64,000 nucleotides of DNA, taken from the NCBI RefSeq assembly GCF_000612545.2, contig NZ_CP097800.1, positions 4,278,501 through 4,342,500 of the forward strand, in the 5' to 3' direction. Both the position numbers and the translations under genes were made by a program. Below, piece by piece: positions 1 through 64,000 of this stretch (within the stretch, counting starts at the first letter, position 1; the number at the start of each line of letters is the position of its first letter). The DNA comes from Streptomyces sp. PCS3-D2. Its GTDB lineage: Bacteria > Actinomycetota > Actinomycetes > Streptomycetales > Streptomycetaceae. Under the pieces are notes generated by a model, which did not search any database, was not told the DNA's origin, and saw only the letters and a list, made by a program, of their open reading frames with translations.

Positions 1-1362
1 GCCTTCGGCGACGGCGAGGTCTTCGCCGAGCCCTACGTGGAGCGCGGCCGGCACGTCGAGGTACAGATCCTCGCCGACGCCCACGGCACCGTCTGGGCCC
101 TCGGCACCCGCGACTGCTCCCTCCAACGCCGCCACCAGAAGGTCATCGAGGAGGCCCCCGCGCCCGGCCTGCCGGACACCCTGCGCGAGAGCCTCCACAC
201 CGCCGCCGTCGCCGCGGCCCGCGCCGTCTCCTACCGGGGCGCGGGCACCGTGGAGTTCCTCGTCACCGCCGACGGGCGCCCGTACTTCCTGGAGATGAAC
301 ACCCGCCTCCAGGTCGAACACCCCGTCACCGAAGCCGTCTTCGGCCTCGACCTGGTCGCCCTCCAGCTGCGCGTCGCCGAGGGCGCTGCCCTGCCCCCGG
401 CACCCCCGGAGCCCACCGGACACGCCGTCGAGGCCCGGCTCTACGCCGAGGACCCCGCCCAGGACTGGCGCCCCCAGACCGGTGTCCTGCACACCCTGGA
501 CATCCCCGGCCGGGTCCGCGTCGACACCGGCTTCGCCGACGGCGACACCGTCGGCGTCCACTACGACCCCATGCTCGCCAAGGTCGTCGCCCATGCCCCC
601 ACCCGCGCCGAAGCCGTCCGCGCCCTCGCCCACGCCCTCGCCGGAGCCCGCATCCACGGGCTCACCACCAACCGGGAACTCCTCGTCGGCTCCCTGCGCC
701 ACCCCGAGTTCACCGCCGCACACCTCGACACCGGCTTCTACGAGCGCCACCTCGCCACCCTCACCGACACCGCCCCGGACGCCGGTACCGCCGCTCTCGC
801 CGCCGCTCTCGCCGAGGCCGCCCCCGCCCCGGACGCGCCCCTCGCCGCCCGCCTCGGCGGCTGGCGCAACCTCCGCTCCCAGCCGCAGACCCGCCGCTAC
901 ACCGGCGCCGGCACCACGTACGAGGTCCAGTACCACCCCGTCGACCACCCCGGCGTTCGAGTGGTGTCGGCCGAACGCCACCTCGTCACCCTCGAAGTCG
1001 ACGGCATCCGGCGGATGTTCCACGTGAAACGAAATGCGAGCAACACCGAGGTCTACGTCGACTCCCCGCTCGGATCCCACACCCTCACCCCCGTCCCCCG
1101 GTTCCCGGACCCCCAGGACCGCACCGAACCGGGCTCCCTGCTCGCCCCCATGCCCGGCACCGTCGTCCGCGTCGCCGAGGGCCTCGCCCCCGGCAGCGCC
1201 GTCACCGCCGGGCAGCCCCTGCTCTGGCTGGAGGCCATGAAGATGGAGCACCGCATCCTCGCTCCGGCCACCGGCACGCTCACCGCGCTCCACGCCGTCA
1301 CCGGCCAACAGGTCGAATTCGGCGCCCTGCTCGCCGTAGTCCAGGAGGAACCGCAGCCATGA
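1..1362 (+). CDS. Acyl-CoA carboxylase biotin-carrying alpha subunit (5' end outside window)
   Basis: The reading frame is open from base 1, so the N-terminus lies upstream. The visible part holds the end of the ATP-grasp biotin carboxylase domain (motif MNTRLQVEHPVTE near fragment residues 98-110) and the biotin carboxylase C-terminal domain. A linker and a C-terminal biotinyl domain follow; the lysine of EAMKMEH (codon 1240-1242) is the biotinylation site. Such subunits carboxylate biotin with ATP and bicarbonate and feed a separate carboxyltransferase beta subunit, not visible here. The stop overlaps the start of the next gene (ATGA), so the two are translationally coupled. The partner dehydrogenase and hydratase suggest a branched-chain or odd-chain acyl-CoA pathway such as methylcrotonyl-CoA. 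Acetyl- or propionyl-CoA specificity cannot be excluded. Confidence 0.93.
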   Translation, partial: AFGDGEVFAEPYVERGRHVEVQILADAHGTVWALGTRDCSLQRRHQKVIEEAPAPGLPDTLRESLHTAAVAAARAVSYRGAGTVEFLVTADGRPYFLEMNTRLQVEHPVTEAVFGLDLVALQLRVAEGAALPPAPPEPTGHAVEARLYAEDPAQDWRPQTGVLHTLDIPGRVRVDTGFADGDTVGVHYDPMLAKVVAHAPTRAEAVRALAHALAGARIHGLTTNRELLVGSLRHPEFTAAHLDTGFYERHLATLTDTAPDAGTAALAAALAEAAPAPDAPLAARLGGWRNLRSQPQTRRYTGAGTTYEVQYHPVDHPGVRVVSAERHLVTLEVDGIRRMFHVKRNASNTEVYVDSPLGSHTLTPVPRFPDPQDRTEPGSLLAPMPGTVVRVAEGLAPGSAVTAGQPLLWLEAMKMEHRILAPATGTLTALHAVTGQQVEFGALLAVVQEEPQP

Positions 1363-2531
1363 GCCCCACCATCGAGTCCGCCGAACACCGTGCCCTGCGC
1401 GCCGCCGTCGCCGCCCTCGGGCAGCGCTACGGCCGCGCCTACCTCGACCGCGTCGCCCGCGAGGGCGGCCACCCCGACGAACTGTGGGCCGAGGCCGCGA
1501 AGCTCGGCTACCTCGGCGTCAACCTCCCCGAGGAGTACGGCGGCGGAGGCAGCGGCATCGCCGAACTGGCCATCGTCCTCGAAGAGCTGGGCGCCGCGGG
1601 CTGTCCGCTGCTCATGATGGTCGTCTCGCCCGCCATCTGCGGGACCGTCATCGCCCGCTTCGGCACCGACGACCAGAAGCGGAGCTGGCTCCCCGGCCTC
1701 GCCGACGGCAGCCGCACCATGGCCTTCGGCATCACCGAACCCGACGCCGGATCCAACTCCCACCGCATCACCACCACGGCCCGCCGCGACGGCGACGACT
1801 GGATCCTCACCGGCCGCAAGGTCTTCATCTCCGGCGTCGACATCGCCGACGCCACCCTCATCGTCGGCCGCACCGAGACCGCATCACCCGGCGGGGCCGC
1901 ACCCGCCCTCAAGCCCTGCCTGTTCATCGTCCCGCGCGACACCCCGGGCTTCGGCCGCTCGGCCATCGACATGGAGCTGCAGGCGGCGGAGAAACAGTTC
2001 GAACTCACCCTGGACGAGGTGCGCCTGCCCGCCTCGGCCCTGGTCGGCGACGAGGACGCGGGCCTCCTCCAGCTCTTCGCCGGTCTCAACCCCGAACGCA
2101 TCATGACCGCCGCCTTCGCCATCGGCATGGGCCGCTACGCCCTCGCCCGAGCCGTCGAGTACGCGAAGACCCGCCAGGTGTGGAAGGAGCCGATCGGAGC
2201 CCACCAGGCCGTGGCCCACCCGCTGGCCCAGGCCCACATCGAGCTGGAACTGGCCCGCCTCATGACCGGGAAGGCAGCCGCCCTGTACGACGCGGGTGAC
2301 GACATGGGCGCGGGCGAGGCCGCGAACATGGCGAAGTACGCCGCGGCCGAGGCCTGCGTCCGCGCCGTGGACCAGTCCGTCCACACCCTCGGCGGCAACG
2401 GACTCACCCGCGAATACGGCCTGGGCTCACTCATCACCGCCTCCCGCGTGGCCCGCATCGCCCCGGTCAGCCGCGAGATGATCCTCAACTTCGTCTCCCA
2501 CCAGACCCTTGGCCTCCCCAAGTCGTACTGA
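1359..2531 (+). CDS. Acyl-CoA dehydrogenase
   Basis: This is a 390-residue FAD-dependent acyl-CoA dehydrogenase of normal length. It has the N-terminal helical domain with LGVNLPEEYGG, the middle beta domain with the FAD-contact motif AFGITEPDAGSNSH, and a C-terminal four-helix domain with VHTLGGNGLTREYG. It introduces the alpha,beta double bond in an acyl-CoA thioester and would pass electrons to ETF. The ATG overlaps the stop of the carboxylase subunit by four bases. Its C-terminus (MILNFVSHQTLGLPKSY) matches the usual end of the family. The Glu of the EGT motif seen in medium-chain enzymes is absent, so the catalytic base must sit elsewhere, as in isovaleryl-CoA dehydrogenases. The exact substrate is not determined. 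Confidence 0.93.
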   Translation: MSPTIESAEHRALRAAVAALGQRYGRAYLDRVAREGGHPDELWAEAAKLGYLGVNLPEEYGGGGSGIAELAIVLEELGAAGCPLLMMVVSPAICGTVIARFGTDDQKRSWLPGLADGSRTMAFGITEPDAGSNSHRITTTARRDGDDWILTGRKVFISGVDIADATLIVGRTETASPGGAAPALKPCLFIVPRDTPGFGRSAIDMELQAAEKQFELTLDEVRLPASALVGDEDAGLLQLFAGLNPERIMTAAFAIGMGRYALARAVEYAKTRQVWKEPIGAHQAVAHPLAQAHIELELARLMTGKAAALYDAGDDMGAGEAANMAKYAAAEACVRAVDQSVHTLGGNGLTREYGLGSLITASRVARIAPVSREMILNFVSHQTLGLPKSY

Positions 2532-2888
2532 GCCCCTGCGGGGCGCTCGGCGGAGTCGGCCCGGTGGTCGCGCGGCCACCGCCCCGCCCACGTCCGGGCG
2601 GCCCGCCCGCCGGGCACCGGCCCGCACCGCGCGCGGACCGGCCCGCACAGGGTTCGGCCGGGCCTCGGGGTACTGCCCCGCCCCACCGGGGTCGGATCCG
2701 CCTGTCCGGGGGCGGGTCCGCCTGTCCGAGGCGGCCGGGCCGCGCGCCGACCGTGCTCCGCAGGGGCGAGCCCGGGGCCGGGGCGCGGGCGCGGTCCCGC
2801 CCCGGACACCGCCGAACTCCCCGTACGGGCCACCGCATAACCTCCCCCCGGAGGACCCGTACACCCCGCCCACCGCTCCGGAGGAGCC
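2532..2888. other. Intergenic region, 357 bp, no gene seen
   Basis: This G+C-rich stretch separates the dehydrogenase from the enoyl-CoA hydratase. Open frames cross it on both strands, but their compositions look like shadows (proline/arginine-rich, no family features). The 3' end carries a good ribosome binding site (GGAGGAG) for the hydratase and a TAACCT element about 50 bases upstream of its start. I see no copy of the CTGACG palindrome found later in the window. Confidence 0.5.
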
Positions 2889-3626
2889 ATGGCCACACCC
2901 GTCCACGCCACAACGGCGGCCGGAGTCACCACCCTGACCCTCGATTCCCCGGCCAACCGCAACGCGCTCTCCGCCGCGCTCGTCGCCGACCTCCGGGCCG
3001 CCTTCGCCGCGGCCGCCGCGGACCCGGACGTACGCGCCGTCGTCCTCACGCACACCGGTTCCACCTTCTGCTCCGGCGCCGACCTCACGTCCCCCACCGC
3101 CCCGGCCGACTTCGTCGCCCTGCTCCGCGAGATCGCCGAGCTGCCCCAGCCCGTCGTCGCCCGGGTCACGGGACACGTCCGGGCCGGCGGCCTCGGCCTG
3201 CTCGGCGTCTGCGACATCGCCGCCGCCGGCCCGACGTCCTCGTACGCCTTCACGGAGACCCACCTGGGTGTGGTCCCCGCCGTCATCTCCGCGCCGCTCC
3301 TGCCCCGCCTCGATCCGCGCGCCGCAGCCCGCTACGTCCTGACCGCCGAGGCCTTCGACGCCGCCGAGGCCGCACGGATCGGTCTGCTCACCCTGCACGG
3401 GGAGGACGTCGACGAGGTCCTCGCACCTGTCCTCGCGGGCCTGCGCAAGGCCGGACCGCAGGCACTCGCCGCGACCAAACGACTGTTCACCGCACCGGTA
3501 CGCGCGGCTCTCGCGCGGGACGGAGCCGCCCTCACCGCACTGTCCGCGCACCACTTCGGCTCCGCCGAGGCCCGCGAGGGCATCACCGCCCGCCTCGAAC
3601 GCCGGGACCCGTCATGGGCACGGTGA
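2889..3626 (+). CDS. Enoyl-CoA hydratase/isomerase family protein
   Basis: The 245-residue crotonase-fold protein carries the oxyanion-hole segments around HTGSTFCSGADL (near residue 60) and RVTGHVRAGGLGLLGVCDIA (near residue 100). It most likely hydrates an enoyl-CoA made by the upstream dehydrogenase. The ATG follows GGAGGAGCC at a normal distance. It ends 13 bases inside the following TetR gene, so the two are probably co-transcribed and coupled. The C-terminal acyl-CoA pocket region is conventional. Family membership is secure; whether it is a hydratase, isomerase or lyase is not. Confidence 0.9.
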   Translation: MATPVHATTAAGVTTLTLDSPANRNALSAALVADLRAAFAAAAADPDVRAVVLTHTGSTFCSGADLTSPTAPADFVALLREIAELPQPVVARVTGHVRAGGLGLLGVCDIAAAGPTSSYAFTETHLGVVPAVISAPLLPRLDPRAAARYVLTAEAFDAAEAARIGLLTLHGEDVDEVLAPVLAGLRKAGPQALAATKRLFTAPVRAALARDGAALTALSAHHFGSAEAREGITARLERRDPSWAR

Positions 3627-4222
3627 CGGGCGCGGCGTCCGCCGCAACCGGCCCCAAGCAGGCGCGCAGCCGCGTCACCCGCCGCCACCTGCTGGAGGCG
3701 GCCGTGTCCTGCCTGGCCGAGCACGGCTGGGCCGGTTCCACCGTGTCCGTCGTCGCCGAACGCGCCGGTGTCTCCCGCGGAGCCGCCCAGCACCACTTCC
3801 CGACCCGCGAGGACCTGTTCACCGCCGCCGTCGAGTACGTGGCCGAGGAACGCTCCACCGCCCTGCGCGACCTCTTCCACGCCGGTCCGGCCGCCCGCCC
3901 GGCCGTGGTGGAGGCGCTGGTCGACCTGTACACGGGCGCCCTCTTCCGGGCAGCGCTCCAACTCTGGGTCGCCGCCTCCAACGAGGAGCAGCTCCGCCCG
4001 AGGGTCACCGAGCTGGAGGCCCGGGTCGGCCGCGAGACCCATCGCATCGCGGTCGAGCTGCTGGGCGCCGACGAGTCCGTACCCGGCGTACGGGAGACCG
4101 TGCAGGGCCTCCTCGACATGGCCCGCGGCCTGGGGCTGGCGAACGTGCTGACCGACGACGCGGCCCGCCGGGACCGTGTCGTGGCCCAGTGGTCGCGCAT
4201 CCTCGACGCGGCTCTCGGCTGA
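3614..4222 (+). CDS. TetR/AcrR family transcriptional regulator
   Basis: The 202-residue protein has an N-terminal TetR helix-turn-helix (residues about 15-60; VSVVAERAGVSRGAAQHHFPTREDL) followed by an all-helical ligand-binding domain. The chosen ATG lies 13 bases inside the end of the enoyl-CoA hydratase gene; the open frame runs much further upstream but is arginine/proline-rich shadow there. Being the last gene of the carboxylase/dehydrogenase/hydratase cluster, it probably represses that cluster in response to an acyl-CoA. That is inference from position. It is unlike the second TetR protein at 46930-47577. Confidence 0.88.
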   Translation: MGTVTGAASAATGPKQARSRVTRRHLLEAAVSCLAEHGWAGSTVSVVAERAGVSRGAAQHHFPTREDLFTAAVEYVAEERSTALRDLFHAGPAARPAVVEALVDLYTGALFRAALQLWVAASNEEQLRPRVTELEARVGRETHRIAVELLGADESVPGVRETVQGLLDMARGLGLANVLTDDAARRDRVVAQWSRILDAALG

Positions 4223-4262
4223 GCGCACCCCAGCGCCCGACAAGCCGCCGGGTCCGGAAGAC

Positions 4263-4313
4263 ACCACAGGGGCGCCGCGCCCGGAGTGGTCCGGGGCGCG
4301 GCGCCCCCGTGGT
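4263..4313. terminator. Bidirectional terminator hairpin between tetR and citrate synthase
   Basis: Two 20-base arms (4263-4282 and 4294-4313) are complementary with one mismatch around an 11-base loop. The hairpin sits between convergent genes, so it can end transcription from both sides. It has no T-run, as is common in Streptomyces. Confidence 0.75.
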
Positions 4314-4331
4314 GGCGGGAGGCCGGGCCGG

Positions 4332-5438
4332 TCAGGCGGTCTCGGCGATGTCCGCGTAGCCCTCGATCTCCTGCGGGTCGCGCCGGCCCGGACCGGTGTA
4401 GCGGGCCGACGGGCGCACCAGGCGGCCGGTGCGCTTCTGCTCCAGGATGTGCGCCGACCAGCCCGCGGTACGGGCGCAGCTGAACATGGAGGTGAACATG
4501 TGCGCCGGGACCTCCGCGAAGTCCAGCATGATCGCGGCCCAGAACTCCACGTTGGTGGCGAGCACCCGGTCGGGGCGGCGCGCGTGCAGCTCCTCCAGGG
4601 CGGCCTTCTCCAGGGCGGCCGCCACCTCGTAGCGCGGCGCGTCCAGCTCCTTGGCCGTGCGCCGCAGCACCCGGGCGCGCGGGTCTTCGGCGCGGTAGAC
4701 GCGGTGCCCGAAGCCCATCAGGCGCTCGCCCTTGTCGAGGGCCTTCTTCACATACGCCACGGCGTCACCGGTGCGCTCGATCTCCTCGATCATGCCGAGC
4801 ACGCGGGACGGCGCGCCGCCGTGCAGCGGGCCCGACATGGCGCCGACGGCGCCGGAGAGGGCGGCCGCCACGTCCGCACCGGTGGAGGCGATGACGCGGG
4901 CGGTGAACGTGGAGGCGTTCATCCCGTGCTCGGCGGCGGAGGTCCAGTAGGCGTCGACGGCCTTGACGTGCTTCGGGTCCGGCTCGCCCCGCCAGCGGAT
5001 CATGAACCGCTCGACGACGGACTCGGCCTTGTCGATCTCGCGCTGGGGGACCATGGGCAGGCCCTGGCCGCGGGCGGACTGGGCGACGTACGACAGCGCC
5101 ATCACGGCCGCGCGCGCCAGGTCGTCGCGGGCGGTCTGCACGTCGATGTCCAGGAGCGGTTTCAGACCCCACACGGGGGCGAGCATCGCGAGCGCGGACT
5201 GCACGTCGACGCGGATGTCACCGGAGTGGACCGGGATGGGGAAGGGCTCGGCGGCCGGGAGACCTGGGTTGAACGCCCCGTCGACCAGCAGGCCCCAGAC
5301 GTTCCCGAAGGAGACGTGGCCGACGAGGTCTTCGATGTCGACGCCCCGGTAGCGGAGCGATCCGCCTTCCTTGTCCGGTTCGGCGATCTCGGTCTCGAAC
5401 GCGACGACCCCTTCGAGCCCGGGTACGAAGTCGGACAT
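4332..5438 (-). CDS. Citrate synthase 2 (citrate synthase family)
   Basis: This 368-residue protein is a type I citrate synthase of the short actinobacterial class. The catalytic histidines lie in GPLHGGAPS (near residue 220) and GFGHRVYRAEDPRARVL (near 265), and the acidic active-site residue in IMLDFAEVPAHMF (near 320). It condenses acetyl-CoA or a related acyl-CoA with oxaloacetate. The ATG is preceded by GAGGAGCCGCC. It lies divergent to pdxH and convergent to the tetR gene. Streptomyces carry more than one citrate synthase gene, and a methylcitrate synthase role cannot be ruled out from sequence alone. Confidence 0.9.
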   Translation of the reverse strand: MSDFVPGLEGVVAFETEIAEPDKEGGSLRYRGVDIEDLVGHVSFGNVWGLLVDGAFNPGLPAAEPFPIPVHSGDIRVDVQSALAMLAPVWGLKPLLDIDVQTARDDLARAAVMALSYVAQSARGQGLPMVPQREIDKAESVVERFMIRWRGEPDPKHVKAVDAYWTSAAEHGMNASTFTARVIASTGADVAAALSGAVGAMSGPLHGGAPSRVLGMIEEIERTGDAVAYVKKALDKGERLMGFGHRVYRAEDPRARVLRRTAKELDAPRYEVAAALEKAALEELHARRPDRVLATNVEFWAAIMLDFAEVPAHMFTSMFSCARTAGWSAHILEQKRTGRLVRPSARYTGPGRRDPQEIEGYADIAETA

Positions 5439-5638
5439 CAGGCGGCTCCTCAGATAGTGCGAACACGCGCGGCTCCCGGCGTGACTCGCGGTCCGGCGCG
5501 GTCATCCCCGTTGATGCCCGGCAGGGCCGATGGTCATCCGTGCGGGGACCTTCGGACCGGCCCCAAGATTTTGGCCGCTACGCCCCGGCTGCGGAAGCGT
5601 GACATACGGCACACCGCCGCGGGTTCACCTGCGGCAGG

Positions 5639-6304
5639 ATGGCCGACGTGACCGATCAGGACATTGACCCCGCAATGATGCGCAAGCAGTACCGCTCGGA
5701 GATCGTCCACGAGGAGAGCCTCGCCGAGGACCCCATGGAACAGTTCGCCCGGTGGTTCCAGCAGGCGGCCGACTCGCACCTCTTCGAACCGAACGCCATG
5801 GTCGTCTCGACGGCCACCCCCGACGGGCGGCCCAGCTCGCGCACGGTGCTGCTGAAGCAGTTCGACAGCCGGGGGTTCGTGTTCTTCACCAACTACGCGT
5901 CCCGCAAGGGGCGGGAGCTCGCGCGGAACCCGCACGTCGCGCTGCTCTTCCCCTGGCACCCCATCGCCCGCCAGGTGATCGTCAACGGTACGGCGGCCCG
6001 CATCGGCCGCGACGAGACGGCGGCGTACTTCCGGTCCCGGCCGCACGGCTCGCAGCTGGGCGCCTGGGCCAGCGAGCAGTCGAGCGTGATCGGCTCGCGC
6101 GCGGAGCTGGACAGCCGCTACGCCGAGCTCGCGGCGCGCTACCCGGAGGGCGAGCAGGTTCCGGTGCCGCCGGAGTGGGGCGGTCTGCGGGTGGTTCCCC
6201 GGGAGATCGAATTCTGGCAGGGCCACGAGAACCGGCTGCACGACCGCCTCCACTACGTGCTGGAGGGTGACGAGAAGTGGCGTCTGGAGCGGCTCTGCCC
6301 CTAG
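5639..6304 (+). CDS. pdxH: Pyridoxamine 5'-phosphate oxidase
   Basis: The 221-residue FMN enzyme oxidises pyridoxine or pyridoxamine 5'-phosphate to pyridoxal 5'-phosphate. Family marks are the N-terminal MRKQYRSE, the FMN-binding segment [28 protein letters not shown] (about residues 60-88), [16 protein letters not shown], and the C-terminal [16 protein letters not shown] with the substrate-contacting RLHDR. Length and domain order are those of true PdxH. It is monocistronic by context, divergent from citrate synthase. A second, more divergent member of the fold is encoded at 42521-43234. Confidence 0.95.
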
Positions 6305-6335
6305 GCGTCAGGCGTTCTCTCCCCGGGAGCGTCGT

Positions 6336-6350
6336 CCGCCCGGAGGGCGG
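6336..6350 (+). terminator. Hairpin after pdxH
   Basis: CCGCCC-GGA-GGGCGG forms a 6-bp G/C stem 32 bases after the pdxH stop. It is compact and lacks a T-run, so it is a plausible but weak terminator. Confidence 0.4.
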
Positions 6351-6610
6351 GCGGCCCCGCGGCGTCCGGGGCGTGCGATCGCACGGCGGAGGGCGTCGAG
6401 GGGCGGGCGGGTGGGCGGGACCTTCGCAACGGGCCCCGGGGCCCGTCCCGCGGGAGCGTGGACGCAGACGACCCGCGAGCTCGGGTTCCTCTCCTGCAGT
6501 GAGAGGAGCCGGCCGGACGTGCCGGCGAGCCCGCGGGTCGGGTGACTGCTTGGGATTGGCGCCGGGCGATCCGCCGGGCACCGCACTGGGTGCGTTGCTG
6601 ACGACGGGCC

Positions 6611-6649
6611 CTAGCCCGCAGCCACCTCACGCGTCCGGTTTCCGTACAT
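6611..6649 (-). CDS. Possible 12-codon mini-ORF (MYGNRTREVAAG)
   Basis: On the minus strand an ATG opens a 12-residue frame ending in TAG. Upstream is a strong Shine-Dalgarno-like AAGGGAGG, but its spacing to the ATG (about 12 bases) is longer than usual. A promoter-like element lies 35-60 bases upstream. It is too short to identify by family. It could be a leader peptide, a small-protein gene or part of a non-coding RNA. Confidence 0.3.
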   Translation of the reverse strand: MYGNRTREVAAG

Positions 6650-6682
6650 TTCGGGAACCACCTCCCTTCTCGTGTGCCTCAG

Positions 6683-6711
6683 AGCCTAGGTAGCCCCGGC
6701 GGCGGCCACAA
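6683..6711 (-). promoter_or_regulatory. Candidate vegetative promoter, leftward
   Basis: Read on the minus strand, TTGTGG (6706-6711) and TAGGCT (6683-6688) are exactly 17 bases apart. This fits the HrdB-type pattern (TTGACR-like -35, TANNNT -10). It points at the mini-ORF at 6611-6649. Confidence 0.4.
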
Positions 6712-6870
6712 CCGTTTTATTTCCCGCGCTCGCCGCCGGACCGTGTGGCCGCCCGGTCCGGCCCGACCGGATTTCGTGTCCCCAATCCGGCGAAAGCGGT
6801 GTGGTGTGGGTCACGTTCGAGTTCAATGATCTGACGTGCCGCATACGCGAACACCTGCTGGGGGTTCCAG

Positions 6871-8184
6871 GTGAGTGCTTCCGGACGTGACGAGACCGCC
6901 GACGACCTGCTCGCCGCGCTGCTGGACGGGATGGACGCCGCGCTGTGCGCCTTCGATTCCGACGGGGTGATCACCCACTGGAACCGTGAGGCCGAGCGGA
7001 TCCTGGGCTGGTCGGCCGGGGAGGCCGTCGGGCGCAAGGGATTCGAGGGGTGGGCCGTGCGGGCCGCCGACGCGCAGGACGTGCAGGACAGACTGATGTC
7101 CGCCCAGCACGTCCCCGGCCGCCACGTCCACGAATTCGCGCTGCTCACCAAGGACGGCGGGCGGGTCCTGGTACGGACGCAGTCCGCCGGGGTGCCGGGT
7201 GCCGACGGCTCGCCCGCGGGGGTGTACTGCGCCTTCAGCGAGGTGCACGCGCAGATCGACCTGGAGCGGTCCATCGCGCTGAGCGAGGCCCTGATGGAGG
7301 ACGCCTCCTGGGGCGTCGTCCTCGTCGACGTCGACCTGCGGCCCGCCGTGGTCAACACGCACGCCGCGCGGGCCTTCGGGACCACCGGCACCGCCCTGCT
7401 CGGTCGGCCTCTCGGGGAACTGCTGACCCAGGGGGTGGAGGAGTTGGAGGGTGCGCTCCAGCACGTGCTCGCGGAGGGGGCGCCGCCCGCGCCGGTCGAG
7501 ATGTGGGTCTCGGTGCGTACGGCGGAGGGCGTGCGGCGCCGGTGCTGGCGGTGCGGGTTCCTGCGGCTGGCCTCGCCGCTCGCGGAGGAACCGGTGCCGC
7601 TCGGCGTCGGCTGGCTGATCCAGGACGTCACCGAGGCCCGGCAGGAACAGCTCGATGCCGCGCAGGCGCGGTTCCGGTCCCACCAGCTCCACCGCGCCGG
7701 GCGGGCCGCCGCCGAATGCGAGGATCCGGCGGAGGCGGCCGCCGTGCGCCTGGACTTCGCGCTCGCCGGCTTCGCCGAGCACGCGCTGCTGGACGTCCTG
7801 GACCCGGCGGTCGACTCCGAGCGGCGCAGGCTCCTGCGGTGCGCCGCGTCGCCGCCCGCACTGCCGGGGCCCGGCTCGATCCCCGTGCGGTACGCGGCCG
7901 GGCACCCGGCGCTGCAGGCGCTGGACCGGATCGGCTCGGTGCGCACCAGCGCCCCGCGCGGCGAGGCGGACGCGGAGTGGGCGCGGGCCCGGCAGTGGCC
8001 CGAGGACGTGGCGCACGTGCTGTGCACGGTGCTGCGCAGCCGGGGCCGGACCCTGGGGGCGCTGACGTTCCTGCGCGGGCCCTCGCGGGTGGCGTTCGAG
8101 CGCGCGGACGCCGCGTACGCGGAGGAGGTGGCGGCTCGGGTCGCGGCGGACCTGGACCTGGCGACGCGCCCGCCGGGCCACTGA
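6871..8184 (+). CDS. PAS-PAS-GAF sensor protein without an output domain
   Basis: The 437-residue soluble protein starts with a PAS fold (about residues 10-120: DGVITHWNREAERILGWSAGEAVG). A second PAS-like domain follows (about 130-250: VVLVDVDLRPAVVNTHAARAFG), and then a GAF-like C-terminal region (about 270-430). In many Streptomyces relatives this arrangement is followed by a PP2C/SpoIIE phosphatase. Here the chain ends after the GAF part with no phosphatase, kinase or DNA-binding domain. The GTG start is preceded by GGGGGTTCCAG. It is probably a ligand or redox sensor acting through a protein partner; ligand and partner are unknown. Confidence 0.8.
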   Translation: MSASGRDETADDLLAALLDGMDAALCAFDSDGVITHWNREAERILGWSAGEAVGRKGFEGWAVRAADAQDVQDRLMSAQHVPGRHVHEFALLTKDGGRVLVRTQSAGVPGADGSPAGVYCAFSEVHAQIDLERSIALSEALMEDASWGVVLVDVDLRPAVVNTHAARAFGTTGTALLGRPLGELLTQGVEELEGALQHVLAEGAPPAPVEMWVSVRTAEGVRRRCWRCGFLRLASPLAEEPVPLGVGWLIQDVTEARQEQLDAAQARFRSHQLHRAGRAAAECEDPAEAAAVRLDFALAGFAEHALLDVLDPAVDSERRRLLRCAASPPALPGPGSIPVRYAAGHPALQALDRIGSVRTSAPRGEADAEWARARQWPEDVAHVLCTVLRSRGRTLGALTFLRGPSRVAFERADAAYAEEVAARVAADLDLATRPPGH

Positions 8185-8268
8185 CGCGGGCGGGCCCGGC
8201 GGCGGGCGCGGTCGGGGCCGTTTCGTGCGGGCCGGGCGGTCAGGGGCCGCCGGTGTCGGCCGGGGCGG

Positions 8269-9024
8269 TCAGTGGCGGAAGAAGATCCGGTCGCCGTACT
8301 CCTGCATGACGCGGCCGTTCCACTCGTGGCCGCCGTCGACGTTGCCCGAGCGCAGCAGCGGAGGCTCCAGGCCACGGGCGGCCAGTTCCCCGGCCGCTGT
8401 CGCCATGACCGCCTGCATGATCGCGCTGGTGACGACGGTGGAGGCGGGGGCGAAGGGGGCGTCGATGCCGTCGAGGCTCAGTTCGGCGTCGCCGACCGCG
8501 ATCTTGCTGTCGAGGACGACGTCGCAGTGGTCCTTGAGGAAGGTGCCGGAGGTGTGTCGCGACCTGGTCCCGGTGGCGTACGCGACGGAGGTCACGCCGA
8601 TGACCTTGAGGCCGATGGCGCGGGCGTTCATGGCCATCTCGACCGGCAGGGCGTTGCGCCCGGAGAGGGAGATGATCACGAGGACGTCGCCCTCGGAGGC
8701 GGGGCTGCTGTCGAGGACGGCGCCGGCGAGGCCGTCGACCCGTTCCAGCGCGCTGCCCAGGGTGGCGGGCATGACGTCGACGCCGGCCGTGCCGGGGACG
8801 GCCAGGAAGTTCATCAGGGCCAGGCCGCCGGCCCGGTAGACGACGTCCTGTGCGGGCAGCGAGGAGTGTCCGGCGCCGAAGGCGAAGAGGCGGTTGCCGG
8901 CTGCGACGGCGTCGGCGACGAGGCTGCCGGCCTCGGCGATGTGCGGGGCCTCCTCGTCCCGTACCCGCTCCAGCAGGCCGATGGCGGCGTCGAAGAACTG
9001 ACCGGCCAGCTTGCTCTCGCTCAT
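8269..9024 (-). CDS. SIS-domain protein (sugar isomerase fold)
   Basis: The 251-residue protein has a single SIS (phosphosugar-binding) domain. The N-terminal half carries LFAFGAGHSSLPAQDVVYRAGG, and the core strand-loop GDVLVIISLSGRNALPVEMAMNARAIGLKVIGVTS (about residues 115-150) binds phosphosugars in relatives. No transcription-factor domain is attached, so this is the stand-alone UPF0309-like type. It is transcribed divergently from dmdR1. A role in aminosugar phosphate metabolism is likely, but the substrate is not determined. Confidence 0.85.
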   Translation of the reverse strand: MSESKLAGQFFDAAIGLLERVRDEEAPHIAEAGSLVADAVAAGNRLFAFGAGHSSLPAQDVVYRAGGLALMNFLAVPGTAGVDVMPATLGSALERVDGLAGAVLDSSPASEGDVLVIISLSGRNALPVEMAMNARAIGLKVIGVTSVAYATGTRSRHTSGTFLKDHCDVVLDSKIAVGDAELSLDGIDAPFAPASTVVTSAIMQAVMATAAGELAARGLEPPLLRSGNVDGGHEWNGRVMQEYGDRIFFRH

Positions 9025-9234
9025 ACGCCGATGGCCCTTCCAGAGGTGGGGTGCGTCCGTGTCCGCCGCTCACCGTGCGGTCTGGACCAAGGGCCTGTCA
9101 ATACGGCCGTCCCTCCCGTGTCCGAAGCGCGGGGCGATGTCCGGGACGGGTCTTGACCCCTTGGCACGGGACGATTGTCGGCCTCATGCGTCAGAATTGG
9201 GGCAGGGCCAGCGCACGCAATCCGAGGGGCACGA

Positions 9235-9927
9235 ATGTCCGGACTGATCGATACCACGGAGATGTATCTCCGCACCATCCTCGAGCTGGAAGAGGAAGGC
9301 GTGGTACCCATGCGCGCCCGGATCGCCGAGAGGCTGGACCAGAGCGGGCCGACGGTGAGCCAGACGGTGGCGCGCATGGAGCGGGACGGCCTGGTGGCCG
9401 TCGCCACCGACCGCCACCTGGAGCTGACCGACGAAGGCCGGCGGCTCGCGACGCGCGTGATGCGCAAGCACCGGCTCGCCGAGTGCCTGCTCGTCGACGT
9501 CATCGGGCTGGAGTGGGAGCAGGTCCACGCCGAGGCCTGCCGGTGGGAGCACGTGATGAGCGAGGCGGTGGAGCGGCGGGTGCTGGAGCTGCTCCGCCAC
9601 CCGACCGAGTCGCCGTACGGGAACCCGATCCCCGGGCTGGAGGAGCTGGGGGAGAAGGCCGAGGCGGAGCCGTTCCTGGAGGACGGCATGATCAGCCTGT
9701 CCGAGCTGGACCCGGGCACCGAGGGCAAGACGGTGGTCGTGCGGCGCATCGGGGAGCCGATCCAGACGGACGCCCAGCTGATGTACACGCTGCGCCGGGC
9801 GGGCGTACAGCCCGGTTCCGTGGTGAGCGTGACCGAGTCGCCGGGCGGTGTGCTGGTCGGCAGTGGTGGCGAGGCCGCGGAGCTGGAGGCGGAGATCGCC
9901 TCGCACGTGTTCGTGGCGAAGCGCTGA
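9235..9927 (+). CDS. dmdR1: DtxR/IdeR-family iron-dependent repressor DmdR1
   Basis: The 230-residue protein matches the usual DmdR1 length. It begins MSGLIDTTEMYLRTILELEEEG and has the DtxR winged helix (about residues 25-60: RIAERLDQSGPTVSQTVARMERDGLV). The metal-binding and dimerisation domain follows (AECLLVDVIGLEWEQVHAEACRWEHVMSE, with His, Glu and Cys ligands), then a C-terminal SH3-like domain. With Fe2+ such proteins repress siderophore and iron-uptake genes. I chose the ATG at 9235 over an upstream in-frame GTG at 9175, because the 20 extra residues do not belong to the family. In S. coelicolor an antiparallel gene, adm, overlaps dmdR1; long antisense frames also exist here. Confidence 0.92.
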   Translation: MSGLIDTTEMYLRTILELEEEGVVPMRARIAERLDQSGPTVSQTVARMERDGLVAVATDRHLELTDEGRRLATRVMRKHRLAECLLVDVIGLEWEQVHAEACRWEHVMSEAVERRVLELLRHPTESPYGNPIPGLEELGEKAEAEPFLEDGMISLSELDPGTEGKTVVVRRIGEPIQTDAQLMYTLRRAGVQPGSVVSVTESPGGVLVGSGGEAAELEAEIASHVFVAKR

Positions 9928-9929
9928 TC

Positions 9930-9952
9930 CCGTAGGGTCCCCACCCCTACGG
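9930..9952 (+). terminator. First hairpin after dmdR1
   Basis: CCGTAGGG and CCCTACGG form an 8-bp perfect stem with a 7-base loop, beginning three bases after the stop codon. A second, stronger hairpin follows. Confidence 0.5.
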
Positions 9953-9971
9953 ATCGGCCCTCGGCAGGGTT

Positions 9972-10001
9972 CGGTCCCGGCGCCTCGCGGCGCCGGGACC
10001 G
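9972..10001 (+). terminator. Strong terminator hairpin after dmdR1
   Basis: A perfect 13-bp stem closes a TCGC tetraloop (arms 9972-9984 and 9989-10001). This is the strongest stem-loop in the first 10 kb and almost certainly ends dmdR1 transcription. Confidence 0.8.
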
Positions 10002-10216
10002 GTCCTCCCCGGTGTGACCTGGAGCCCCGAGCTCTCAAGGTCGTCCCCTCGGACCGTCTTCCCCGAGCGGCCCGCCTCCCTGTTGAAAGGATCTCCATCG
10101 GCAGCGGCGGTCAATCCTTGAGCAAGGTCACTCGAAAGAGCGGTGTTGTGGGCGAGAACCCCGTTTTCGAATGAGGGTTCGATAATCTGGCGGGGAGCGA
10201 AGGGGGTGCATCTGCG

Positions 10217-11092
10217 GTGGTACAGCGCGTTGATGTGACAGGGGCCCAAGGTGTTCGGCTGGCCGCCTGGCAGTTCCGAGAACCGGTCGCCGAGACAGCT
10301 CCCCGCCCCGGAGTGCTGTTACTGCACGGGCTGATGGGGCGCGCCTCCCACTGGGCCGCCACCGCCCGCTGGCTCGGCGAACGCCGCCGCGTCGTGGCCC
10401 TGGACCAGCGCGGACACGGTCACAGCGACCGCCCGCCCGACGGCGCCGCCCCGCACACCGCCCTGGGCCGCGAGGCCTTCGTGGCCGACGCCGAAGCCGC
10501 CGTGGAACAGCTCGGCCTCGCCCCCGTGACCCTGATCGGCCACTCCATGGGAGCGCTCACCGCCTGGCAGCTCGCCGCCCGCCGCCCCGACCTGGTCGCC
10601 GCCCTCGTCATCTGCGACATGCGCGCCTCGGCACTCGGCGCGGCCTCCCAGCGCGATTGGGAGGAGTGGTTCCACCTCTGGCCCCTGCCCTTCCCCACCC
10701 AGGACGCCGCCCGCCGCTGGTTCGGCGAGGACGACCCCCGCGTGGAGCGCCCCGACCCCGGCCGCGGCGCCTTCTTCGCCGAGGTCATGCACGAGGCCGC
10801 CGACGGCTGGCGCCCGCTCTTCTCCCGCCGCCAGATGCTGACGGCCCGCGAGACCTGGGTCCACGACGCCCACTGGGAGGAGCTGGCCCAGGTCCGCTGC
10901 CCGACCCTCGTGGTCCGTGGCCTCGACGGCGAACTGGGCCGCGCCGAGGCCCAGGAGATGGTCCGCGTCCTCCCGGCCGGCCGGTACGCGGAGATCCCCG
11001 ACGCCGGCCACTACCTCCACTACGACCAGCCCGCGGCCTGGCGCGCGGTCCTGGAACCCTTCCTGGACGACATCCCGGCCCCCGCGCCCTGA
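10217..11092 (+). CDS. Alpha/beta hydrolase with a TTA leucine codon
   Basis: The 291-residue protein has the alpha/beta-hydrolase fold. LLLHGLMGRASHW supplies the oxyanion-hole segment, GHSMGA (about residue 110) the nucleophile elbow with Ser, an acidic residue lies in the VVRGLDGELG region, and the catalytic His is in DAGHYLHYDQP near the C-terminus. The substrate is unknown; esterase, lipase or C-C hydrolase are all possible. Codon 35 (10319-10321) is TTA, decoded in Streptomyces only by the bldA tRNA, so expression may be limited to late growth or development. The GTG start gives an N-terminus consistent with the family. Confidence 0.87.
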   Translation: MVQRVDVTGAQGVRLAAWQFREPVAETAPRPGVLLLHGLMGRASHWAATARWLGERRRVVALDQRGHGHSDRPPDGAAPHTALGREAFVADAEAAVEQLGLAPVTLIGHSMGALTAWQLAARRPDLVAALVICDMRASALGAASQRDWEEWFHLWPLPFPTQDAARRWFGEDDPRVERPDPGRGAFFAEVMHEAADGWRPLFSRRQMLTARETWVHDAHWEELAQVRCPTLVVRGLDGELGRAEAQEMVRVLPAGRYAEIPDAGHYLHYDQPAAWRAVLEPFLDDIPAPAP

Positions 11093-11140
11093 CCCACCCG
11101 GCCCCCACCCAGCCCCCACCGGGCGTCCCCCGCGCCGGGT

Positions 11141-11186
11141 CGCCCCTCTCCCGGCCGGATCCGTAGGCCGGTGCGGGAGCGGGGCG
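11141..11186. terminator. Terminator hairpin between convergent hydrolase and ABC permease genes
   Basis: Arms 11141-11153 and 11174-11186 pair over 13 bp with one mismatch. The inner loop contains a further GGCCGG/GGCCGG stem. The position between convergent genes suits a bidirectional terminator. Confidence 0.6.
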
Positions 11187-11196
11187 CCGGGCGGCG

Positions 11197-12873
11197 TCAG
11201 CCCTTGCTGACCGCCAGGAGGATCTCGGGGAGCTTGCGCGACACCGTGGGGGCCGCGAGCCGCAGGCCCGCCCAGGCAGCCAGCCAGCCCCAGGCGACGC
11301 CGACCGGGAGCACCACCCAGGAGACGTCCCGGAGACCGGCGGTGTTCAGCCAGATCGCCAGGACGATCACCGGCGCGCACACCAGCGCCGACCCCAGCAT
11401 CCCGCCGGCGATGCCGCCCCAGGCGAGCCCGGCCTGTCCGGGGGCGACGTTCTTGAAGGCGCCGTCCGTCGGGATGGAGTACGGGAAGCGGGCCGAGGCC
11501 AGCGCTCCCGTGCAGAGCATCGAGCCCAGCAGCGCGAGGGCCACGCCCACCCCTGCGGGGAAGGCCTGCCAGTCGTCCACCAGGGCGGCGGTGACCGCCG
11601 TGACCAGGACCGTGTACGGGACGGTGACCAGCGCCAGCGCCGCCGCGCGGGCCCGCAGCTCCACGTACGCCTCACGGGCGTTCGAGATGGTCTGCGCGAC
11701 CATCCAGAACGCCGAGGTGTCCTGCCCGAACTGGTTGTACATCTGCACGCCGAGCATGCCCGCGCCGAAGCTGCCGAGGTAGACCGACCCGGTGCCCTGC
11801 AGCGCGTTGAAGACCGGCACGATCAGGCCGATGGCCAGCGCGGTCACCCAGGCCGACTTGGTCTTCGGGTCACGCGCGACGTAGCGCAGGGTGCGCTGCA
11901 TGGAGGCGCCCGTCCGCCCGCCCGGCAACAGCGACCAGAAGCCGCCGCCGGCACCACCGCGGTCCTTGACCGGTCCGGAGGCCGCGATCGTCGAACCGTC
12001 CGGCGTGACCATCAGCCGGGTCAGGCTGCGCTCCCAGGCCCAGGTCAGGCCGGCCACGGCGGCCACGCTCAGCGCCAGTTGGGCCGCGGCCCGGCCGTAC
12101 GCGCCCTCGCTGACGGAGTCCACCATGCCGACGGCGGTCGCCGGCGGCAGCCACCGCACCACCGCCTCGACGGGCTCCAGCGTCGACAGGCCCCCCGCCT
12201 GGAAGAGGCTCTGGCTGGCGAAGTTGGCCAGCTGCGCGCCCACCGCGATCACCAGGCCGCTGAGGAGCGCCAGATCGCGCCCCTTGCGGCTGGTCAGCAG
12301 GCGCACGTTGGCCGTTGCCACGGCCCGCGCCAGGGTGACGCAGCCCAGCAGCAGGAGCGGCACAGCCACCGCGGCGGCCACCGCGCCGGCGGCGCCGCGG
12401 GCGACGGCTGCCACCGAGCCGATCGCCAGGCACAGCGTGAACAGCGGCCCGATGCCGACGAGCGAGGCCGCGAGCAGGGCCCGTACCAGAGGACGCGGGC
12501 GCAACGGCAGCATCACCAGCCGGCTCGGGTCCAGGGTCTCGTCCCCGGTGGGGAAGAACAGCGGCATGAACGCCCAGCCGAGCGCCAGGATCGCGGCCAG
12601 GATCACCACGACGGTGCCCGCGTGCGCGTTGCCGCGCAGCAGGCTCAGCCCGAGGGTGATGAAGAAGCCGACCACCAGCGCGAAGGCCAGCGTCGAGAAG
12701 TAGGCGGCCTTGCGCTTCGAGGAGCCCTTCAGCCCGTTGCGCAGCAGCGACAGCTTGATGCGGAGGAAGATCGGGGTCAGCGCGGGCGGAGCGGCGGGGA
12801 CCGCCGTTGCGTCGGAGCTCCGGGAGGTGCCGGAGGCGCCACCGGTCCCGGCGGGGGCGGCGGGCGCGCTCAT
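11197..12873 (-). CDS. ABC transporter permease (large ABC-2-like membrane protein)
   Basis: This is a 558-residue polytopic membrane protein with an alanine/proline-rich cytoplasmic N-terminus (about 45 residues). About ten or more hydrophobic segments follow, for example AYFSTLAFALVVGFFITLGLSLL and VVVILAAILALGWAFMPLFF. It is the membrane partner of the ATPase encoded directly upstream; the two genes overlap as ATGA, indicating coupled translation. Substrate and direction are unknown, but the split ATPase/permease layout is typical of exporters. The frame stays open far upstream of 12873, across the ATPase gene, as a shadow only. Confidence 0.87.
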   Translation of the reverse strand: MSAPAAPAGTGGASGTSRSSDATAVPAAPPALTPIFLRIKLSLLRNGLKGSSKRKAAYFSTLAFALVVGFFITLGLSLLRGNAHAGTVVVILAAILALGWAFMPLFFPTGDETLDPSRLVMLPLRPRPLVRALLAASLVGIGPLFTLCLAIGSVAAVARGAAGAVAAAVAVPLLLLGCVTLARAVATANVRLLTSRKGRDLALLSGLVIAVGAQLANFASQSLFQAGGLSTLEPVEAVVRWLPPATAVGMVDSVSEGAYGRAAAQLALSVAAVAGLTWAWERSLTRLMVTPDGSTIAASGPVKDRGGAGGGFWSLLPGGRTGASMQRTLRYVARDPKTKSAWVTALAIGLIVPVFNALQGTGSVYLGSFGAGMLGVQMYNQFGQDTSAFWMVAQTISNAREAYVELRARAAALALVTVPYTVLVTAVTAALVDDWQAFPAGVGVALALLGSMLCTGALASARFPYSIPTDGAFKNVAPGQAGLAWGGIAGGMLGSALVCAPVIVLAIWLNTAGLRDVSWVVLPVGVAWGWLAAWAGLRLAAPTVSRKLPEILLAVSKG

Positions 12874-13721
12874 CGCGTGACCGTCCCGGAGGTCCCGGGG
12901 TTGCCGCCGAGCCAGTCCAGCGACTCCCCGGCCGTGTCCCGCCCGTGCGCGCCGACCAGTTCGAGGAAGGCGGCCTGGAGGGAGGGTGCGGAGCCCCGTA
13001 CCTCGGCCAGCGGGCCCGCGGCGCGGATGCGGCCGGCGGCCATCACGGCCACCCAGTCGCACAGCGACTCCACCAGCTCCATCACGTGGGAGGAGAAGAC
13101 GACCGTGGCACCGGACGCGGTGTAACGTTCCAGCACTCCGCGGATGGTCTGCGCCGACACCGGGTCGACACCCTCGAACGGCTCGTCCAGGAAGAGCACT
13201 TCGGGATTGTGCAACAGGGCCGCGGCCAGGCCGATCTTCTTGCGCATGCCGGTCGAGTAGTCGACGACCAGCTTGTGCTGCGAACCGGCCAGGTCGAGGA
13301 TGTCCAGCAGCTGAGTGGCCCGCTTGTCGGTCTCCTCGCCCGGGAGCCCGCGCAGACGGCCCATGTAGCCGAGCAGTTCGCGCCCCGACAGCCGCTCGAA
13401 GAGCCGCAGCCCCTCGGGCAGTACGCCGATCCGCGCCTTCACCCCGGCCGGGTCCGTCCACACGTCGTGCCCCGCGACGACGACCCGCCCCAGGTCGGGA
13501 CGCAGCAGCCCGGTCACCATGGACAGCGTGGTCGTCTTGCCCGCGCCGTTCGGCCCCACGAGGCCGATGAACTTCCCCGCGGGAAGCTCCAGGTCGATGC
13601 CGGCGACGGCCACCTGGTCGCCGAACCGCTTCCACAGACCCTCCACGCGCACGGCGGACGGCGCGGTTCGCGCGCCGTCCGCCCCGTACGTCCCACCCGT
13701 CGCATCGCCCTGGTCCGGCAT
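12870..13721 (-). CDS. ABC transporter ATP-binding protein
   Basis: The 283-residue nucleotide-binding domain has Walker A GPNGAGKTT, a Q-loop (VLPEGLRLFERLS), the signature region YSTGMRKKIGLA in place of the classic LSGGQ, Walker B VLFLDEPFEGVD, and the switch histidine in FSSHVMEL. It powers the membrane protein encoded by the overlapping downstream gene. I chose the ATG at 13721, preceded by GAGAGG at seven bases; an in-frame upstream start at 13739 adds only six residues. The variant signature is usual in the DrrA/CcmA-type exporter group. Confidence 0.9.
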   Translation of the reverse strand: MPDQGDATGGTYGADGARTAPSAVRVEGLWKRFGDQVAVAGIDLELPAGKFIGLVGPNGAGKTTTLSMVTGLLRPDLGRVVVAGHDVWTDPAGVKARIGVLPEGLRLFERLSGRELLGYMGRLRGLPGEETDKRATQLLDILDLAGSQHKLVVDYSTGMRKKIGLAAALLHNPEVLFLDEPFEGVDPVSAQTIRGVLERYTASGATVVFSSHVMELVESLCDWVAVMAAGRIRAAGPLAEVRGSAPSLQAAFLELVGAHGRDTAGESLDWLGGNPGTSGTVTR

Positions 13722-13882
13722 GCGCCTGCCTCTCGTCACACGTCCCCGTTGGTCTTTCTTCCCTCACGATAGGAGGAGGGGGAGAGGCCCCGTCCGTTAC
13801 GTATGTCATGAGTTTCCGGGGCGGATCGCACACCGTCGGCCCCGCGCCCGGGACCCCACGCCGCCGGCCCCGCGCCGGGGTC

Positions 13883-14569
13883 TCAGCCCTGGCGTCGCTT
13901 GCGCTCCGCCGCGGCCTCGCTGCCGCACGCGTACGCCAGCGCGTCGATCAGCTCCTCCGTGTCCGGCAGCCACCGGTTCGCGGGCGTGGGCCGGCGCGCC
14001 CACTGGACCGCGCCCCGGCCGCCGAAGCGGGTCGGCGGGGCGGCCACGTACTCGCCCTCGCCGCGCGCCGTCAGGTCGATCGCGGACGGCGACCAGCCCA
14101 GCTTGCGCACGAGGTCGGCGACCTTGACGCCGGCCCCAGGCAGCACGAAGAACAGCATCCGGTGGTCGGGCGTCAGCGTGACCGGTCCGAGGGTCCGCTG
14201 CATGCGCTCCAGCCGGGCCAGCGCCAGGAAGCCGGCCGAGTCCGGCACGTCCAGCGCGTCGAAGGTCCGACCCGTCGGCAGCAGGATCGACGCCCCCGGG
14301 TTCTTCCCCCACACCCGGCGCACCTGCACCGCGCTGCCCGTGGCGTGCGCCGCCCAGTCCTTCACCGCCGCGTGCGCGCCGGGCGCCGGGCAGTCCGCGG
14401 CCCCGCAGGAACACAGCTCGCGGCCGTCCCCGGGCTCCAGCCAGGTGCCGGCGAAGACATCCCAGTGCCGTTCTTCCGCGTACCGCACGGCATGGTCCAG
14501 CAGCTGCTCTCCGCGCTGCGTGGGGATGGGTGCGGTCTCCGTGACTCCCATGGTCTCTTCCACGACCAT
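13883..14569 (-). CDS. Bifunctional DNA primase/polymerase-like (prim-pol fold) protein
   Basis: The protein of about 228 residues resembles the N-terminal prim-pol domain of archaeo-eukaryotic-type primases. The actinobacterial signature is visible: HWDVFAGTWLE, CSCGAADCPAPGAHAAVKDWA with clustered Cys residues, SILLPTGRTFDALDVPDSAGFLALARLERM, and VAAPPTRFGGRGAVQWARRPTPANRWLPD. No helicase domain follows, so it is a stand-alone small version. The ATG at 14551 has a better ribosome binding site (GGAAGAG), while 14569 keeps the VVEET stretch that I believe is conserved; I give the longer form. The role is unknown. It is divergent from the TPR regulator. Confidence 0.78.
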   Translation of the reverse strand: MVVEETMGVTETAPIPTQRGEQLLDHAVRYAEERHWDVFAGTWLEPGDGRELCSCGAADCPAPGAHAAVKDWAAHATGSAVQVRRVWGKNPGASILLPTGRTFDALDVPDSAGFLALARLERMQRTLGPVTLTPDHRMLFFVLPGAGVKVADLVRKLGWSPSAIDLTARGEGEYVAAPPTRFGGRGAVQWARRPTPANRWLPDTEELIDALAYACGSEAAAERKRRQG

Positions 14570-14786
14570 CACAACTGCCCGCGTCACCCGTGGTTACGGG
14601 CGTCAACCCGCCCGCGCGCGGAGCATCGATCCTGCAAACGGGGCGCACTGATGCACGCGTGGGGGCGCGTAGGAGGCCGGGGCGCTGTCGCTGGGTAGCG
14701 ACACGACGCAGAGCGGAAGATTCTCCGCACATCAGGCGGGAAGTGATCATTCCAACGGATCCACCCGCGTCCAGCAGGGGGTTTTC

Positions 14787-16157
14787 ATGGCAGCCAGGCC
14801 TCTCGTCGCCCGCCAGCCGAACGAACGGCTTCAGGCGCTCATCCAGGAAGCCGGGTGCTCGAACGCCGGGCTCGCCCGGCGCGTCAACATGTGCGGGGCC
14901 GAACACGGCCTCGATCTGCGCTACGACAAGACCTCCGTGGCCCGGTGGCTACGCGGCCAGCAGCCGCGCGGCCGGGCTCCCGGCATCATCGCCGAGGCGC
15001 TCGGGCGCAAACTCGGCCGGACCGTCACCATCGACGAGATCGGCATGGCCAACGGCAAGAACCTCGCCTCCGGCGTCGGCCTGCAGTTCTCCCCGACCGT
15101 CATCGGCGCGATCGAGCAGGTCTGCGAGCTGTGGCGCAGCGACGTCGGACGACGCGACTTCCTCGCGGGCTCCAACGTGGCCGCCTCGGCGCTCGTCGAG
15201 CCGAGCCGCGACTGGCTGATCACCGGCGCCGACACCCAGGTGGCGCGCAGCGGCGGCGCACGGGTCGGCATGTCGGATGTGGAGGCGGTACGGGCGACCA
15301 CCGAGGCCCTCAAGGACCTCGACCACCGCTTCGGCAGCGGCCACGTCCGGCCGGTGGTCGTGCACTACCTCAACTCGGTGGTGTCGGGGCTGATCGGCGG
15401 CTCCTACCGGGAACCCGTCGGACGGGCCCTGTTCGCGGCGGTCGCCCGGCTGACGGAGCTGGCCGGCTACATGGCGGTGGACACGGGCCAGCCGGGCCTC
15501 GCGCAGCGCTACTACATCCAGGCGCTACGGCTGGCCCAGGCGGCCGGGGACCGCGCGTACGGGGGTTACGTACTGGCGGCGTCCATGAGTCACCTCGCGG
15601 CGGAGCTCGGCAACCCGCGGGAGATCGCGCAGTTGGCGCGGGCCGCGCAGGAGGGGACCCGCGGGCAGGTCACCCCGCGGGTCGAGGCCATGTACTACGC
15701 CGCCGAGGCGCGCGGGCACGCGCTGCTGGGCGACGCCCGGGCGACGGGGGTGCTGTCGGCGCGTGCGCTGAGCGCGCTGGAGCGGGCGGAGCCGGAGTCG
15801 GGCGACGACCCGGTGTGGATCCGGCACTTCGACGAGGCCTACCTCGCCGACGAGTTGGCCCACTGCCACCGCGATCTGGGACAGGCGGACGCGGCGGCCC
15901 GGCAGGCCGAGGAGGCCTTGCGCCACCTCCCGGCGGGCAAGGCGCGCCGCCGGGCCATCGGGTTGCTGCTGCTGGCGGCCGCGCAGGTGCAGCAGCGAGA
16001 GGTGGAACAGGCCTGCCGGACGGCCACCCAGGCGTCGGAACTGCTGGAGGGGCTGCGCTCGAACCGGGGCGCGGAGTACCTGGAGGACTTCAGGACGAGG
16101 CTGGGGCCGTACCGGGAGGAGGAAGCGGTACGGGAATTCGCCGCGCGGGTCGCCTGA
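14787..16157 (+). CDS. TPR-type transcriptional regulator (NsdA-like)
   Basis: The 456-residue protein has an N-terminal helix-turn-helix-like region (about residues 10-85: LQALIQEAGCSNAGLARRV and DKTSVARWLRGQQPRG). A long all-helical part with tetratricopeptide-like repeats follows (about 170-440; for example AQRYYIQALRLAQAAGDRAYGGYVLAASMSHLA). This layout is shared by Streptomyces regulators of sporulation and antibiotic production such as NsdA. I infer a developmental regulatory role but cannot assign an orthologue. The ATG follows AGCAGGGGGTTTTC. It is transcribed away from the prim-pol gene across a 217-bp divergent region. Confidence 0.75.
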   Translation: MAARPLVARQPNERLQALIQEAGCSNAGLARRVNMCGAEHGLDLRYDKTSVARWLRGQQPRGRAPGIIAEALGRKLGRTVTIDEIGMANGKNLASGVGLQFSPTVIGAIEQVCELWRSDVGRRDFLAGSNVAASALVEPSRDWLITGADTQVARSGGARVGMSDVEAVRATTEALKDLDHRFGSGHVRPVVVHYLNSVVSGLIGGSYREPVGRALFAAVARLTELAGYMAVDTGQPGLAQRYYIQALRLAQAAGDRAYGGYVLAASMSHLAAELGNPREIAQLARAAQEGTRGQVTPRVEAMYYAAEARGHALLGDARATGVLSARALSALERAEPESGDDPVWIRHFDEAYLADELAHCHRDLGQADAAARQAEEALRHLPAGKARRRAIGLLLLAAAQVQQREVEQACRTATQASELLEGLRSNRGAEYLEDFRTRLGPYREEEAVREFAARVA

Positions 16158-16379
16158 CGGCTCGCCCGGCGGCGGGTGCGGCGGCCGGGCCGGCCGGTCC
16201 GGAGCGCGGCCCGGGTACCCGTCCGCGGCGCCGCTGCGCGGGCGCCGCGTGCGGGCCCCCGGGCCTCGATGCCCGGCGGGGCTGGTTCCCGGGGTGCGGG
16301 TGGTCTCACGGTGGCGGTGCGTGACCGGGTAGCGTGGCCGGGGTTCCGTACGGTCGGGCGAGTCGGAGAAGGAGTCCCG

Positions 16380-17660
16380 GTGACGCAGAGCGGACAAGGG
16401 GGCGCCCCACAGCCGGGTGCTCCGTGGGGCCCGGACCCGGCGTCCGGGTATCCGGCGTACCCCGAGCAGCCGCAGCCCGGGGCCGCCTACGGGTACCCGC
16501 AGGCCTACCCCGGTCAAGAGGCGGCGCCCGGGCACGTGGTCGGGCCCGGCTACGAGGGTCCTGGTGCACCGCACGGCTACGGCTATCCGCCGCTGCCCGA
16601 GGCCGCCACCCAGTACATACCGCCCGTCCCGGCCGCTCCCGCGGAGGCCGCGACGCAGTACATACCGCCCGTCCCGCAGTATCCCGGGCACGACGAGGCG
16701 GCGACCCAGTTCATCCCCCCGGTGTCGGCGGGCCCCGCGGGCCCCGCGGGCCCCGCTCCGGCGGAGGCGGCGACGCAGTACATCCCGCCGGTCCCCTCCG
16801 ATCCGGGCCCCGGTGCTCCCGCCGCCTCCGCCGTCGAAGGGTTCGACGGCCTGTTCCGCGGTGACGACTCCGCCGGTCACACCCAGCAGCTGCCGCCCGT
16901 GCAGGAGCCCGTGCTGCGGGGCCGTCCGCCGCAACGGCCCTACCCGCCGCGCGCGCAGGCCCCCGTACCGCCGCAGGCGCACCAGCCCCACCCGAACCAG
17001 CAGTACGCCCCGCCCCCGCCGGCGGACTCCTCCCGCAAGGTCTCGCCCGCGATCATCGGCGCCGTCGTGATCGGTCTCGCCGTCGTCGGTCTCGGCGTGG
17101 GCTCGCTGCTCGGCGACGGCAAGCCCCGCAACAGCGACCCGGGCGCCGTGCCCGTCGCGCCGACCGCGAGCGGCGGTTCGGCCCCTGCCGGCGAGGCCCC
17201 GGTCGATCCGGCCCGCTCGCAAGCCGTCCAATTGGACAAGCTGCTCGCGGACAGCAACGACAGCCGGGCCGCGGTGATCAAGGCCGTGGAGGACATCAAG
17301 GGCTGCGCCAACCTCGACCAGGCGGCCTCGGACCTGCGCGACGCGGCCCGTCAGCGCGAGGAACTCATCACCCGGCTGGAGGAGTTGAAGGTCGACAAGC
17401 TGCCCGACCACGCCAGGCTGTCCGCTGCCCTCACCAAGGCCTGGCAGGCCTCGGCGGACGCCGACAACAGCTACGCGGAGTGGGCGGACGAGGTGCACGA
17501 CGACAAGTGCAAGGGTGGCAAGGCCAAGGCCACCAAGAACGCCTCCGAAGGCAACAAGTCGAGCGGTGAGGCGACCAGGGCCAAGGAGTCGGCCGCGGGC
17601 ATGTGGAACACGATCGCGGCCAAGTACGGACTCACCAAGCGAGACAAGTCCCAGCTCTGA
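16380..17660 (+). CDS. Membrane-anchored protein with proline-rich TQYIPPV repeats
   Basis: The 426-residue protein begins at a GTG after GGAGAAGGAGTCCC. Residues 1-220 are proline/glycine-rich and include four copies of an EAATQ(Y/F)IPPV unit (about residues 78-140). One transmembrane segment follows (VSPAIIGAVVIGLAVVGLGVGSLLG, near residue 225), and then a roughly 170-residue extracytoplasmic helical domain with a likely coiled coil (LDQAASDLRDAARQREEL) and two Cys that could pair. The repeats lie on the cytoplasmic side by topology and could bind a WW/SH3-like or cytoskeletal partner. No enzyme motif is seen. Confidence 0.72.
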   Translation: MTQSGQGGAPQPGAPWGPDPASGYPAYPEQPQPGAAYGYPQAYPGQEAAPGHVVGPGYEGPGAPHGYGYPPLPEAATQYIPPVPAAPAEAATQYIPPVPQYPGHDEAATQFIPPVSAGPAGPAGPAPAEAATQYIPPVPSDPGPGAPAASAVEGFDGLFRGDDSAGHTQQLPPVQEPVLRGRPPQRPYPPRAQAPVPPQAHQPHPNQQYAPPPPADSSRKVSPAIIGAVVIGLAVVGLGVGSLLGDGKPRNSDPGAVPVAPTASGGSAPAGEAPVDPARSQAVQLDKLLADSNDSRAAVIKAVEDIKGCANLDQAASDLRDAARQREELITRLEELKVDKLPDHARLSAALTKAWQASADADNSYAEWADEVHDDKCKGGKAKATKNASEGNKSSGEATRAKESAAGMWNTIAAKYGLTKRDKSQL

Positions 17661-17740
17661 GCCTCCCCGGGATCTCCCCGGGGCGACTCCGGGGCGACCC
17701 GGCCTCCCCGGCCTTCCCCCGACGCCGGTACGGGCCGCAC

Positions 17741-19054
17741 TCACGCCGTGTGCGGGGATCCCACCAGCGTCGGGGTCATGTCCAGGCTCGGCTCGCCCGG
17801 CTGCGCCACGAGACGCCCGGACTGCACGATCTGGAAGGTGACCCGTCCGTTGACGATGCGGGGGAAGCCGGCGACGGCGCGCATGTCCTGGTAGCGCCAG
17901 CTCAGGTCCGGGGTGAGGCCGCCGGTCTGCACGGGCTGGGACTCGTTCAGCGAGCGCTTGACCCTGTGGGCGTCGACGGCCTCGTCCGGGTCGAGGCGCT
18001 TCACGATCTCGCTCAGCACCGTGTACGCGATCCAGGTGGTCTGCGCGCCGGTGTCGTCGGGGTCGACGGTGTCGTCGCCGAAGGCGAAGTCGTTGACGAC
18101 CTTGCGCATCGGCTCCCAGGCGGGATCGGAGGCCACCGGGTACCAGCCCGTGAGGTAGGCGCCCTCGAAGGGGCTCTCCCGGCCGCCCGTGCGGTCCACC
18201 AGGGACTGGCTGACACTGCCCAGTACGGAGGAGATCTGCGGCTTCCTGCGCTGCGGTTCGGTGCGGCGGAACGCGTCGAAGAACGTCTCGGTGCGCTCGC
18301 CGAGGACCGCGGTCACGCAGCCCCTCTCCTTCTCCTTTTCCTTCTCCTTTTCCTTCTCCTTGCCGGTGCCGGTGCCGGTGAGGTGCGCGAGTGCCGCGCT
18401 CGCCTGCGGATTGAAGTCGGCGGAGTCCTCGGCGGCCCGGATGTCGGCGGCGTCGGCCATCTTGTTGGCCCGCAGTCCGGCGTTGAGCAGGACCGGCAGC
18501 GTGTCGCCCGCGATGGTGTCGGGGCGGACCAGCGCGACCTGGTCGCAGACGCGGCCGAGCTGGTGGCCGGCGCCCGCGATCAGGACCGACTGGCCGCCGT
18601 TGACCGGGTAGGAGAGCGGGGACTGGAACTCCTCGGAGGAGACCCCGTAGCCGCCGATGAAGGGAATTCCCTCCACCTCCAGGGGGGCCATGAAGGCGCG
18701 TCCGTGCTGGCTGTAGGAGCCCACGACGGCGACGGCCTTCTCCGCGACCGCTTCGCGGGCGCAGTCGGCGGCGCCGCTGGGCGTGTTCTTCTCGTTGCAG
18801 GTCAGTACGCGTAGTTTGTGGCCGTTGATTCCACCCTGGGCGTTCACCCAGCGCTCGTAGGCTTTGGCCATTCCGGTCATACCGGGCATGTTCGTGGCGC
18901 CGGTCCCTTCCGGGGCGAACGTCATGACGGTGATGGTGCCGCCGGACCCCCCCGAGCCCCCGGGGAGAGTCCCGCACCCGGCCACGAGGCATGCACCCAT
19001 CGCCGTGGCCGCGAAGGTGCGGGAGAGGGACACTGCGCGTCGCGAGATGGTCAT
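17741..19054 (-). CDS. Lipoprotein substrate-binding protein, branched-chain amino acid ABC transporter type
   Basis: The 437-residue protein has a lipoprotein signal peptide (TISRRAVSLSRTFAATAMGACLVAGC; lipobox LVAGC, so Cys is the mature N-terminus). Type I periplasmic-binding features follow: the mature start GGTITVMTFAPEG, KAYERWVNAQGGINGHKL, and VAVVGSYSQHG. Members bind amino acids or other small molecules outside the cell. No permease or ATPase genes are adjacent, so it is an orphan receptor or works with components elsewhere. A 12-bp tandem repeat (18328-18361) encodes an alternating Lys-Glu tract near residues 230-241. I chose the ATG that starts the signal peptide, not an upstream in-frame start. 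Confidence 0.82.
   Translation of the reverse strand: MTISRRAVSLSRTFAATAMGACLVAGCGTLPGGSGGSGGTITVMTFAPEGTGATNMPGMTGMAKAYERWVNAQGGINGHKLRVLTCNEKNTPSGAADCAREAVAEKAVAVVGSYSQHGRAFMAPLEVEGIPFIGGYGVSSEEFQSPLSYPVNGGQSVLIAGAGHQLGRVCDQVALVRPDTIAGDTLPVLLNAGLRANKMADAADIRAAEDSADFNPQASAALAHLTGTGTGKEKEKEKEKEKERGCVTAVLGERTETFFDAFRRTEPQRRKPQISSVLGSVSQSLVDRTGGRESPFEGAYLTGWYPVASDPAWEPMRKVVNDFAFGDDTVDPDDTGAQTTWIAYTVLSEIVKRLDPDEAVDAHRVKRSLNESQPVQTGGLTPDLSWRYQDMRAVAGFPRIVNGRVTFQIVQSGRLVAQPGEPSLDMTPTLVGSPHTA
18328..18361 (-). repeat. 12-bp tandem repeat inside the binding-protein gene
   Basis: About 2.8 copies of a 12-base unit (plus strand CCTTCTCCTTTT) encode alternating Lys and Glu, followed by three copies of a Thr-Gly hexamer. 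Copy-number change would keep the reading frame. Confidence 0.7.
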
Positions 19055-19193
19055 GTCCAAGCACCATTCCGCCCCACCGGTAACTGTCGAGTGAGACGGA
19101 CACAACATTCGGTGACGTCGAGGTGAATTGCGGGGGCGCCGTCGCACGCGGGCCCTTCAAGATCGCACCGAACGGGAACGTACGATCGAAAGC

Positions 19194-19697
19194 GTGACAT
19201 TCGCCCAAGGTTCGAAGAACTCTTCCAAACGCGGCGGCCGCTCCTCCACCATGGGCGGCATGCCCCTGAACGACATGCCGTGGTGGCGCTGGCGCAGCAA
19301 CGTGCGCTCGGCGCTGCACATGCTTTCCGATCCGGCCTTCCACGAGGACACCTGGCTGGCCGGCGGCGAAGGGTACGGCGACGTCACCGACGCCGTCTAC
19401 CGGCTCGTCGAGGACACCTGGCTCGACAGCTGGTCGGCCGAGAAGTACGTCGGCACGATCTTCCGCGACTCGCAGGAGGCGGCCCTCGTGGACCTCGCCG
19501 TGCTGCGCGTGCTCCGGATCCTCCACCAGGTCGGCCCCGACGCACCCGTCTCGGTCTACCTGGAGCACCACGCGTGGCCCGAGGCCGTCCGCGCCGCACG
19601 CGAGGCGCACGTACGGCTGGCGCAGGCCGACGGGGACGACCCGGACGTACGGCCCACCTCGCTGGAAGCGTTGAGGATGCTCACCCGCGCGGTGTGA
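19194..19697 (+). CDS. Conserved actinobacterial protein (SCO4402-like family)
   Basis: The 167-residue soluble protein has no recognised catalytic motif. It contains a Trp-rich stretch (MPLNDMPWWRWRSNVRSALHMLSDPAFH) and an acidic C-terminal region. It sits directly before purU (14-base gap), a pairing I believe is conserved in Streptomyces. The GTG start was chosen because the preceding in-frame residues are Arg-rich and lack a ribosome binding site. Function unknown; the family name is from memory. Confidence 0.7.
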   Translation: MTFAQGSKNSSKRGGRSSTMGGMPLNDMPWWRWRSNVRSALHMLSDPAFHEDTWLAGGEGYGDVTDAVYRLVEDTWLDSWSAEKYVGTIFRDSQEAALVDLAVLRVLRILHQVGPDAPVSVYLEHHAWPEAVRAAREAHVRLAQADGDDPDVRPTSLEALRMLTRAV

Positions 19698-19711
19698 AAG
19701 GCTGTGCGGTC

Positions 19712-20596
19712 ATGAGCGACCCGCACAACGAGGCCCAGGCCCAGCAGCAGCCCCAGTACGTCCTGACCGTGTCATGCCCCGACAAGCAGGGCATCGTGCA
19801 CGCCGTGTCGAGCTACTTGTTCATGACCGGCTGCAACATCGTGGACAGCCAGCAGTTCGGAGACCGGGAGACCGGGCTCTTCTTCATGCGGGTGCACTTC
19901 GAGGCCGAGCCTGCGGTGACGGTGGAGAAGCTGCGGGCGAGCTTCGCCGCCATCGGCGACTCCTTCAAGATGGACTGGCAGATCCACCGCTCCGAGGAGC
20001 GCATGCGGATCATCCTGATGGTGTCCAAGTTCGGGCACTGCCTCAACGACCTGCTCTTCCGCTCGCGGATCGGGGCGTTGCCGGTCGAGATCGCGGCCGT
20101 GGTCTCCAACCACACCGACTTCGCCGAACTGGTCGCCTCCTACGAGGTGCCGTTCGTGCACATCCCGGTGACGAAGGACACCAAGGCCCAGGCGGAGGCC
20201 CAGCTGCTGGAACTCGTACGCGCGGAGAACGTCGAGTTGGTCGTGCTGGCGCGGTACATGCAGGTGCTGTCGGACACCCTCTGCAAGGAGCTGAGCGGGC
20301 GGATCATCAACATCCACCACTCCTTCCTGCCGAGCTTCAAGGGCGCCAAGCCGTACCACCAGGCGCACGCGCGCGGTGTGAAGCTGATCGGTGCGACCGC
20401 CCACTACGTGACGGCGGACCTCGACGAGGGGCCGATCATCGAGCAGGAGGTCGAGCGGGTGGGCCACGAGGTCACCCCGGACCAGCTGGTGGCCGTCGGC
20501 CGCGACGTGGAGTGCCAGGCGCTCGCGCGCGCGGTGAAGTGGCACAGCGAGCACCGCGTGCTGCTGAACGGCTCCCGCACCGTCGTCTTCGCCTGA
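19712..20596 (+). CDS. purU: Formyltetrahydrofolate deformylase
   Basis: The 294-residue enzyme hydrolyses 10-formyl-THF to formate and THF, balancing one-carbon pools. An N-terminal ACT domain (about residues 10-85: YVLTVSCPDKQGIVHAVSSYLF) precedes a formyltransferase-fold domain. Catalytic features are NIHHSFLPSFKGAKPYHQA (Asn and His) and HYVTADLDEGPIIEQE (Asp). Both domains are complete and the length is normal. The ATG follows the SCO4402-like gene by 14 bases, suggesting an operon. A perfect hairpin lies 10 bases after the stop. Confidence 0.95.
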   Translation: MSDPHNEAQAQQQPQYVLTVSCPDKQGIVHAVSSYLFMTGCNIVDSQQFGDRETGLFFMRVHFEAEPAVTVEKLRASFAAIGDSFKMDWQIHRSEERMRIILMVSKFGHCLNDLLFRSRIGALPVEIAAVVSNHTDFAELVASYEVPFVHIPVTKDTKAQAEAQLLELVRAENVELVVLARYMQVLSDTLCKELSGRIINIHHSFLPSFKGAKPYHQAHARGVKLIGATAHYVTADLDEGPIIEQEVERVGHEVTPDQLVAVGRDVECQALARAVKWHSEHRVLLNGSRTVVFA

Positions 20597-20606
20597 CGTA
20601 CGGGCC

Positions 20607-20630
20607 GCGCGCGGGTGGTGACCCGCGCGC
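20607..20630 (+). terminator. Hairpin after purU
   Basis: GCGCGCGGGT and ACCCGCGCGC form a perfect 10-bp stem with a GGTG loop, starting 10 bases after the stop. Confidence 0.65.
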
Positions 20631-20703
20631 CGCAGGCGCCGGCGGGCAGGGGCCGGCAGACCGGGACGGCCGGCCCGTGACCGGCGGCGGCCGGCACCGG
20701 CCC

Positions 20704-20747
20704 GCAGTGCGCCTGGGCCCGCGGTGCGCCTGGGCCCGCAGTGCGCC
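20704..20747. repeat. 17-bp direct repeats
   Basis: Two adjacent copies of GC(A/G)GTGCGCCTGGGCCC (20704-20720, 20721-20737) and a partial third (20738-20747). They lie in non-coding sequence between convergent genes. Confidence 0.6.
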
Positions 20748-20933
20748 GTGCGCGGGGCGAGGGCAGGACCGCGCGCCGGGGCGGGGGACCGTGCCCCGGA
20801 TCCCGGTCCGCGGACCGAGGTACGGCACCACCCGGTCGGCCGGCCGGTCCGTCACCGCCCGGCGGGCGGCGCGGCGTCGGGTACTCCGTCCGCTCGGTAC
20901 GCTCCGCCGGTCCGCGCGGGCTCGCCGCAGGCG

Positions 20934-21452
20934 TTACGCGTCGGGGGCCTCCACACCGCAGTACCCCGCGAAGGCGGCCAGGATCTCGTCCTCCGAGATG
21001 CGACCGTCGCCGTCGGTGTCCAGGGCGAGTGCCACCTGCTCGGCGATTTCGGGCGGGGTGCCGAGGACGCGCAGCACCCGGGCCGCTGCCTTCGGCGTCG
21101 CGCCGGCGCCGTCCTCGTCCGCCACCGCGATCACGGCCCGCAGGAACGGGCGGGCGATCTCCGCGAACCGCTGCGGGTTGTCGCGCAGCCGCTTGGCCGC
21201 ACCGGTGATGAACTCCTCGCGGGACACCCGCTGGTCCCCGTCGACGTCCGCGATCCCGGCCATGCCCTGCCAGAACGCCTCGGCTCCGCCGAAGACGGCC
21301 TGACCCTTCTCCGACCTTGCGGTGGTACCGAATTCGGCCAGGACGGCCTTCGCGGCCGTGCTGAAGTCCTCCCGGTCGATGAAGCCGGACCCGTCCTGGT
21401 CGAAGGTGGCGAATCGGGCGGCGATCTTGCGCTCGTATTCTGCGCTGTCCAT
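20934..21452 (-). CDS. EF-hand calcium-binding protein (calerythrin-like)
   Basis: The 172-residue protein has four EF-hand positions. Three have good loops: DQDGSGFIDREDF (about residues 19-31), DVDGDQRVSREEF (about 66-78) and DTDGDGRISEDEI (near the C-terminus). The third in order (DEDGAGATPKAAA) lacks the usual hydrophobic and Glu positions and probably does not bind calcium. This matches the calerythrin family of actinomycete calcium buffers or sensors. The ATG at 21452 follows AAGGTGGA at eight bases; longer upstream frames are not family-like. It is divergent from the sigma factor gene. Confidence 0.9.
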   Translation of the reverse strand: MDSAEYERKIAARFATFDQDGSGFIDREDFSTAAKAVLAEFGTTARSEKGQAVFGGAEAFWQGMAGIADVDGDQRVSREEFITGAAKRLRDNPQRFAEIARPFLRAVIAVADEDGAGATPKAAARVLRVLGTPPEIAEQVALALDTDGDGRISEDEILAAFAGYCGVEAPDA

Positions 21453-21753
21453 ATGCGGCGTTCCACCTTCACGTGTGCGTGGGGTTGAGATCAAGACAAG
21501 GCAGGAGCGTAAGGCCTCGGTGGCCTGCACGTTAAGCGAAGCGGTCAAGCAGGCGGCCGCATCGAACCCGCGCACGGGGAGCGCGGCGGGGCGCGTACGC
21601 GTGTACCCATGTGCCCTCGACCGCACCAACGTTCACGCCCTGCGACGCCCCTATCACGCAGGGCGCACTTCCGAGGGGAGCTTCGGCCAAAACAGGCGCG
21701 ATCGGCCATGTGCCCACTACATTCGATGCGTCGACACACGGCTGGGGGCACTT
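21453..21753. other. Divergent promoter region (301 bp), EF-hand / sigma factor
   Basis: It contains the leader of the EF-hand gene on the minus strand and that of the sigma gene on the plus strand. A perfect 9-bp inverted repeat (21636-21644 and 21657-21665, CGCCCTGCG/CGCAGGGCG) lies about 90 bases before the sigma start and could be an operator. No gene is seen. Confidence 0.45.
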
Positions 21754-22332
21754 ATGCCGAAGGACGTACCACCGCGGTGGGACCGCCGCATGCAGCAGCG
21801 CCTCGCCCGTGGCGAGGCCGCCGCGCTCGGCGAGCTCTACGACCGGTTCGCCTCGCTCGTGCACAGCCTGGCGCACCGCGTGCTGGGCGACGAGAAGGCG
21901 GCGGACCGGATCACCCGCGAAGTCTTCGGCTACATCTGGGAGAACCCGGACGCCTACGACCCCAAGCAGGGCTCCATGCGCTCCTGGGTCGCCCGGATCA
22001 CCCAGGGGCAGGCAGTGGCCCGGCTGCGCCAGGCCGAACTGGGCCGGGGCTCCCGCGAGGAGCTGGAACAGAAGGTGCGCAGCGCCAACGCCGCCGCCCG
22101 CGCCGACTACATCGTCACCTCCATGCCCGCGCCGCTGCGGGCCGCCCTGGAACTCGCGTACTTCAAGCGGCGCGACTACCGGCAGGCCGCCGCCGACCTC
22201 CAGATCAGCGAGGACGAAGCGCGCCGCAGGCTCCGTCTCGGGCTCCAGCTGCTGTCGACCGCCAACGCCCTCCCGCAGGAGGACACCGCCCCGCCCGGTT
22301 ACGGCCCGCGCGAATACGGAACACCCCGATGA
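21754..22332 (+). CDS. ECF-type RNA polymerase sigma factor
   Basis: The 192-residue sigma-70 family protein has region 2 (about residues 15-90: ELYDRFASLVHSLAHRVLGDEKAADRITREVFGYIWENPDAYDPKQGSMRSWVARI) and region 4 (about 120-165: MPAPLRAALELAYFKRRDYRQAAADLQISEDEARRRLRLGL). It directs RNA polymerase to a specific promoter set. The stop overlaps the start of the zinc-motif gene downstream (ATGA), the classic sigma/anti-sigma arrangement. The ATG follows CTGGGGGCACTT. Inducing signal and targets are unknown. Confidence 0.9.
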   Translation: MPKDVPPRWDRRMQQRLARGEAAALGELYDRFASLVHSLAHRVLGDEKAADRITREVFGYIWENPDAYDPKQGSMRSWVARITQGQAVARLRQAELGRGSREELEQKVRSANAAARADYIVTSMPAPLRAALELAYFKRRDYRQAAADLQISEDEARRRLRLGLQLLSTANALPQEDTAPPGYGPREYGTPR

Positions 22333-23591
22333 ACGGCCCCGCCCAGTCGCCCGACGACGGATACGAACGTCCCGGCGGCCAGGCGCGCATACCGGGCCCG
22401 CGCGGAGCCGCCGACGACCTCGACCCGGCACACGCGCCCCGCCCCCTGCCGCTGTCGCCGCCGACGGAGCCGGCACCGCCGCCGGCGCCGCCGCCCTCGC
22501 ACGCCGTGCTGAAGTCCCTGCTCGGCGCGTGGGCTCTCGCCGCGTGCTCGGCCGAGGAGACCCGGGCGGTCGAGGACCACCTCACCGAGTGCGCTCCCTG
22601 CGCCGAGGAGGCGCTGCGACTGCGCGACGCGGTCGGGCTGCTGCACCCGGAGGAGAGCCTCGACCTCAAACCCCTGCTGCGCTCGCGGGTTCTGGAAGAC
22701 TGCCTCGGCAAGCGGCCGGCCCGCATTCCGGTGCCGTCCTGGGCGAGTTCGTACGACACCGAGGCCGCGCGGCTGGACGCACTGCTCCAGGACTTCGGCG
22801 ACTCCGAGTGGCACACCCCGGTGCGCCTGAAGTGGTTCGAGGAGGAACGCAGCCGGTCGCAGCGGACGACGGTCGCGGGTGTGATCGGACACCTCATGAC
22901 GGTCGACGGGCTGATCGCCATGGCTCTCGGTCTGGACGACCCGCTGGGCGCGGAGGCGCCGCCGGGAGGTCCGACCGCACGGACGGAGTACTTCTGGGGC
23001 GCGTCGCCGTACCCGACGACCCGGCGGGTGCGCGAGCCGTGGCGAGAACAGAGCCACACCCTGGTCCGCACGGTGTCCTTCGCAGGTCGTGGTGTCGCCG
23101 AACTCGCCGTGGACTACGGCGGTTTCGCCCTTCCGCTCGGTGACGCCTTCCTGGAGCGGGCCTTCGAGTGCTGGGTGCACGCATGGGACATCGCGGACGC
23201 GGTGGACTACCCGTACGAGCCGCCCTCCGGGCCCCACCTGCACGGGATGATCGACCTTGCGGCGCGGCTGCTGCCGGGCGCGCTGGCGCAGCGGCGGCGC
23301 GCGGGCCTGGCCGCCCCGGCGCGGGGCCTGGTCGCGGCGGGAAGTCCCGGGCGGACCCTGCACCTGGAGATCGAGGGTGCGGGTGGCGGCGGCTGGGACA
23401 TCGCGCTGGACTCGCCGGGAGCGATGCCGTCGCCGGAACGCACGGTGGCGGAGATCGCCCTGGACGGCATCGAGTTCTGCCAGCTGGCCGCGGGCCACAT
23501 CGCCCCGGAGGACGTGGCGGCGGGCCAGCACGGCGACCGCGAGGCGATCCGCGACGTCCTCTTCGCGGCGGCCTCCCTGAGCCGCCTGTAG
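22329..23591 (+). CDS. Zinc-motif anti-sigma factor fused to a mycothiol maleylpyruvate isomerase-like domain
   Basis: The 420-residue protein has a Pro-rich N-terminus, then a ZAS-type zinc motif (about residues 65-110; H-x3-C-x2-C in HLTECAPCAEEAL), which in anti-sigma factors holds the sigma factor. The C-terminal two thirds resemble the MDMPI/DinB fold (RLDALLQDFGDSEWHTPV, VIGHLMTVDGLIAMALG, CWVHAWDIADAV), which often binds metal and mycothiol. No transmembrane segment is seen, so it is cytoplasmic. I infer a redox or thiol-sensing anti-sigma factor for the overlapping upstream sigma gene. Confidence 0.82.
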   Translation: MNGPAQSPDDGYERPGGQARIPGPRGAADDLDPAHAPRPLPLSPPTEPAPPPAPPPSHAVLKSLLGAWALAACSAEETRAVEDHLTECAPCAEEALRLRDAVGLLHPEESLDLKPLLRSRVLEDCLGKRPARIPVPSWASSYDTEAARLDALLQDFGDSEWHTPVRLKWFEEERSRSQRTTVAGVIGHLMTVDGLIAMALGLDDPLGAEAPPGGPTARTEYFWGASPYPTTRRVREPWREQSHTLVRTVSFAGRGVAELAVDYGGFALPLGDAFLERAFECWVHAWDIADAVDYPYEPPSGPHLHGMIDLAARLLPGALAQRRRAGLAAPARGLVAAGSPGRTLHLEIEGAGGGGWDIALDSPGAMPSPERTVAEIALDGIEFCQLAAGHIAPEDVAAGQHGDREAIRDVLFAAASLSRL

Positions 23592-23662
23592 GGGGTACGT
23601 ACCCCCGAACCCAGCGCCTCCGCCCCACCAGCATCCGCCGTGCTCCGACCCCGCCCCGCCCC

Positions 23663-25216
23663 CTACGCGTATCGCTCGCGCAGCTTGTACTTCAGGACCT
23701 TGCGCAGGGCCTCGTTGCGGGGGAGGGCTTCCAGGAGCTCCAGTTGTTCGGGGAGTTTGTGGGGGGACAGGCCTTCGGCGCGGAGGTACGACGTGACCTG
23801 GGGGAGGGTCAGGGGAGGCGCTCCCTCGGGCTGTTCGACGACCGCGCAGACGCGTTCGCCCCGGCTCTGGTCCGGGAGGCCGATGACCGCCACGTCCGCG
23901 ACGCCCGGGAGGCGGTGGAGGAGGTCCTCGATCTCCTTGGCGGAGATGTTCTCGCCCTTGCGGATGATGACGTCCTTGCTGCGGCCGGTGAGGACGAGGT
24001 AGCCCTCCTGAGTGAGGTGGCCGAGGTCGCCGGTGATCAGGTAGCCGTCGGGGTCGAAGGCTTCGGCGGACTGGCCACCGTCCAGGTAGCCCTGGCAGAC
24101 CGCCTCGCCGCGCAGTCGCACCTCGCCGTCGGTGTTCGGAGGCAGCGGGGTGCCGTCCGGGGTGGTGATGCGGATGGACATGCCCTCCGGGGGCCGCCCC
24201 TCCGTGGTGGCGAGGTGCTCGGGGGTGTCGTCGGGGGCGCCCATGGTGATCATGGGGACTTCGGTCATGCCGTAGCCATGGGTGAGCTGGCAGCCCAGTT
24301 CGCGGACCACGGCGTGGTAGATCTCCGGCGGTTTGGGGGCGCCGCCGCCCGCGAGGAGGCGGAGGGTCGGGATGAGGGGGACGTCCGGGTCCTTGCGCTG
24401 CTCGGTGAGGAACATCGAGTAGAAGGCGGTCGATCCGCCGGCCACGGTGACCCCGTGGCGGCGGTAGCCGTCGAGGGCGTCCGGCATGGCGAACTTCTCG
24501 AAGAGGACCGCGGGAAAGCCGTAGAGCAACAGCATCACGGTGTAGTCCGGTCCGGCGATGTGCGCGAAGGGGAAGGCCATCGAACCGACGTCGGACGGGG
24601 TCAGGTGCAGGGAGTGCGCGAGGCAGGAGCCGCCCGCGATGAGGGAGCGGTCGGTGTGCAGGACGCCCTTGGGGTCGGAGGTGGTGCCGGAGGTCCAGTA
24701 GATCCAGCGGACGTCGGTGCCGGTGGCGGGCGGTGGGGGCAGTACGTCCGGGTCGCCGTCCGGGAGGGAGTCGTAGGCGTCGAAGACGCCGCGGGCGCCG
24801 AGTCGCCGGGCCATGGCGGGGTAGTCGTGGCCGCGCCACACACCGGGTGTCGCGAAGAAGCCCGCCTTGGACTCGCGCAGCGCGAAGCCGACCTCGCGGT
24901 CCCGGTAGAAGGGGATGACCGGCGTCTGGACGGCGCCGATCCGGGCCAGGGCGACGGTGAGCAGCACGGTCTCGATGCGGGTGGGGAGCTGCCAGGCGAC
25001 GACGGTGCCGGGGCGTACTCCCATGTCGTGGAGGCCCGCGGCGACGCGCTCGGCGCGGTCGCGCAGTTCTCCGAAGGTGAGCGTGCGGTCGGCTGCGGGG
25101 TCCTCGGCCGCTTCGATGAGGACGGTGGTGTCCGGGGTGAGTGCGGCCCTGCGGGTGACGAGCTCCCACAGGGTGCGGGAGCGGCTCAGTTCTGTCGCGG
25201 TCGCGGTGTCCGTCAT
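23663..25216 (-). CDS. Acyl-CoA synthetase (AMP-forming, cyclohexanecarboxylate-CoA ligase-like)
   Basis: The 517-residue class I adenylate-forming enzyme activates a carboxylic acid to its CoA thioester. The P-loop reads YWTSGTTSDPKG (usual TSGTTGxPKG, so one Gly is Ser). It has HGYGMTEVP, the ATP-contact GYLITGDLGHLTQEGYLVLTGRSKDVIIRKGENI, and a C-terminal Lys-rich end where the catalytic A10 lysine lies (EALRKVLKYKLRE). Two palindromic operators (25240-25254 and 25318-25332) lie in its divergent promoter region, so it probably belongs to the TetR-controlled catabolic set. The acid substrate is unknown; branched or alicyclic acids are favoured by context. Confidence 0.88.
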   Translation of the reverse strand: MTDTATATELSRSRTLWELVTRRAALTPDTTVLIEAAEDPAADRTLTFGELRDRAERVAAGLHDMGVRPGTVVAWQLPTRIETVLLTVALARIGAVQTPVIPFYRDREVGFALRESKAGFFATPGVWRGHDYPAMARRLGARGVFDAYDSLPDGDPDVLPPPPATGTDVRWIYWTSGTTSDPKGVLHTDRSLIAGGSCLAHSLHLTPSDVGSMAFPFAHIAGPDYTVMLLLYGFPAVLFEKFAMPDALDGYRRHGVTVAGGSTAFYSMFLTEQRKDPDVPLIPTLRLLAGGGAPKPPEIYHAVVRELGCQLTHGYGMTEVPMITMGAPDDTPEHLATTEGRPPEGMSIRITTPDGTPLPPNTDGEVRLRGEAVCQGYLDGGQSAEAFDPDGYLITGDLGHLTQEGYLVLTGRSKDVIIRKGENISAKEIEDLLHRLPGVADVAVIGLPDQSRGERVCAVVEQPEGAPPLTLPQVTSYLRAEGLSPHKLPEQLELLEALPRNEALRKVLKYKLRERYA

Positions 25217-25239
25217 CCCGGACCTCCCCCTCGCTGTAG

Positions 25240-25254
25240 CTGACGGTTAGTCAG
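25240..25254. promoter_or_regulatory. Operator A of the CTGACG-N3-CGTCAG family
   Basis: CTGACGGTTAGTCAG lies 24 bases upstream of the acyl-CoA synthetase start codon. It differs from the perfect palindrome at one base. Confidence 0.75.
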
Positions 25255-25317
25255 ATCAAGCGCAGAGCGTAGAGCGCGTGCGCTTGTCGGTCCAGGGGTG
25301 GCGGGGCTAGCTTGTTT

Positions 25318-25332
25318 CTGACGATCCATCAG
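25318..25332. promoter_or_regulatory. Operator B of the CTGACG-N3-CGTCAG family
   Basis: CTGACGATCCATCAG lies 57 bases before the amidohydrolase ATG in the same divergent region as operator A. One position of the right arm differs. Confidence 0.65.
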
Positions 25333-25389
25333 ATCGCTTGGACCGGCCCCCTCGGACCGGCCTCGGACCGGCACCGGATTGGGGAGCCC

Positions 25390-26634
25390 ATGGAACTTCC
25401 TCGGATCATCAGCGTCGACGACCACGTGATCGAGCCCGCGCACCTGTTCGACGTCTGGCTGCCCGCGAAGTACCGTGACCGCGGCCCCAAGGCGCTCACG
25501 GCCGGCATCGGCGAGCTCCAGTACACGGGCGGCAAGTACGTGATCTCCATGGACCCGGACGGCCCGCCGACCGACTGGTGGATCTACGAGGACCTGAAGT
25601 TCCCGTACAAGCGCAACATCGCCGCCGTCGGCTTCGACCGCGACGACATGACCCTGGAGGGGATCACCCGTGAGGAGATGCGCCAGGGGTGCTGGGACCC
25701 CAAGGCGCGCCTCGCCGACATGGACCTCAACCACGTCGAGGCCTCCCTGTGCTTCCCGACCTTCCCGCGCTTCTGCGGGCAGACCTTCGCCGAGGCGCAC
25801 GACAAGGAGGTGGCCCTCGCCTGCGTGCGCGCCTACAACGACTGGATGGTCGAGGAGTGGTGCGGCGACAGCGGCGGCCGGCTGATCCCGCTGTGCATCG
25901 TCCCGCTGTGGGACATCGACCTGGCGGTGGCCGAGGTCCGGCGCAACGCCGCCCGCGGGGTGCGCGCCGTGACCTTCTCCGAGATACCGACCTACCTGGG
26001 GCTTCCGTCGATCCACTCCGGCTACTGGGACCCCTTCTTCGCGGCCTGCCAGGAGACCGGGACGGTGGTCAACATGCACATCGGGTCCAGTTCGCAGATG
26101 CCCGCCGCCTCCCCGGACGCGCCGCCCGCCGTCCAGGCCTCGCTCAGCTTCAACAACGCGATGGCCTCGATGATGGACTTCCTCTTCAGCGGCGTGCTGG
26201 TGACGTTCCCGAGGCTCAAGCTGGCCTACAGCGAGGGGCAGATGGGTTGGATCCCGTACGCCCTGGAACGTGCGGACGACGTGTGGCGGGAGCACCGGGC
26301 GTGGGGCGGGGTGCGCGACCTGATTCCCGAGCCGCCGTCGACGTACTACTACCGGCAGATGTTCTGCTGCTTCTTCCGCGACAAGCACGGCATCGCCTCG
26401 CTCGACGTCGTCGGCCGCGACAACGCGACCTTCGAGACCGACTACCCGCACGTCGACTCGACCTTCCCGCACACCAAGGAGGTCGCCCTGGACCACGTGC
26501 GGGGGCTGGACGAGGAGACCGTCTACAAGCTGATGCGCGGCAACGCCATCCGCATGCTCGACCTCGACCTGGACCGCGGCGCGGACCGCAACCTCGACCG
26601 CAGTCGGAACACGGGCGGGAACACGGTCCGCTGA
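25390..26634 (+). CDS. Amidohydrolase (PF04909 family), copy 1
   Basis: The 414-residue TIM-barrel metal-dependent hydrolase starts MELPRIISVDDHVIEP, where the DDH segment corresponds to the N-terminal metal site. Other family features are LADMDLNHVEASLCFPTFPRFCGQTF, AYNDWMVEEWC, VVNMHIGSSSQMP (barrel His), and FETDYPHVDSTFPH (distal His/Asp). Relatives decarboxylate or hydrolyse cyclic intermediates in catabolic clusters. It is clearly paralogous to the protein at 62603-63835. The stop and the next start share one base (TGATG), so it is coupled to the acyl-CoA dehydrogenase. Operator B precedes it. Confidence 0.87.
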   Translation: MELPRIISVDDHVIEPAHLFDVWLPAKYRDRGPKALTAGIGELQYTGGKYVISMDPDGPPTDWWIYEDLKFPYKRNIAAVGFDRDDMTLEGITREEMRQGCWDPKARLADMDLNHVEASLCFPTFPRFCGQTFAEAHDKEVALACVRAYNDWMVEEWCGDSGGRLIPLCIVPLWDIDLAVAEVRRNAARGVRAVTFSEIPTYLGLPSIHSGYWDPFFAACQETGTVVNMHIGSSSQMPAASPDAPPAVQASLSFNNAMASMMDFLFSGVLVTFPRLKLAYSEGQMGWIPYALERADDVWREHRAWGGVRDLIPEPPSTYYYRQMFCCFFRDKHGIASLDVVGRDNATFETDYPHVDSTFPHTKEVALDHVRGLDEETVYKLMRGNAIRMLDLDLDRGADRNLDRSRNTGGNTVR

Positions 26635-27788
26635 TGGACCTGACCTACACCGACGAGGAGCAGGACTTCCGGGCGCGTCTGCGCGCGTGGCTCCTCAAGG
26701 CCCTGCCCGAGCTGCCCGCCAGGCCGTCCCCCGACGACTGGCCCGGCCGGCGCGCCTACGACCTGGGCTGGCAGCGCAGGCTGTACGAGGCCGGGTACGC
26801 CGGACTGCACTGGCCGGTGGACGCGGGCGGCCGCGGCGCCACCCCGACCCAGCACCTGATCTTCCTGGAGGAGACGGAGCGGGCCGGGGCCCCGTATGTG
26901 GGCGCGAACTTCGTCGGTCTGCTGCACGCCGGCCCGACGGTCGCCGCAGAGGGGACGGCGGAGCAGCGGGCGCGCTGGCTGCCGCCCGTCCTGCGCGGCG
27001 AGGAGGTGTGGTGCCAGGGCTTCAGCGAGCCGGACGCGGGCTCCGACCTGGCCGCCCTGCGCACGCGCGCGGTCCGCGACGGTGACGACTACGTGATCAG
27101 CGGCTCGAAGATCTGGACCTCGCACGCGGAGGTCGCCGACTGGTGCGAGCTGCTCGTGCGCACGGATCCCGGGGCGCCCAAGCACCGGGGGATCTCCTGG
27201 CTGGCCATGCCGATGGACGCGCCGGGGGTGACGGTACGGCCGTTGCGCACGCTCGCCGGATCCACCGAGTTCGCCGAGGTCTTCCTCGACGAGGTGCGCG
27301 TCCCGGTGGCCAACCGGGTGGGCGCGGAGAACGACGGCTGGCGGGTCACCATGGTCACGCTGTCCTTCGAGCGGGGCACCGCATTCGTCGGCGAGGTCGT
27401 CGCGTGCCGCCGGACCCTGCGCGAACTGGCCCGGACGGCGAAGGCGAACGGTCGTTGGGACGACCCGGTGCTGCGGCGCCGACTGGGCCGGCTGCACGGC
27501 GAGTTCGGCGCGCTGTGGCGGCTGACCCAGTGGAACGTCAGCGAGTCGGAGCGCTCCGGCGGGGTGCCGGGCGTTGGAGGGTCGGTCTTCAAGCTCGCCT
27601 ACTCGCACGCCCGCCAGGATCTGTACGACGTGGCGGCCGAGGTGCTGGGGGCTTCGGCGCTGTCCCTGGACGAGGAGTGGGTGCAGGGCCGGCTCTCCGG
27701 CCTCTCGTACACGATCGCGGCGGGCACCTCGCAGATCCAGCGGAACATCGTCGCCGAGCGGATCCTCGGCCTCCCGAAGGGCCGGTGA
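26634..27788 (+). CDS. Acyl-CoA dehydrogenase, large-type subunit of a pair
   Basis: The 384-residue flavoprotein has WCQGFSEPDAGSDLAALRTRA (FAD and substrate contacts) and the C-terminal helix bundle ending in GTSQIQRNIVAERILGLPKG. Where medium-chain enzymes carry the catalytic Glu (EGTSQIQ), this protein has Ala (AAGTSQIQ). Its stop overlaps the start of a second, 303-residue dehydrogenase (GTGA). Tandem overlapping pairs like this form heterotetramers (FadE28-FadE29 type) in steroid catabolism of mycobacteria and rhodococci. I infer an alpha2-beta2 enzyme acting on a bulky or side-chain acyl-CoA. Confidence 0.9.
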   Translation: MDLTYTDEEQDFRARLRAWLLKALPELPARPSPDDWPGRRAYDLGWQRRLYEAGYAGLHWPVDAGGRGATPTQHLIFLEETERAGAPYVGANFVGLLHAGPTVAAEGTAEQRARWLPPVLRGEEVWCQGFSEPDAGSDLAALRTRAVRDGDDYVISGSKIWTSHAEVADWCELLVRTDPGAPKHRGISWLAMPMDAPGVTVRPLRTLAGSTEFAEVFLDEVRVPVANRVGAENDGWRVTMVTLSFERGTAFVGEVVACRRTLRELARTAKANGRWDDPVLRRRLGRLHGEFGALWRLTQWNVSESERSGGVPGVGGSVFKLAYSHARQDLYDVAAEVLGASALSLDEEWVQGRLSGLSYTIAAGTSQIQRNIVAERILGLPKGR

Positions 27789-28696
27789 GGGGCGTGGACT
27801 TCCAGCCGACGCAGGACCAGAGGGACCTGAGGTCGGGCGTACGAGCCCTGCTGGAGGGCCGGTACGGCCGCCGGGAGCTGCGGGCGGCGGTGGAGGCGGG
27901 CGCGGCCGTGGACCGCGGGCTGTGGCGCGAGCTGGGGGAGGCGGGCCTCTTCGCGCTGCGGCTGGCGGAGTCCGAGGGCGGAGTGGGGCTGGCGCTGCCG
28001 GAGGCGGTGATCGCCTTCGAGGAGGCCGGGCGGGCCCTGGTGCCGGGGCCGCTGGTGGCGACGCACTTGGCGGCCGGGGTGGTGCCGGGGGCCGCGGCGG
28101 GAACGGCCGTGGTGACCGCGTTCGACCTGGGCGGGGACCTGGTGGCGTACCTGGGCGAGGCGGACGCGGTGCTGGGGGCGGCCGCGCTCCCGGAGGGTGA
28201 GCCGGTGCGGGCGGTGGACCCGCTGACGCCGTTGCACCGGGTGGTGCGACCGGACGGCGTCCACCTGGACGCGTACGTGCCGCAGGGGGCGCTGCTGACG
28301 GCCGCGCTCCAGGTCGGGAGCGCGCTGCGGACGCTGGAGCTGGCAGTGCGGTACGCGGGGGAGCGCGAGCAGTTCGGGCAGCCCGTCGGGGCGTTCCAGG
28401 CGGTCAAGCACCTGTGCGCGCAGATGCTGGTGCGGGCGGAGGTGGCCCGTACGGCGGTGTACGCGGCGGCCGTGACCGGGGACCGGGGGGAGGCGGCGGG
28501 CGCGAAGCTGCTCGCGGACGGGGCGGCCGTGCGCAACGCACGGGACTGTCTGCAGGTGCACGGGGGGATGGGCTTCACCTGGGAGGCGGACGTGCACCTG
28601 CATCTGAAGCGGGCCTGGGTGCGGGCCGAGCAGTGGCGGACGGCGGCGGAGGCGGAGGAGCTGCTGGCGGAGGAGCTGCTGGATTCGGCGGGCTGA
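27785..28696 (+). CDS. Acyl-CoA dehydrogenase, small subunit of the pair
   Basis: The 303-residue protein is shorter than a classic dehydrogenase. It keeps the N-terminal helical domain (FQPTQDQRDLRSGVRALLEGRYG), a reduced middle domain and a C-terminal domain with REQFGQPVGAFQAVKHLCAQM and LQVHGGMGFTWEADVHLHLKRAW, typical of FadE27/FadE29-like partner subunits. The first GTG overlaps the stop of the large subunit. An in-frame GTG three codons later is an alternative. It probably completes the FAD site across the subunit interface. Confidence 0.87.
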   Translation: MRGVDFQPTQDQRDLRSGVRALLEGRYGRRELRAAVEAGAAVDRGLWRELGEAGLFALRLAESEGGVGLALPEAVIAFEEAGRALVPGPLVATHLAAGVVPGAAAGTAVVTAFDLGGDLVAYLGEADAVLGAAALPEGEPVRAVDPLTPLHRVVRPDGVHLDAYVPQGALLTAALQVGSALRTLELAVRYAGEREQFGQPVGAFQAVKHLCAQMLVRAEVARTAVYAAAVTGDRGEAAGAKLLADGAAVRNARDCLQVHGGMGFTWEADVHLHLKRAWVRAEQWRTAAEAEELLAEELLDSAG

Positions 28697-29097
28697 CCGA
28701 CGGGATGGCCAGGGGGTGACCGGCGGGGTGATCGGCGGGGTGACCGGCCGGGGGAGCGGCGGTGTGTGGCGTGTGACGGGTGGGTCGAGAGGGGCACGGG
28801 AGCAACGACGCGGGACGCATGTCCGATTACAGAGAGTTGATATCGGTTTGTGTCCTTCGCCCACCCCGTTACGGCCCGGAGTCGGGCGGCTGCTCCGGTA
28901 CGCTCCGACGAATGCGAGCGGTTGAGCGGCGTGAGCGTCGCACAGTATGCATCACGCCCACTCCTTCGCGCGTGAATATGCCCGAAGCGCTTGTTGTGGT
29001 GACTGTAGGTCAACCATGCTGCTACGGAAGGGGGTCACGTTCGGTGATCCCGTCCTGTCGCGAGGCGAAGTGTCCGCCGGTTCGGATGGTGTGAGCG
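28697..29097. other. Intergenic region (401 bp), no supported gene
   Basis: It begins with short G/T-rich tandem sequence (GGCGGGGTGA-type repeats around 28717-28750). It then becomes less G+C-rich than its surroundings (28825-29030), which suggests a promoter region for the ATPase gene at 29098. A 104-residue frame crosses it but has no family look. No CTGACG palindrome is present. Confidence 0.5.
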
Positions 29098-29586
29098 GTG
29101 CAGGTGCTTCAGGTTCAGCTGGAAGTAGGTGTGGATCCGGCCGAAGTCGGCCGGGCCCGACGGTGGGCGCGGTCCCGGCTCGCGGGGTCGGGCATAGGGG
29201 ATGACGAACCGCTCGCCGAGACGCTGATCCTGCTGATCTCCGAGCTGGTCACGAACGCCGTCGTGCACACGGGCTGTCCGGCCGTGCTGCGCATGCTGTT
29301 CGGGGGGCCGGGGGTGCGGGTCGAGGTGGCCGACGCCAGCGACCGGGCGCCGGCCCGCCGGCAGGCATGCGGCGAGGACACGGGCGGGCGCGGCCTGGAG
29401 CTGGTGGACGGACTCGCGGACCGGTGGGGTTGGCAACGCGAGGGTGCCGGCAAGCGGATCTGGTGCGAGGTCGACCGCTGCCACAAGGAGGAGGCGGACG
29501 CCGCGACGAGCAGTGCGTCGGACGAAGCCTCCTGCCGCCCTGCCGAAGTTCACACTCCGGGGCGGGAACCGCGCGTGTACCTCTAA
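29098..29586 (+). CDS. Serine-kinase-type anti-sigma/ATP-binding protein (HATPase, RsbW/SpoIIAB-like)
   Basis: The 162-residue protein has a single histidine-kinase-like ATPase domain. The N-box region is LLISELVTNAVVHTG (Glu and Asn), with VRVEVADASD and GGRGLELVDGLADRWGW as G1/G2 loops. This is the family of anti-sigma kinases abundant in Streptomyces. No anti-anti-sigma or sigma partner is adjacent. The GTG start gives MQVLQVQLEVGVDPAEVGRARRWARSRL, the usual N-terminus. It is a core gene interrupting the catabolic modules and has no operator copy. Confidence 0.87.
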   Translation: MQVLQVQLEVGVDPAEVGRARRWARSRLAGSGIGDDEPLAETLILLISELVTNAVVHTGCPAVLRMLFGGPGVRVEVADASDRAPARRQACGEDTGGRGLELVDGLADRWGWQREGAGKRIWCEVDRCHKEEADAATSSASDEASCRPAEVHTPGREPRVYL

Positions 29587-29806
29587 CGAGGTGTTGACGG
29601 TTCGTCACCCGTTGATCACCCTGGTGTCGAGCGATTCGACGCGAGGGGACGCCAAGGACACGCCTTGACGAGTGCGGGTCGCCGGGTGGCGGCTGCCGTG
29701 CCGTGCTCGGGGCGTGCATGCGCGCCGCCGCCACCCGCAGTACACCGCGGCGCGCGCCGCGGCCCGGCGATCCGGGTGGCGGAGTGCGGCGGCGCCGGGT
29801 CGGAGC

Positions 29807-30526
29807 TCAGCCGTCGGTGCAGATCACGTCGTAGGGGCGGCCCACGGCGATGGTCAGCCGGATGGGGTTCGTGGTGCCGGAGGGGCACTCCTCCTTCGTC
29901 TCGACCAGGCCGAGCACCTTCTGCGCGCCCGAGCTGCCGCAGGGGACCTCCTTCGCCTGGGAGGTCACGCAGTCGCCCTTGACGAGCTGGCCGCCGCCGG
30001 CTCCCGCGTCGCCGGGGTGGTCGTTGGACAGGTTGCGGCCGCAGACGGTGTTGGTGGGGATGCCGCTCGACGCGCCGCCGTTGTAGGAGATGCTCACCTC
30101 GATCATCACGTCGGTGCCCGGCGGGCACTGGATGGAGCCCGGCAGGAAGCTGGCGTCCTTGATGTCGATGGCCTTGAAGGAGGCTCCGGAGTCGGAGCAG
30201 CCGGTCCGCTTGTACGCGTCGGCGCCCTTGGAGGGGTCGGGGCCGCCGCAGTCGCCGACCTTCCAGGCGCCGGAGGTGTCGGAGGAGGACTCGGGGGAGC
30301 CGGGGTCCTTGGCGGTGGGCTTGGCGGAGGGCGACGCGGACGCGGACACCGAACCGGACGGCTTGCCGTCGTCCTCGCGCAGCACCTTGGAGGCGCCGTA
30401 GGCGCCGCCGACGACCAGGGCGAGGACGAGGAAGACGACGAACTTGTTGCTCCCGCGCCGCTGCGGGGCCCCCGGGGTGAAGGGCGGCGGCTGTGGGGGT
30501 GGGGGCGCCTGGTACGGGTTGGACAT
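29807..30526 (-). CDS. Single-pass membrane protein, LppU-like
   Basis: The 239-residue protein has a Pro-rich cytoplasmic N-terminus (MSNPYQAPPPPQPPPFTPG), one transmembrane helix (NKFVVFLVLALVVGGAYGASKVL, about residues 27-49) and a Ser/Pro-rich linker. The extracytoplasmic domain is Cys-rich (VGDCGGPD, TGCSDSG, IQCPPGTD, CGRNL, CVTSQ, VPCGSS, EECPSG, VICTDG) and likely disulfide-bonded. It resembles the LppU/SCO3897 type, as does the protein at 57195-57983. Function unknown. The ATG follows GGAGAAGCAC. Confidence 0.72.
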   Translation of the reverse strand: MSNPYQAPPPPQPPPFTPGAPQRRGSNKFVVFLVLALVVGGAYGASKVLREDDGKPSGSVSASASPSAKPTAKDPGSPESSSDTSGAWKVGDCGGPDPSKGADAYKRTGCSDSGASFKAIDIKDASFLPGSIQCPPGTDVMIEVSISYNGGASSGIPTNTVCGRNLSNDHPGDAGAGGGQLVKGDCVTSQAKEVPCGSSGAQKVLGLVETKEECPSGTTNPIRLTIAVGRPYDVICTDG

Positions 30527-30672
30527 GTGCTTCTCCAGCGCTGGGGGTGGTGAGGAGCGGGGGGTGACGCGAGAACGGTGACGCGTCATGGACACAACAT
30601 GGTTCCCATCCGGTGCGGGCCCCGGCCGCCGGGTGCTCCCGCCCTCGCCCCCGCCCCCTGCGCGGACGCGTC

Positions 30673-31599
30673 TCAGAGGACGGCCACCGGGGCCACCGGG
30701 GTGCCGGTGCCGCCGACGAACGGCTCCGCCATGGCGGACAGGAGGAAGGCGTACCGGCCTTCTTCCGCACAGGCCGTGGACAACCCCTCCAGGTTCCAGT
30801 TCTGGCCCTGGTGCATGCCCATCTCCACCAGGTCCAGGGCGTGGACCGGCAGCCACAGATTCTCGATCTCCGGCGGGAAGATCTCGAAGGTCAGGGTGTC
30901 GTTCGCGACGGCCGCCACGTCCCGCGCGTGGAACCACTCGGGTGTGCGGACGGACAGCCCGGGGGACGGGAAGCCGTAGCCGTGCTTGTCGCCCGCCAGG
31001 TAGACCTGGATCTGGCCGGTGCGCACCAGGACGATGTCGCCGGGGCGGACGGCGACCCGGCCGAACTCCTCGGCCTCCGCCAGGTCCGCCGGGGTCACCG
31101 CGTGGCCGCCCGGCAGCCGGTCGAGGCCCTTGGCGCGGGCCACGTCCAGGAGCACCCCGCGCGAGACGATGGGGGCGGCCTTGTCGATGCCGCTGAACTC
31201 GGCCCGCCCGTGCGCCGTGATGGTGCCCGCCAGGCGGCCGTTGTAGATCCGGCCCGAGTGCGAGACGTGGGTGAGGGCGTCCCAGTGGGTGCCCGCCTGG
31301 AGGCCCATGCTGACGGCGTCGTCGCTGCACGCCACCGTGCCCGGTCCGAAGAGCTCCTGGTTGATCTGCACCATGGTGTGCAGCGGGTTGATCCGACCGG
31401 GGATCATGCCGACCTGGACCCCGTCCTCCTTCAGGGGCAGTGCGAGGGGGATGCGGAGGCCGCTGCGGATCTCCGCGGCCGCGCGCCGCACGACGTCGCC
31501 GGTGATCAGGTTCAGGGTGCCGGTCTCGTCGTCGGCGCCCCAGCGACCCCAGTTGTTGACGCGCTTGGCGATGTCGTGGAACTCGGCGGGCAGGGTCAT
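30673..31599 (-). CDS. Cyclase family protein (PF04199, kynurenine formamidase-like)
   Basis: The 308-residue metal-dependent hydrolase fold carries the family motif GLQAGTHWDALTHVSHSGRIYNG (about residues 95-117), whose His/Asp residues bind the metal. Other family segments are RGVLLDVARAKG and GDIVLVRTGQ. Members hydrolyse cyclic or amide bonds in aromatic and alicyclic degradation. The ATG at 31599 has AAGGAG 12 bases upstream, a rather long spacing. It faces the SDR operon, and operator C lies between the two starts, so both are likely co-regulated. Confidence 0.85.
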   Translation of the reverse strand: MTLPAEFHDIAKRVNNWGRWGADDETGTLNLITGDVVRRAAAEIRSGLRIPLALPLKEDGVQVGMIPGRINPLHTMVQINQELFGPGTVACSDDAVSMGLQAGTHWDALTHVSHSGRIYNGRLAGTITAHGRAEFSGIDKAAPIVSRGVLLDVARAKGLDRLPGGHAVTPADLAEAEEFGRVAVRPGDIVLVRTGQIQVYLAGDKHGYGFPSPGLSVRTPEWFHARDVAAVANDTLTFEIFPPEIENLWLPVHALDLVEMGMHQGQNWNLEGLSTACAEEGRYAFLLSAMAEPFVGGTGTPVAPVAVL

Positions 31600-31670
31600 G
31601 GGCTTCGACAGCTCCTTGGGTGAATGCGGCAACGAGGTCTTGTGCACGTGCATCCGGCTACCCATAGAAT

Positions 31671-31685
31671 CTAACGGTCCGTCAG
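31671..31685. promoter_or_regulatory. Operator C of the CTGACG-N3-CGTCAG family
   Basis: CTAACGGTCCGTCAG lies between the divergent cyclase and SDR genes, 22 bases before the SDR GTG. One base of the left arm differs. Confidence 0.75.
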
Positions 31686-31707
31686 AAAACGCGGGAAGGG
31701 GCCGGGC

Positions 31708-32628
31708 GTGGGGAAGTTCTTGGCAGGCAGGGTCGTCGCCGTCACCGGCGCCGGCCGGGGCATCGGGCGGGCCGTGGCACTCGCCGCGGCCGCCGAGGGC
31801 GCCAAGGTCGTCGTCAACGACTACGGCGTCGGCATCGAGGGCGTAGAGCCCACCAGCGAGATAGCCGACGGCGTCGTCAAGGAGATCCTCGCCGCCGGCG
31901 GGGAGGCCGTCGCGGTCGCCGACGACATCTCGACCATGGCGGGCGGCCAGCGCGTCGTCGACACCGCTCTCGCGCGGTACGGGCGCCTCGACGGGGTCGC
32001 CTGCGTCGCCGGCATCCTGCGCGAACGGATGCTGTTCAACATGAGCGAGGAGGAGTGGGACCCGGTTCTCGCCACCCACCTCAAGGGCACCTTCACCGTC
32101 TTCCGCGCCGCCTCCGCCGTCATGCGCCGCCAGGGATCGGGCACCCTGATCGGCTTCACCAGCGGCAACCACCAGGGCTCGGTCGCCCAGGCCAACTACA
32201 GCGCCGCCAAGGGCGGGATCATCTCCCTCGTCCGCTCCGCGGCCCTGGGCCTGGCCAAGTACGGGGTCACCGCCAACGCGGTCGCGCCCGTCGCCCGCAC
32301 CCGCATGTCCGCGAACGTCCCCATGGAGCTCAAGGAGATCGGCGAGCCCGAGGACGTCGCGGCGCTGGTCACCTACCTGCTCTCCGACAAGGCCGTCGCC
32401 ATCGGCGGTGAGCGGATCACCGGGCAGGTCTACACGATCGCCGGCCCGAAGATCGCCGTCTGGGCGCAGCCGCGCGAGCTGCGCGCCGGATACGCCGAAG
32501 GCTCCTGGACCCCGGAGAAGATCGCTGACTTCCTGCCCGGGACGGTCGGCACGGACCCCATGCCGATGCTGGCGCAGCTCGACGCCATGGCCAAAGCGGC
32601 ATCCGCCAAGGACCGTCCCAACGCCTGA
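31708..32628 (+). CDS. Short-chain dehydrogenase/reductase
   Basis: The 306-residue SDR has the NAD(P)-binding motif TGAGRGIG (residues about 12-19), an Asn-containing NAG-like segment (CVAGILRERML), the catalytic Ser in FTSGNHQGS and YSAAKGG with Tyr and Lys. The sequence EGVEPTSEIADGVVKEILAAGG resembles the N-terminal dehydrogenase unit of bacterial multifunctional enzymes, so 3-hydroxyacyl-CoA dehydrogenase activity is likely. It starts an operon with a dehydrogenase and an alcohol dehydrogenase, and operator C is directly upstream. Confidence 0.88.
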   Translation: MGKFLAGRVVAVTGAGRGIGRAVALAAAAEGAKVVVNDYGVGIEGVEPTSEIADGVVKEILAAGGEAVAVADDISTMAGGQRVVDTALARYGRLDGVACVAGILRERMLFNMSEEEWDPVLATHLKGTFTVFRAASAVMRRQGSGTLIGFTSGNHQGSVAQANYSAAKGGIISLVRSAALGLAKYGVTANAVAPVARTRMSANVPMELKEIGEPEDVAALVTYLLSDKAVAIGGERITGQVYTIAGPKIAVWAQPRELRAGYAEGSWTPEKIADFLPGTVGTDPMPMLAQLDAMAKAASAKDRPNA

Positions 32629-32641
32629 CGGGGGGCGCGGC

Positions 32642-33841
32642 ATGGATTTCGGCTTCGGGACCGAGGACGAGGAACTGCGCGGACGGGCCCGCGCGTGGCT
32701 GGCCGAGCACCTCGTGGGCCCGTACGCGCACGCCGTCGGCCTCGGCGGGCCGGGCAGCGAGCACGAGGGCGTGGAGGCCCGGCGCGCCTGGGAGCGGGAG
32801 CTCGGCCGCGGCGGCTGGATCGGGCAGGGTTGGGAGGCTCCGGAAGGGACGTACGGGCAGCGGCGGCTCTCACTGACCGGGCAGGTGGTGTGGGCCGAGG
32901 AGTACGCGGCGCTGCGCGCCCCCGGCCGGGTCGGCCACATCGGCGAGAACCTCCTCGCGCCCACCCTGATCGCCCACGGCAGCCGGGAGCAGCAGCGCCG
33001 CTTCCTGCCCGCCATCGCGCGCGGCGAGGAGCTGTGGTGCCAGGGCTACAGCGAGCCGGGCGCAGGCTCCGACCTGGCGGGCATCCGCACCGCGGCCGTC
33101 CGCGACCCGGCCGACGGGCTCTACCGCGTCACCGGGCAGAAGATCTGGACCTCCCTGGCCCGGGAGGCCGACTGGTGCTTCGTCCTCGCCCGCACCGAGC
33201 CCGGGTCGAAGCGTCACCGCGGGCTGTCCTTCCTGCTCGTACGGATGGACCAGCCCGGCCGCGTGGAGGTACGGCCGATCCGGCAGATGTCGGGGACCGC
33301 GGAGTTCAACGAGGTGTTCTTCGACGGGGCGGTGGCTGCGGAGACCGTCGGCGGGGAGGGCGACGGCTGGACCGTGGCCATGAGCCTGCTCGCCCTGGAA
33401 CGGGGGGTGTCCACGCTGGTTCAGCAGATCGGCTTCGCGGCCGAGCTGGAACGGGTCCTCGGCCGGTACGCCGCCTCGGGCACGGCCGACCCGGTGGTCC
33501 GCGACCGCCTCGTACGGCAGTGGGCCGAGCTGCGCACCATGCGCTGGAACGCGCTGCGGACCCTGGGCGCGCAGGGCGGTCCGGGCGCGCCCAGCGTGGC
33601 CAAGCTGCTGTGGGGCGGCTGGCACCGGCGGCTCGGGGAGCTGGCGGTGGAGGTCCGGGGGGCGGCGGCCGCGGCCGGGCCGGGCAGCTGGGAGCCGGAG
33701 CTCCCGTACGAGCTCGGACTCGACGAGGAGCAGCGCCTGTTCCTGTTCACCCGCGCCGACACGATCTACGGCGGTTCGGACGAGATCCAGCGCAACATCA
33801 TCGCCGAGCGCGTGCTCGGCCTGCCGAAGGAGTCCAGGTGA
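32642..33841 (+). CDS. Acyl-CoA dehydrogenase
   Basis: The 399-residue enzyme has LWCQGYSEPGAGSDLAGIRTAA for FAD and substrate contacts and a C-terminal DTIYGGSDEIQRNIIAERVLGLPKE. Gly stands where medium-chain enzymes have the catalytic Glu before GT/GS. It lies 13 bases after the SDR gene and overlaps the alcohol dehydrogenase start (GTGA), so the three are one operon. No small partner is adjacent; the single dehydrogenase at 45123 could be a partner (inference). Confidence 0.88.
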   Translation: MDFGFGTEDEELRGRARAWLAEHLVGPYAHAVGLGGPGSEHEGVEARRAWERELGRGGWIGQGWEAPEGTYGQRRLSLTGQVVWAEEYAALRAPGRVGHIGENLLAPTLIAHGSREQQRRFLPAIARGEELWCQGYSEPGAGSDLAGIRTAAVRDPADGLYRVTGQKIWTSLAREADWCFVLARTEPGSKRHRGLSFLLVRMDQPGRVEVRPIRQMSGTAEFNEVFFDGAVAAETVGGEGDGWTVAMSLLALERGVSTLVQQIGFAAELERVLGRYAASGTADPVVRDRLVRQWAELRTMRWNALRTLGAQGGPGAPSVAKLLWGGWHRRLGELAVEVRGAAAAAGPGSWEPELPYELGLDEEQRLFLFTRADTIYGGSDEIQRNIIAERVLGLPKESR

Positions 33842-34905
33842 GAGGCGTCGTGTTCGACGGCAAGCAGGCCCGGGTGGTCGACGACCTGGAGGTCCGGGAT
33901 CCGGGGCCGGGGGAGGTGCTCGTCGCGATCGGCGCGGCCGGGCTGTGCCACAGCGACCTGTCGGTGATGGACGGGACGATCCCGTTCCCGCCGCCGGTGG
34001 TGCTCGGGCACGAGGGCGCCGGGGTCGTGGAGGCCGTCGGCGAGGGCGTCACGCACGTGGCCCCCGGCGACCACGTGTCGCTGTCCACACTGGCCAACTG
34101 CGGGGCGTGCGCGGACTGCGACCGGGGCCGGCCGACGATGTGCCGCAAGGCGATCGGGGCGCCCGGGCAGCCGTTCTCGCGGGGCGGCACGCCCCTCTTC
34201 CAGTTCGCCTCGAACTCCGCCTTCGCGGAGAGGACGATCGTCAGGGCCGTGCAGGCGGTGAAGATTCCGGCCGACATCCCGCTGACGTCGGCGGCGCTGA
34301 TCGGCTGCGGGGTCCTGACCGGGGTGGGCGCGGTCCTCAACCGGGCCCGCGTCGACCACGGCGAGACGGTGGTCGTGATCGGCACCGGCGGCATCGGGCT
34401 CAACGTGCTCCAGGGCGCCCGGATCGCCGGCGCCACGACGATCGTGGCGGTCGACGCCAATCCGGCGAAGGAGGCGGTGGCGCGAAAGTTCGGGGCCACG
34501 CACTTCGTCGACGCGTCCGCGGTCGCCGACTCCTCGGCCGCGGTCCGCGAGATCCTGCCGACCGGCGCGGACCACGCCTTCGAATGCGTGGGCAACGTCA
34601 CGCTGATCCGCCAGGCCGTGGACCTCCTCGACCGGCACGGTCAGGCGGTGCTGCTCGGCGTCCCCGGCTTCACGGAGGAGGCGTCCTTCCGCGTCTCGTC
34701 CATGTACCTCGACAAGACGATCATGGGCTGCCGGTACGGCTCCTCGCGCCCGCAGCGCGACATCGCCCTGTACGCGGAGCTCTACCGGCAGGGCCGGCTG
34801 CTGCTGGACGAGCTGGTGACCGAGGTCTACCCGGTCGAGGACTTCGCGAAGGCCGTCGACGACGCCCACCACGGGCGGGTGGCCCGCGGGGTGCTCACCT
34901 TCTGA
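33838..34905 (+). CDS. Zinc-dependent alcohol dehydrogenase (MDR family)
   Basis: The 355-residue medium-chain dehydrogenase has the catalytic zinc site (GLCHSDLSVMDG, GHEGAGVVEAVG, with Cys/His/Glu) and the four-Cys structural zinc loop (CGACADCDRGRPTMC, about residues 87-101). The Rossmann motif is GTGGIGLN. It resembles class III/NDMA-dependent enzymes that oxidise bulky primary alcohols with a tightly bound cofactor. The GTG overlaps the stop of the acyl-CoA dehydrogenase. It could oxidise an alcohol or aldehyde intermediate of the pathway. A 17-bp hairpin follows. Confidence 0.9.
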   Translation: MRGVVFDGKQARVVDDLEVRDPGPGEVLVAIGAAGLCHSDLSVMDGTIPFPPPVVLGHEGAGVVEAVGEGVTHVAPGDHVSLSTLANCGACADCDRGRPTMCRKAIGAPGQPFSRGGTPLFQFASNSAFAERTIVRAVQAVKIPADIPLTSAALIGCGVLTGVGAVLNRARVDHGETVVVIGTGGIGLNVLQGARIAGATTIVAVDANPAKEAVARKFGATHFVDASAVADSSAAVREILPTGADHAFECVGNVTLIRQAVDLLDRHGQAVLLGVPGFTEEASFRVSSMYLDKTIMGCRYGSSRPQRDIALYAELYRQGRLLLDELVTEVYPVEDFAKAVDDAHHGRVARGVLTF

Positions 34906-34916
34906 ACCGCCGCCGG

Positions 34917-34960
34917 CGCCGGCCGCCGGTCCGCCCCCGGGGACGGACCGGCGGCCGGCG
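34917..34960. terminator. Terminator between alcohol dehydrogenase and flavin reductase genes
   Basis: Perfect 17-bp arms (34917-34933 and 34944-34960) enclose a 10-base loop, 11 bases after the dehydrogenase stop, and lie between convergent genes. TTCT follows on the plus strand. Confidence 0.8.
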
Positions 34961-35005
34961 TTCTGCTGCCGGTGGCGCCGCGCCGGCCGGGCGGTACGGC
35001 GCTCG

Positions 35006-35692
35006 TCACTCGGCGAGGCGGCCGAAGCGACCCTTGTGGAAGAGGAGCGGATCGCCCTCCCCTGCCGCACCCATGGCCACGACCCGGCCCACGACGATGA
35101 GGTGGTCGCCGCCCGTGTGGACGGCGTGGATCCGGCAGTCGATCCATGCGGGCACGGCGGCGAGCCGCGGGGACCCGGTGACGGGGGCCGGGGTGTGGGC
35201 CACCCCGGCGAACTTGTCCGCGCCGCTGACGGCGAAGGCCCGACACAGCTCGCTCTGCTCGGCTCCCAGGATGTTGACGCAGAACACCCCGGCGCGGGCG
35301 ATCCGCGGCCAGGTGGTCGAGGTGCGGGCCACCATGAAGGTGACCAGGGGAGGGTCCAGGGACAGCGAGGCGAAGGACTGGCAGGCGAACCCGGCCGGCC
35401 CGTCCGTTTCCTGGTCCGCGTCCCCGTCCCGGCCCCCGTCCCCGTCCCGGTCCCGGTCCGCCTCCCCACCGGGCGGCGCGGTGATGACCGTGACACCGCT
35501 CGCGAAGTTCCCCAGGACGGTCCGGAACTCGGCCGGACCGACCGGCGCGCGCTCGTCGTCGCCGACGGCCCGCAGATCGGGACGCGGGAGGGCGTCGACG
35601 GACTCGGGGTCCCGCTGTGCCGAGGCGGCGGTGGGGGAGCCGGCTGACCTGAGGTATCGGACGACGGTGGCCGCCATCCCTGCGTGTCCCAT
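35006..35692 (-). CDS. Flavin reductase-domain protein (HsaB/HpaC-like) with an Asp-rich insert
   Basis: The 228-residue protein has the FMN-binding split-barrel domain of flavin reductases: FRTVLGNFASGVTVITA, GFACQSFASLSLDPPLVTFMVARTSTTWPRI, and DHLIVVGRVVAM. Such proteins supply reduced flavin to two-component monooxygenases. The oxygenase partner is not adjacent. After residue 67 an insert of alternating Asp/Arg/Gly (about 20 residues, from GTCCCG-type repeats) interrupts the fold at a surface loop. The ATG at 35692 follows GGAGGTGTG. Operator D is 18 bases upstream. Confidence 0.82.
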   Translation of the reverse strand: MGHAGMAATVVRYLRSAGSPTAASAQRDPESVDALPRPDLRAVGDDERAPVGPAEFRTVLGNFASGVTVITAPPGGEADRDRDGDGGRDGDADQETDGPAGFACQSFASLSLDPPLVTFMVARTSTTWPRIARAGVFCVNILGAEQSELCRAFAVSGADKFAGVAHTPAPVTGSPRLAAVPAWIDCRIHAVHTGGDHLIVVGRVVAMGAAGEGDPLLFHKGRFGRLAE

Positions 35693-35709
35693 CACACCTC
35701 CGATTGAAA

Positions 35710-35724
35710 CTGACGGTTCGTCAG
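35710..35724. promoter_or_regulatory. Operator D of the CTGACG-N3-CGTCAG family
   Basis: CTGACGGTTCGTCAG is a perfect palindrome around a 3-base centre, 18 bases upstream of the flavin reductase ATG. The VOC gene to the right starts 171 bases away. Confidence 0.8.
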
Positions 35725-35894
35725 ATGTGAAGGGGTGGGCGGCCACCCCTTCGGTACCGGGCCCGACGCTGGTCACCGCGGACGCACCCGCACGGGTGAA
35801 ACCGGCCGTGCGGGCGGGGGCGTGGGCGCAGTCGGCGAGGCAGGCTCGGCATCGTGGCAGCGACCCGTACCGCCGCCGTACCCCGGGAGGGCCC

Positions 35895-36689
35895 ATGCTC
35901 GGCACCGACTTCCGCACCGGATCACCCAACTGGCTCGACCTCGGGAGCCCCGACACCGGAGTGGCCGCCGCGTTCTACGGCGCCGTCTTCGGCTGGGAGT
36001 TCGTCTCCGCCGGACCTGAGGCCGGCGGGTACGGCTTCTTCCGGCAGGACGGCAAGACCGTCGCCGCCCTCGGACCGCTCACCGAGGAAGGCGCCCGCTC
36101 GGCCTGGATGCACCACTTCATGACCCCCGACATCGAGGCCACCACCCAGGCCGTACGGGCGGGCGGCGGGACGGTCCGGACGGAGCCCATGGACGTCATG
36201 GGAGAGGGCCGGCTGGCGCAGTTCACCGACCCGCAGGGCGCCGAGTTCGCCTGTTGGCAGCCGGGAAACACCGCTGGCTTCGAGGTCGCCTCCGCCGAGA
36301 ACACGCTGGTCTGGGCGGAGCTCCACGTACCCGACCCGGTCGCCGACATCGCCTTCTACGCCGGGCTGTTCGGATGGCGCCACGCCGAGATGCAGGTTCC
36401 CGGCATGACGTACCGGGTCCTGAGCACCGCCGACGGTGACCTGGCGGACGCCTCCTTCGGCGGGGTCGCACCGCTCGGCGAGGGCGCGGGCGGCGGTGAC
36501 GGCGGCGACGCCCGCTGGGTGCCCTACTTCCATGTGAGCGACGTCGACGCCACCGCCGCCCGGGCCGAGGAGAGCGGCGGGACCGTCCTGATGCCGGCCG
36601 CCGACGTACCGGACGTCGGGCGGATCGGCTGGCTCGCGGACCCCTTCGGCGCGGTGTTCGCGCTGTTGCGGCCCGAACCGCGCAGCTAG
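35895..36689 (+). CDS. VOC-fold (glyoxalase/bleomycin resistance) protein
   Basis: The 264-residue protein has two tandem VOC domains (about residues 1-125 and 135-260), each with the WLDLGSPDTGVAAAFYGAVFGW-type start and a QFTDPQGAEFACWQPG or WLADPFGAVFALL end. Members bind metals and catalyse isomerase, dioxygenase or resistance functions; some act only as binding proteins. The ATG follows GGGAGGGCCC. Substrate unknown. It resembles the VOC protein before afsK (47874-48668) in size and layout. Confidence 0.85.
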   Translation: MLGTDFRTGSPNWLDLGSPDTGVAAAFYGAVFGWEFVSAGPEAGGYGFFRQDGKTVAALGPLTEEGARSAWMHHFMTPDIEATTQAVRAGGGTVRTEPMDVMGEGRLAQFTDPQGAEFACWQPGNTAGFEVASAENTLVWAELHVPDPVADIAFYAGLFGWRHAEMQVPGMTYRVLSTADGDLADASFGGVAPLGEGAGGGDGGDARWVPYFHVSDVDATAARAEESGGTVLMPAADVPDVGRIGWLADPFGAVFALLRPEPRS

Positions 36690-36798
36690 TGAGTGCGGTG
36701 ACCGGGAAGGCTCGCCGCCGCACGGCCCCGGCACGGCACCTCGCTGTGTTGTCGGACCGCGCGAGTACGCCGAGGCCGCGGGGCGGAGCCGGCGTTGG

Positions 36799-37602
36799 TC
36801 AGCGGCCCCGGTAGGTGGGCGCGCGGCGCTCCACGAAGCTCGCCACGCCCTCGTTGGCGTCGGCCGTGGTCATGATGATCTCCTGAGCGGCGGCCTCGGC
36901 GGCCAGCGCGGCCGCCCGGTCCCCGTCCAGAGAGGCGTTGACCAGTTGCTTGGTCATGGCCAGGGCCCGGGTCGGGCCCTGGGCCAGCCGCTCGGCCCAT
37001 TCCCGGGCGGCCGCCTCCAGCTCCTCCGCCGGAACCACCCTGTTCACGAGGCCGAGCCGCTCGGCCTCGGCCGCCGGGACGGCGTCGCCGAAGAACATCA
37101 GCTCCTTCGCCTTCTGCGGGCCGAGCAGGCGGGGCAGCAGGTACGCGCCACCACCGTCCGGGACCAGGCCGCGGCGCACGAACACCTCGATGAAGCGGGC
37201 CCCTGCGGCGGCGATGACGAGGTCGCAGGCGAGGGCGAGGTGCGAACCGATGCCGGCGGCCGTGCCGTTGACCGCGGCGATCACCGGCTTCTCGCAGTCG
37301 AGCACCGCGGTGATCAGACGCTGCGCGCCGAGGCGGATCATGCGGGCCACGTCCCCGGCGACGCGATCGCCGCCGGTCACGGGGCCGCCGCGCAGATCGG
37401 CACCCGCACAGAAGCCCTTGCCGGTGGCGGTCAGGACGACCGCCCGGACGGCGGGGTCGGCGGTGGCCTCGGCGAGCAGCGCGATGACGCGCTCGCGCTG
37501 GTCCCAGGTGACGGCGTTCATCGCCTCGGGGCGGTTGAGGACGATCCACGAGACGTTGTTCTCGGTGCGGTGGAGGACATCGTCCTCGGGTGCGGCGGTC
37601 AT
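36799..37602 (-). CDS. Enoyl-CoA hydratase/isomerase family protein
   Basis: The 267-residue crotonase has oxyanion-hole segments TATGKGFCAGADL (about residue 60) and AAVNGTAAGIGSHLALACDLVIA (about 110-132), and the active-site stretch VRRGLVPDGGGAYLLPRLLG. It lies 43 bases downstream of the NDP-forming synthetase gene and is probably co-transcribed from the tandem operators at 39925-39963. It likely hydrates the enoyl-CoA made by one of the dehydrogenases. Confidence 0.9.
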   Translation of the reverse strand: MTAAPEDDVLHRTENNVSWIVLNRPEAMNAVTWDQRERVIALLAEATADPAVRAVVLTATGKGFCAGADLRGGPVTGGDRVAGDVARMIRLGAQRLITAVLDCEKPVIAAVNGTAAGIGSHLALACDLVIAAAGARFIEVFVRRGLVPDGGGAYLLPRLLGPQKAKELMFFGDAVPAAEAERLGLVNRVVPAEELEAAAREWAERLAQGPTRALAMTKQLVNASLDGDRAAALAAEAAAQEIIMTTADANEGVASFVERRAPTYRGR

Positions 37603-37645
37603 CGCGTAGCTCCCGTTCGGTGCGGCCGGGCCGGCCGGTGCGGCA

Positions 37646-39880
37646 TCAGCGGCAGATGGCGAGGGCGTCCAGGGCGACCGCGCCCTGGCCGCGGGGGAGG
37701 ACCATCAGCGGGTTGATGTCCAGTTCGGAGAGCTCGTCGCCGAACTCCAGCGCCATGCGCTGCACCCGGAGGACGACCTCCACCAGCGCGTCCGTGTCGG
37801 CCGGGGGCGCACCCCGGACGCCCTCCAGGAGGGCGTGGCCGCGCAGCTCCGTGAGCATCGCGCGGGCCTGGTCCTCGCCGAACGGGGGGACGCGGACCGC
37901 CGCGTCGTCCAGGACCTCGACGAGGACGCCGCCCAGTCCGACGGTGACGGTCGGCCCGAAGAGGTCGTCCTGGGTGACCCCGACGACCATCTCCACGCCA
38001 CGTTCCACCATCTGGCAGACCAGGATCCCGTCGAGCGGGACGTTCTCGTACCGCGCGATGTCCGTCAGTTCCCGGTACGCGTCGCGGATCTGGCTCGCGG
38101 AAGTCAGGCCGATCTTCACCAGGCCCAGTTCGGTCTTGTGGCCGAGCTGCGGGCCGGAGGCCTTCATCACCACCGGGTAGCCGACCAGCCCGGCGGCCCG
38201 TACGGCCGCCGCCGCGCTCGTCACCAACTGCTCGCGGGGCACGCGTATCCCGTAGGCGCGCAGCAGCTGCTTCGCGGCGTGCTCGCTGAGCTGCTGTCCC
38301 GGCCGCATGAGGGCCTGCGCCTTGCGGTACGAGGGCGACGGCGTGCGCGGTGCGTCTTCGAAGGGCGAGCGGTAACGGGTGGTGAAACGGTGGTGGCCGA
38401 GGTAGGCGCGTACGGCGGTGATGCAGTTACCGAAGGTGCGGAAGGTGGCCACCTTGGAGGAGCCGAGGAGGGTGGTGCGGTAGGCGTCCTCGGTGCCGAC
38501 CGGGGAGCCCCAGATCACGCAGACCAGCTTGTCGGTCTGCTCGGCGGCGTCCACCAGGTCCTGCGCGAGCCTGTCGCTCATCGGCGGGAAGGGGCCGGTG
38601 ATCGGACAGATGAGGACCCCCACCGAGGGGTCGGCGAGGAGCGCGTCGATGATCTTCCGGCCGCGCCAGTCGCCGACGGGGTGGCCGCCGTTGTCGACGG
38701 GGTTGGCGACGTTCAGGTACGGCGGGATCCACTGGTGGAGTTCGTCCTGCTTGGCCTGCGGGAGGGTGGGCAGGGTCAGCCCCGCCTCGGTGGCCAGGTC
38801 CGAGAAGTGCGCTCCGGTGCCGCCGGAGATGGAGTACACGACGACGCCGTCGGCCTGCGGCCTGCGGGCCCGGGCGAGGAGGGCCGCCGTGTCCTGGAGC
38901 TCGTCGAGGCCGTCGACGCGGATCACGCCGAACTGGCGCATGGCGGCGTCCACGACGGTGTCGGCGCCGGTCAGCTTCCCGGTGTGGGAGGCGGCCATGC
39001 GGGCGCCGGTCTCGGTGCGGCCGACCTTGACGGCGACGACGGGGACGCCGTTGCGGGCGGCCCGGTCGGCCGCCAGGAGGAAGGACCGGCCGTCTTTCAG
39101 GCCCTCGACGTAGCAGGCGATGGCGCCGACCTCGGGCTGCTGGGCGAAGTAGGAGATGAAGTCGGCGGTTTCCAGGTCCGCCTCGTTGCCGGTGGGCGCC
39201 CAGTGGGAGAGGCGGATGCCGAGCTCCTGGAGGGTGTGGACGGGGCGGCCCTGGTGGCCGGACTGGGTGATCAGGGCGATCGCCGGGCCGTCGAGGTCGT
39301 CACGGAACTCCTCGAAGGCGTTGAGGTTGGTGTTCGGGCCCAGCAGGCGCAGGCCGGAGCGCTGCACGGCGGCGGCGAGGCGCTCCTGGGCCGCGGCGCC
39401 CGCGCCGCCGGTCTCCGCGAAGCCGGAGGCGAAGGCGACGGCGAACTTCACCTTGGTGTCGGCGAGTTCCTCGATGACCGGCAGCGGGTCGGAGACCAGC
39501 AGGACGGCGAGGTCCACGTGTTCGGGCAGGTCGGCGACGGAGGCGTGGCACGCCAGCCCGAAGACGGCGGGGCGGGTGGGGTGCACCGGGTGGATCCGGG
39601 CGCCGACGCGCTCCGCCCAGGCGATGAGCTGGCGGGTGATCCCGGTGTTGGGTCGGCCCTCGGCGTCGGAGGCGCCGACGACCGCGACGGACTGGGGCCG
39701 GAAGAACCGGTCCAGGTCGGGCACGTCGGCGTGCAGCGGCCGCCCGCTGACGTCCAGGGGGATCGCGTCGTCGGCGGAGGGCGCCGCCGACGAATGGACG
39801 GCCGTCCGGGGGGTCTCCCCGCAGGCCTCGACGCGTGCGCGGAAGTCGGTGGTGAGGGTGCCGTGAGTAGATCCAAGCAT
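37646..39880 (-). CDS. Acyl-CoA synthetase, NDP-forming (acetate-CoA ligase family)
   Basis: The 744-residue protein combines a CoA-binding domain (about residues 50-160: VAVVGASDAEGRPNTGITRQL), succinyl-CoA-ligase-like domains (about 170-500: ALITQSGHQG, VVYSISGGTGAHFSDLA) and a C-terminal ATP-grasp domain (about 525-740: YPVVMKASGPQLGHKTELGLVKIGL). It forms acyl-CoA with ATP giving ADP through a phospho-His intermediate, or runs in reverse. The ATG at 39880 was chosen because upstream frame residues are not conserved-looking and two operators lie 45-83 bases before it. In the pathway it could activate a short acid or release energy from a CoA product. Confidence 0.88.
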   Translation of the reverse strand: MLGSTHGTLTTDFRARVEACGETPRTAVHSSAAPSADDAIPLDVSGRPLHADVPDLDRFFRPQSVAVVGASDAEGRPNTGITRQLIAWAERVGARIHPVHPTRPAVFGLACHASVADLPEHVDLAVLLVSDPLPVIEELADTKVKFAVAFASGFAETGGAGAAAQERLAAAVQRSGLRLLGPNTNLNAFEEFRDDLDGPAIALITQSGHQGRPVHTLQELGIRLSHWAPTGNEADLETADFISYFAQQPEVGAIACYVEGLKDGRSFLLAADRAARNGVPVVAVKVGRTETGARMAASHTGKLTGADTVVDAAMRQFGVIRVDGLDELQDTAALLARARRPQADGVVVYSISGGTGAHFSDLATEAGLTLPTLPQAKQDELHQWIPPYLNVANPVDNGGHPVGDWRGRKIIDALLADPSVGVLICPITGPFPPMSDRLAQDLVDAAEQTDKLVCVIWGSPVGTEDAYRTTLLGSSKVATFRTFGNCITAVRAYLGHHRFTTRYRSPFEDAPRTPSPSYRKAQALMRPGQQLSEHAAKQLLRAYGIRVPREQLVTSAAAAVRAAGLVGYPVVMKASGPQLGHKTELGLVKIGLTSASQIRDAYRELTDIARYENVPLDGILVCQMVERGVEMVVGVTQDDLFGPTVTVGLGGVLVEVLDDAAVRVPPFGEDQARAMLTELRGHALLEGVRGAPPADTDALVEVVLRVQRMALEFGDELSELDINPLMVLPRGQGAVALDALAICR

Positions 39881-39924
39881 CGTTCCGCCCGCTCCTGCTC
39901 GATGAACCTCGATGGAACTCAATA

Positions 39925-39939
39925 ACTGACGTGTAGTCA
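39925..39939. promoter_or_regulatory. Operator E1 of the CTGACG-N3-CGTCAG family
   Basis: CTGACGTGTAGTCAG lies 45 bases upstream of the synthetase ATG. It is the proximal member of a tandem pair. Confidence 0.75.
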
Positions 39940-39948
39940 GATTACTGA

Positions 39949-39963
39949 ACTGACGTGCCGTCA
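39949..39963. promoter_or_regulatory. Operator E2 of the CTGACG-N3-CGTCAG family
   Basis: CTGACGTGCCGTCAG is a perfect-arm copy. Its start is 24 bases from that of E1, so the two could be occupied together with a slightly over two-turn spacing. Confidence 0.8.
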
Positions 39964-40070
39964 GGAACAGTGCTGCGCGGGAAAGCTGATGGAGGTGGTG
40001 TGGTGAACGGTCGCAGATCGCCGCGGAGCGGGTCCAGAGCGCACTTCCGGCCGAGATCACCCGCCCGGGC

Positions 40071-40112
40071 ACGCCTGGACCGTGCCCGGGCCACGCCTGG
40101 ACCGTGCCCGGG
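40071..40112. repeat. Two 22-bp direct repeats
   Basis: ACGCCTGGACCGTGCCCGGG occurs at 40071-40090 and 40093-40112. The second copy runs into the left arm of the 24-bp inverted repeat. Confidence 0.7.
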
Positions 40113-40189
40113 CTGTGCCCGGACCGCGCCCGCCCGCGGGCGGGCGCATCGCGGCGGAGCCCGGTGGCGCGGTCCGGGCACAGCCCGGG
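40107..40189 (-). terminator. Long hairpin after the flavin monooxygenase gene
   Basis: Perfect 24-bp arms (40107-40130 and 40166-40189) enclose a 35-base loop, starting 31 bases after the monooxygenase stop on the minus strand. It insulates the downstream synthetase operon. The stem is unusually long for a simple terminator. Confidence 0.65.
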
Positions 40190-40220
40190 GCGCCTGCCGG
40201 GCCGCCGCGGCCGGCGGGAC

Positions 40221-41474
40221 TCAGCGGCCGGCCGCCTCGCGCGCCACCGCCTTGGCGATCTTCTCCGCGTCCATGGCCATCTCGCGGAACATCCCGCTGA
40301 TGGGGTTGGTGAAGCCGGTGAAGTACAGGCCGCGGGCCTCCTCGCAGGTGCGGGCGCCGTGTGCGCGCGGCCGGCCGCGCGCGTCCAGTACGCCGAGGTG
40401 GCCGACCAGACCCTCCAGGCTGCGGCGGTAGCCGGTGGCCGCGATCACCGCGTCCGGTGTGATGCGCGAGCCGTCCGCGAGCACCACCTCCGGCCCGTCG
40501 AAGGATTCCACGGCGGCCACCGGCTCCACCTTCCCGGTGCGCACCGCCTCGACCAGGCCCACGTCCTGCACCGGGATCGCCCCCTCCTCGACCCTGCTGT
40601 ACAGGCCCGTGGCGGGGCGCGGGAGCCCGTACGCCGACAGGTCCGGGACGGAGGCCCTGGCCACGAGCGCGCCCAGCCGGTCCACGAGCGGCACCGGCAG
40701 CCGCCGGACGAGGATCCCGCTGCGTTGGGCCGGCCAGCCGGCCGTGGAGCGGCGCATGATGTGCGGGGCGGTGCGCACGGCGAGCCGCACCCGGGCCGCG
40801 CCGCCCTCGGTGAGGTCGACGGCTATCTCGGCGCCGGTGTTGCCTACGCCGACGACGAGGACGTCCTGGCCCGCGTACGGCTGGGGGTTGCGGTAGTCCG
40901 CGGCGTGCAGCAGTCGGCCGCCGTACGACTCCCGGCCCGGCCAGTCGGGCAGTCTGGGCGTGTGGTTGAAGCCGGTGGCGACGACGACGGCCGCGGCGGT
41001 CAGCGCCCGCCCGCCGCTGGCGTGCAGGGTCCAGCCGCCCTCCTCCCCGGGGTCGGGCTCGATCCGGGTCACCTCGACGCCGGTCACGAGCTCCAGCTCG
41101 TGGAACTCGGCGTACTTCTCCAGATAGCGCACCACGTCGTCGCGGGAGACCCAGCGGCCGAACCGGCGGGGCATCGCCAGGCCCGGAAGGGCCGACAGTC
41201 GGCGTGTGGTGTGCAGGTGCAGCCGGTCGTAGTGGCGCCGCCAGGACGTGCCGACGGTGTCGGACTTCTCGACGACCACGGCGCGGATCCCGCGTGCGCG
41301 CAGCGCGGCGGCCGCGGCGAGGCCGCCGGGGCCGGCCCCGATGATGTACACGGGCCGGGGCTGGGTGGTCATGTCGACTGCTGGTGTGGGTGCTGCGGGC
41401 ATGAGGTGTGATCGTATCGCCACGCTGGGTTGATGGGTCTCGGACGAGGAGGGAATCGATTGCGGATCGGTCAC
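40221..41474 (-). CDS. Flavin-containing monooxygenase / NAD(P)/FAD oxidoreductase
   Basis: The 417-residue protein has an FAD Rossmann motif (VYIIGAGPGGLAAAAALRARG), the FMO-like segment VGTSWRRHYDRLHLHT and an NADPH Rossmann motif (VLVVGVGNTGAEIAVDL). The C-terminal ATGYRRSLEGL motif matches N-oxygenating and Baeyer-Villiger-type FMOs. I chose GTG 41474 because it follows GAGG at eight bases; ATG starts at 41402 and 41372 lack ribosome binding sites but would give a more typical N-terminus. Operator F lies 78 bases upstream, between this gene and DoxX. It may insert oxygen into a ring or ketone intermediate. Confidence 0.85.
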   Translation of the reverse strand: MTDPQSIPSSSETHQPSVAIRSHLMPAAPTPAVDMTTQPRPVYIIGAGPGGLAAAAALRARGIRAVVVEKSDTVGTSWRRHYDRLHLHTTRRLSALPGLAMPRRFGRWVSRDDVVRYLEKYAEFHELELVTGVEVTRIEPDPGEEGGWTLHASGGRALTAAAVVVATGFNHTPRLPDWPGRESYGGRLLHAADYRNPQPYAGQDVLVVGVGNTGAEIAVDLTEGGAARVRLAVRTAPHIMRRSTAGWPAQRSGILVRRLPVPLVDRLGALVARASVPDLSAYGLPRPATGLYSRVEEGAIPVQDVGLVEAVRTGKVEPVAAVESFDGPEVVLADGSRITPDAVIAATGYRRSLEGLVGHLGVLDARGRPRAHGARTCEEARGLYFTGFTNPISGMFREMAMDAEKIAKAVAREAAGR

Positions 41475-41551
41475 GGGCGGGACCTCGCCGTCGCGCGGGG
41501 TGGCGGTCGCGACGGGCCGGGGCCTTGCGGTATCGCTCCGTATCCGCTGAA

Positions 41552-41566
41552 CTGACGTACCGTCAG
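41552..41566. promoter_or_regulatory. Operator F of the CTGACG-N3-CGTCAG family
   Basis: CTGACGTACCGTCAG has perfect 6-base arms. It lies between the divergent monooxygenase and DoxX genes, 30 bases before the DoxX ATG. Confidence 0.8.
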
Positions 41567-41595
41567 ATCCAAGGGTGAGAGGGGTGGGGCTGCCG

Positions 41596-42048
41596 ATGCA
41601 GACCGTCTGGCTCAGTGGGGCCGAGTGGCTCGCCGTCCTCCGGATAGGCCTCGGCCTGTGGTGGCTGGAGAGCTGGCGGCACAAGGACAAGAAGGGCTGG
41701 TTCGAACGCGGTACCGGCATTGCGTGGGCCGCCGACGTCGCAGACAAGCACCGCTGGACCTTCGTCAGGGGCGGCTTTCAGCGGGTCGTCGCGCCACGGC
41801 CGAAGCTGATGGCGTACCTCGTCGTCTCCGCTGAACTCGCCCTCGGGCTGGGCCTGGTGTTCGGCTTCCTGACCCCGGTCGCGCTGGCCGGCGGACTGCT
41901 GTTGAACCTCCTCTACCTGGTCCTGATGATCCACGACTGGGCCGAGCAGGGGCAGAACGCGATGATGGCGCTCATCTCGCTCGTCGCACTCCTCGCCCTG
42001 TCGTGGCAGACCTGGTCCCTCGACGCGGCGATCGGGCTGTTCCTGTGA
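41596..42048 (+). CDS. DoxX-family membrane protein
   Basis: The 150-residue protein has about four hydrophobic helices: LAVLRIGLGLWWLESW, MAYLVVSAELALGLGLVFGFL, VALAGGLLLNLLYLVLMI, and MMALISLVALLALSW. This pattern fits the DoxX/thiosulfate:quinone oxidoreductase-like family; in catabolic clusters its role is usually unknown. The ATG at 41596 follows GGGGTGGGG; an in-frame GTG at 41575 adds seven residues. The stop overlaps the DUF35 gene start (GTGA). Confidence 0.8.
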   Translation: MQTVWLSGAEWLAVLRIGLGLWWLESWRHKDKKGWFERGTGIAWAADVADKHRWTFVRGGFQRVVAPRPKLMAYLVVSAELALGLGLVFGFLTPVALAGGLLLNLLYLVLMIHDWAEQGQNAMMALISLVALLALSWQTWSLDAAIGLFL

Positions 42049-42572
42049 GCGGCACTGGCGGCACCAGCAGCACCAGTGGGACGGGTGGGACCGGCAGGGC
42101 GGCCGGGACCGGCGGCGCCGTGCGCCACGACCTGCCCGAGATCGACGACTTCACCCGCCCCTACTGGCACGCGGCCGGGCAGGGCCGGCTCCTGCTGCGC
42201 CGGTGCCGCGACTGCGGACGGGCCCACCACTACCCGCGCGAGTTCTGCCCCCACTGCTGGGCCGGAGAAGACAGGGTGGCCTGGGAGACCGCGAGCGGCC
42301 GGGCCACCCTCTACACGTGGTCGGTGATCCACCGCAACGACCTCCCTCCGTTCGGCACGCGCGTCCCCTACACGGCGGCCGTCGTCGACCTGGCCGAAGG
42401 CCCGCGGATGATGACCGAGGTGGTCGACTGCGAGGCGGCCGACCTGCGCATCGGCATGCCCCTGACGGTCACCTTCCGCGAGGCGGCGGACGGGGTGCGG
42501 GTCGCGGTCTTCCGGCCCGCTCAGGGCCAGAGCAGCTCGCGCGCCCAGGAGCCGCCCGCCGTGCGCCGGTAG
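42045..42572 (+). CDS. Zn-ribbon/OB-fold protein (DUF35 family)
   Basis: The 175-residue protein has a Gly/Thr-rich N-terminus, a rubredoxin-like zinc ribbon (C-x2-C-x10-C-x2-C in CRDCGRAHHYPREFCPHC) and an OB-fold (TLYTWSVIHRNDLPPF to VAVFRP). DUF35 proteins partner thiolase-like lipid-transfer proteins; in cholesterol catabolism the ChsH2 C-terminal domain with Ltp2 performs retro-aldol cleavage. A thiolase-like gene lies at 43762-44955 under a sister operator, a plausible partner. The 3' end overlaps the convergent oxidase gene by 52 bases. Confidence 0.87.
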   Translation: MSGTGGTSSTSGTGGTGRAAGTGGAVRHDLPEIDDFTRPYWHAAGQGRLLLRRCRDCGRAHHYPREFCPHCWAGEDRVAWETASGRATLYTWSVIHRNDLPPFGTRVPYTAAVVDLAEGPRMMTEVVDCEAADLRIGMPLTVTFREAADGVRVAVFRPAQGQSSSRAQEPPAVRR

Positions 42573-43234
42573 CGCAGACGGATGTGCCTGCGGGCCGCGT
42601 CGCCCTGGAAGAACTCCACCTCGACGGGGGCCAGTACGTACCGCGTCCAGGTCGGAGCCGGCGCGTCCGGCTCCGATCCGGCCCGCTCCCAGGCGGCCGT
42701 CGAGGCCCGTACCAGCTCCTCCACGGACCCCAACACCTCGCTCTGCCGCCCCGTGAGCGCCGCCGCGAGCGCGCCGCGCGAACGGACCGCCAGGTCCGCC
42801 CGGCTCTCCTCCGGGCCGCATGCGGTGACCTCGCCCCGCACCCGGACCTGTCGGCCCACCGACGGCCAGTAGAAACCGAGCGCGGCCTCCGGACGCGCCG
42901 CCAACTGCACGCCCTTGGCGCTCGTGGCGTGCGAGGCGAAGTGCCAGCCCCGCGCATCGACGTCGTGCAGCATCAGCGTCCGTAGGTCGGGCCGCCCCTC
43001 GCCGTCCACCGTGGCCAGGCTCATCGTGTGCGGCTCCGGCTGCCCGGCCCGAGCGGCGTGCACGAACCACTCCCGGAACAGCGCCACCGGCTCGCCCGGC
43101 GCCGCCGCGGTGTCGAACCCGGGGAGCGGGGAGTCCCACACGCGCAGGGCGTGCAGGACGGTACGGAACTCCTCCCCGCCGACCGCGCGGCCCGCCTCGT
43201 CACCACTCTTGTCACTGGCTGCGTTGCTGCTCAT
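42521..43234 (-). CDS. Pyridoxamine 5'-phosphate oxidase-like flavoprotein
   Basis: The 237-residue protein shows the PNPOx split-barrel: MSLATVDGEGRPDLRTLMLHDVDARGWHFASHATSAKGVQLAARPEAALGFYW, RQVRVRGEVTACG, and a C-terminal EFFQGDAARRHIRLRYRR. It diverges from true PdxH (RLHDR is replaced by RRHIRLRY), so it may oxidise another substrate, as PhzG relatives do. It is convergent with the DUF35 gene and overlaps it by 52 bases. No operator precedes it, so it is probably not part of the catabolic regulon. Confidence 0.83.
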   Translation of the reverse strand: MSSNAASDKSGDEAGRAVGGEEFRTVLHALRVWDSPLPGFDTAAAPGEPVALFREWFVHAARAGQPEPHTMSLATVDGEGRPDLRTLMLHDVDARGWHFASHATSAKGVQLAARPEAALGFYWPSVGRQVRVRGEVTACGPEESRADLAVRSRGALAAALTGRQSEVLGSVEELVRASTAAWERAGSEPDAPAPTWTRYVLAPVEVEFFQGDAARRHIRLRYRRTAGGSWARELLWP

Positions 43235-43438
43235 GGCGCCCAGGCTAAGCGCGACCGGACCCCGGGACGGTGCGGTCACGCGGTCCGGCCGAAGCGGGCG
43301 GTGCGCCGGTCGGGGGTCGATCCCGGAGGGGCCGGGCGTGCGGCCGCGCCCGTGACGCAGGTCACGTCGGATCGGCGCTCTGTTTCCGCTCCGCCGACGG
43401 TCGTACCTACGACGGCACCGCAACGAAGGAGACACGTC

Positions 43439-43645
43439 ATGGCCGACACCGCGAAGGGCCCCGCCAGCTACTTCCCGTCGATCGAGAAGAAGTACGGCCG
43501 ACCGATCGCCGAGTGGAAGGACCTCATCAGGTCCTCGCCGCTGACCAGGCACATGGAGCTCGTCTCCTGGCTCAAGACGGAGCACGGCCTGGGCCACGGC
43601 CACGCCAACGCCCTCGTGGCCGACACGCTGGCGGAGGGCAGGTAG
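43439..43645 (+). CDS. Small DUF4287-domain protein
   Basis: The 68-residue protein (MADTAKGPASYFPSIEKKYGRPIAEW) is a complete DUF4287 domain, helical, with the conserved HGLGHGHANALVA segment. It is preceded by GAAGGAGACACGTC, a strong ribosome binding site. Function unknown; it stands alone between a divergent flavoprotein gene and a convergent thiolase-like gene. Confidence 0.85.
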   Translation: MADTAKGPASYFPSIEKKYGRPIAEWKDLIRSSPLTRHMELVSWLKTEHGLGHGHANALVADTLAEGR

Positions 43646-43761
43646 AAGCCCCGGGCGGCTTCGGGAGCGCATCCCGCGGGGCGGGGGCTTGCGGGAGGTG
43701 GGGCGGGGGCTTCGGTGGGCGGTGTTGCGCTGGGGCGGTGGTCAGGGACCGGTCGTGTCCC

Positions 43762-44955
43762 CTACTCCCGCCCCAGCAGTACCGTGCCCGAGGAGCAGAA
43801 CCAGCCGCCCGTGCCCGACGTCAGGGCGACTTCGGGGAGGCGGCCGCCGGGTTTGGTGACCTGCCCGGCTCCGGCCTCGCCGCGTAGTTGGCGGACGGCC
43901 TCGACCAGGAGGAACAGGCCCCGCATGCCCGGGTGACAGGCCGAGAGGCCGCCCCCGTCCGTGTTGACCGGGAGCTCCCCGTCGCGCAGCAGGCGGCCTT
44001 TCTCCACGAAGGCCCCGCCGTCGCCCTTCGGGCAGAAGCCGAGGTCCTCCAGGGTCACCAGGGTCATGTAGGTGAAGGCGTCGTAGATCTCCGCGAGGTC
44101 CACGTCCGCGGGTGTGAGCCCCGCCCGCTCGAAGGCGATACGGCCCGAGACGGCGGCGGGGGACACGGTGAAGTCCTCCCACTCCGACATGGTGGTGTGG
44201 GAGACGGAGGTGCCCGCCCCCAGGATCCACACCGGTGCCTTCGCGGTGTCGGGTACGTGGTCCTCCGAGGTCAGGAGCACCGCGCAGCCGCCGTCCGAGC
44301 GGATGCAGCAGTGCAGCTTGGTGAAGGGGTCGGCGATCATCTCGCCGGACAGGACGTCGTCGACGGTGATCGGGTCGCGGAACATCGCGTCGGGGTTGGT
44401 CGCCGCGTTCGCCCGGGCCTGGACGGCGACCGAGGCGAGCTGTTCCAGGGTCGTTCCGTACTGGTGCATGTGGCGGCGGGCGGCCATGGCGTACTTGGAG
44501 ATCAGGGTGTGGCCGTACGGGACCTCGAACTGCTGCGGTCCCCGCGCCCCGAAGGAGAGGTTCGAGGTGCGGCGCCGGGCCTTGATGTCGGCGCGGGCCG
44601 TGGAGCCGTAGACCAGTAGGACGGTGTCGGCGTGGCCGGCGGCGATCGCGTCCGCCGCGTGCGCGGCCATGACCTCCCAGGTCGAGCCGCCCACGGAGGT
44701 GGAGTCGACCCAGGTGGGGCGCAGGCCGAGGTACTCGGCCACCTCGACCGGGGCGAGCGTGCCGAGGCCGGCCGAGGCGAAGCCGTCGACGGCGGAGCGG
44801 TCGAGGCCTGAGTCGGCCAGGGCGCGCCGGGCGGCCTGTGCGTGCAGGGCGTAGGGGGTGGGGCCGTCCACCCGGCCGCAGTCCGAGAGGGCGACGCCGA
44901 CCACCGCGACCCGTCGGCGGGGCCGGAGGGCGGTTCCAGGTGTGAGTCCAGACAT
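43762..44955 (-). CDS. Thiolase-like / lipid-transfer protein
   Basis: The 397-residue protein has the thiolase fold of SCP-x/Ltp relatives: AAVGV-like start (RRVAVVGVALSDCG), SVGGSTWEVMAAHAADAI, EIYDAFTYMTLVTLEDLGFC, LPVNTDGGGLSACHPGM. The nucleophilic Cys of true thiolases is not present at the usual site (SVGGST here), as in Ltp2-like retro-aldolases. Operator G begins 16 bases before the ATG; a longer frame would overlap the operator, so I chose 44955. It likely pairs with a DUF35 protein, here at 42045-42572. Confidence 0.82.
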   Translation of the reverse strand: MSGLTPGTALRPRRRVAVVGVALSDCGRVDGPTPYALHAQAARRALADSGLDRSAVDGFASAGLGTLAPVEVAEYLGLRPTWVDSTSVGGSTWEVMAAHAADAIAAGHADTVLLVYGSTARADIKARRRTSNLSFGARGPQQFEVPYGHTLISKYAMAARRHMHQYGTTLEQLASVAVQARANAATNPDAMFRDPITVDDVLSGEMIADPFTKLHCCIRSDGGCAVLLTSEDHVPDTAKAPVWILGAGTSVSHTTMSEWEDFTVSPAAVSGRIAFERAGLTPADVDLAEIYDAFTYMTLVTLEDLGFCPKGDGGAFVEKGRLLRDGELPVNTDGGGLSACHPGMRGLFLLVEAVRQLRGEAGAGQVTKPGGRLPEVALTSGTGGWFCSSGTVLLGRE

Positions 44956-44970
44956 GCGAGAACGGTACAT

Positions 44971-44985
44971 CTGACGTATCGTCAG
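44971..44985. promoter_or_regulatory. Operator G of the CTGACG-N3-CGTCAG family
   Basis: CTGACGTATCGTCAG has perfect arms. It lies 16 bases upstream of the thiolase-like gene ATG on the minus strand. Confidence 0.8.
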
Positions 44986-45087
44986 ATACCAGCCCCCGCC
45001 GGCTCCACGGGGCCCGCCGCCCACCTTCCCCCGCCCCGGCAAGCCGGGCTCGCCGCCCCCTGTGCATCTGCCGCCCGGCGCCCTAAC

Positions 45088-45102
45088 ATGACGGCCCGTC
45101 AG
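45088..45102. promoter_or_regulatory. Operator H of the CTGACG-N3-CGTCAG family
   Basis: ATGACGGCCCGTCAG lies 21 bases before the dehydrogenase ATG at 45123. The inner 5-base arms are perfect; only the outermost base differs. Confidence 0.75.
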
Positions 45103-45122
45103 ATACGGGGAGGAGCCCGACG

Positions 45123-46376
45123 ATGGATGCCGCCTTCACCGCGGAGCAGGACGAGATACGGCGTACCCTGCGCGAGATCCTGGGCAAACGCTGCGGACCC
45201 GGCGAGGTCAAGGCCGCCGTCCGCACCACCGCCGGCTATGACGGCGACCTGTGGCAGCAGCTTTCCCGGCAGCTCGGCCTGCCGGGCATCGCCGTCGCCG
45301 AGGAGTACGGCGGGGCCGGCTGCGGTCCGGCCGACCTGGCCCTGGCCTGCGAGGAGACCGGACGGGCACTGCTCCCCTCGCCGCTGCTGGCCACCGCCGT
45401 GCTGTGCGCGCCCCTGATCGCCGCGCTCGGCAGCGGCGCCCAGCGTTCGGCGCTGCTCCCGGCGCTGGCCTCGGGCGGGCTGACCGCCGCGCTCGCCGTA
45501 CCGGGTCCGGCGCTGGCCACCGCCCTCGCGCTGACCGGAGAGGACGCCGCGGGCCACTGGTGCGGCGGCGGCCGGGCCGGCGGGGTCCAGGCCCGCGCCG
45601 GCGCCGTCGGTGAGGGCTGGCGGTTGTACGGGGAAGTCGCCCAGGTGCTCGACGGGCACAGTGCCCCGCTGCTCCTGGTCGCCGCCCACGCCGGCGGGTT
45701 CGCGCTCGGCCGCACCCTGCTGTTCCTGGTACGGGAGGATGCGCCCGGCCTCGTGCGGTCCCGGCAGGCCGTGCTCGACGAGACCCGTCCGCAGGCCCGG
45801 ATCCAGCTGCGGGACGTTCCGGCGGAGTTGATCGGCGAGCGGGGGCGGGACGCCGACGTGCTCGGGGCCCTCGCCGCGACCGGGCGCACCGCCTCCGCCG
45901 TGCTGGCCGCCGAGGCGGTCGGGGCGGCCGGCCGGGCGCTCGCGCGCACCGTGGAGTACGTGCGCGAGCGCGAGCAGTTCGGTCGGACGATCGGCTCCTT
46001 CCAGGCCGTCAAGCACCGGCTCGCCGACCTGTACGTGCAGGTGCAGGCGGCCCGCTCGGCGGCCTACTACGCCGCCTGGGACCCGGACCAGGGCGGCCTC
46101 GCGCTCGCCCAGGCCCTGGAGGCGCTCAGGGCGGCGGCGGGGGAGGCGATCCAGCTGCACGGCGGCATCGGCTTCACCTGGGAGCACGACGCGCACCTCT
46201 ACTTCAAGCGGGCGGCCTCCGACGAGCTGCTGTTCGGCCCGGTGCACCGGCTGCGCGCACACGCCGCGGACCGTGCGGGCCTGTTCGCGCCCGCACCGTC
46301 CACCGCGGCCGCCGTCGCGCCCGCCGTCGCGGCTCCCGAAGCGTCCCCGCCCGCACCGCAGAAGGTGGCCGTCTGA
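45123..46376 (+). CDS. Acyl-CoA dehydrogenase, small-subunit type
   Basis: The 417-residue protein has the N-terminal MDAAFTAEQDEIRRTLREIL, a Gly/Ala-rich middle domain, and the C-terminal REQFGRTIGSFQAVKHRLADLYVQVQAARSAAYYAA and IQLHGGIGFTWEHDAHLYFKRA of the FadE27/29-like partner class. The EGT catalytic Glu is absent. An Ala/Pro-rich tail of about 30 residues is unusual. The ATG follows GGGGAGGAGCCCGACG. It is coupled to the deazaflavin-type gene (TGATG). It may pair with the large-type dehydrogenase at 32642. Confidence 0.87.
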   Translation: MDAAFTAEQDEIRRTLREILGKRCGPGEVKAAVRTTAGYDGDLWQQLSRQLGLPGIAVAEEYGGAGCGPADLALACEETGRALLPSPLLATAVLCAPLIAALGSGAQRSALLPALASGGLTAALAVPGPALATALALTGEDAAGHWCGGGRAGGVQARAGAVGEGWRLYGEVAQVLDGHSAPLLLVAAHAGGFALGRTLLFLVREDAPGLVRSRQAVLDETRPQARIQLRDVPAELIGERGRDADVLGALAATGRTASAVLAAEAVGAAGRALARTVEYVREREQFGRTIGSFQAVKHRLADLYVQVQAARSAAYYAAWDPDQGGLALAQALEALRAAAGEAIQLHGGIGFTWEHDAHLYFKRAASDELLFGPVHRLRAHAADRAGLFAPAPSTAAAVAPAVAAPEASPPAPQKVAV

Positions 46377-46858
46377 TGGCTCGTGTGGCTCCCGGCGTCA
46401 AGCTGATGCAGAAGGTCTCCTCGACCGTGCTGTTCGCCAAGATCGCACCGCACTTCATTCCCGCCGTGGACAAGGCGGTGCACCGGCTCACTCGCGGCAG
46501 GGTCATGCTGAGCGCGCGGATGCTGCCGGGCGTGGTCCTCACCGCCAAGGGCGCCCGGAGCGGCGAACCGCGTACCACGCCCCTCGCGTGCATGCCGGAG
46601 GACGGCGGGACGAGCTGGATCCTCATCGGGTCCAACTTCGGCCGCACCGGGCACCCGGCATGGACCGGGAACCTGCTCAAACACCCTGATGCGGAAGTGA
46701 GTTGGCGCGGCAGGGACATAGCCGTACGGGCCCGGCTGCTGACGGGTGAGGAGCGCGCCGCGGTGTGGCGGGCGGTGCTGGGGTTCTGGCCGCCGTACGC
46801 GACGTACCAGGCACGCATCGAGCGTGAGATCCGGCTGTTCCGCCTGGAGCGTCGCTGA
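46376..46858 (+). CDS. Nitroreductase-family deazaflavin (F420)-dependent oxidoreductase
   Basis: The 160-residue protein has the DUF385/Ddn-type split-barrel: VVLTAKGARSGEPRTTPLACMPEDGGTSWILIGSNFGRTGHPAWTGNLLKHPDAEV, then a C-terminal WPPYATYQARIEREIRLFRLER. Members use coenzyme F420 to reduce double bonds or quinones; some bind FAD or FMN instead. The ATG overlaps the dehydrogenase stop. In this operon it may reduce an enone or enoyl intermediate. Confidence 0.85.
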   Translation: MARVAPGVKLMQKVSSTVLFAKIAPHFIPAVDKAVHRLTRGRVMLSARMLPGVVLTAKGARSGEPRTTPLACMPEDGGTSWILIGSNFGRTGHPAWTGNLLKHPDAEVSWRGRDIAVRARLLTGEERAAVWRAVLGFWPPYATYQARIEREIRLFRLERR

Positions 46859-46929
46859 TCCCGGGCGGATGGCGGCGTGGTGCCGACGCGGAGCCGGCCC
46901 GGGGCGGCGGACCCGGAGCGGGTCCGCCG

Positions 46930-47577
46930 TTACCTGGTCGGCTTCTTGCCCGTGATGCCGAGGTGGACGAGCAGGGCCAGGTTCGGCTTGAGTTCGGCCT
47001 GCTTGACGCCCCAGGTCTGGAAGCCCTTCTGGTGCGAGGCGACCGCGGCCAGCATCGCGACCAGCGAACCGGCCATCGCGGCGGGGCTGACGTCCTTGTC
47101 GACCTTGCCCTTGGCCTGGAGCTCCTTCACCGATTCCGTGAGGGAGTTGGTGACCGAGTTCAGGATCTTCATGCGGATCTTGTAGAACCGCTTGTCGCCC
47201 TCGGCCGCGCCGAGGTCGACCACACGCAGGATCGCGTCGTTGCGGCGCCAGAACTCCAGGAAGCCGTCGACGAGTTCCTCGGCGGCTGCCCACCCTGACT
47301 TGCCGACCCAGGTCCGGCCCTCGACGAGCGACGTCAACTGCGCGCCCTCGGCGGCCATGTGCTCGGCGATCTCCAGGACGGCGCCCTCGACGTCCGGGAA
47401 GTACTGGTAGAAGGTCGCGGGGGAGGTACCGGCCTTGCGGGCGACGTCGATCACCTTGACGTCGCGGTACGGCGAGGAGCTGAGCATCTCGCTGAGGCAG
47501 TCGAGCAGTTTCTGCCGCGTCGCCTGGCCGCGCCGGCCGGCGACACGCCCGTCGACGGTGCGTACTTGTCCTGTCAT
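46930..47577 (-). CDS. TetR-family regulator, candidate regulator of the CTGACG palindrome regulon
   Basis: The 215-residue protein has an N-terminal HTH (about residues 20-65: ATRQKLLDCLSEMLSSSPYRDVKVIDVARKAGTSPATFYQYFPDVEGAVLEIAEHM) and a helical ligand-binding domain. It is the only TetR gene inside the catabolic region. A degenerate copy of the regulon palindrome overlaps its own start codon (47571-47585), which suggests autorepression. The operator form, a 15-bp palindrome with TGACG half-sites, is what a TetR dimer would bind. By position it neighbours the VOC and afsK genes. Control of the regulon is inferred; ligand unknown (likely an acyl-CoA). Confidence 0.85.
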   Translation of the reverse strand: MTGQVRTVDGRVAGRRGQATRQKLLDCLSEMLSSSPYRDVKVIDVARKAGTSPATFYQYFPDVEGAVLEIAEHMAAEGAQLTSLVEGRTWVGKSGWAAAEELVDGFLEFWRRNDAILRVVDLGAAEGDKRFYKIRMKILNSVTNSLTESVKELQAKGKVDKDVSPAAMAGSLVAMLAAVASHQKGFQTWGVKQAELKPNLALLVHLGITGKKPTR

Positions 47578-47585
47578 GCCGTCAG
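47571..47585. promoter_or_regulatory. Degenerate operator K over the tetR start codon
   Basis: CTGTCATGCCGTCAG matches the family in the right arm and in CTG of the left arm, with two mismatches (positions 4 and 6). It covers the tetR ATG (47575-47577 on the minus strand). Confidence 0.45.
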
Positions 47586-47781
47586 CTTACCGAGGGGGGA
47601 TCGGCGCGCTATTCGGCCGCCTGCAAATGGGGTTACGGGCTCCCTGGCCTGGGCGGTGCGCGGTCCCGGGCGGCCGCGCAGGCGAATTCCGGCCGGATCC
47701 GCCCCGTGGGCGGCCCGTCGTCGCCGCCCGGTCGCTGTCCGGGCGTGTCGCCCCGTTCCGCGGGATTTCCCCCGAATAGTC

Positions 47782-47802
47782 TTATCAACAGGCTGTGGAC
47801 AA
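47782..47802. promoter_or_regulatory. Inverted pair of DnaA-box-like 9-mers
   Basis: TTATCAACA (47782-47790) and TGTGGACAA (47794-47802) are inverted with a 3-base gap. The second equals the complement of TTGTCCACA, the preferred Streptomyces DnaA box; the first differs by one base from TTATCCACA. They lie 72-92 bases before the VOC gene. Confidence 0.45.
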
Positions 47803-47873
47803 GTTTTCGGGCGGATCATGGCTGGGAGAAGTGGGAGGGTACACACCCCCGCAGAACGGAAGGAACCAGGCCC

Positions 47874-48668
47874 ATGGCCGCATTCGTGGAAGGCGCACCC
47901 TGCTGGGTGGACGCCTCGCTTCCGGACGTCGAGGCGGGCAAGCGGTTCTACGGTGAGCTCTTCGGGTGGACCTTCGCGGACAGCGCGGGGGCCGAATACG
48001 GCCACTACACGCAGGCCTACAGCCAGGGCCGCAACGTTGCGGCCCTCGCCCCCAAGCCCGACGGCCGGATGCCGACGGTCTGGGGCGTCTATCTCTACAC
48101 CGCCGACGCCTACGCCTGCGCCCAGCGCATCCGCGCCGCCGGCGGCCAGATGGTGATGGACCCGATGCCGGTCGGCCCGTACGGCACGGCCGCGATGGCC
48201 GCCGACCCCGGCGGGGCCGTCTTCGGACTGTGGCAGCCCGGCACCCACCACGGCTTCGAGGCCCAGCAGGAGCCCTTCACGTACTGCTGGAGCGAGGTCT
48301 ACACACGGGCGCGCGACGCCGTGGACGTCTTCTACGCGAAGGTCTTCGGCTACGTGCCGCAGGACCAGGACGACGCCGGAGTCGAGTACCGCATCTGGTC
48401 GCCGCCGGGCAAGGCGCCCGGCACCGACACCGCCGTCCTCGGGCGCAGCCTGATCACGGACGCCTTCCCGGAGATCATGCCGGCGCACTTCCTCGTCTAC
48501 TTCGCCGTCCCGGACTGCGACCGGTCCGTGGCCACGGTGCAGCGGCTCGGCGGCCGGGTCACCGCGGACCCGTTCGACACCCCCTACGGCCGGATCGCGG
48601 TCGTCGCGGACAATCAGGGAGCGGTCTTCGGGCTCCTGTCGCAGCCCCGCGCCGAGGCGGACGCGTAG
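47874..48668 (+). CDS. kbpA: VOC-fold protein directly before afsK (KbpA candidate)
   Basis: The 264-residue protein has two VOC domains (about residues 5-120 and 140-262; [23 protein letters not shown] start, [13 protein letters not shown] and NQGAVFGLL ends). In S. coelicolor the ORF just upstream of afsK encodes KbpA, about 252 residues, which binds AfsK and inhibits its autophosphorylation. Position and size match here; I cannot confirm sequence identity from memory. The ATG follows GGAAGGAACCAGG. An inverted DnaA-box-like pair lies in its promoter. Confidence 0.68.
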
Positions 48669-48876
48669 GCGCCGCGGACGGATCGCCGGACGGATCGCCG
48701 GGCAGATCACACCGGGCTGCTCGCCGTGCCGGGGCCGGACCCCGTTCGGGCCTGACAGAATCGGGGTTGCGCGACCCGGGCTGCGCCCCGGGATGAGACG
48801 CTGCACCGGGCAGGGCGCTGTGCCGGTGGGAGCGGGCCCGGTGCGTGGCCCGTACGGGGAGGTGTGGAGGCGAGTG

Positions 48877-51282
48877 GTGGAGCAGCTGACGCAGCACGAC
48901 CCGAGACGGATCGGCCCCTTCGAGGTGCTGGGACGGCTCGGCGCCGGCGGCATGGGGCTGGTCTATCTCGCACGGTCCGCGTCCGGACGGCGAGTCGCGA
49001 TCAAAACGGTGCGCACCGAGCTCGCCGAGGACCAACTCTTCCGCGTGCGGTTCACCCGCGAGGTGGAGGCGGCGCGCGCCGTGTCCGGCTTCTACACCGC
49101 GGCCGTGGTCGACGCCGATCCGCGGGCCGCCGTGCCGTGGCTGGCCACCGCGTACGTCCCGGCGCCCTCCCTGGAGGAGATCGTCAACGAGTGCGGGCCC
49201 ATGCCCGCCCAGGCCGTACGGTGGCTCGCCGCCGGCATCGCCGAGGCCCTGCAGTCCATCCACGGCGCCGGGCTCGTCCACCGCGACCTGAAGCCGTCCA
49301 ACGTGCTCGTCGTCGAGGACGGCCCGCGCGTGATCGACTTCGGTATCGCGAGCGGTGTCTCGAACACCCGCCTGACCATGACGAACGTCGCCGTCGGCAC
49401 CCCCGCCTACATGTCGCCCGAGCAGGCGAAGGACTCGCGCAGCGTCAAGGGCGCCAGCGACGTCTTCTCGCTCGGCTCCACGCTGGTCTTCGCAGCGACC
49501 GGGCACCCGCCCTACCACGGGGCGAACCCGGTCGAGACGGTCTTCATGCTGCTGCGCGAGGGCCCGAACGTGGAGGGGCTCCCGGAGGAGCTGCGGCCGC
49601 TGATCGAATCCTGCATGCAGATGGACGCCTCGCTGCGGCCGACCCCGGCCGACCTGCAGGCGCAGCTGGCCCCGCACCTCTTCGACGGCGGCGACGACAG
49701 CGGTACCGCCTCGGCGTGGCTGCCGACGCGGGCCGTCGCGATGATCGAGGCCCGGCGCGCGGGGAACCGCACGGCCGTCGCCGTGCCCGCACCCGGCCGT
49801 GACGGCCGGGGCGGCGGCGCCGGGGCCCGCGGGCCCGCGTCCGAGCAGGCCACGCAGCGCCGCCCGCGGGGCGCCGAGGGCTGGGTGGACCCGCGCACCG
49901 GCCAGGCCGTGCCGCAGCGTCCGCACCATCCGCCGCGCTCCGCGGTGCCTTCGGGCGAGCCGGTGCGCCTGGGCGGCTCGCCGGTGCCGATCGGGCCCGG
50001 CCCGTTCGCGACGGCCTCGGCGTCGGCGGCGCACACCCCCGCCGCGGACGCGGCGACCGGCTGGGTGCGCCCGCCCGACGGGTCGGCGCCCTCCCCGGCC
50101 GGTGGACCGGTCACCCCGTCCGTCCCGGGACCGGGCGCGGCCCCGGACAGCGGCCGCTGGCGGCCCTGGCGCTTCCGCATGTCGAACGAGGTCTGGGGCA
50201 CCCCGGCCGTCGCCGGCAACCTGCTGTACGTGACTTCCTTCGAGGTGCACGCGCTGGACGTGGCCAGCGGCCGCCGCCAGTTCAAGACCCGCGACGTCGC
50301 CTGGTCCATGGCCGTCGCCGACGGCCGGATCCACGCCTCCGACGGGCCCTCCCTCTACGCGCTCGACGCCACCGACGGCTCCGAGCGGTGGCGGCTGTCG
50401 ACCGATGCCTGGGTGTACGCCGTGCGCGCCGAGCACGGCACGGTCGTCACCGCCACGCGCGGCGGTGGGGTACAGGGTTGGGAGGCGTCCAGCGGCCGGA
50501 AGCTGTGGGAGCTGACCGGCGCGCAGAGCGACTTCGAGACCCCGGAGGCGGCCCCCGTCCTCCACGAGGGCACGGTGTACGTGTGGCAGGACGCGCGGCT
50601 GCGCGCCCTGGACGCCCGCAGCGGCCGGGAGGCCTGGTCGTACCCGATCGGCGACGCCGCCTCCTGCGGGAACGTGCCCGTCCGGGTCGCCCCCGCTCCC
50701 GACGGCAACGTGTACGTCGCGGCCGGCACCCGGGTGATCTCCGTGGACCGGGCCTCCGGCCGGGTCCGCTGGCACTTCGAGGCCCCCGCGGTCTTCCTGG
50801 CTCCGCCGGCCTTCGCGCCGGGTGCGGCCGTCACGGGCGGCGGGGTCTACCTCGCCGACTACCTGGGCACCGTCTACGCCCTCGACGCGGTCACCGGCCA
50901 GGACCGCTGGCGGATCGCGACGGAGTCGCGGCAGTCCTCCGACCCGGTGCTGGTGGTGGGCGGCAACGTCCACCTGGGGGCGGGCAGCGCGCTCTACACG
51001 CTCGACGCGGTCACCGGCACCCCGAAGTGGCGGTTCGCGGCGGGCGGCGAGATCACGGGCCTGCCGGCGGTCGCGGACGGCCGGGTGCACTTCGGGTCGG
51101 CCGACCACTGCCTGTACACGCTGGACGCGGCGGGTGGCCAGCTCCGCTGGAAGCTGGCCACGGGCGGCGAGATCACGGGCGCCCCGGTCGCGGAGGCGGG
51201 CGTGGTGTACGCGTGCAGCAAGGACCGCTGCGTGTACGCCCTGGACGCGGCGAAGGGCACGGGCACCCGTACGGGCGGGTGA
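48877..51282 (+). CDS. afsK: Serine/threonine protein kinase AfsK
   Basis: The 801-residue protein has an N-terminal Hanks-type kinase domain (about residues 13-270): glycine loop [18 protein letters not shown]-binding Lys in VAIKTV, catalytic loop [14 protein letters not shown] and [11 protein letters not shown] Pro-rich linker (about 290-430) follows, then C-terminal PQQ/beta-propeller repeats (about 430-800; for example [26 protein letters not shown]). AfsK phosphorylates AfsR, controlling secondary metabolism, and is membrane-associated in S. coelicolor. I chose GTG 48877, six bases after GGAGG; a longer frame opens at 48793. The size is close to that reported for S. coelicolor AfsK (about 800 residues). 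Confidence 0.94.
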
Positions 51283-51349
51283 CCCCGGCGGGGGCCGGGT
51301 CGGGCCCCGCCGGGTAGCGCACCGCACCGGGAGTGACAGGATGGACCCC

Positions 51350-51844
51350 ATGAGCAACGTCTACTTCGACATCAACATCAACGGCGCCCCCGCGGGCCGC
51401 ATCGTCTTCAAGCTGTACGACGACGTCGTCCCGAAGACGGCGCGCAACTTCCGTGAGCTGGCCACCGGCCAGAACGGCTTCGGCTACGCGGGCTCCGGCT
51501 TCCACCGCATCATCCCGCAGTTCATGCTCCAGGGCGGTGACTTCACCAACCACAACGGCACCGGCGGCAAGTCCATCTACGGCGAGAAGTTCGAGGACGA
51601 GAACTTCCAGCTGAAGCACGACCGCCCCTACCTGCTGTCGATGGCGAACGCCGGCCGCAACACCAACGGCTCGCAGTTCTTCATCACCACGGTCGTCACC
51701 TCGTGGCTCGACGGCAAGCACGTCGTCTTCGGCGAGGTCGTCTCGGGCCAGGAGCTCGTCGACCAGATCGAGGCCCTGGGCTCCCAGTCCGGCGCCCCCA
51801 AGGGCAAGGTCGAGATCGCCGCTTCCGGCGTCGTCGAGGCCTGA
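51350..51844 (+). CDS. Peptidyl-prolyl cis-trans isomerase (cyclophilin)
   Basis: The 164-residue cyclophilin has the catalytic [15 protein letters not shown] (Arg, Gln) and [30 protein letters not shown]. It is cytoplasmic (no signal peptide). The ATG at 51350 gives the common MSNVYFDI N-terminus; an in-frame ATG three codons upstream is possible. It follows afsK by 67 bases and may be read through from it, but lies on its own as a housekeeping folding enzyme. Confidence 0.93.
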
Positions 51845-51868
51845 TCACACCCGCCTGCCCGGCCGGTC

Positions 51869-51897
51869 GGCCCCGCCCCCGCCCGGGGGCCGGGGCC
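51869..51897. terminator. Hairpin between convergent cyclophilin and DUF389 genes
   Basis: GGCCCCG and CGGGGCC pair over 7 bp with an inner CCCC/GGGG stem, 24 bases after the cyclophilin stop. Confidence 0.5.
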
Positions 51898-51928
51898 GCC
51901 GCCGTTTCCCCGTACTCGGGTCCCTGCC

Positions 51929-52930
51929 TCAGCCGCCGACGTGCCCGGCCTGGATCTGGCGGCCCTGGGTGGTCACCACCACCACCGGCACACCGTCCGG
52001 TACCTGCCCCTGGAGGTCGGCCAGGAGCGAGTCGACCGGGGGCAGCTCCCCGGGCGAGCGGACCTGGATGTAGAGGGTCTGGGACTGGGCCGTGACGCTC
52101 TGGACGGAGGCGCCGGGCGTTCCGGCCAGCCAGGCCGCGGCGGCGTTCGTGGCGCGTGTGGTCCACAGGTTCACGAGAACGGTACCCACCGTGTTCGCTC
52201 CCAGCAGAAGGCCGACCGCGGCGAACAGCAGGCCGAGCGCCAGGTAGGTCCTGCGCGTCGAACCCGTCTCGCCCCGCCGGCCGGCCGTCGCGTACCCGAG
52301 CGCGCCGAACACCACCATGCCCGCGAAGACCAGGGCGAGCAGGTTGGAGACGAACAGGACGAACGAGCCCAGGGCCAGCCACCACGCGGCCTGTCCGGCG
52401 CAGACTCCGGTCACCACCAGCGGTGGCACCAGCGAGATGGCGATCGCCACCCCGGGCAGGACGGCCGCGACGTCCTTGCGGGCGAGGGCGACAGCGCCGG
52501 CGAAGCCGGTGGCGAGCGCGGCGACCAGGTCCAACAGTCCGGGGGAGGTGCGGCTGGAGATCTGGCTGTCCGACAGCAGGTCGAAGGAGGAGGGCACCAC
52601 CAGCGACGCCAGCATGCCGACGGCCGTCACCAGCAGGCATCCCGAGGCCACGAACAGGAGCGCGGTGGAACGCCTCCGCTGCACCGCGCCCAGTGCGATG
52701 CCCATGATCGGCGTGGACAGCGGGGCGATGATCATCGCCCCGATCACCGTGGCGGTGGAGTCGGTCAGCACTCCGCCGGCCGCGATCACCGCCGACAGGA
52801 ACAGCATGGTCCAGAACGCGGACTGTTTCGCCTGCCGGTCCCCCTGCGACAGGTCGAGGTCCTCCTCCAGATCCTCCAGAGATCTTCGCTGGCGGTCCGG
52901 CAGCATGCGGTCACGGAGGGTTCTCAGCAC
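51929..52930 (-). CDS. DUF389 integral membrane protein
   Basis: The 333-residue protein has a charged N-terminus (DRMLPDRQRRSLEDLEEDLDLSQGDRQAKQ) and then a DUF389 membrane core: FWTMLFLSAVIAAGGVLTDSTATVIGAMIIAPLSTPIMGIALG, and about six further hydrophobic segments. A C-terminal soluble tail ends VVVVTTQGRQIQ. Function of the family is unknown; the core motif (STATVIGAMIIAPLSTPIMG) resembles transporters of hydrophobic or anionic solutes. It is convergent with the cyclophilin gene and unrelated to the catabolic operators. Confidence 0.85.
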   Translation of the reverse strand: MLRTLRDRMLPDRQRRSLEDLEEDLDLSQGDRQAKQSAFWTMLFLSAVIAAGGVLTDSTATVIGAMIIAPLSTPIMGIALGAVQRRRSTALLFVASGCLLVTAVGMLASLVVPSSFDLLSDSQISSRTSPGLLDLVAALATGFAGAVALARKDVAAVLPGVAIAISLVPPLVVTGVCAGQAAWWLALGSFVLFVSNLLALVFAGMVVFGALGYATAGRRGETGSTRRTYLALGLLFAAVGLLLGANTVGTVLVNLWTTRATNAAAAWLAGTPGASVQSVTAQSQTLYIQVRSPGELPPVDSLLADLQGQVPDGVPVVVVTTQGRQIQAGHVGG

Positions 52931-53002
52931 CAGCCGAGTATCACGCGGCGCGGTGCCGGGGCCCTGGGAGACACACGGGAGACCCTCCTTCGGGCGGACG
53001 CG

Positions 53003-53779
53003 TCAGCGCAGTCGGGGTTCGGGGGCCGTGCGGCGGTCCGCGAAGAGTTCCGCCTGTCGTCGTGGTGGCAGGTTCCCCAGGGCGATCAGGGCCGGAGCCT
53101 GTGCGAGGGCCTGCTGGAGGGCGGCCTGCTTCGCCGACCACAGGGCCCGTACGGTGCCCTGCACGGCCTGAGTCGGGAAGCCGGCCAGGGTCTGCGCCGC
53201 CCGCAAGGCCGCCGGGAGCAGTCCGTCCGGCGCGGCCAGTTCCGAGACCAGGCCGATCTCGTGGGCGCGACGGGCGGAGAGGCGTTCGGCCGTGCCCATC
53301 AGGGACATCCGGGCGGCCTCGCCGAAGGGCATGCGCTGCGCCATGTGGACGGCCTCGTAGGCGCTGACCATCCCGTAGGTGGTGTGCGGGTCGAAGAAGG
53401 TGGCCGTCTCGGAGGCGATGAGGAACTCCGACTCGCCCAGCAGGTAGAAGGCCCCGCCGCAGGCCATGCCGTTGACGGCGGCGACGACCGGCTTCCACAG
53501 GTCGCAGGACTTCGGGCCGATCGCGATCAGAGGGTCGTCGGCGGAGTAGGGGGAGGCGGGCTGCGGCACCTCGGCGCCGCGGTCGATGCCGGTGCAGAAG
53601 GCGGCCCTTCCGGCGCCGGTCAGCACGACCGCCCGGACCTCCTCGGCGAAGCGGAGTTCGCGCCACGCCTCGCCCAGCTCGGCGGCGGTGGCCAGGTCGA
53701 CGGCGTTGTGCCGGTGCTCCCGGTCCAGGGTGACCACCGCGACCCCGGTGGCCCCGTCCCGTTCCACGCGCAGCGTCAC
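53003..53779 (-). CDS. Enoyl-CoA hydratase/isomerase family protein
   Basis: The 258-residue crotonase has LTGAGRAAFCTGIDRGAEV and VAAVNGMACGGAFYLLGESEFLIASETATFFDPHTTYGMVSAYEAVHMAQRMPFGEA. The GTG at 53779 overlaps the DUF35 stop, so it is the third gene of the operon led by the lipid-transfer gene. The order Ltp, DUF35, hydratase resembles steroid side-chain degradation operons, where a hydratase makes the 3-hydroxyacyl-CoA that the aldolase cleaves. Confidence 0.87.
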   Translation of the reverse strand: MTLRVERDGATGVAVVTLDREHRHNAVDLATAAELGEAWRELRFAEEVRAVVLTGAGRAAFCTGIDRGAEVPQPASPYSADDPLIAIGPKSCDLWKPVVAAVNGMACGGAFYLLGESEFLIASETATFFDPHTTYGMVSAYEAVHMAQRMPFGEAARMSLMGTAERLSARRAHEIGLVSELAAPDGLLPAALRAAQTLAGFPTQAVQGTVRALWSAKQAALQQALAQAPALIALGNLPPRRQAELFADRRTAPEPRLR

Positions 53780-54240
53780 GACTTCTCCAGGAGCCAGCGG
53801 GGCACGGTCATTCCGCCCGTCTCGGTGAAGGTCACGTGGACCCGTGCGCCGATGCGCAGCCGGGCCGGGTCCATGGAGTCGAGGGGGGCGTCGGCGGAGG
53901 TCACCAGGTTCCCGGCGAGTCGGATGTGCGGGGCGTCGGCGAGTTCGACGAGGACCACGTTGTACGGGGCCTGCGCGGCGTAGGCGGGCAGCAGCGGCGG
54001 GTGGGGCCGGACGTAGGACCAGATGCGGCCGCGGCCGCTCATGCGGCGCCACTCGCTGTCGAAGGACCGGCAGTGCGGGCAACAGGGGCGGGGCGGGAAG
54101 CGGAGCCTGCCGCAGGCGGCGCAGGCCTGGACGCGCAGCTCGCCGCGGGCGGCGTACTCCCAGAAGGGGGCGCCGTCCTCGTCGGGCACGGGCAGGAGCA
54201 GGGCGTCCGCGGACGCGGCGGCTTCGGGTGCGGGGGTCAT
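53776..54240 (-). CDS. Zn-ribbon/OB-fold protein (DUF35 family)
   Basis: The 154-residue protein has a zinc ribbon (C-x2-C-x10-C-x2-C, CAACGRLRFPPRPCCPHC) and an OB-fold (GRIWSYVRPHPPLLPAY to VHVTFTETGG). It lies seven bases after the lipid-transfer gene, the expected partner. In related systems the DUF35 protein and a thiolase-like Ltp2 form a retro-aldolase that cleaves 3-hydroxyacyl-CoA side chains; other DUF35 proteins serve polyketide assembly. Operon with the downstream enoyl-CoA hydratase (GTGA overlap). Confidence 0.88.
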   Translation of the reverse strand: MTPAPEAAASADALLLPVPDEDGAPFWEYAARGELRVQACAACGRLRFPPRPCCPHCRSFDSEWRRMSGRGRIWSYVRPHPPLLPAYAAQAPYNVVLVELADAPHIRLAGNLVTSADAPLDSMDPARLRIGARVHVTFTETGGMTVPRWLLEKS

Positions 54241-54247
54241 CGGCGGG

Positions 54248-55399
54248 TCAGCTCCTCAGCAGGATCGCGGACGTCGGGACGCCTTCGCCCGCCGTCACCA
54301 GGCAGGTCGCGGCGTCCGGCACCTGGGCGGTGGAGGTGCCGCGCAGCTGCTTGACGCCCTCGTTGATCAGGTTGAAGCCGTGTACGTACGCCTCGGACAG
54401 TCCGCCGCCGCCGGTGTTGAGGGGAAGCCGGCCGCCGAGCTCCAAGGCGCCGCCCTCGGTGAAGGCGGCGCCCTCGCCGCGCCCGCAGAAGCCGTAGCCC
54501 TCCAGGGAGAGCGGGATGAGCGGGGTGAAGGCGTCGTAGATCTGGGCGACGTCCACGTCCTGGGGGCCGAAGTCGGCCTGCTTCCACAGGTGGCGGGCGG
54601 CGGTCCAGGCGGGCCCGGACAGGGGGTCGTCGTTCCAGTAGTTGACCATGCCGTGGTGCTGGGCGGGCAGGCCCTGGGCGGCGGAGTGGACGTAGACCGG
54701 CCGGTGGCGGCAGTCGCGGGCCCGTTCGGCGGAGACGATCACGCAGGCCAGTGCGCCGTCGGTCTCCAGGCAGTTGTCGAAGAGGCAGAGCGGGTCGCTG
54801 ATCATGCGGGAGGTCATGTACATCTCGCGGGTCAGCGGGCGTTCGTACATCATCGCGGCGGGGTTCTCGTTGGCCCGGTTGCGGCAGGCCATGGCCACGT
54901 TGAAGAGGTGGTCGCGGGTGGCGCCGTACTCGTGCATGTAGCGGCGGGCCAGCATGCCGATCTCGTCGGCGGGGCGGAGCAGGCCGAAGGGCCGGGTCCA
55001 CTGGCCGGGGGTGGGCAGCTGGACGGCGGTGTTCTTCCAGGGGCGGGGGCCGGAGCCGCGTTTGCGGGAGCGCCAGGCGACCCCGACGGTGGCCTGGCCG
55101 GTGGCCACGGCGGCGGCGAGGTGGCCGACCGTGGCACAGGAACCGCCGCCCCCGTAGCCGATCTTGGAGAAGAAGGTGACGTCGCCGGCGCCGATGGCCT
55201 TGGCGACCTCGACCTCGTCGGTCTCCTCCATGGTGTAGGAGGAGAAGGCGTCCACCTCGCCGGGGTCGATGCCGGCGTCGGCGAGGGCGGCCAGGATCGC
55301 CCGGCAGGCCAGTTCCTTCTCGGACTGCGGCAGTCGTCTGGCGAAGGCGGTCTGGCCGATGCCGACTATCGCCGTAGCGTCCTTGAGCGTTGCCGCCAT
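54248..55399 (-). CDS. Thiolase-like / lipid-transfer protein (retro-aldolase candidate)
   Basis: The 383-residue protein has TAIVGIGQTAFARRL, GDVTFFSKIGYGGGGSCATVGHLAAAVATGQATVGVAW, DVDVAQIYDAFTPLIPLSLEGYGFC and LPLNTGGGGLSEAYVHGFN. It belongs to the SCP-x/Ltp2-like group. The ATG at 55399 lies five bases after GGAGG. Two codons earlier a GTG (55405) is an alternative. It leads an operon with DUF35 and enoyl-CoA hydratase genes. Operator I is in the divergent region before it. Confidence 0.88.
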   Translation of the reverse strand: MAATLKDATAIVGIGQTAFARRLPQSEKELACRAILAALADAGIDPGEVDAFSSYTMEETDEVEVAKAIGAGDVTFFSKIGYGGGGSCATVGHLAAAVATGQATVGVAWRSRKRGSGPRPWKNTAVQLPTPGQWTRPFGLLRPADEIGMLARRYMHEYGATRDHLFNVAMACRNRANENPAAMMYERPLTREMYMTSRMISDPLCLFDNCLETDGALACVIVSAERARDCRHRPVYVHSAAQGLPAQHHGMVNYWNDDPLSGPAWTAARHLWKQADFGPQDVDVAQIYDAFTPLIPLSLEGYGFCGRGEGAAFTEGGALELGGRLPLNTGGGGLSEAYVHGFNLINEGVKQLRGTSTAQVPDAATCLVTAGEGVPTSAILLRS

Positions 55400-55452
55400 C
55401 GCCACCTCCGGGGAGTGCGCCAGTACTGACAGGCGCGAAGGCTACAGCTAAT

Positions 55453-55467
55453 CTGACGGTTAGTCAG
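55453..55467. promoter_or_regulatory. Operator I of the CTGACG-N3-CGTCAG family
   Basis: CTGACGGTTAGTCAG lies 29 bases before the CoA ligase ATG and 54 bases before the lipid-transfer gene start. It is identical to operator A. Confidence 0.78.
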
Positions 55468-55495
55468 CTACTGGGTTCGCGGGAGGGCGGCACGC

Positions 55496-57160
55496 ATGGG
55501 CGACGACGGGCTGCGCGGGCATGTACGCGAGGACGCGCCCGCGGGCGTGGGCGAGGACCCGCGCGGAGACCTGCGCTGGGGCACCATCGCGGGGCTCGTC
55601 CGGTCGGCATCGGCACGGTACGGCGACCTCGAAGCCGTCGTCGACGGGCGCGTCCGGATCGGATACGCGCAGCTCGGGGAGCGCGTCGAGCGCGCCGCGG
55701 CGGCCTGTGTGGCCGCCGGGGTGGAGCCGGGCGACCGGGTGGCCGTGTGGGCGCCCAACACCCTCGACTGGATCGTCTCCGCGCTCGGCGCGGTCTCGGC
55801 GGGTGCCGTCCTGGTCCCCCTCAACACCCGCTACAAGGGCACGGAAGCCGCCTACGTCCTGCGGCGCAGCCGGGCCCGGCTGCTCTTCGTCACCGGCACC
55901 TTCCTCGGCACCTCCTACGTCGCCTCGCTGCGTCGGGCCGCCGCCGAGGGGCCCGGCCGGGGCCCCCTGCCCGGACTGCCGCACCTGGAACAGGTCGTCG
56001 TCCTCGCCGAGGACGCCCCCGACTCCTTCCGCACCTGGAAGGACTTCCTCGCGGGCGGGGACCGGATCACGTCGGAGGCGGTGCGCGAGCGCGCCGACGC
56101 CATCAGCCCCGACGCCCCCTCCGACATCATCTTCACCTCGGGCACCACCGGCAGCCCCAAGGGCGCGGTCATCACCCACGCCCAGTCCCTGCGCTGCTAC
56201 GACGTGTGGAGCGAGCTCGCGGGACTCCGCGAGGGCGACCGCTACCTGATCGTGAACCCCTTCTTCCACACCTTCGGCTACAAGGCCGGGATCATCGCCT
56301 GCCTGATGCGCGGGGCGACGATGGTCCCGCAGCCCGTCTTCAACGCGGACACCGTCCTCGCCAACGTCGCCGCGGAGCGGATCTCCGTACTGCCCGGGCC
56401 GCCAACCCTGCACCAGTCCCTCCTGGACCACCCGCAGCGCGCCCACCACGACCTGTCCGCCCTGCGGCTCGTCGTCACCGGCGCGGCCGTGGTCCCGCTC
56501 CGGCTCGTCGAGCGCCTGCGCGGCGAGCTGCGCATCCCCACCGTCCTCACCGCCTACGGGCTCTCCGAGGCGGGAGGCATCGTCACGATGTGCCGTCGGG
56601 GCGACCCGGCCGAGGTCGTCTCCGCCACCTCCGGCCGGCCCATCCCGGACACGGAGGTCGCGGTCCTGGACGGCGACGGGCGGCCCCTGCCGGCCGGACG
56701 ACCCGGCGAGATCGCGGTCCGCGGCCACCACGTCATGCAGGGCTACTTCGAGGACCCCGACGGGACGGCGGCGGCGATCACCCCGGACGGCTGGCTGCGC
56801 ACCGGGGACGTGGGCGTCCTCGACGGAGACGGGAACCTGCGCATCACCGACCGGATCAAGGACATGTTCATCGTCGGGGGCTTCAACGCCTACCCGGCCG
56901 AGATAGAGCAACTCCTCGGCCTGCACCCGGACATCGCGGACGTGGCGGTCGTCGGGGTGCCCGATCCGCGCCTGGGTGAGGTCGGCAAGGCCTACGCCGT
57001 CCGGCGCCCCGGCTCCACACTCACCGCCGACGACCTGATCGCCTGGTCCCGGCGGGAGATGGCCAACTACAAGGTCCCGCGCGCGGTGGAATTCGTCACC
57101 GAACTCCCGCGCAACGCCGGTGGCAAGGTCCTCAAACGCGAACTCCGCGCCCGCCCGTGA
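55496..57160 (+). CDS. FadD3-like acyl-CoA ligase
   Basis: The 554-residue AMP-forming ligase has the P-loop TSGTTGSPKGAV (about residue 215), YGLSEAGG, GWLRTGDVGVLDGDGNLRITDRIKDMFIVGGFN and the A10 lysine in RNAGGKVLKRELR. It resembles FadD3, which activates a steroid C/D-ring acid (HIP) in mycobacteria and rhodococci; that resemblance is my reading of the sequence, not a search. Operator I is 29 bases upstream. It is divergent from the lipid-transfer operon. Confidence 0.88.
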   Translation: MGDDGLRGHVREDAPAGVGEDPRGDLRWGTIAGLVRSASARYGDLEAVVDGRVRIGYAQLGERVERAAAACVAAGVEPGDRVAVWAPNTLDWIVSALGAVSAGAVLVPLNTRYKGTEAAYVLRRSRARLLFVTGTFLGTSYVASLRRAAAEGPGRGPLPGLPHLEQVVVLAEDAPDSFRTWKDFLAGGDRITSEAVRERADAISPDAPSDIIFTSGTTGSPKGAVITHAQSLRCYDVWSELAGLREGDRYLIVNPFFHTFGYKAGIIACLMRGATMVPQPVFNADTVLANVAAERISVLPGPPTLHQSLLDHPQRAHHDLSALRLVVTGAAVVPLRLVERLRGELRIPTVLTAYGLSEAGGIVTMCRRGDPAEVVSATSGRPIPDTEVAVLDGDGRPLPAGRPGEIAVRGHHVMQGYFEDPDGTAAAITPDGWLRTGDVGVLDGDGNLRITDRIKDMFIVGGFNAYPAEIEQLLGLHPDIADVAVVGVPDPRLGEVGKAYAVRRPGSTLTADDLIAWSRREMANYKVPRAVEFVTELPRNAGGKVLKRELRARP

Positions 57161-57194
57161 GGGCCGGGGCCGCCGACCCGGGGCCGGGCCCGGG

Positions 57195-57983
57195 TCAGCG
57201 GGCGTAGGAGCCGATGCCGACCAGGCAGTAGACGTACTGGTTGAGGACGATCGAGCCGCGCAGGTAGCGGTAGGAGAAGGCGTACTGGGTCCTGGGATTG
57301 CCGCTGCACCGGTCCAGGTCCGAGGTGCCGGGGATGCTCTCGATCACCCGGTAGTGCGCGTCGGACGCCGAGCAGGGCACCTCCTCGACGCCGCTGACGC
57401 TGCGGGGCGTCGTCGAGTCGGGCAACTGCCCGTTGAGGCAGGTGCCCCGGTCGAACGGTGTGGGTTCGGGGCTCGGCTCCTCGCTCGGCTCCACGCTCGG
57501 CCCGGAGTCGTACGGGGTGGTCTCGGTGGTCTCGGGATCCGATGTCCGGGGTGAGGGGGTGGGGGAGGGGCTCCTGGAGGAGGACCAGGTGGGGGTCGCG
57601 TCGCCGGCGGGCTTCGCGTCGTCGCCGCCGTCGCCGTCACGGAGCAGGAAGAAGCCGATGACCAGCAGTGCCGCGACGGCGAGCCCCACCAGGCAGCCGC
57701 GCCCGCCGCCCGTCTGCGGGACCGGCGCGGGCCGCTGCGGTGCCGGGTCCCCCGCGGGCGGGGGAATGATGCCGCCGGCCCCCGCGATCCAGGCCACGCC
57801 GGCCCCGGACACGTGGATGCGCAGCCGCACCTCCTCGGTGCCGACCCGGACCTTGACGAGGTCGCCGTGCCGGCAGGGCGGTATCCGCACGCGGACCGGT
57901 CCGGACGGCAGCTCCACGGAGACGATCGCGCCGTGGGCGGCCTGCTCCGGGGTGATCGCTATGAGCATGTCCTGTGACGACAC
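57195..57983 (-). CDS. LppU-like membrane protein with an N-terminal DnaJ-C-like/OB segment
   Basis: The 262-residue protein has a soluble N-terminal part (about residues 1-60: ITPEQAAHGAIVSVELPSGPVRVRIPPCRHGDLVKVRV) resembling the C-terminal substrate domain of DnaJ. A Pro-rich linker, one transmembrane helix (CLVGLAVAALLVIGFFLL), a Ser/Thr/Pro-rich linker and an extracytoplasmic Cys-containing domain (CLNGQLP, VPCSASDAHYRVIE, DLDRCSG, VYCLVGIG) follow. The tail resembles the LppU-like domain at 29807-30526. The GTG at 57983 lies six bases after GGAG. Function unknown. Confidence 0.75.
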   Translation of the reverse strand: MSSQDMLIAITPEQAAHGAIVSVELPSGPVRVRIPPCRHGDLVKVRVGTEEVRLRIHVSGAGVAWIAGAGGIIPPPAGDPAPQRPAPVPQTGGGRGCLVGLAVAALLVIGFFLLRDGDGGDDAKPAGDATPTWSSSRSPSPTPSPRTSDPETTETTPYDSGPSVEPSEEPSPEPTPFDRGTCLNGQLPDSTTPRSVSGVEEVPCSASDAHYRVIESIPGTSDLDRCSGNPRTQYAFSYRYLRGSIVLNQYVYCLVGIGSYAR

Positions 57984-58082
57984 CGGCTGCTCCAGGGAGG
58001 GGGGGTTGGCGCGCAGGATGCCTGGCGGTTCCTCACAGATTGTGCCGGGTGTCCCGATGGTGCCGCAGCCGTTCCGCGACTC

Positions 58083-58811
58083 TCAGGAGCGGCGGGCCAG
58101 CACCAGCCGCCAGCGCGGAGCCCCGTCGGGCCGGCGGCCGAACTGCTCCAGCGGGACCGTCTCCACCGTGAAGCCGCAGGCCCGCAGGTCGGCACGCACC
58201 CCGCTCAGCGGGAAGGTCCGGTAGTACATGACGAACGGTGGCCGCCACACCGCGTTGCGCACCCGCATCGCGGCGTCGAAACCCGCCACCGCCCACCACA
58301 CCGGAGAGCTCGGCGGGATCGGGGCGCCGATCGGAAAGGCGAAGAGCCCGCCCCCGCGCAGCGCCGCGTGCACCTCCGAGAAGAGGGCGGGCCGTTCGGA
58401 GGGCAGGAAGTGGCCGAAGGCCCCGAAGCTGACGGCCAGGTCGTAGCGGTCAGAGAGTTCTGGCGGGAGGGCCCGCGCGTCGGCCCGTACGAAGTCCACC
58501 CGGTCGTCGTCCGCGTGCGTGCGCCGGGCCTCGGCGAGCATGCCCGCACTGAGGTCCACCCCGGTGACCCGGTCCCGGCACAGCCGCCGCAGCATGGTGG
58601 TTCCGGCACCCGTGCCGCAGCACATGTCCAGGCCGGCGCCGAAACCGCCCTCCCGCTGGGCGAGGGTCTCCTCGACGGCGTCGAGCATCCGGTCCGGCGT
58701 GCGGAAGGGGGTGTGGTCGAACTTCGGTGCGAGCAGGTCGTAGCCCCGCTCGACGGAGGAGAGGCCCTGCACTGCCAGTTCGCGGACGCTCGGCCCGTGG
58801 GAGGAGAACAC
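58083..58811 (-). CDS. Class I SAM-dependent methyltransferase
   Basis: The 242-residue protein has the SAM-binding motif I GLDMCCGTGAGTTMLRRL (about residues 60-77), motif II acidic residue in VTGVDLSAGM and a motif near LAVSFGAFGHFLPSERP. Substrate unknown. It follows afsS in the same direction behind a strong hairpin, so it is transcribed separately or by readthrough. A methyltransferase gene near afsS and afsK agrees with my memory of S. coelicolor gene order, which I hold loosely. Confidence 0.85.
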   Translation of the reverse strand: MFSSHGPSVRELAVQGLSSVERGYDLLAPKFDHTPFRTPDRMLDAVEETLAQREGGFGAGLDMCCGTGAGTTMLRRLCRDRVTGVDLSAGMLAEARRTHADDDRVDFVRADARALPPELSDRYDLAVSFGAFGHFLPSERPALFSEVHAALRGGGLFAFPIGAPIPPSSPVWWAVAGFDAAMRVRNAVWRPPFVMYYRTFPLSGVRADLRACGFTVETVPLEQFGRRPDGAPRWRLVLARRS

Positions 58812-58856
58812 GCCTCCAGCCTATGCCCGCCCGGATCCGTCCGGGCATACGTGTGC

Positions 58857-58897
58857 GGCGGTCGCGGTGGCTCCCCCTCCGGGCCACCGCGACCGCC
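58857..58897 (-). terminator. Strong hairpin downstream of afsS
   Basis: Perfect 15-bp arms (58857-58871 and 58883-58897) enclose an 11-base loop. On the minus strand it follows the afsS stop by about 88 bases and precedes the methyltransferase gene. Confidence 0.75.
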
Positions 58898-58940
58898 GTT
58901 CCCCCGTTGTTCCCCCCGTTGTTCCCCCGTTGTTCCCCCG
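58898..58940. repeat. Tandem GTTGTTCCCCC repeats
   Basis: About three to four copies of an 11-12-base unit lie between the afsS stop and the terminator hairpin. They form a short C-rich microsatellite in non-coding DNA. Confidence 0.7.
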
Positions 58941-58984
58941 AGCCCCCGTTTCCCCCGTGGGCTCCCCCGTACGTCGTGTGCTGC

Positions 58985-59176
58985 CTACGGGCGCGGACCG
59001 GACGCGTGGTTGTCCAGCGTCCGGATCTCCTCGCCCTCGGACGGGTCGTCGGCCAGCGGCTTGATCTCGATGCCCGACGCGTGGTTGTCCAGGGTCTCGA
59101 TCTCGGCGCCCGAGGCGTGGTTGTCGAGCGGCTTGACGGTGCCGTCGTTCGGCAGGATGTTCTCGTTCGTCGTCAT
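58985..59176 (-). CDS. afsS: Small secondary-metabolism activator AfsS
   Basis: The 63-residue protein equals the size of S. coelicolor AfsS. It contains three clear LDNHASG repeats (residues about 16-23, 27-34 and 53-60: KPLDNHASG, ETLDNHASG, RTLDNHASG) and a degenerate fourth unit (KPLADDPSEG) between the second and third. In S. coelicolor, AfsR activates afsS transcription and AfsS raises antibiotic output by an unknown mechanism. It lies directly downstream of afsR with a 173-base gap containing its promoter. The ATG at 59176 follows GGAGAACCG. Confidence 0.92.
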   Translation of the reverse strand: MTTNENILPNDGTVKPLDNHASGAEIETLDNHASGIEIKPLADDPSEGEEIRTLDNHASGPRP

Positions 59177-59200
59177 CGGTTCTCCTGATGGATGGGTGGG

Positions 59201-59238
59201 ACCCGTTCGGCGATTCCCCCGATGACCGCCGAACGGGT
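59201..59238 (-). promoter_or_regulatory. 12-bp inverted repeat in the afsS leader/promoter
   Basis: ACCCGTTCGGCG (59201-59212) and CGCCGAACGGGT (59227-59238) are perfectly complementary with a 14-base loop, 25 bases upstream of the afsS ATG. It can be a 5' UTR hairpin or a dimer-binding site. Confidence 0.55.
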
Positions 59239-59308
59239 GATCCTTCCAAACGGCCCGGATGTCCCCCGACGCACCGGGTCGATGCACCTATCGTGCCGTT
59301 CGGCGATA

Positions 59309-59323
59309 AACGAACGATGAACG
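59309..59323 (-). promoter_or_regulatory. Candidate AfsR binding site (SARP direct repeat)
   Basis: On the minus strand CGTTCATCGTTCGTT holds two copies of a CGTTC(A/G)T-like heptamer. It lies 133-147 bases before the afsS ATG, upstream of the inverted repeat. SARP proteins bind direct repeats in this position relative to the -35 region. Confidence 0.45.
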
Positions 59324-59349
59324 CCTCGTTCAACCGGCGTCTTCGCAGG

Positions 59350-62300
59350 TCAGGCGGCAATCTCTGTGGCCAGCAAGGTCTGTACCTCGGCCAGTTCGGC
59401 CGAACCGAGCTGCTGGAAGACCGCCTCCGCGTCCCGCCAGCACGCCCGCGCCCGGTCCGTCTGCCCCAGCCGCCGCAGCGCCTTGCCCAGCACCGTCAGC
59501 ACCGTCGCGCGCCGCCACTCCCCGCCGATGCCGCGCAGTGCGATGGCCTGCTCGGCGTGCGCCGCGGCCAGGGTGGGCCGGCGCGCCGCGAGATGGGCGA
59601 CGGCGAGCCGGAAGTGGGTGACCCCTTCCCACAGGGGCTGGCGGTTGTCGTGGAAGAGCGCCAGCGCCTCGGTGAGCTGCGCGAGGGCCTCGCCGAGCCG
59701 GCCCGCCTCGGTGAGTGCGATGCCGAGCGCGTAGCGGCCGTTGGCCAGCCGCAGGGACAGGCCCATCCGGTCGTAGATGGCGATGCCCTGCTGCGCGAGG
59801 TCTATGGCGCTGGTGAGGCGGCCCAGTTCCACGTGGATGCGGGAGAGGTTGCACAGGGCGCTCGCCTCGCCGACGTTGTTGCCGTCGGCGCGGAAGTTCT
59901 CGATGGCCTCCAGCAGGTACCGCTCGCCGTCCGCGTTCCGCCCCTCGTAGAGCGCGATGATCCCGCGGTCGTTGGGCGCCCAGCAGCTGGGCAGCGGGTC
60001 TCCGGCCTCGCGGGCCAGCACCGTGGCCTGGCGGGCTTCGTCGTCGGCCTCGGCGAAGCGGCCGGCGACCAGGTGCACGTTGGTCAGGGTGGTGCGGGCG
60101 CGGCCCTCGGCGTAGGGGTCCTTGGCGGCCTGGGCGGCGTCGCGCAGGGCGGCCGCGGCCGACTCGTACTGCTTGGAGTTGGCCCCCGATTCGGCGAGGT
60201 CCTTGGCCGCCCACAGCAGGTCGACGGCCCGGCGCAGCACCGGTGAGTCGCCGCCCCGTACGGAGGCCTGGCGTACGCACGCCAGCAGCGGACCTGCCTC
60301 GGTGTACAGCCAGTCCAGGGCGGCGCGCGGCTCGGCGAAGACCAGTCCGGGGTAGTGGGTGTCGGACAGGTGCGCGGGCAGCCGGTCGCCGGGGCGTTCC
60401 AGGGCGTACACCCCGGAGGCGGTGGCCAGGTAGAAGTCCAGGAGGCGGTCCAGGGCGGCCTCGCGTTCGCTCGGGGGCTGCTCGTCCCGTTCGGCGCAGG
60501 CCCGCGCGTAGAGGCGGACGAGGTCGTGGAAGCGGTAGCGGCCGGGCGCGGCGGATTCGAGGAGGGAGCAGTCGACCAAGGCCTCCAGGAGGTCCTCGGT
60601 GTCGTACTCGGGCAGGTCGAGGACGGCGGCGGCCGCGGACAGCGAGATGTCCGGGCCGTCGGCCAGGCCGAGGAGGCGGAAGGCGCGCTGCTGGGCCGGT
60701 TCCAGCTGGCCGTAGCCGAGCTCGAAGGTGGCCTTGACGGCGAGGTCGCCGGCCTGGAGTTCGTCGAGGCGGCGGCGTTCGTCGCCGAGCTTGGCGGCCA
60801 GGACGGAGACGGTCCAGGTGCGGCGGGCCGCCAGCCGGGAGGCGGCGATGCGGATGGCCAGCGGCAGGAAGCCGCAGGCGCCGACGACGTCGAGGGCGGC
60901 CTGGCGTTCGGCGCGTACGCCTTCCTCGCCGACGATGCGGGTGAAGAGCTGGAGCGCCTCCTCCGGACTCATCACGTCGAGGTCGACGAGATGCGCCCCG
61001 GCGAGGCCGGCCATGCGGACCCGGCTGGTGACGAGGGCGGCGCAGCCGGCGGTGCCGGGTAGCAGCGGGCGGACCTGGGCGGCGTCGCGGGCGTTGTCGA
61101 GGAGGACCAGGACGCGGCGGCCGTCGAGGGTGGAGCGGTAGAGGGCGGCCCGTTCGGCCGGGGAGTCGGGGATGGCGGTGTCGGGGGTGCCGAGCGCGCG
61201 CAGGAAGGAGCCGAGCACGGCCTCCGGCTCGGCGGGGCGGGTGTCGGTGCCCTGGAGGTCGACGTAGAGCTGGCCGTCGGGGAAGTGCGGGCGGGCGGCG
61301 TGGGCGACGTGGACGGCGAGGGTGGTCTTGCCGACGCCGCCGATGCCGGCGAGCGCGGAGACGGCCATGACCTGGTCCTGGGCGCCCCCGGAGAGGATCG
61401 TGCCGAGCTCGTTCACGAAGCTGGATCGCCCGGTGAAGTCGGGTACGGTCGCGGGCAATTGGGCGGGCCTCACCTGGGTGGCGGTGGCTGCCGGGGCGGG
61501 GTCCTCCGCGCGGGCCAGGTCGGCGTCGGCGTTCAGGATCCGCTGCTGGAGCGCGGCCAGTTCGGGACGCGGGTCGACGCCGAGCTCGTCGGCGAGGAGC
61601 CGGCGGGTGTCGGCGTAGACGGCGAGGGCCTCGGCCTGTCGGCCGCTGCGGTAGAGGGCGAGCATGAGCAGCTCGCGCAGCCGTTCGCGCAGCGGGTGGG
61701 CGGCGGTGAGGGCGGTGAGCTCGGAGACGGCCTCGGCGTGGTGGCCGACCTCCAGGTCCAGGTCGAGGCGGGCTTCCAGCAGTTGGAGGCGCCATTCGGC
61801 GAGCCGGGTGCGCTCGGTCTCGGCGTGCGGGCCGGGGACCCCGGCGAGGGGTTCGCCCTCCCACAGGTCGAGGGCGCGGGCCAGGAGCGTGCGGGCGAGG
61901 GAGCGGTCCCCGGCGGCGCGGGCGCCCTCGGCGTCGGCGGCGAGGCTTCGGGCAATGCCGAGGTCGAGGGTGGCTGCGGAGCGCAGCCGGATGGCGTAGC
62001 CGCCGGACTCGGTGACGAGCAGGCCCGGGGCGACGACCTTGCGCAGGCGGGAGGCGTAGGTGCGGATGGTGGCGAGGGCCTGCTGCGGCGGGTCCTCGCC
62101 CCAGATGGCGTCGATCAGTTCGGGTGCGGTGGCGGTGCGGCCGTCGCGCAGCAGGAGTGCGGCGAGCAGGGCGCGTTGCTGGGGGGTGCCGGAGGGCAGG
62201 GCCTCGCCGCCCCGCCAGGCGCGTACGGGCCCGAGGACGGCGAACCGCGACTCGCCCGCCGTGCCGCCTGCGACGGTCTCGGCGGTCTCGGCGGTCGGGG

Positions 62301-62472
62301 CAGGCCCGGTGGTGCCGCTAGCGGTGGTGGCGTGCCTCTCGCCGGACGCGGCGGCGACCGTCGGCGGTACGGGACCGGCGGGGCGGGCGGCGGTGCCGGC
62401 TTCGGACGCGGCGGCAGCCGCACGGGCCTCGGGGTGTTTGCGCGGGTGAGGGATGGCCGGTACGCCGTCCAT
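59350..62472 (-). CDS. afsR: SARP-family global regulator AfsR
   Basis: The 1040-residue protein has an Ala/Pro-rich N-terminal extension (about 1-75), an OmpR-type DNA-binding domain (about 76-165: FAVLGPVRAWRGGEALPSGTPQQRALLAALLL, TYASRLRKV) and a bacterial transcriptional-activation domain (about 170-320: LRERLRELLMLALYRSGRQAEALAVYADTRRLLADELGVDP). An NB-ARC ATPase (Walker A GIGGVGKTT near residue 380) and C-terminal TPR repeats follow. AfsK-type kinases phosphorylate it, and AfsR then activates afsS. It is somewhat longer than the 993-residue S. coelicolor protein, chiefly at the N-terminus. The ATG follows AGGGGGACAG. Operator J lies in its promoter region. Confidence 0.94.
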   Translation of the reverse strand: MDGVPAIPHPRKHPEARAAAAASEAGTAARPAGPVPPTVAAASGERHATTASGTTGPAPTAETAETVAGGTAGESRFAVLGPVRAWRGGEALPSGTPQQRALLAALLLRDGRTATAPELIDAIWGEDPPQQALATIRTYASRLRKVVAPGLLVTESGGYAIRLRSAATLDLGIARSLAADAEGARAAGDRSLARTLLARALDLWEGEPLAGVPGPHAETERTRLAEWRLQLLEARLDLDLEVGHHAEAVSELTALTAAHPLRERLRELLMLALYRSGRQAEALAVYADTRRLLADELGVDPRPELAALQQRILNADADLARAEDPAPAATATQVRPAQLPATVPDFTGRSSFVNELGTILSGGAQDQVMAVSALAGIGGVGKTTLAVHVAHAARPHFPDGQLYVDLQGTDTRPAEPEAVLGSFLRALGTPDTAIPDSPAERAALYRSTLDGRRVLVLLDNARDAAQVRPLLPGTAGCAALVTSRVRMAGLAGAHLVDLDVMSPEEALQLFTRIVGEEGVRAERQAALDVVGACGFLPLAIRIAASRLAARRTWTVSVLAAKLGDERRRLDELQAGDLAVKATFELGYGQLEPAQQRAFRLLGLADGPDISLSAAAAVLDLPEYDTEDLLEALVDCSLLESAAPGRYRFHDLVRLYARACAERDEQPPSEREAALDRLLDFYLATASGVYALERPGDRLPAHLSDTHYPGLVFAEPRAALDWLYTEAGPLLACVRQASVRGGDSPVLRRAVDLLWAAKDLAESGANSKQYESAAAALRDAAQAAKDPYAEGRARTTLTNVHLVAGRFAEADDEARQATVLAREAGDPLPSCWAPNDRGIIALYEGRNADGERYLLEAIENFRADGNNVGEASALCNLSRIHVELGRLTSAIDLAQQGIAIYDRMGLSLRLANGRYALGIALTEAGRLGEALAQLTEALALFHDNRQPLWEGVTHFRLAVAHLAARRPTLAAAHAEQAIALRGIGGEWRRATVLTVLGKALRRLGQTDRARACWRDAEAVFQQLGSAELAEVQTLLATEIAA

Positions 62473-62566
62473 CTGTCGTCCCCCTGCCTTCCGTCGGTGT
62501 AAGGGTCAGTCTGCCCTGTCTGCGCGCACACGTCAGCCCGTCCATGACCGATCCCGGACCAACTAG

Positions 62567-62581
62567 CTGACGGTTCGTCAG
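62567..62581. promoter_or_regulatory. Operator J of the CTGACG-N3-CGTCAG family, shared by afsR and amidohydrolase
   Basis: CTGACGGTTCGTCAG is perfect and identical to operator D. It lies 21 bases before the amidohydrolase ATG and 94 bases before the afsR ATG in the 130-bp divergent region. Confidence 0.8.
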
Positions 62582-62602
62582 ATCAGCGCTACCGTATGAG
62601 CC

Positions 62603-63835
62603 ATGGAGACCTTCCCCAAGATCATCTCGGTGGACGACCACACGGTTGAACCTCCCCACGTCTGGAGGGACCGGCTCCCGTCCAGGTACCGCGACACCGG
62701 CCCCCGCGTCGTCCGTGCCCCGCTGAAGGAAATGACCTTCCTCGGCGGCAAGTTCGCCCCGGTCATGGGGGCCGCGGGCGACGACGGCCCGATCGGCGAC
62801 TGGTGGGTGTACGAGGACCTGCACCGGCCGCTCACCCGGCTCGACACCGCCGTCGGGTACGACCGCGACGAGATCACCCTGGAAGTCATCACCTACGAGC
62901 AGATGCGCCCCGGCTCCTTCTCGGTTCCCGAGCGGCTCGCCGACATGGACGTCAACCATGTCCAGTCGGCCCTCTGCTTCCCGACCTTCCCCCGCTTCTG
63001 CGGCCAGACCTTCACCGAGGCCAAGGACCGTGAGCTGGGGCTCCTGTGCGTACGGGCCTACAACGACTGGATGGTGGAGGAGTGGTGCGGCCCCGACGCC
63101 CGGGGCCGGCTCATCCCGCTCACCCTCATCCCGCTCTGGGACGCCCGGCTGGCCGCCGAGGAGGTCCGCCGCAACGCGGCGCGCGGCGTGCGCGCGGTCG
63201 CCTTCTCGGAGATACCCCCGCACCTGGGCCTGCCGTCCGTGCACACCGACGAGTGGGATCCCTTCCTTCGGGCGTGCGACGAGACCGGCACGGTCATCGC
63301 CATGCACATCGGCTCCTCGTCCCGGATGCCGTCCACCTCCGCGGACGCCCCGCCCGCGGTCGGCTCCACCATCACCTTCGCCAACTGCTGTTTCTCCATG
63401 GTCGACTGGCTGATGAGCGGCAAGTTCGAGCGCTTCCCCCATCTGAAGATCATGTACGCGGAGGGCCAGATCGGCTGGATCCCGTACATCCTCGAACGCG
63501 CGGACGTGGTCTGGGAGGAGAACCGCGGCTGGGGCGGGGTCGCCGACAAGGTGCTCCGTCCGCCGTCCGAGCTCTTCGCGGGGCACGTCTTCGGCTGCTT
63601 CTTCGACGACGCCTTCGGTCTGCAGAACCTCGACGCGATCGGCGCCGGCAACGTCCTCTACGAGACGGACTACCCCCACTCCGACTCCACCTGGCCGAAG
63701 TCGCGCGAGGTCGGGGAGGCGCAGATGGGGCACCTGGCGCCGGACACGGTGGACCGCATCGTGCGCGGCAACGCGATCGACCTGCTCGGCCTGACCCCGG
63801 ACGGCCTGTGGGCGGGACCGGGTTCGGGCGGCTGA
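62603..63835 (+). CDS. Amidohydrolase (PF04909 family), copy 2
   Basis: The 410-residue TIM-barrel hydrolase shares the pattern of copy 1 at 25390-26634: IISVDDHTVEPPHVW start, DMDVNHVQSALCFPTFPRFCGQTF, AYNDWMVEEWCG, IAMHIGSSSRMP and YETDYPHSDSTWP. The metal-site His/Asp positions are retained. Operator J lies directly upstream. Unlike copy 1 it is not followed by dehydrogenase genes in the window. It faces away from afsR. Substrate unknown. Confidence 0.87.
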   Translation: METFPKIISVDDHTVEPPHVWRDRLPSRYRDTGPRVVRAPLKEMTFLGGKFAPVMGAAGDDGPIGDWWVYEDLHRPLTRLDTAVGYDRDEITLEVITYEQMRPGSFSVPERLADMDVNHVQSALCFPTFPRFCGQTFTEAKDRELGLLCVRAYNDWMVEEWCGPDARGRLIPLTLIPLWDARLAAEEVRRNAARGVRAVAFSEIPPHLGLPSVHTDEWDPFLRACDETGTVIAMHIGSSSRMPSTSADAPPAVGSTITFANCCFSMVDWLMSGKFERFPHLKIMYAEGQIGWIPYILERADVVWEENRGWGGVADKVLRPPSELFAGHVFGCFFDDAFGLQNLDAIGAGNVLYETDYPHSDSTWPKSREVGEAQMGHLAPDTVDRIVRGNAIDLLGLTPDGLWAGPGSGG

Positions 63836-63845
63836 CCCCGGTCGG

Positions 63846-64000
63846 TCAGGCCGGTGTCCGGCGGGCCGTGACCCCGCCCGTGCCCTCGCCCTCGCCCGCG
63901 TCCGTGTCCGTGTCCGCCGGCACGGTCACGAGCAGGAACGAGACGGCCAGGCCGGCCGCTGCGACGGCCGGCAGCAGCAGCGTGACGTCCACGAGGGCGA
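63846..64000 (-). CDS. C-terminal end of a membrane protein, probably a transporter (5' part outside window)
   Basis: An open minus-strand frame enters from the right edge and stops at 63846. The about 51 visible residues contain a hydrophobic helix (VTLLLPAVAAAGLAVSFLLVTV) followed by an Asp/Thr- and Glu/Gly-rich polar tail (ADTDTDAGEGEG) and a basic end. This looks like the last transmembrane helix and tail of an MFS-type exporter, but too little is visible to be sure. It is convergent with the amidohydrolase gene. Confidence 0.5.
   Translation of the reverse strand, partial: ALVDVTLLLPAVAAAGLAVSFLLVTVPADTDTDAGEGEGTGGVTARRTPA

Follow-up and report, generated by a model that had tools for sequence, protein, structure and literature searches.

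Our analysis points to the palindrome CTGACG-N3-CGTCAG as the probable operator of a TetR-family repressor of the SCO4421 type, which is encoded at 46930–47577 of the window (the whole 64-kb stretch of DNA analysed). Judged by sequence comparison, the tightly matching sites are not a product of chance, are placed at promoters and precede the same catabolic genes in other Streptomyces; in a distant family some of them also stand before orthologues. The predicted products of the catabolic genes at these sites resemble, on the one hand, Ltp2/ChsH2, which act on sterol side chains, and on the other the amidohydrolase-fold oxygenases PtmU3 and DitZ.

Palindromic sites within the window

Eleven copies of the palindrome with at most one arm mismatch were found in the window vs 0.43 expected, and the maximum obtained from 100 dinucleotide shuffles of the window was three. 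The spacing was specific: in a control covering 104 kb (the window, L016 and L017) the three-base spacer gave 8 perfect and 8 one-mismatch copies, and each of the other spacers from 0 to 10 gave 0–1. These results are in full agreement with the original prediction that the density could not be due to chance. All of the eleven copies it had listed were present, with two of them shifted by one base (39926 and 39950, previously 39925 and 39949). Five have perfect arms as described (35710, 39950, 41552, 44971 and 62567), but the remaining six, thought to differ by one or two bases, are each exactly one base off the consensus and none is off by two. There was no excess when up to three mismatches were allowed (64 found vs 72.6 expected), and the signal is therefore confined to the tight motif.

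The sites, their neighbouring genes and the proposed regulator are as follows (positions within the window; strand in brackets).

25240..25254: site, one mismatch; before CoA ligase gene 23663-25216 (-) and amidohydrolase-fold gene 25390-26634 (+)
25318..25332: second site of the 25.2-kb intergenic region, one mismatch
31671..31685: site, one mismatch; before SDR gene 31708-32628 (+) and a gene at 30673-31653 (-)
32642-33841 (+) and 33838-34905 (+): ACAD gene and alcohol-dehydrogenase-like gene, downstream of SDR gene 31708-32628
35710..35724: site, perfect arms; 40 bp before flavin-reductase-like gene 35006-35677 (-), and 178 bp before a KbpA-like gene starting at 35895 (+)
39926..39940: site, one mismatch; before ADP-forming CoA-ligase-like gene 37646-39880 (-)
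39950..39964: site, perfect arms; shares the promoter of CoA-ligase-like gene 37646-39880 (-) with the site at 39926
41552..41566: site, perfect arms; 25 bp before DoxX-like gene 41584-42048 (+), and 187 bp before flavin monooxygenase-like gene 40221-41372 (-)
44971..44985: site, perfect arms; before thiolase-like gene 43762-44904 (-)
45088..45102: site, one mismatch; before IpdE2-like acyl-CoA dehydrogenase gene 45123-46376 (+)
46930..47577 (-): TetR-family protein (TetR_C_38), SCO4421 type, proposed binder
47571..47585: degenerate site, two mismatches, spanning the TetR start codon; possible self-operator
55453..55467: site, one mismatch; between Ltp2-like gene 54248-55399 (-) and FadD3-family ligase gene 55496-57160 (+)
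62567..62581: site, perfect arms; 29 bp before amidohydrolase-fold gene 62603-63835 (+)

All 11 sites were intergenic, though 87% of the window is coding as assessed with a GC-frame gene caller, and the site centres were 25–77 bp from the nearest start, confirming the suggested position close upstream of start codons. The sites fall within eight intergenic regions, and because three of these (at 25.2, 39.9 and 45.0 kb) carry two sites each, the earlier count of eleven promoters was overstated. The intervening core genes, which had been described as free of sites, had none at one mismatch or fewer, but a two-mismatch copy is present at 29594.

The six-base arms and three-base loop could pair in RNA, and the palindromes might then represent hairpins in leaders (attenuators), or else a dispersed repeat, rather than protein operators. 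We regard this as very improbable: sites within divergent promoters serve both sides (55453; 44971 together with 45088), the flanks and the spacer letters are variable, and the occurrence of the motif tracks a TetR protein, as described below.

Sites elsewhere in the chromosome and in other Streptomyces

The set extends past the window, over 4.304–4.376 Mb and to distal loci. In this genome 14 of the 15 perfect sites were intergenic, as were 23/25 of the distinct 17-mer sites at one mismatch or fewer, the set having two sites inside genes; one-mismatch sites numbered 78. The distal sites often preceded acyl-CoA dehydrogenases, Ltp/ChsH2-type genes, luciferase-like monooxygenases, thiolases or a P450. 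The exceptions included one gene resembling those of transporters and another resembling those of lipid kinases, a recombinase-bearing region of low GC content, and unassigned genes. Five distal loci (L027–L031) were chosen by hand among two-mismatch matches, and the count of catabolic genes from them is therefore biased; two of these, L027 (an NlpC/P60 gene) and L028 (no gene nearby), were off the catabolic pattern. The scans of this genome and of its relatives thus support a dispersed catabolic regulon, while the stricter view that the sites occur only at catabolic promoters is true of many sites but not of those at other genes or of the two intragenic ones.

Recurrence before the same genes was assessed using 80 Streptomyces loci. 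Sites were found before 68/68 orthologues of the thiolase, 70/71 of the acyl-CoA dehydrogenase (45123-46376), 45/45 of Ltp and 33/33 of the FadD3-type ligase, and were absent before the orthologues of two other genes (kbpA, 0/61; afsK, 0/62).

Might such palindromes simply be common as a result of GC-rich codon patterns? The missing excess at three mismatches fits this, as do the results for G065, a Streptomyces without the cluster, which gave 36/30 matches vs 3/6 in a reversed-pattern control but, over 400 kb sampled, had no surplus of copies with the three-base spacer. The G065 result implies that part of the 78 one-mismatch sites is background, and since the reversed-pattern control was too lenient we relied instead on the spacer controls, the shuffles and the gene recurrence. 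For the tight motif chance was ruled out by the spacer-specific excess, the shuffles and the recurrence at the same genes, which leaves this explanation hardly tenable.

The TetR-family protein as candidate regulator

The protein encoded at 46930–47577 has a TetR_N DNA-binding domain with a helix-turn-helix, matching PF00440 (26.7 bits vs 24), and also matched PF19352 (246 bits). Among sampled Streptomyces its type was present in 197/199 and the exact 17-mer in 152/199, and presence or absence of the TetR had no discriminating power inside the genus. Outside Streptomyces, at least two exact 17-mer matches occurred in 16 of the 23 genomes with a TetR homologue and in 2/245 without one, in a class-wide test where this TetR was the sole regulator profiled (Fisher p 1.7e-18, a value that is optimistic because the genomes are related); the other seven TetR-positive genomes had fewer than two motif matches. 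The recognition-helix residues were invariant in 29 sequences that were 42–99% identical to the window TetR. Together, the co-occurrence and the conserved helix back the earlier choice of this protein as the candidate binder.

The arrangement at the TetR gene itself varied. No site at one mismatch or fewer was found at its own start in Streptomyces (0/75), and the two-mismatch element over the start codon was nearly invariant in 95/95 sequences. Sites at one mismatch or fewer were present at the TetR gene in 4/5 loci of family f14 and 6/6 of f18, and close upstream of it in 1/4 loci of f13.

The same catabolic regulon could instead be controlled from these sites by an unlinked regulator, either another TetR or one of the LysR type, with the present TetR being a conserved neighbour. 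The palindrome also fits T-N11-A, as a LysR-type protein would require; moreover, ten Streptomyces loci without the cluster retain the TetR at 84–89%, which implies that it has another duty or a hidden target, and Streptomyces G178 (620 contigs) had seven exact matches and no TetR match at 1e-40. Against this stand the class-wide co-occurrence and the conserved recognition helix, and the presence of sites next to the TetR gene in f14 and f18, in which it has other surroundings. We therefore consider an unlinked binder distinctly unlikely.

With the SCO4421-type TetR as repressor, its dimer would occupy the 15-bp palindrome beside the start and block transcription. The targets would be CoA ligases, acyl-CoA dehydrogenases, hydratases, Ltp-type aldolases, thiolases and several oxygenases, and release would come from a pathway intermediate, by analogy with KstR2 probably an alicyclic or polycyclic acid in the form of its CoA thioester. 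The TetR may also restrain its own expression by way of the degenerate site that spans its start codon.

Relation to KstR2 and steroid catabolism

The proposed regulon is like the KstR2 regulon of mycobacteria and rhodococci in having a TetR repressor, a short palindromic operator near starts, and genes for acyl-CoA and ring catabolism (PMC3068626, PMC5380842). The operator of KstR2 has a different sequence, AnCAAGnnCTTGnT (PMC3068626), in line with the original note, in which the motif was not recognised as that of KstR or KstR2. The set in the window also differs in having luciferase-like and amidohydrolase-fold oxygenases and in being spread over the genome, and the 12 PDB matches of the TetR included no KstR2-named chain.

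In family f14 the TetR homologue adjoins genes that look like ipdF, echA20 and ipdC and like those of two CoA-transferase subunits, and this ipd-like ring-catabolism locus carries the motif. Homologues at 45% or more among the proteins of the window and the distal targets were found for 9/33 site-linked f14 genes vs 6/96 unlinked ones (p 0.003); the ipd-like genes had no close counterpart in the loci of our genome that were searched.

Two features recall classical actinobacterial steroid catabolism, the Ltp2/ChsH2-type side-chain enzymes (best matches, 6ok1 chains) and the FadD3-family ligase (NF005801, 794 bits vs a cut-off of 657). Classical steroid-ring degradation was set aside as there were 0 matches to KshA (PF19298) in this genome, although 14 control genomes were equally blank over the cut-off and the sensitivity of the search was not demonstrated.

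SCO4421, SlmA and the dispersed sites of family f13

Like SCO4421 of S. coelicolor, a TetR gene near afsK (PMC3878966), the window TetR is close to afsK, and judged by position alone it is very probably the SCO4421 orthologue. The accessible portion of that report describes expression of SCO4421 in spore chains, no phenotype upon deletion and an unclear function in sporulation, and names no operator or targets (PMC3878966). Searches of an open-access library brought up no paper with the operator CTGACG-N3-CGTCAG. A TetR common to nearly all sampled Streptomyces thereby gains a candidate operator, a target list and a likely job, and a catabolic gene set is outlined beside afsK–afsR, genes studied for antibiotic control.

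SlmA was the best NCBIfam match of the TetR (E 3.2e-8); assignment as an SlmA equivalog was rejected, the 33.4 bits being far under the cut-off of 120. The TetR fold is shared, and the genomes of f13 have many dispersed sites; on the other hand, the SlmA operator differs from CTGACG-N3-CGTCAG, and in Streptomyces the sites stand at promoters.

The five f13 genomes each contained 109–218 perfect palindromes, and in G210, one of the five, two thirds of those sampled were intragenic; chromosome-wide scatter was not seen in the 400-kb sample of G065. Both the TetR and the motif occurred in all five f13 genomes, so their co-occurrence had no discriminating power there. The neighbourhood of the f13 TetR (DinB/mycothiol-transferase-like, FhuF-like, CbtA and methyltransferase genes) gave no hint of function; the f13 homologue retains the recognition helix. 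With this scatter it may be asked if a repressor of metabolism shares its ancestor with a DNA-binding factor that acts across the chromosome. Tentatively, and we think this rather unlikely, one TetR lineage with its operator could have two roles, serving at catabolic promoters in Streptomyces and f14 and as a chromosome-wide DNA-binding factor in f13, in a nucleoid-organising or nucleoid-occlusion manner; the duty behind the near-universality of the TetR in Streptomyces, whether or not the cluster is present, and its reported expression in spore chains might then be a remnant of the latter.

Palindromes in the window and along the chromosome

All eleven copies of the palindrome CTGACG-N3-CGTCAG claimed in the original prediction were found in the window (positions 4278501-4342500 of the 7.63-Mb genome), nine exactly where they had been placed and two with coordinates that had been put one base too low. 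At one arm mismatch or fewer these were 11 matches compared with 0.43 expected (maximum among 100 shuffles, 3); at three mismatches the count in the window was not above expectation. Each of the 11 was intergenic, spread over eight intergenic regions, with site centres 25-77 bp from the closest gene start, gene starts being those of our GC-frame gene caller, used without annotation. Over 104 kb (the window plus loci L016 and L017), the 3-base spacer gave 8 perfect and 8 one-mismatch copies, and any other spacer from 0 to 10 gave 0-1 copies.

At one mismatch or fewer the source strain's genome held 78 palindromes, including 15 perfect ones, and the reversed control gave 27. This reversed-pattern control proved too lenient, so that a sizeable share of the 78 is background, and weight was given to the perfect and extended sites. 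Fourteen of the 15 perfect sites were intergenic (five in the window and nine of the ten others), the exception, L011, lying within a gene; the perfect site of L002 is in a low-GC stretch where the caller predicts no genes. The extended form CTGACGNNNCGTCAGAT, at one mismatch or fewer, occurred at 25 distinct sites, of which 15 fall within 4.304-4.376 Mb and 10 at other positions, and 23 of the 25 were intergenic. This genome scan, which had been proposed with the original prediction, upheld a dispersed regulon reaching past the window. The site cluster extends ~33 kb beyond the window end, where sites lie:

upstream of an LLM-class (luciferase-like monooxygenase) oxidoreductase and an SDR
upstream of a second LLM protein, with amidohydrolase and aldehyde dehydrogenase genes next in line
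between an SDR and a lipid-kinase-like gene
upstream of one gene without assigned family

The ten sites outside 4.304-4.376 Mb (distal set) and five further loci, L027-L031, hand-picked from weaker-scoring rows, had these neighbours:

Neighbours of distal and hand-picked sites
L020: operon of acyl-CoA dehydrogenase, ChsH2-like, acyl-CoA dehydrogenase, MaoC-like and thiolase/Ltp-like genes; catabolic-looking
L023: LLM monooxygenase, and 710-residue acyl-CoA-dehydrogenase protein with thiolase-like protein; catabolic-looking
L024: ferredoxin-reductase-like protein; catabolic-looking
L019: transporter-like gene; not catabolic-looking
L025: APH-like gene and genes without assignment; not catabolic-looking
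L022: genes without assignment; not catabolic-looking
L018: low-GC region with recombinase; not catabolic-looking
L021, L026: intragenic sites; not catabolic-looking
L029 (hand-picked): CoA ligase; fits the catabolic set
L030 (hand-picked): P450 opposite thiolase; fits
L031 (hand-picked): LLM protein opposite SRP54-type gene; fits
L027, L028 (hand-picked): no fit with the catabolic set

Not every site of the regulon adjoins catabolic-looking genes: in the distal set those of L020, L023 and L024 do, and those of L018, L019, L022, L025 and the two intragenic sites do not. The low-GC stretch of L018 (5500-12000, about 0.56-0.69), perhaps a mobile region, carries two palindromes: that at 7394 is perfect, and that at 11865, adjoining a serine-recombinase gene, has one mismatch.

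Recurrence across Streptomyces

Around the TetR gene in 80 named Streptomyces loci there were 308 palindromes at one mismatch or fewer, 296 of them intergenic (reversed control, 19). The exact 17-mer (CTGACGNNNCGTCAGAT without mismatch) was present in 152 of 199 Streptomyces genomes, with tabulated control counts of 0.

Orthologues (at least 50% identity) with a site from 60 bp inside the start to 300 bp upstream
Thiolase: 68/68
Acyl-CoA dehydrogenase: 70/71
Ltp: 45/45
FadD3-type: 33/33
ADP-forming CoA ligase: 14/15
DoxX-like: 27/28
Flavin monooxygenase: 16/25
Flavin reductase: 4/5
DUF35: 12/44
AMP ligase, ACAD1, amidohydrolase, afsR (divergent from amidohydrolase): 1/1 each
PdxH-like: 0/57
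Deazaflavin-type: 0/73
kbpA: 0/61
afsK: 0/62
Cyclophilin: 0/15
Crotonase (two genes): 0/9 and 0/55
ChsH2-like: 0/52
68-residue ORF: 0/3
TetR (one mismatch or fewer): 0/75

Sites recur before the same catabolic genes in related Streptomyces, where a scan had also been suggested. Of the intervening core genes said to be free of sites, afsK and cyclophilin are so in their orthologues too, as is kbpA. The catabolic regulon of the original prediction is correct and bigger than claimed, being genome-wide and genus-wide.

The TetR protein as candidate binder

From sequence comparison, the palindrome is the predicted operator of this regulon, most likely bound by the SCO4421-type protein of the window:

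46930-47577, minus strand: TetR-family protein with a TetR_C_38 domain

Its gene position adjoining kbpA and afsK agrees with that of SCO4421, described in an excerpt of PMC3878966 as a TetR gene near afsK with spore-chain expression and a deletion without phenotype. The protein was found in 197 of 199 Streptomyces genomes, was 89-99% identical across the best 80 named loci, and its presence within the 199 did not discriminate with respect to the motif. One Streptomyces assembly of 620 contigs (G178) had seven exact 17-mers and no TetR match at 1e-40.

A class-wide comparison covered 296 genomes, 268 of them outside Streptomyces, with TetR called at E<=1e-25 and the tally made by hand. Outside Streptomyces, at least two exact 17-mers occurred in 16 of 23 TetR-positive versus 2 of 245 TetR-negative genomes (Fisher p 1.7e-18, which is optimistic because the genomes are related). 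The two TetR-negative genomes were G339 (68% complete) and G341 (93%), and a single exact 17-mer was present in eleven of the 245; the TetR-positive genomes with fewer than two were G209 (one) and G219, G228, G252, G322, G369 and G421 (none). The G228 homologue (C74:75373-75993, in locus L173) is 44% identical and has an in-frame TGA.

The recognition-helix residues GTS.ATFYQYF were invariant in an alignment of 29 TetR sequences, and the 15 distant homologues among these were 60-72% identical to the window protein over residues 6-62 and 34-47% over the remainder. Twelve loci were taken from the 47 Streptomyces genomes without an exact 17-mer: two (L122, L127) had the cluster with non-identical sites, and the other ten lacked most cluster genes and kept afsK and TetR, the latter at 84-89%.

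The TetR start region, GGTAAGCTGACG.CATGACAGGACA (window 47548-47590), was nearly invariant in 95/95 Streptomyces sequences. The conserved stretch is about 25 bases long and takes in non-coding as well as synonymous positions, with three A-ending codons despite the gene's high GC. This may represent a weak self-operator, or it may be the site of a developmental regulator.

A TetR-controlled catabolic regulon is as such of a known kind; the motif, its TetR assignment and the scatter in family f13 were not met in the open-access literature searched, most subscription papers lying outside it.

Sites in more distant families

In family f14 (five loci) the TetR gene has an SDR gene as its neighbour and faces an enoyl-CoA hydratase gene, behind which come two or three more genes. 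A site at one mismatch or fewer was directly upstream of the TetR gene in 4/5 loci and in the divergent promoter in 4/5. Neighbours profiled were a PRK07856-type SDR (L165) and a PRK07938-type hydratase with a FabK-type protein (L163); L160 has two CoA_trans proteins. We infer that these genes correspond to EchA20, IpdAB, IpdC (FabK-like) and IpdF, which according to an excerpt of PMC5380842 are under KstR2 control and act on the last steroid rings. Other f14 sites precede 41-65% homologues of window or distal targets (SDR, aldehyde dehydrogenase, LLM proteins, ACAD3, thiolase), and a homologue of at least 45% among those targets was found for 9/33 site-linked f14 genes versus 6/96 others. In family f18, all six TetR loci had one or two sites (one mismatch or fewer) within about 440 bp upstream; five have genes for an alcohol and an aldehyde dehydrogenase next to them, and the sixth has an alcohol dehydrogenase and a thiolase gene.

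The five f13 genomes (G210, G279, G249, G232, G264) each carried 109-218 perfect palindromes (control, 0-1). Loci were sampled from G210 (L197-L216) and G279 (L177-L186). Over 400 kb of G210 taken in even steps, the 3-base spacer gave 48 copies, of which 6 were perfect and 42 had one mismatch, against totals of 0-8 for other spacers; 32 of the 48 sites were inside genes and 16 intergenic, 84% of the sampled DNA being called coding. The cluster-less Streptomyces G065 showed no such scatter in 400 kb. A TetR homologue was present in 5/5 f13 genomes, with a close upstream site (one mismatch or fewer) at one of four loci inspected (L164). The operator may thus have turned into an element of the whole chromosome, or may originally have been one, with the f13 TetR as putative binder.

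Enzymes and likely pathway

The FadD3-family ligase scored 794 bits (NCBIfam cut-off, 657). The nearest structure to the window Ltp protein was chain 6ok1_A, and that to the L020 hydratase was ChsH2, chain 6ok1_B; the SDR at 31708 resembles (3R)-hydroxyacyl-CoA dehydrogenases. For two amidohydrolase-fold proteins the nearest were DitZ and PtmU3:

25390-26634 and 62603-63835: amidohydrolase-fold proteins, nearest DitZ (8uyr) and PtmU3 (6omp), respectively

PtmU3 is grouped in an excerpt of PMC10811679 among amidohydrolase-related dinuclear oxygenases, and both proteins are possibly such oxygenases and not hydrolases. KshA gave no match in the source strain's genome, and the control genomes likewise had none over the cut-off. 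We infer that the regulon degrades an acid of alicyclic or polycyclic structure, resembling a terpenoid or sterol, via CoA thioesters. Two KbpA-like genes lie in the window (35895-36689 and 47907-48668); the one adjoining afsK scored 274 bits against the NCBIfam KbpA cut-off of 250, and the one beside the flavin reductase gene scored 131 bits, under it.
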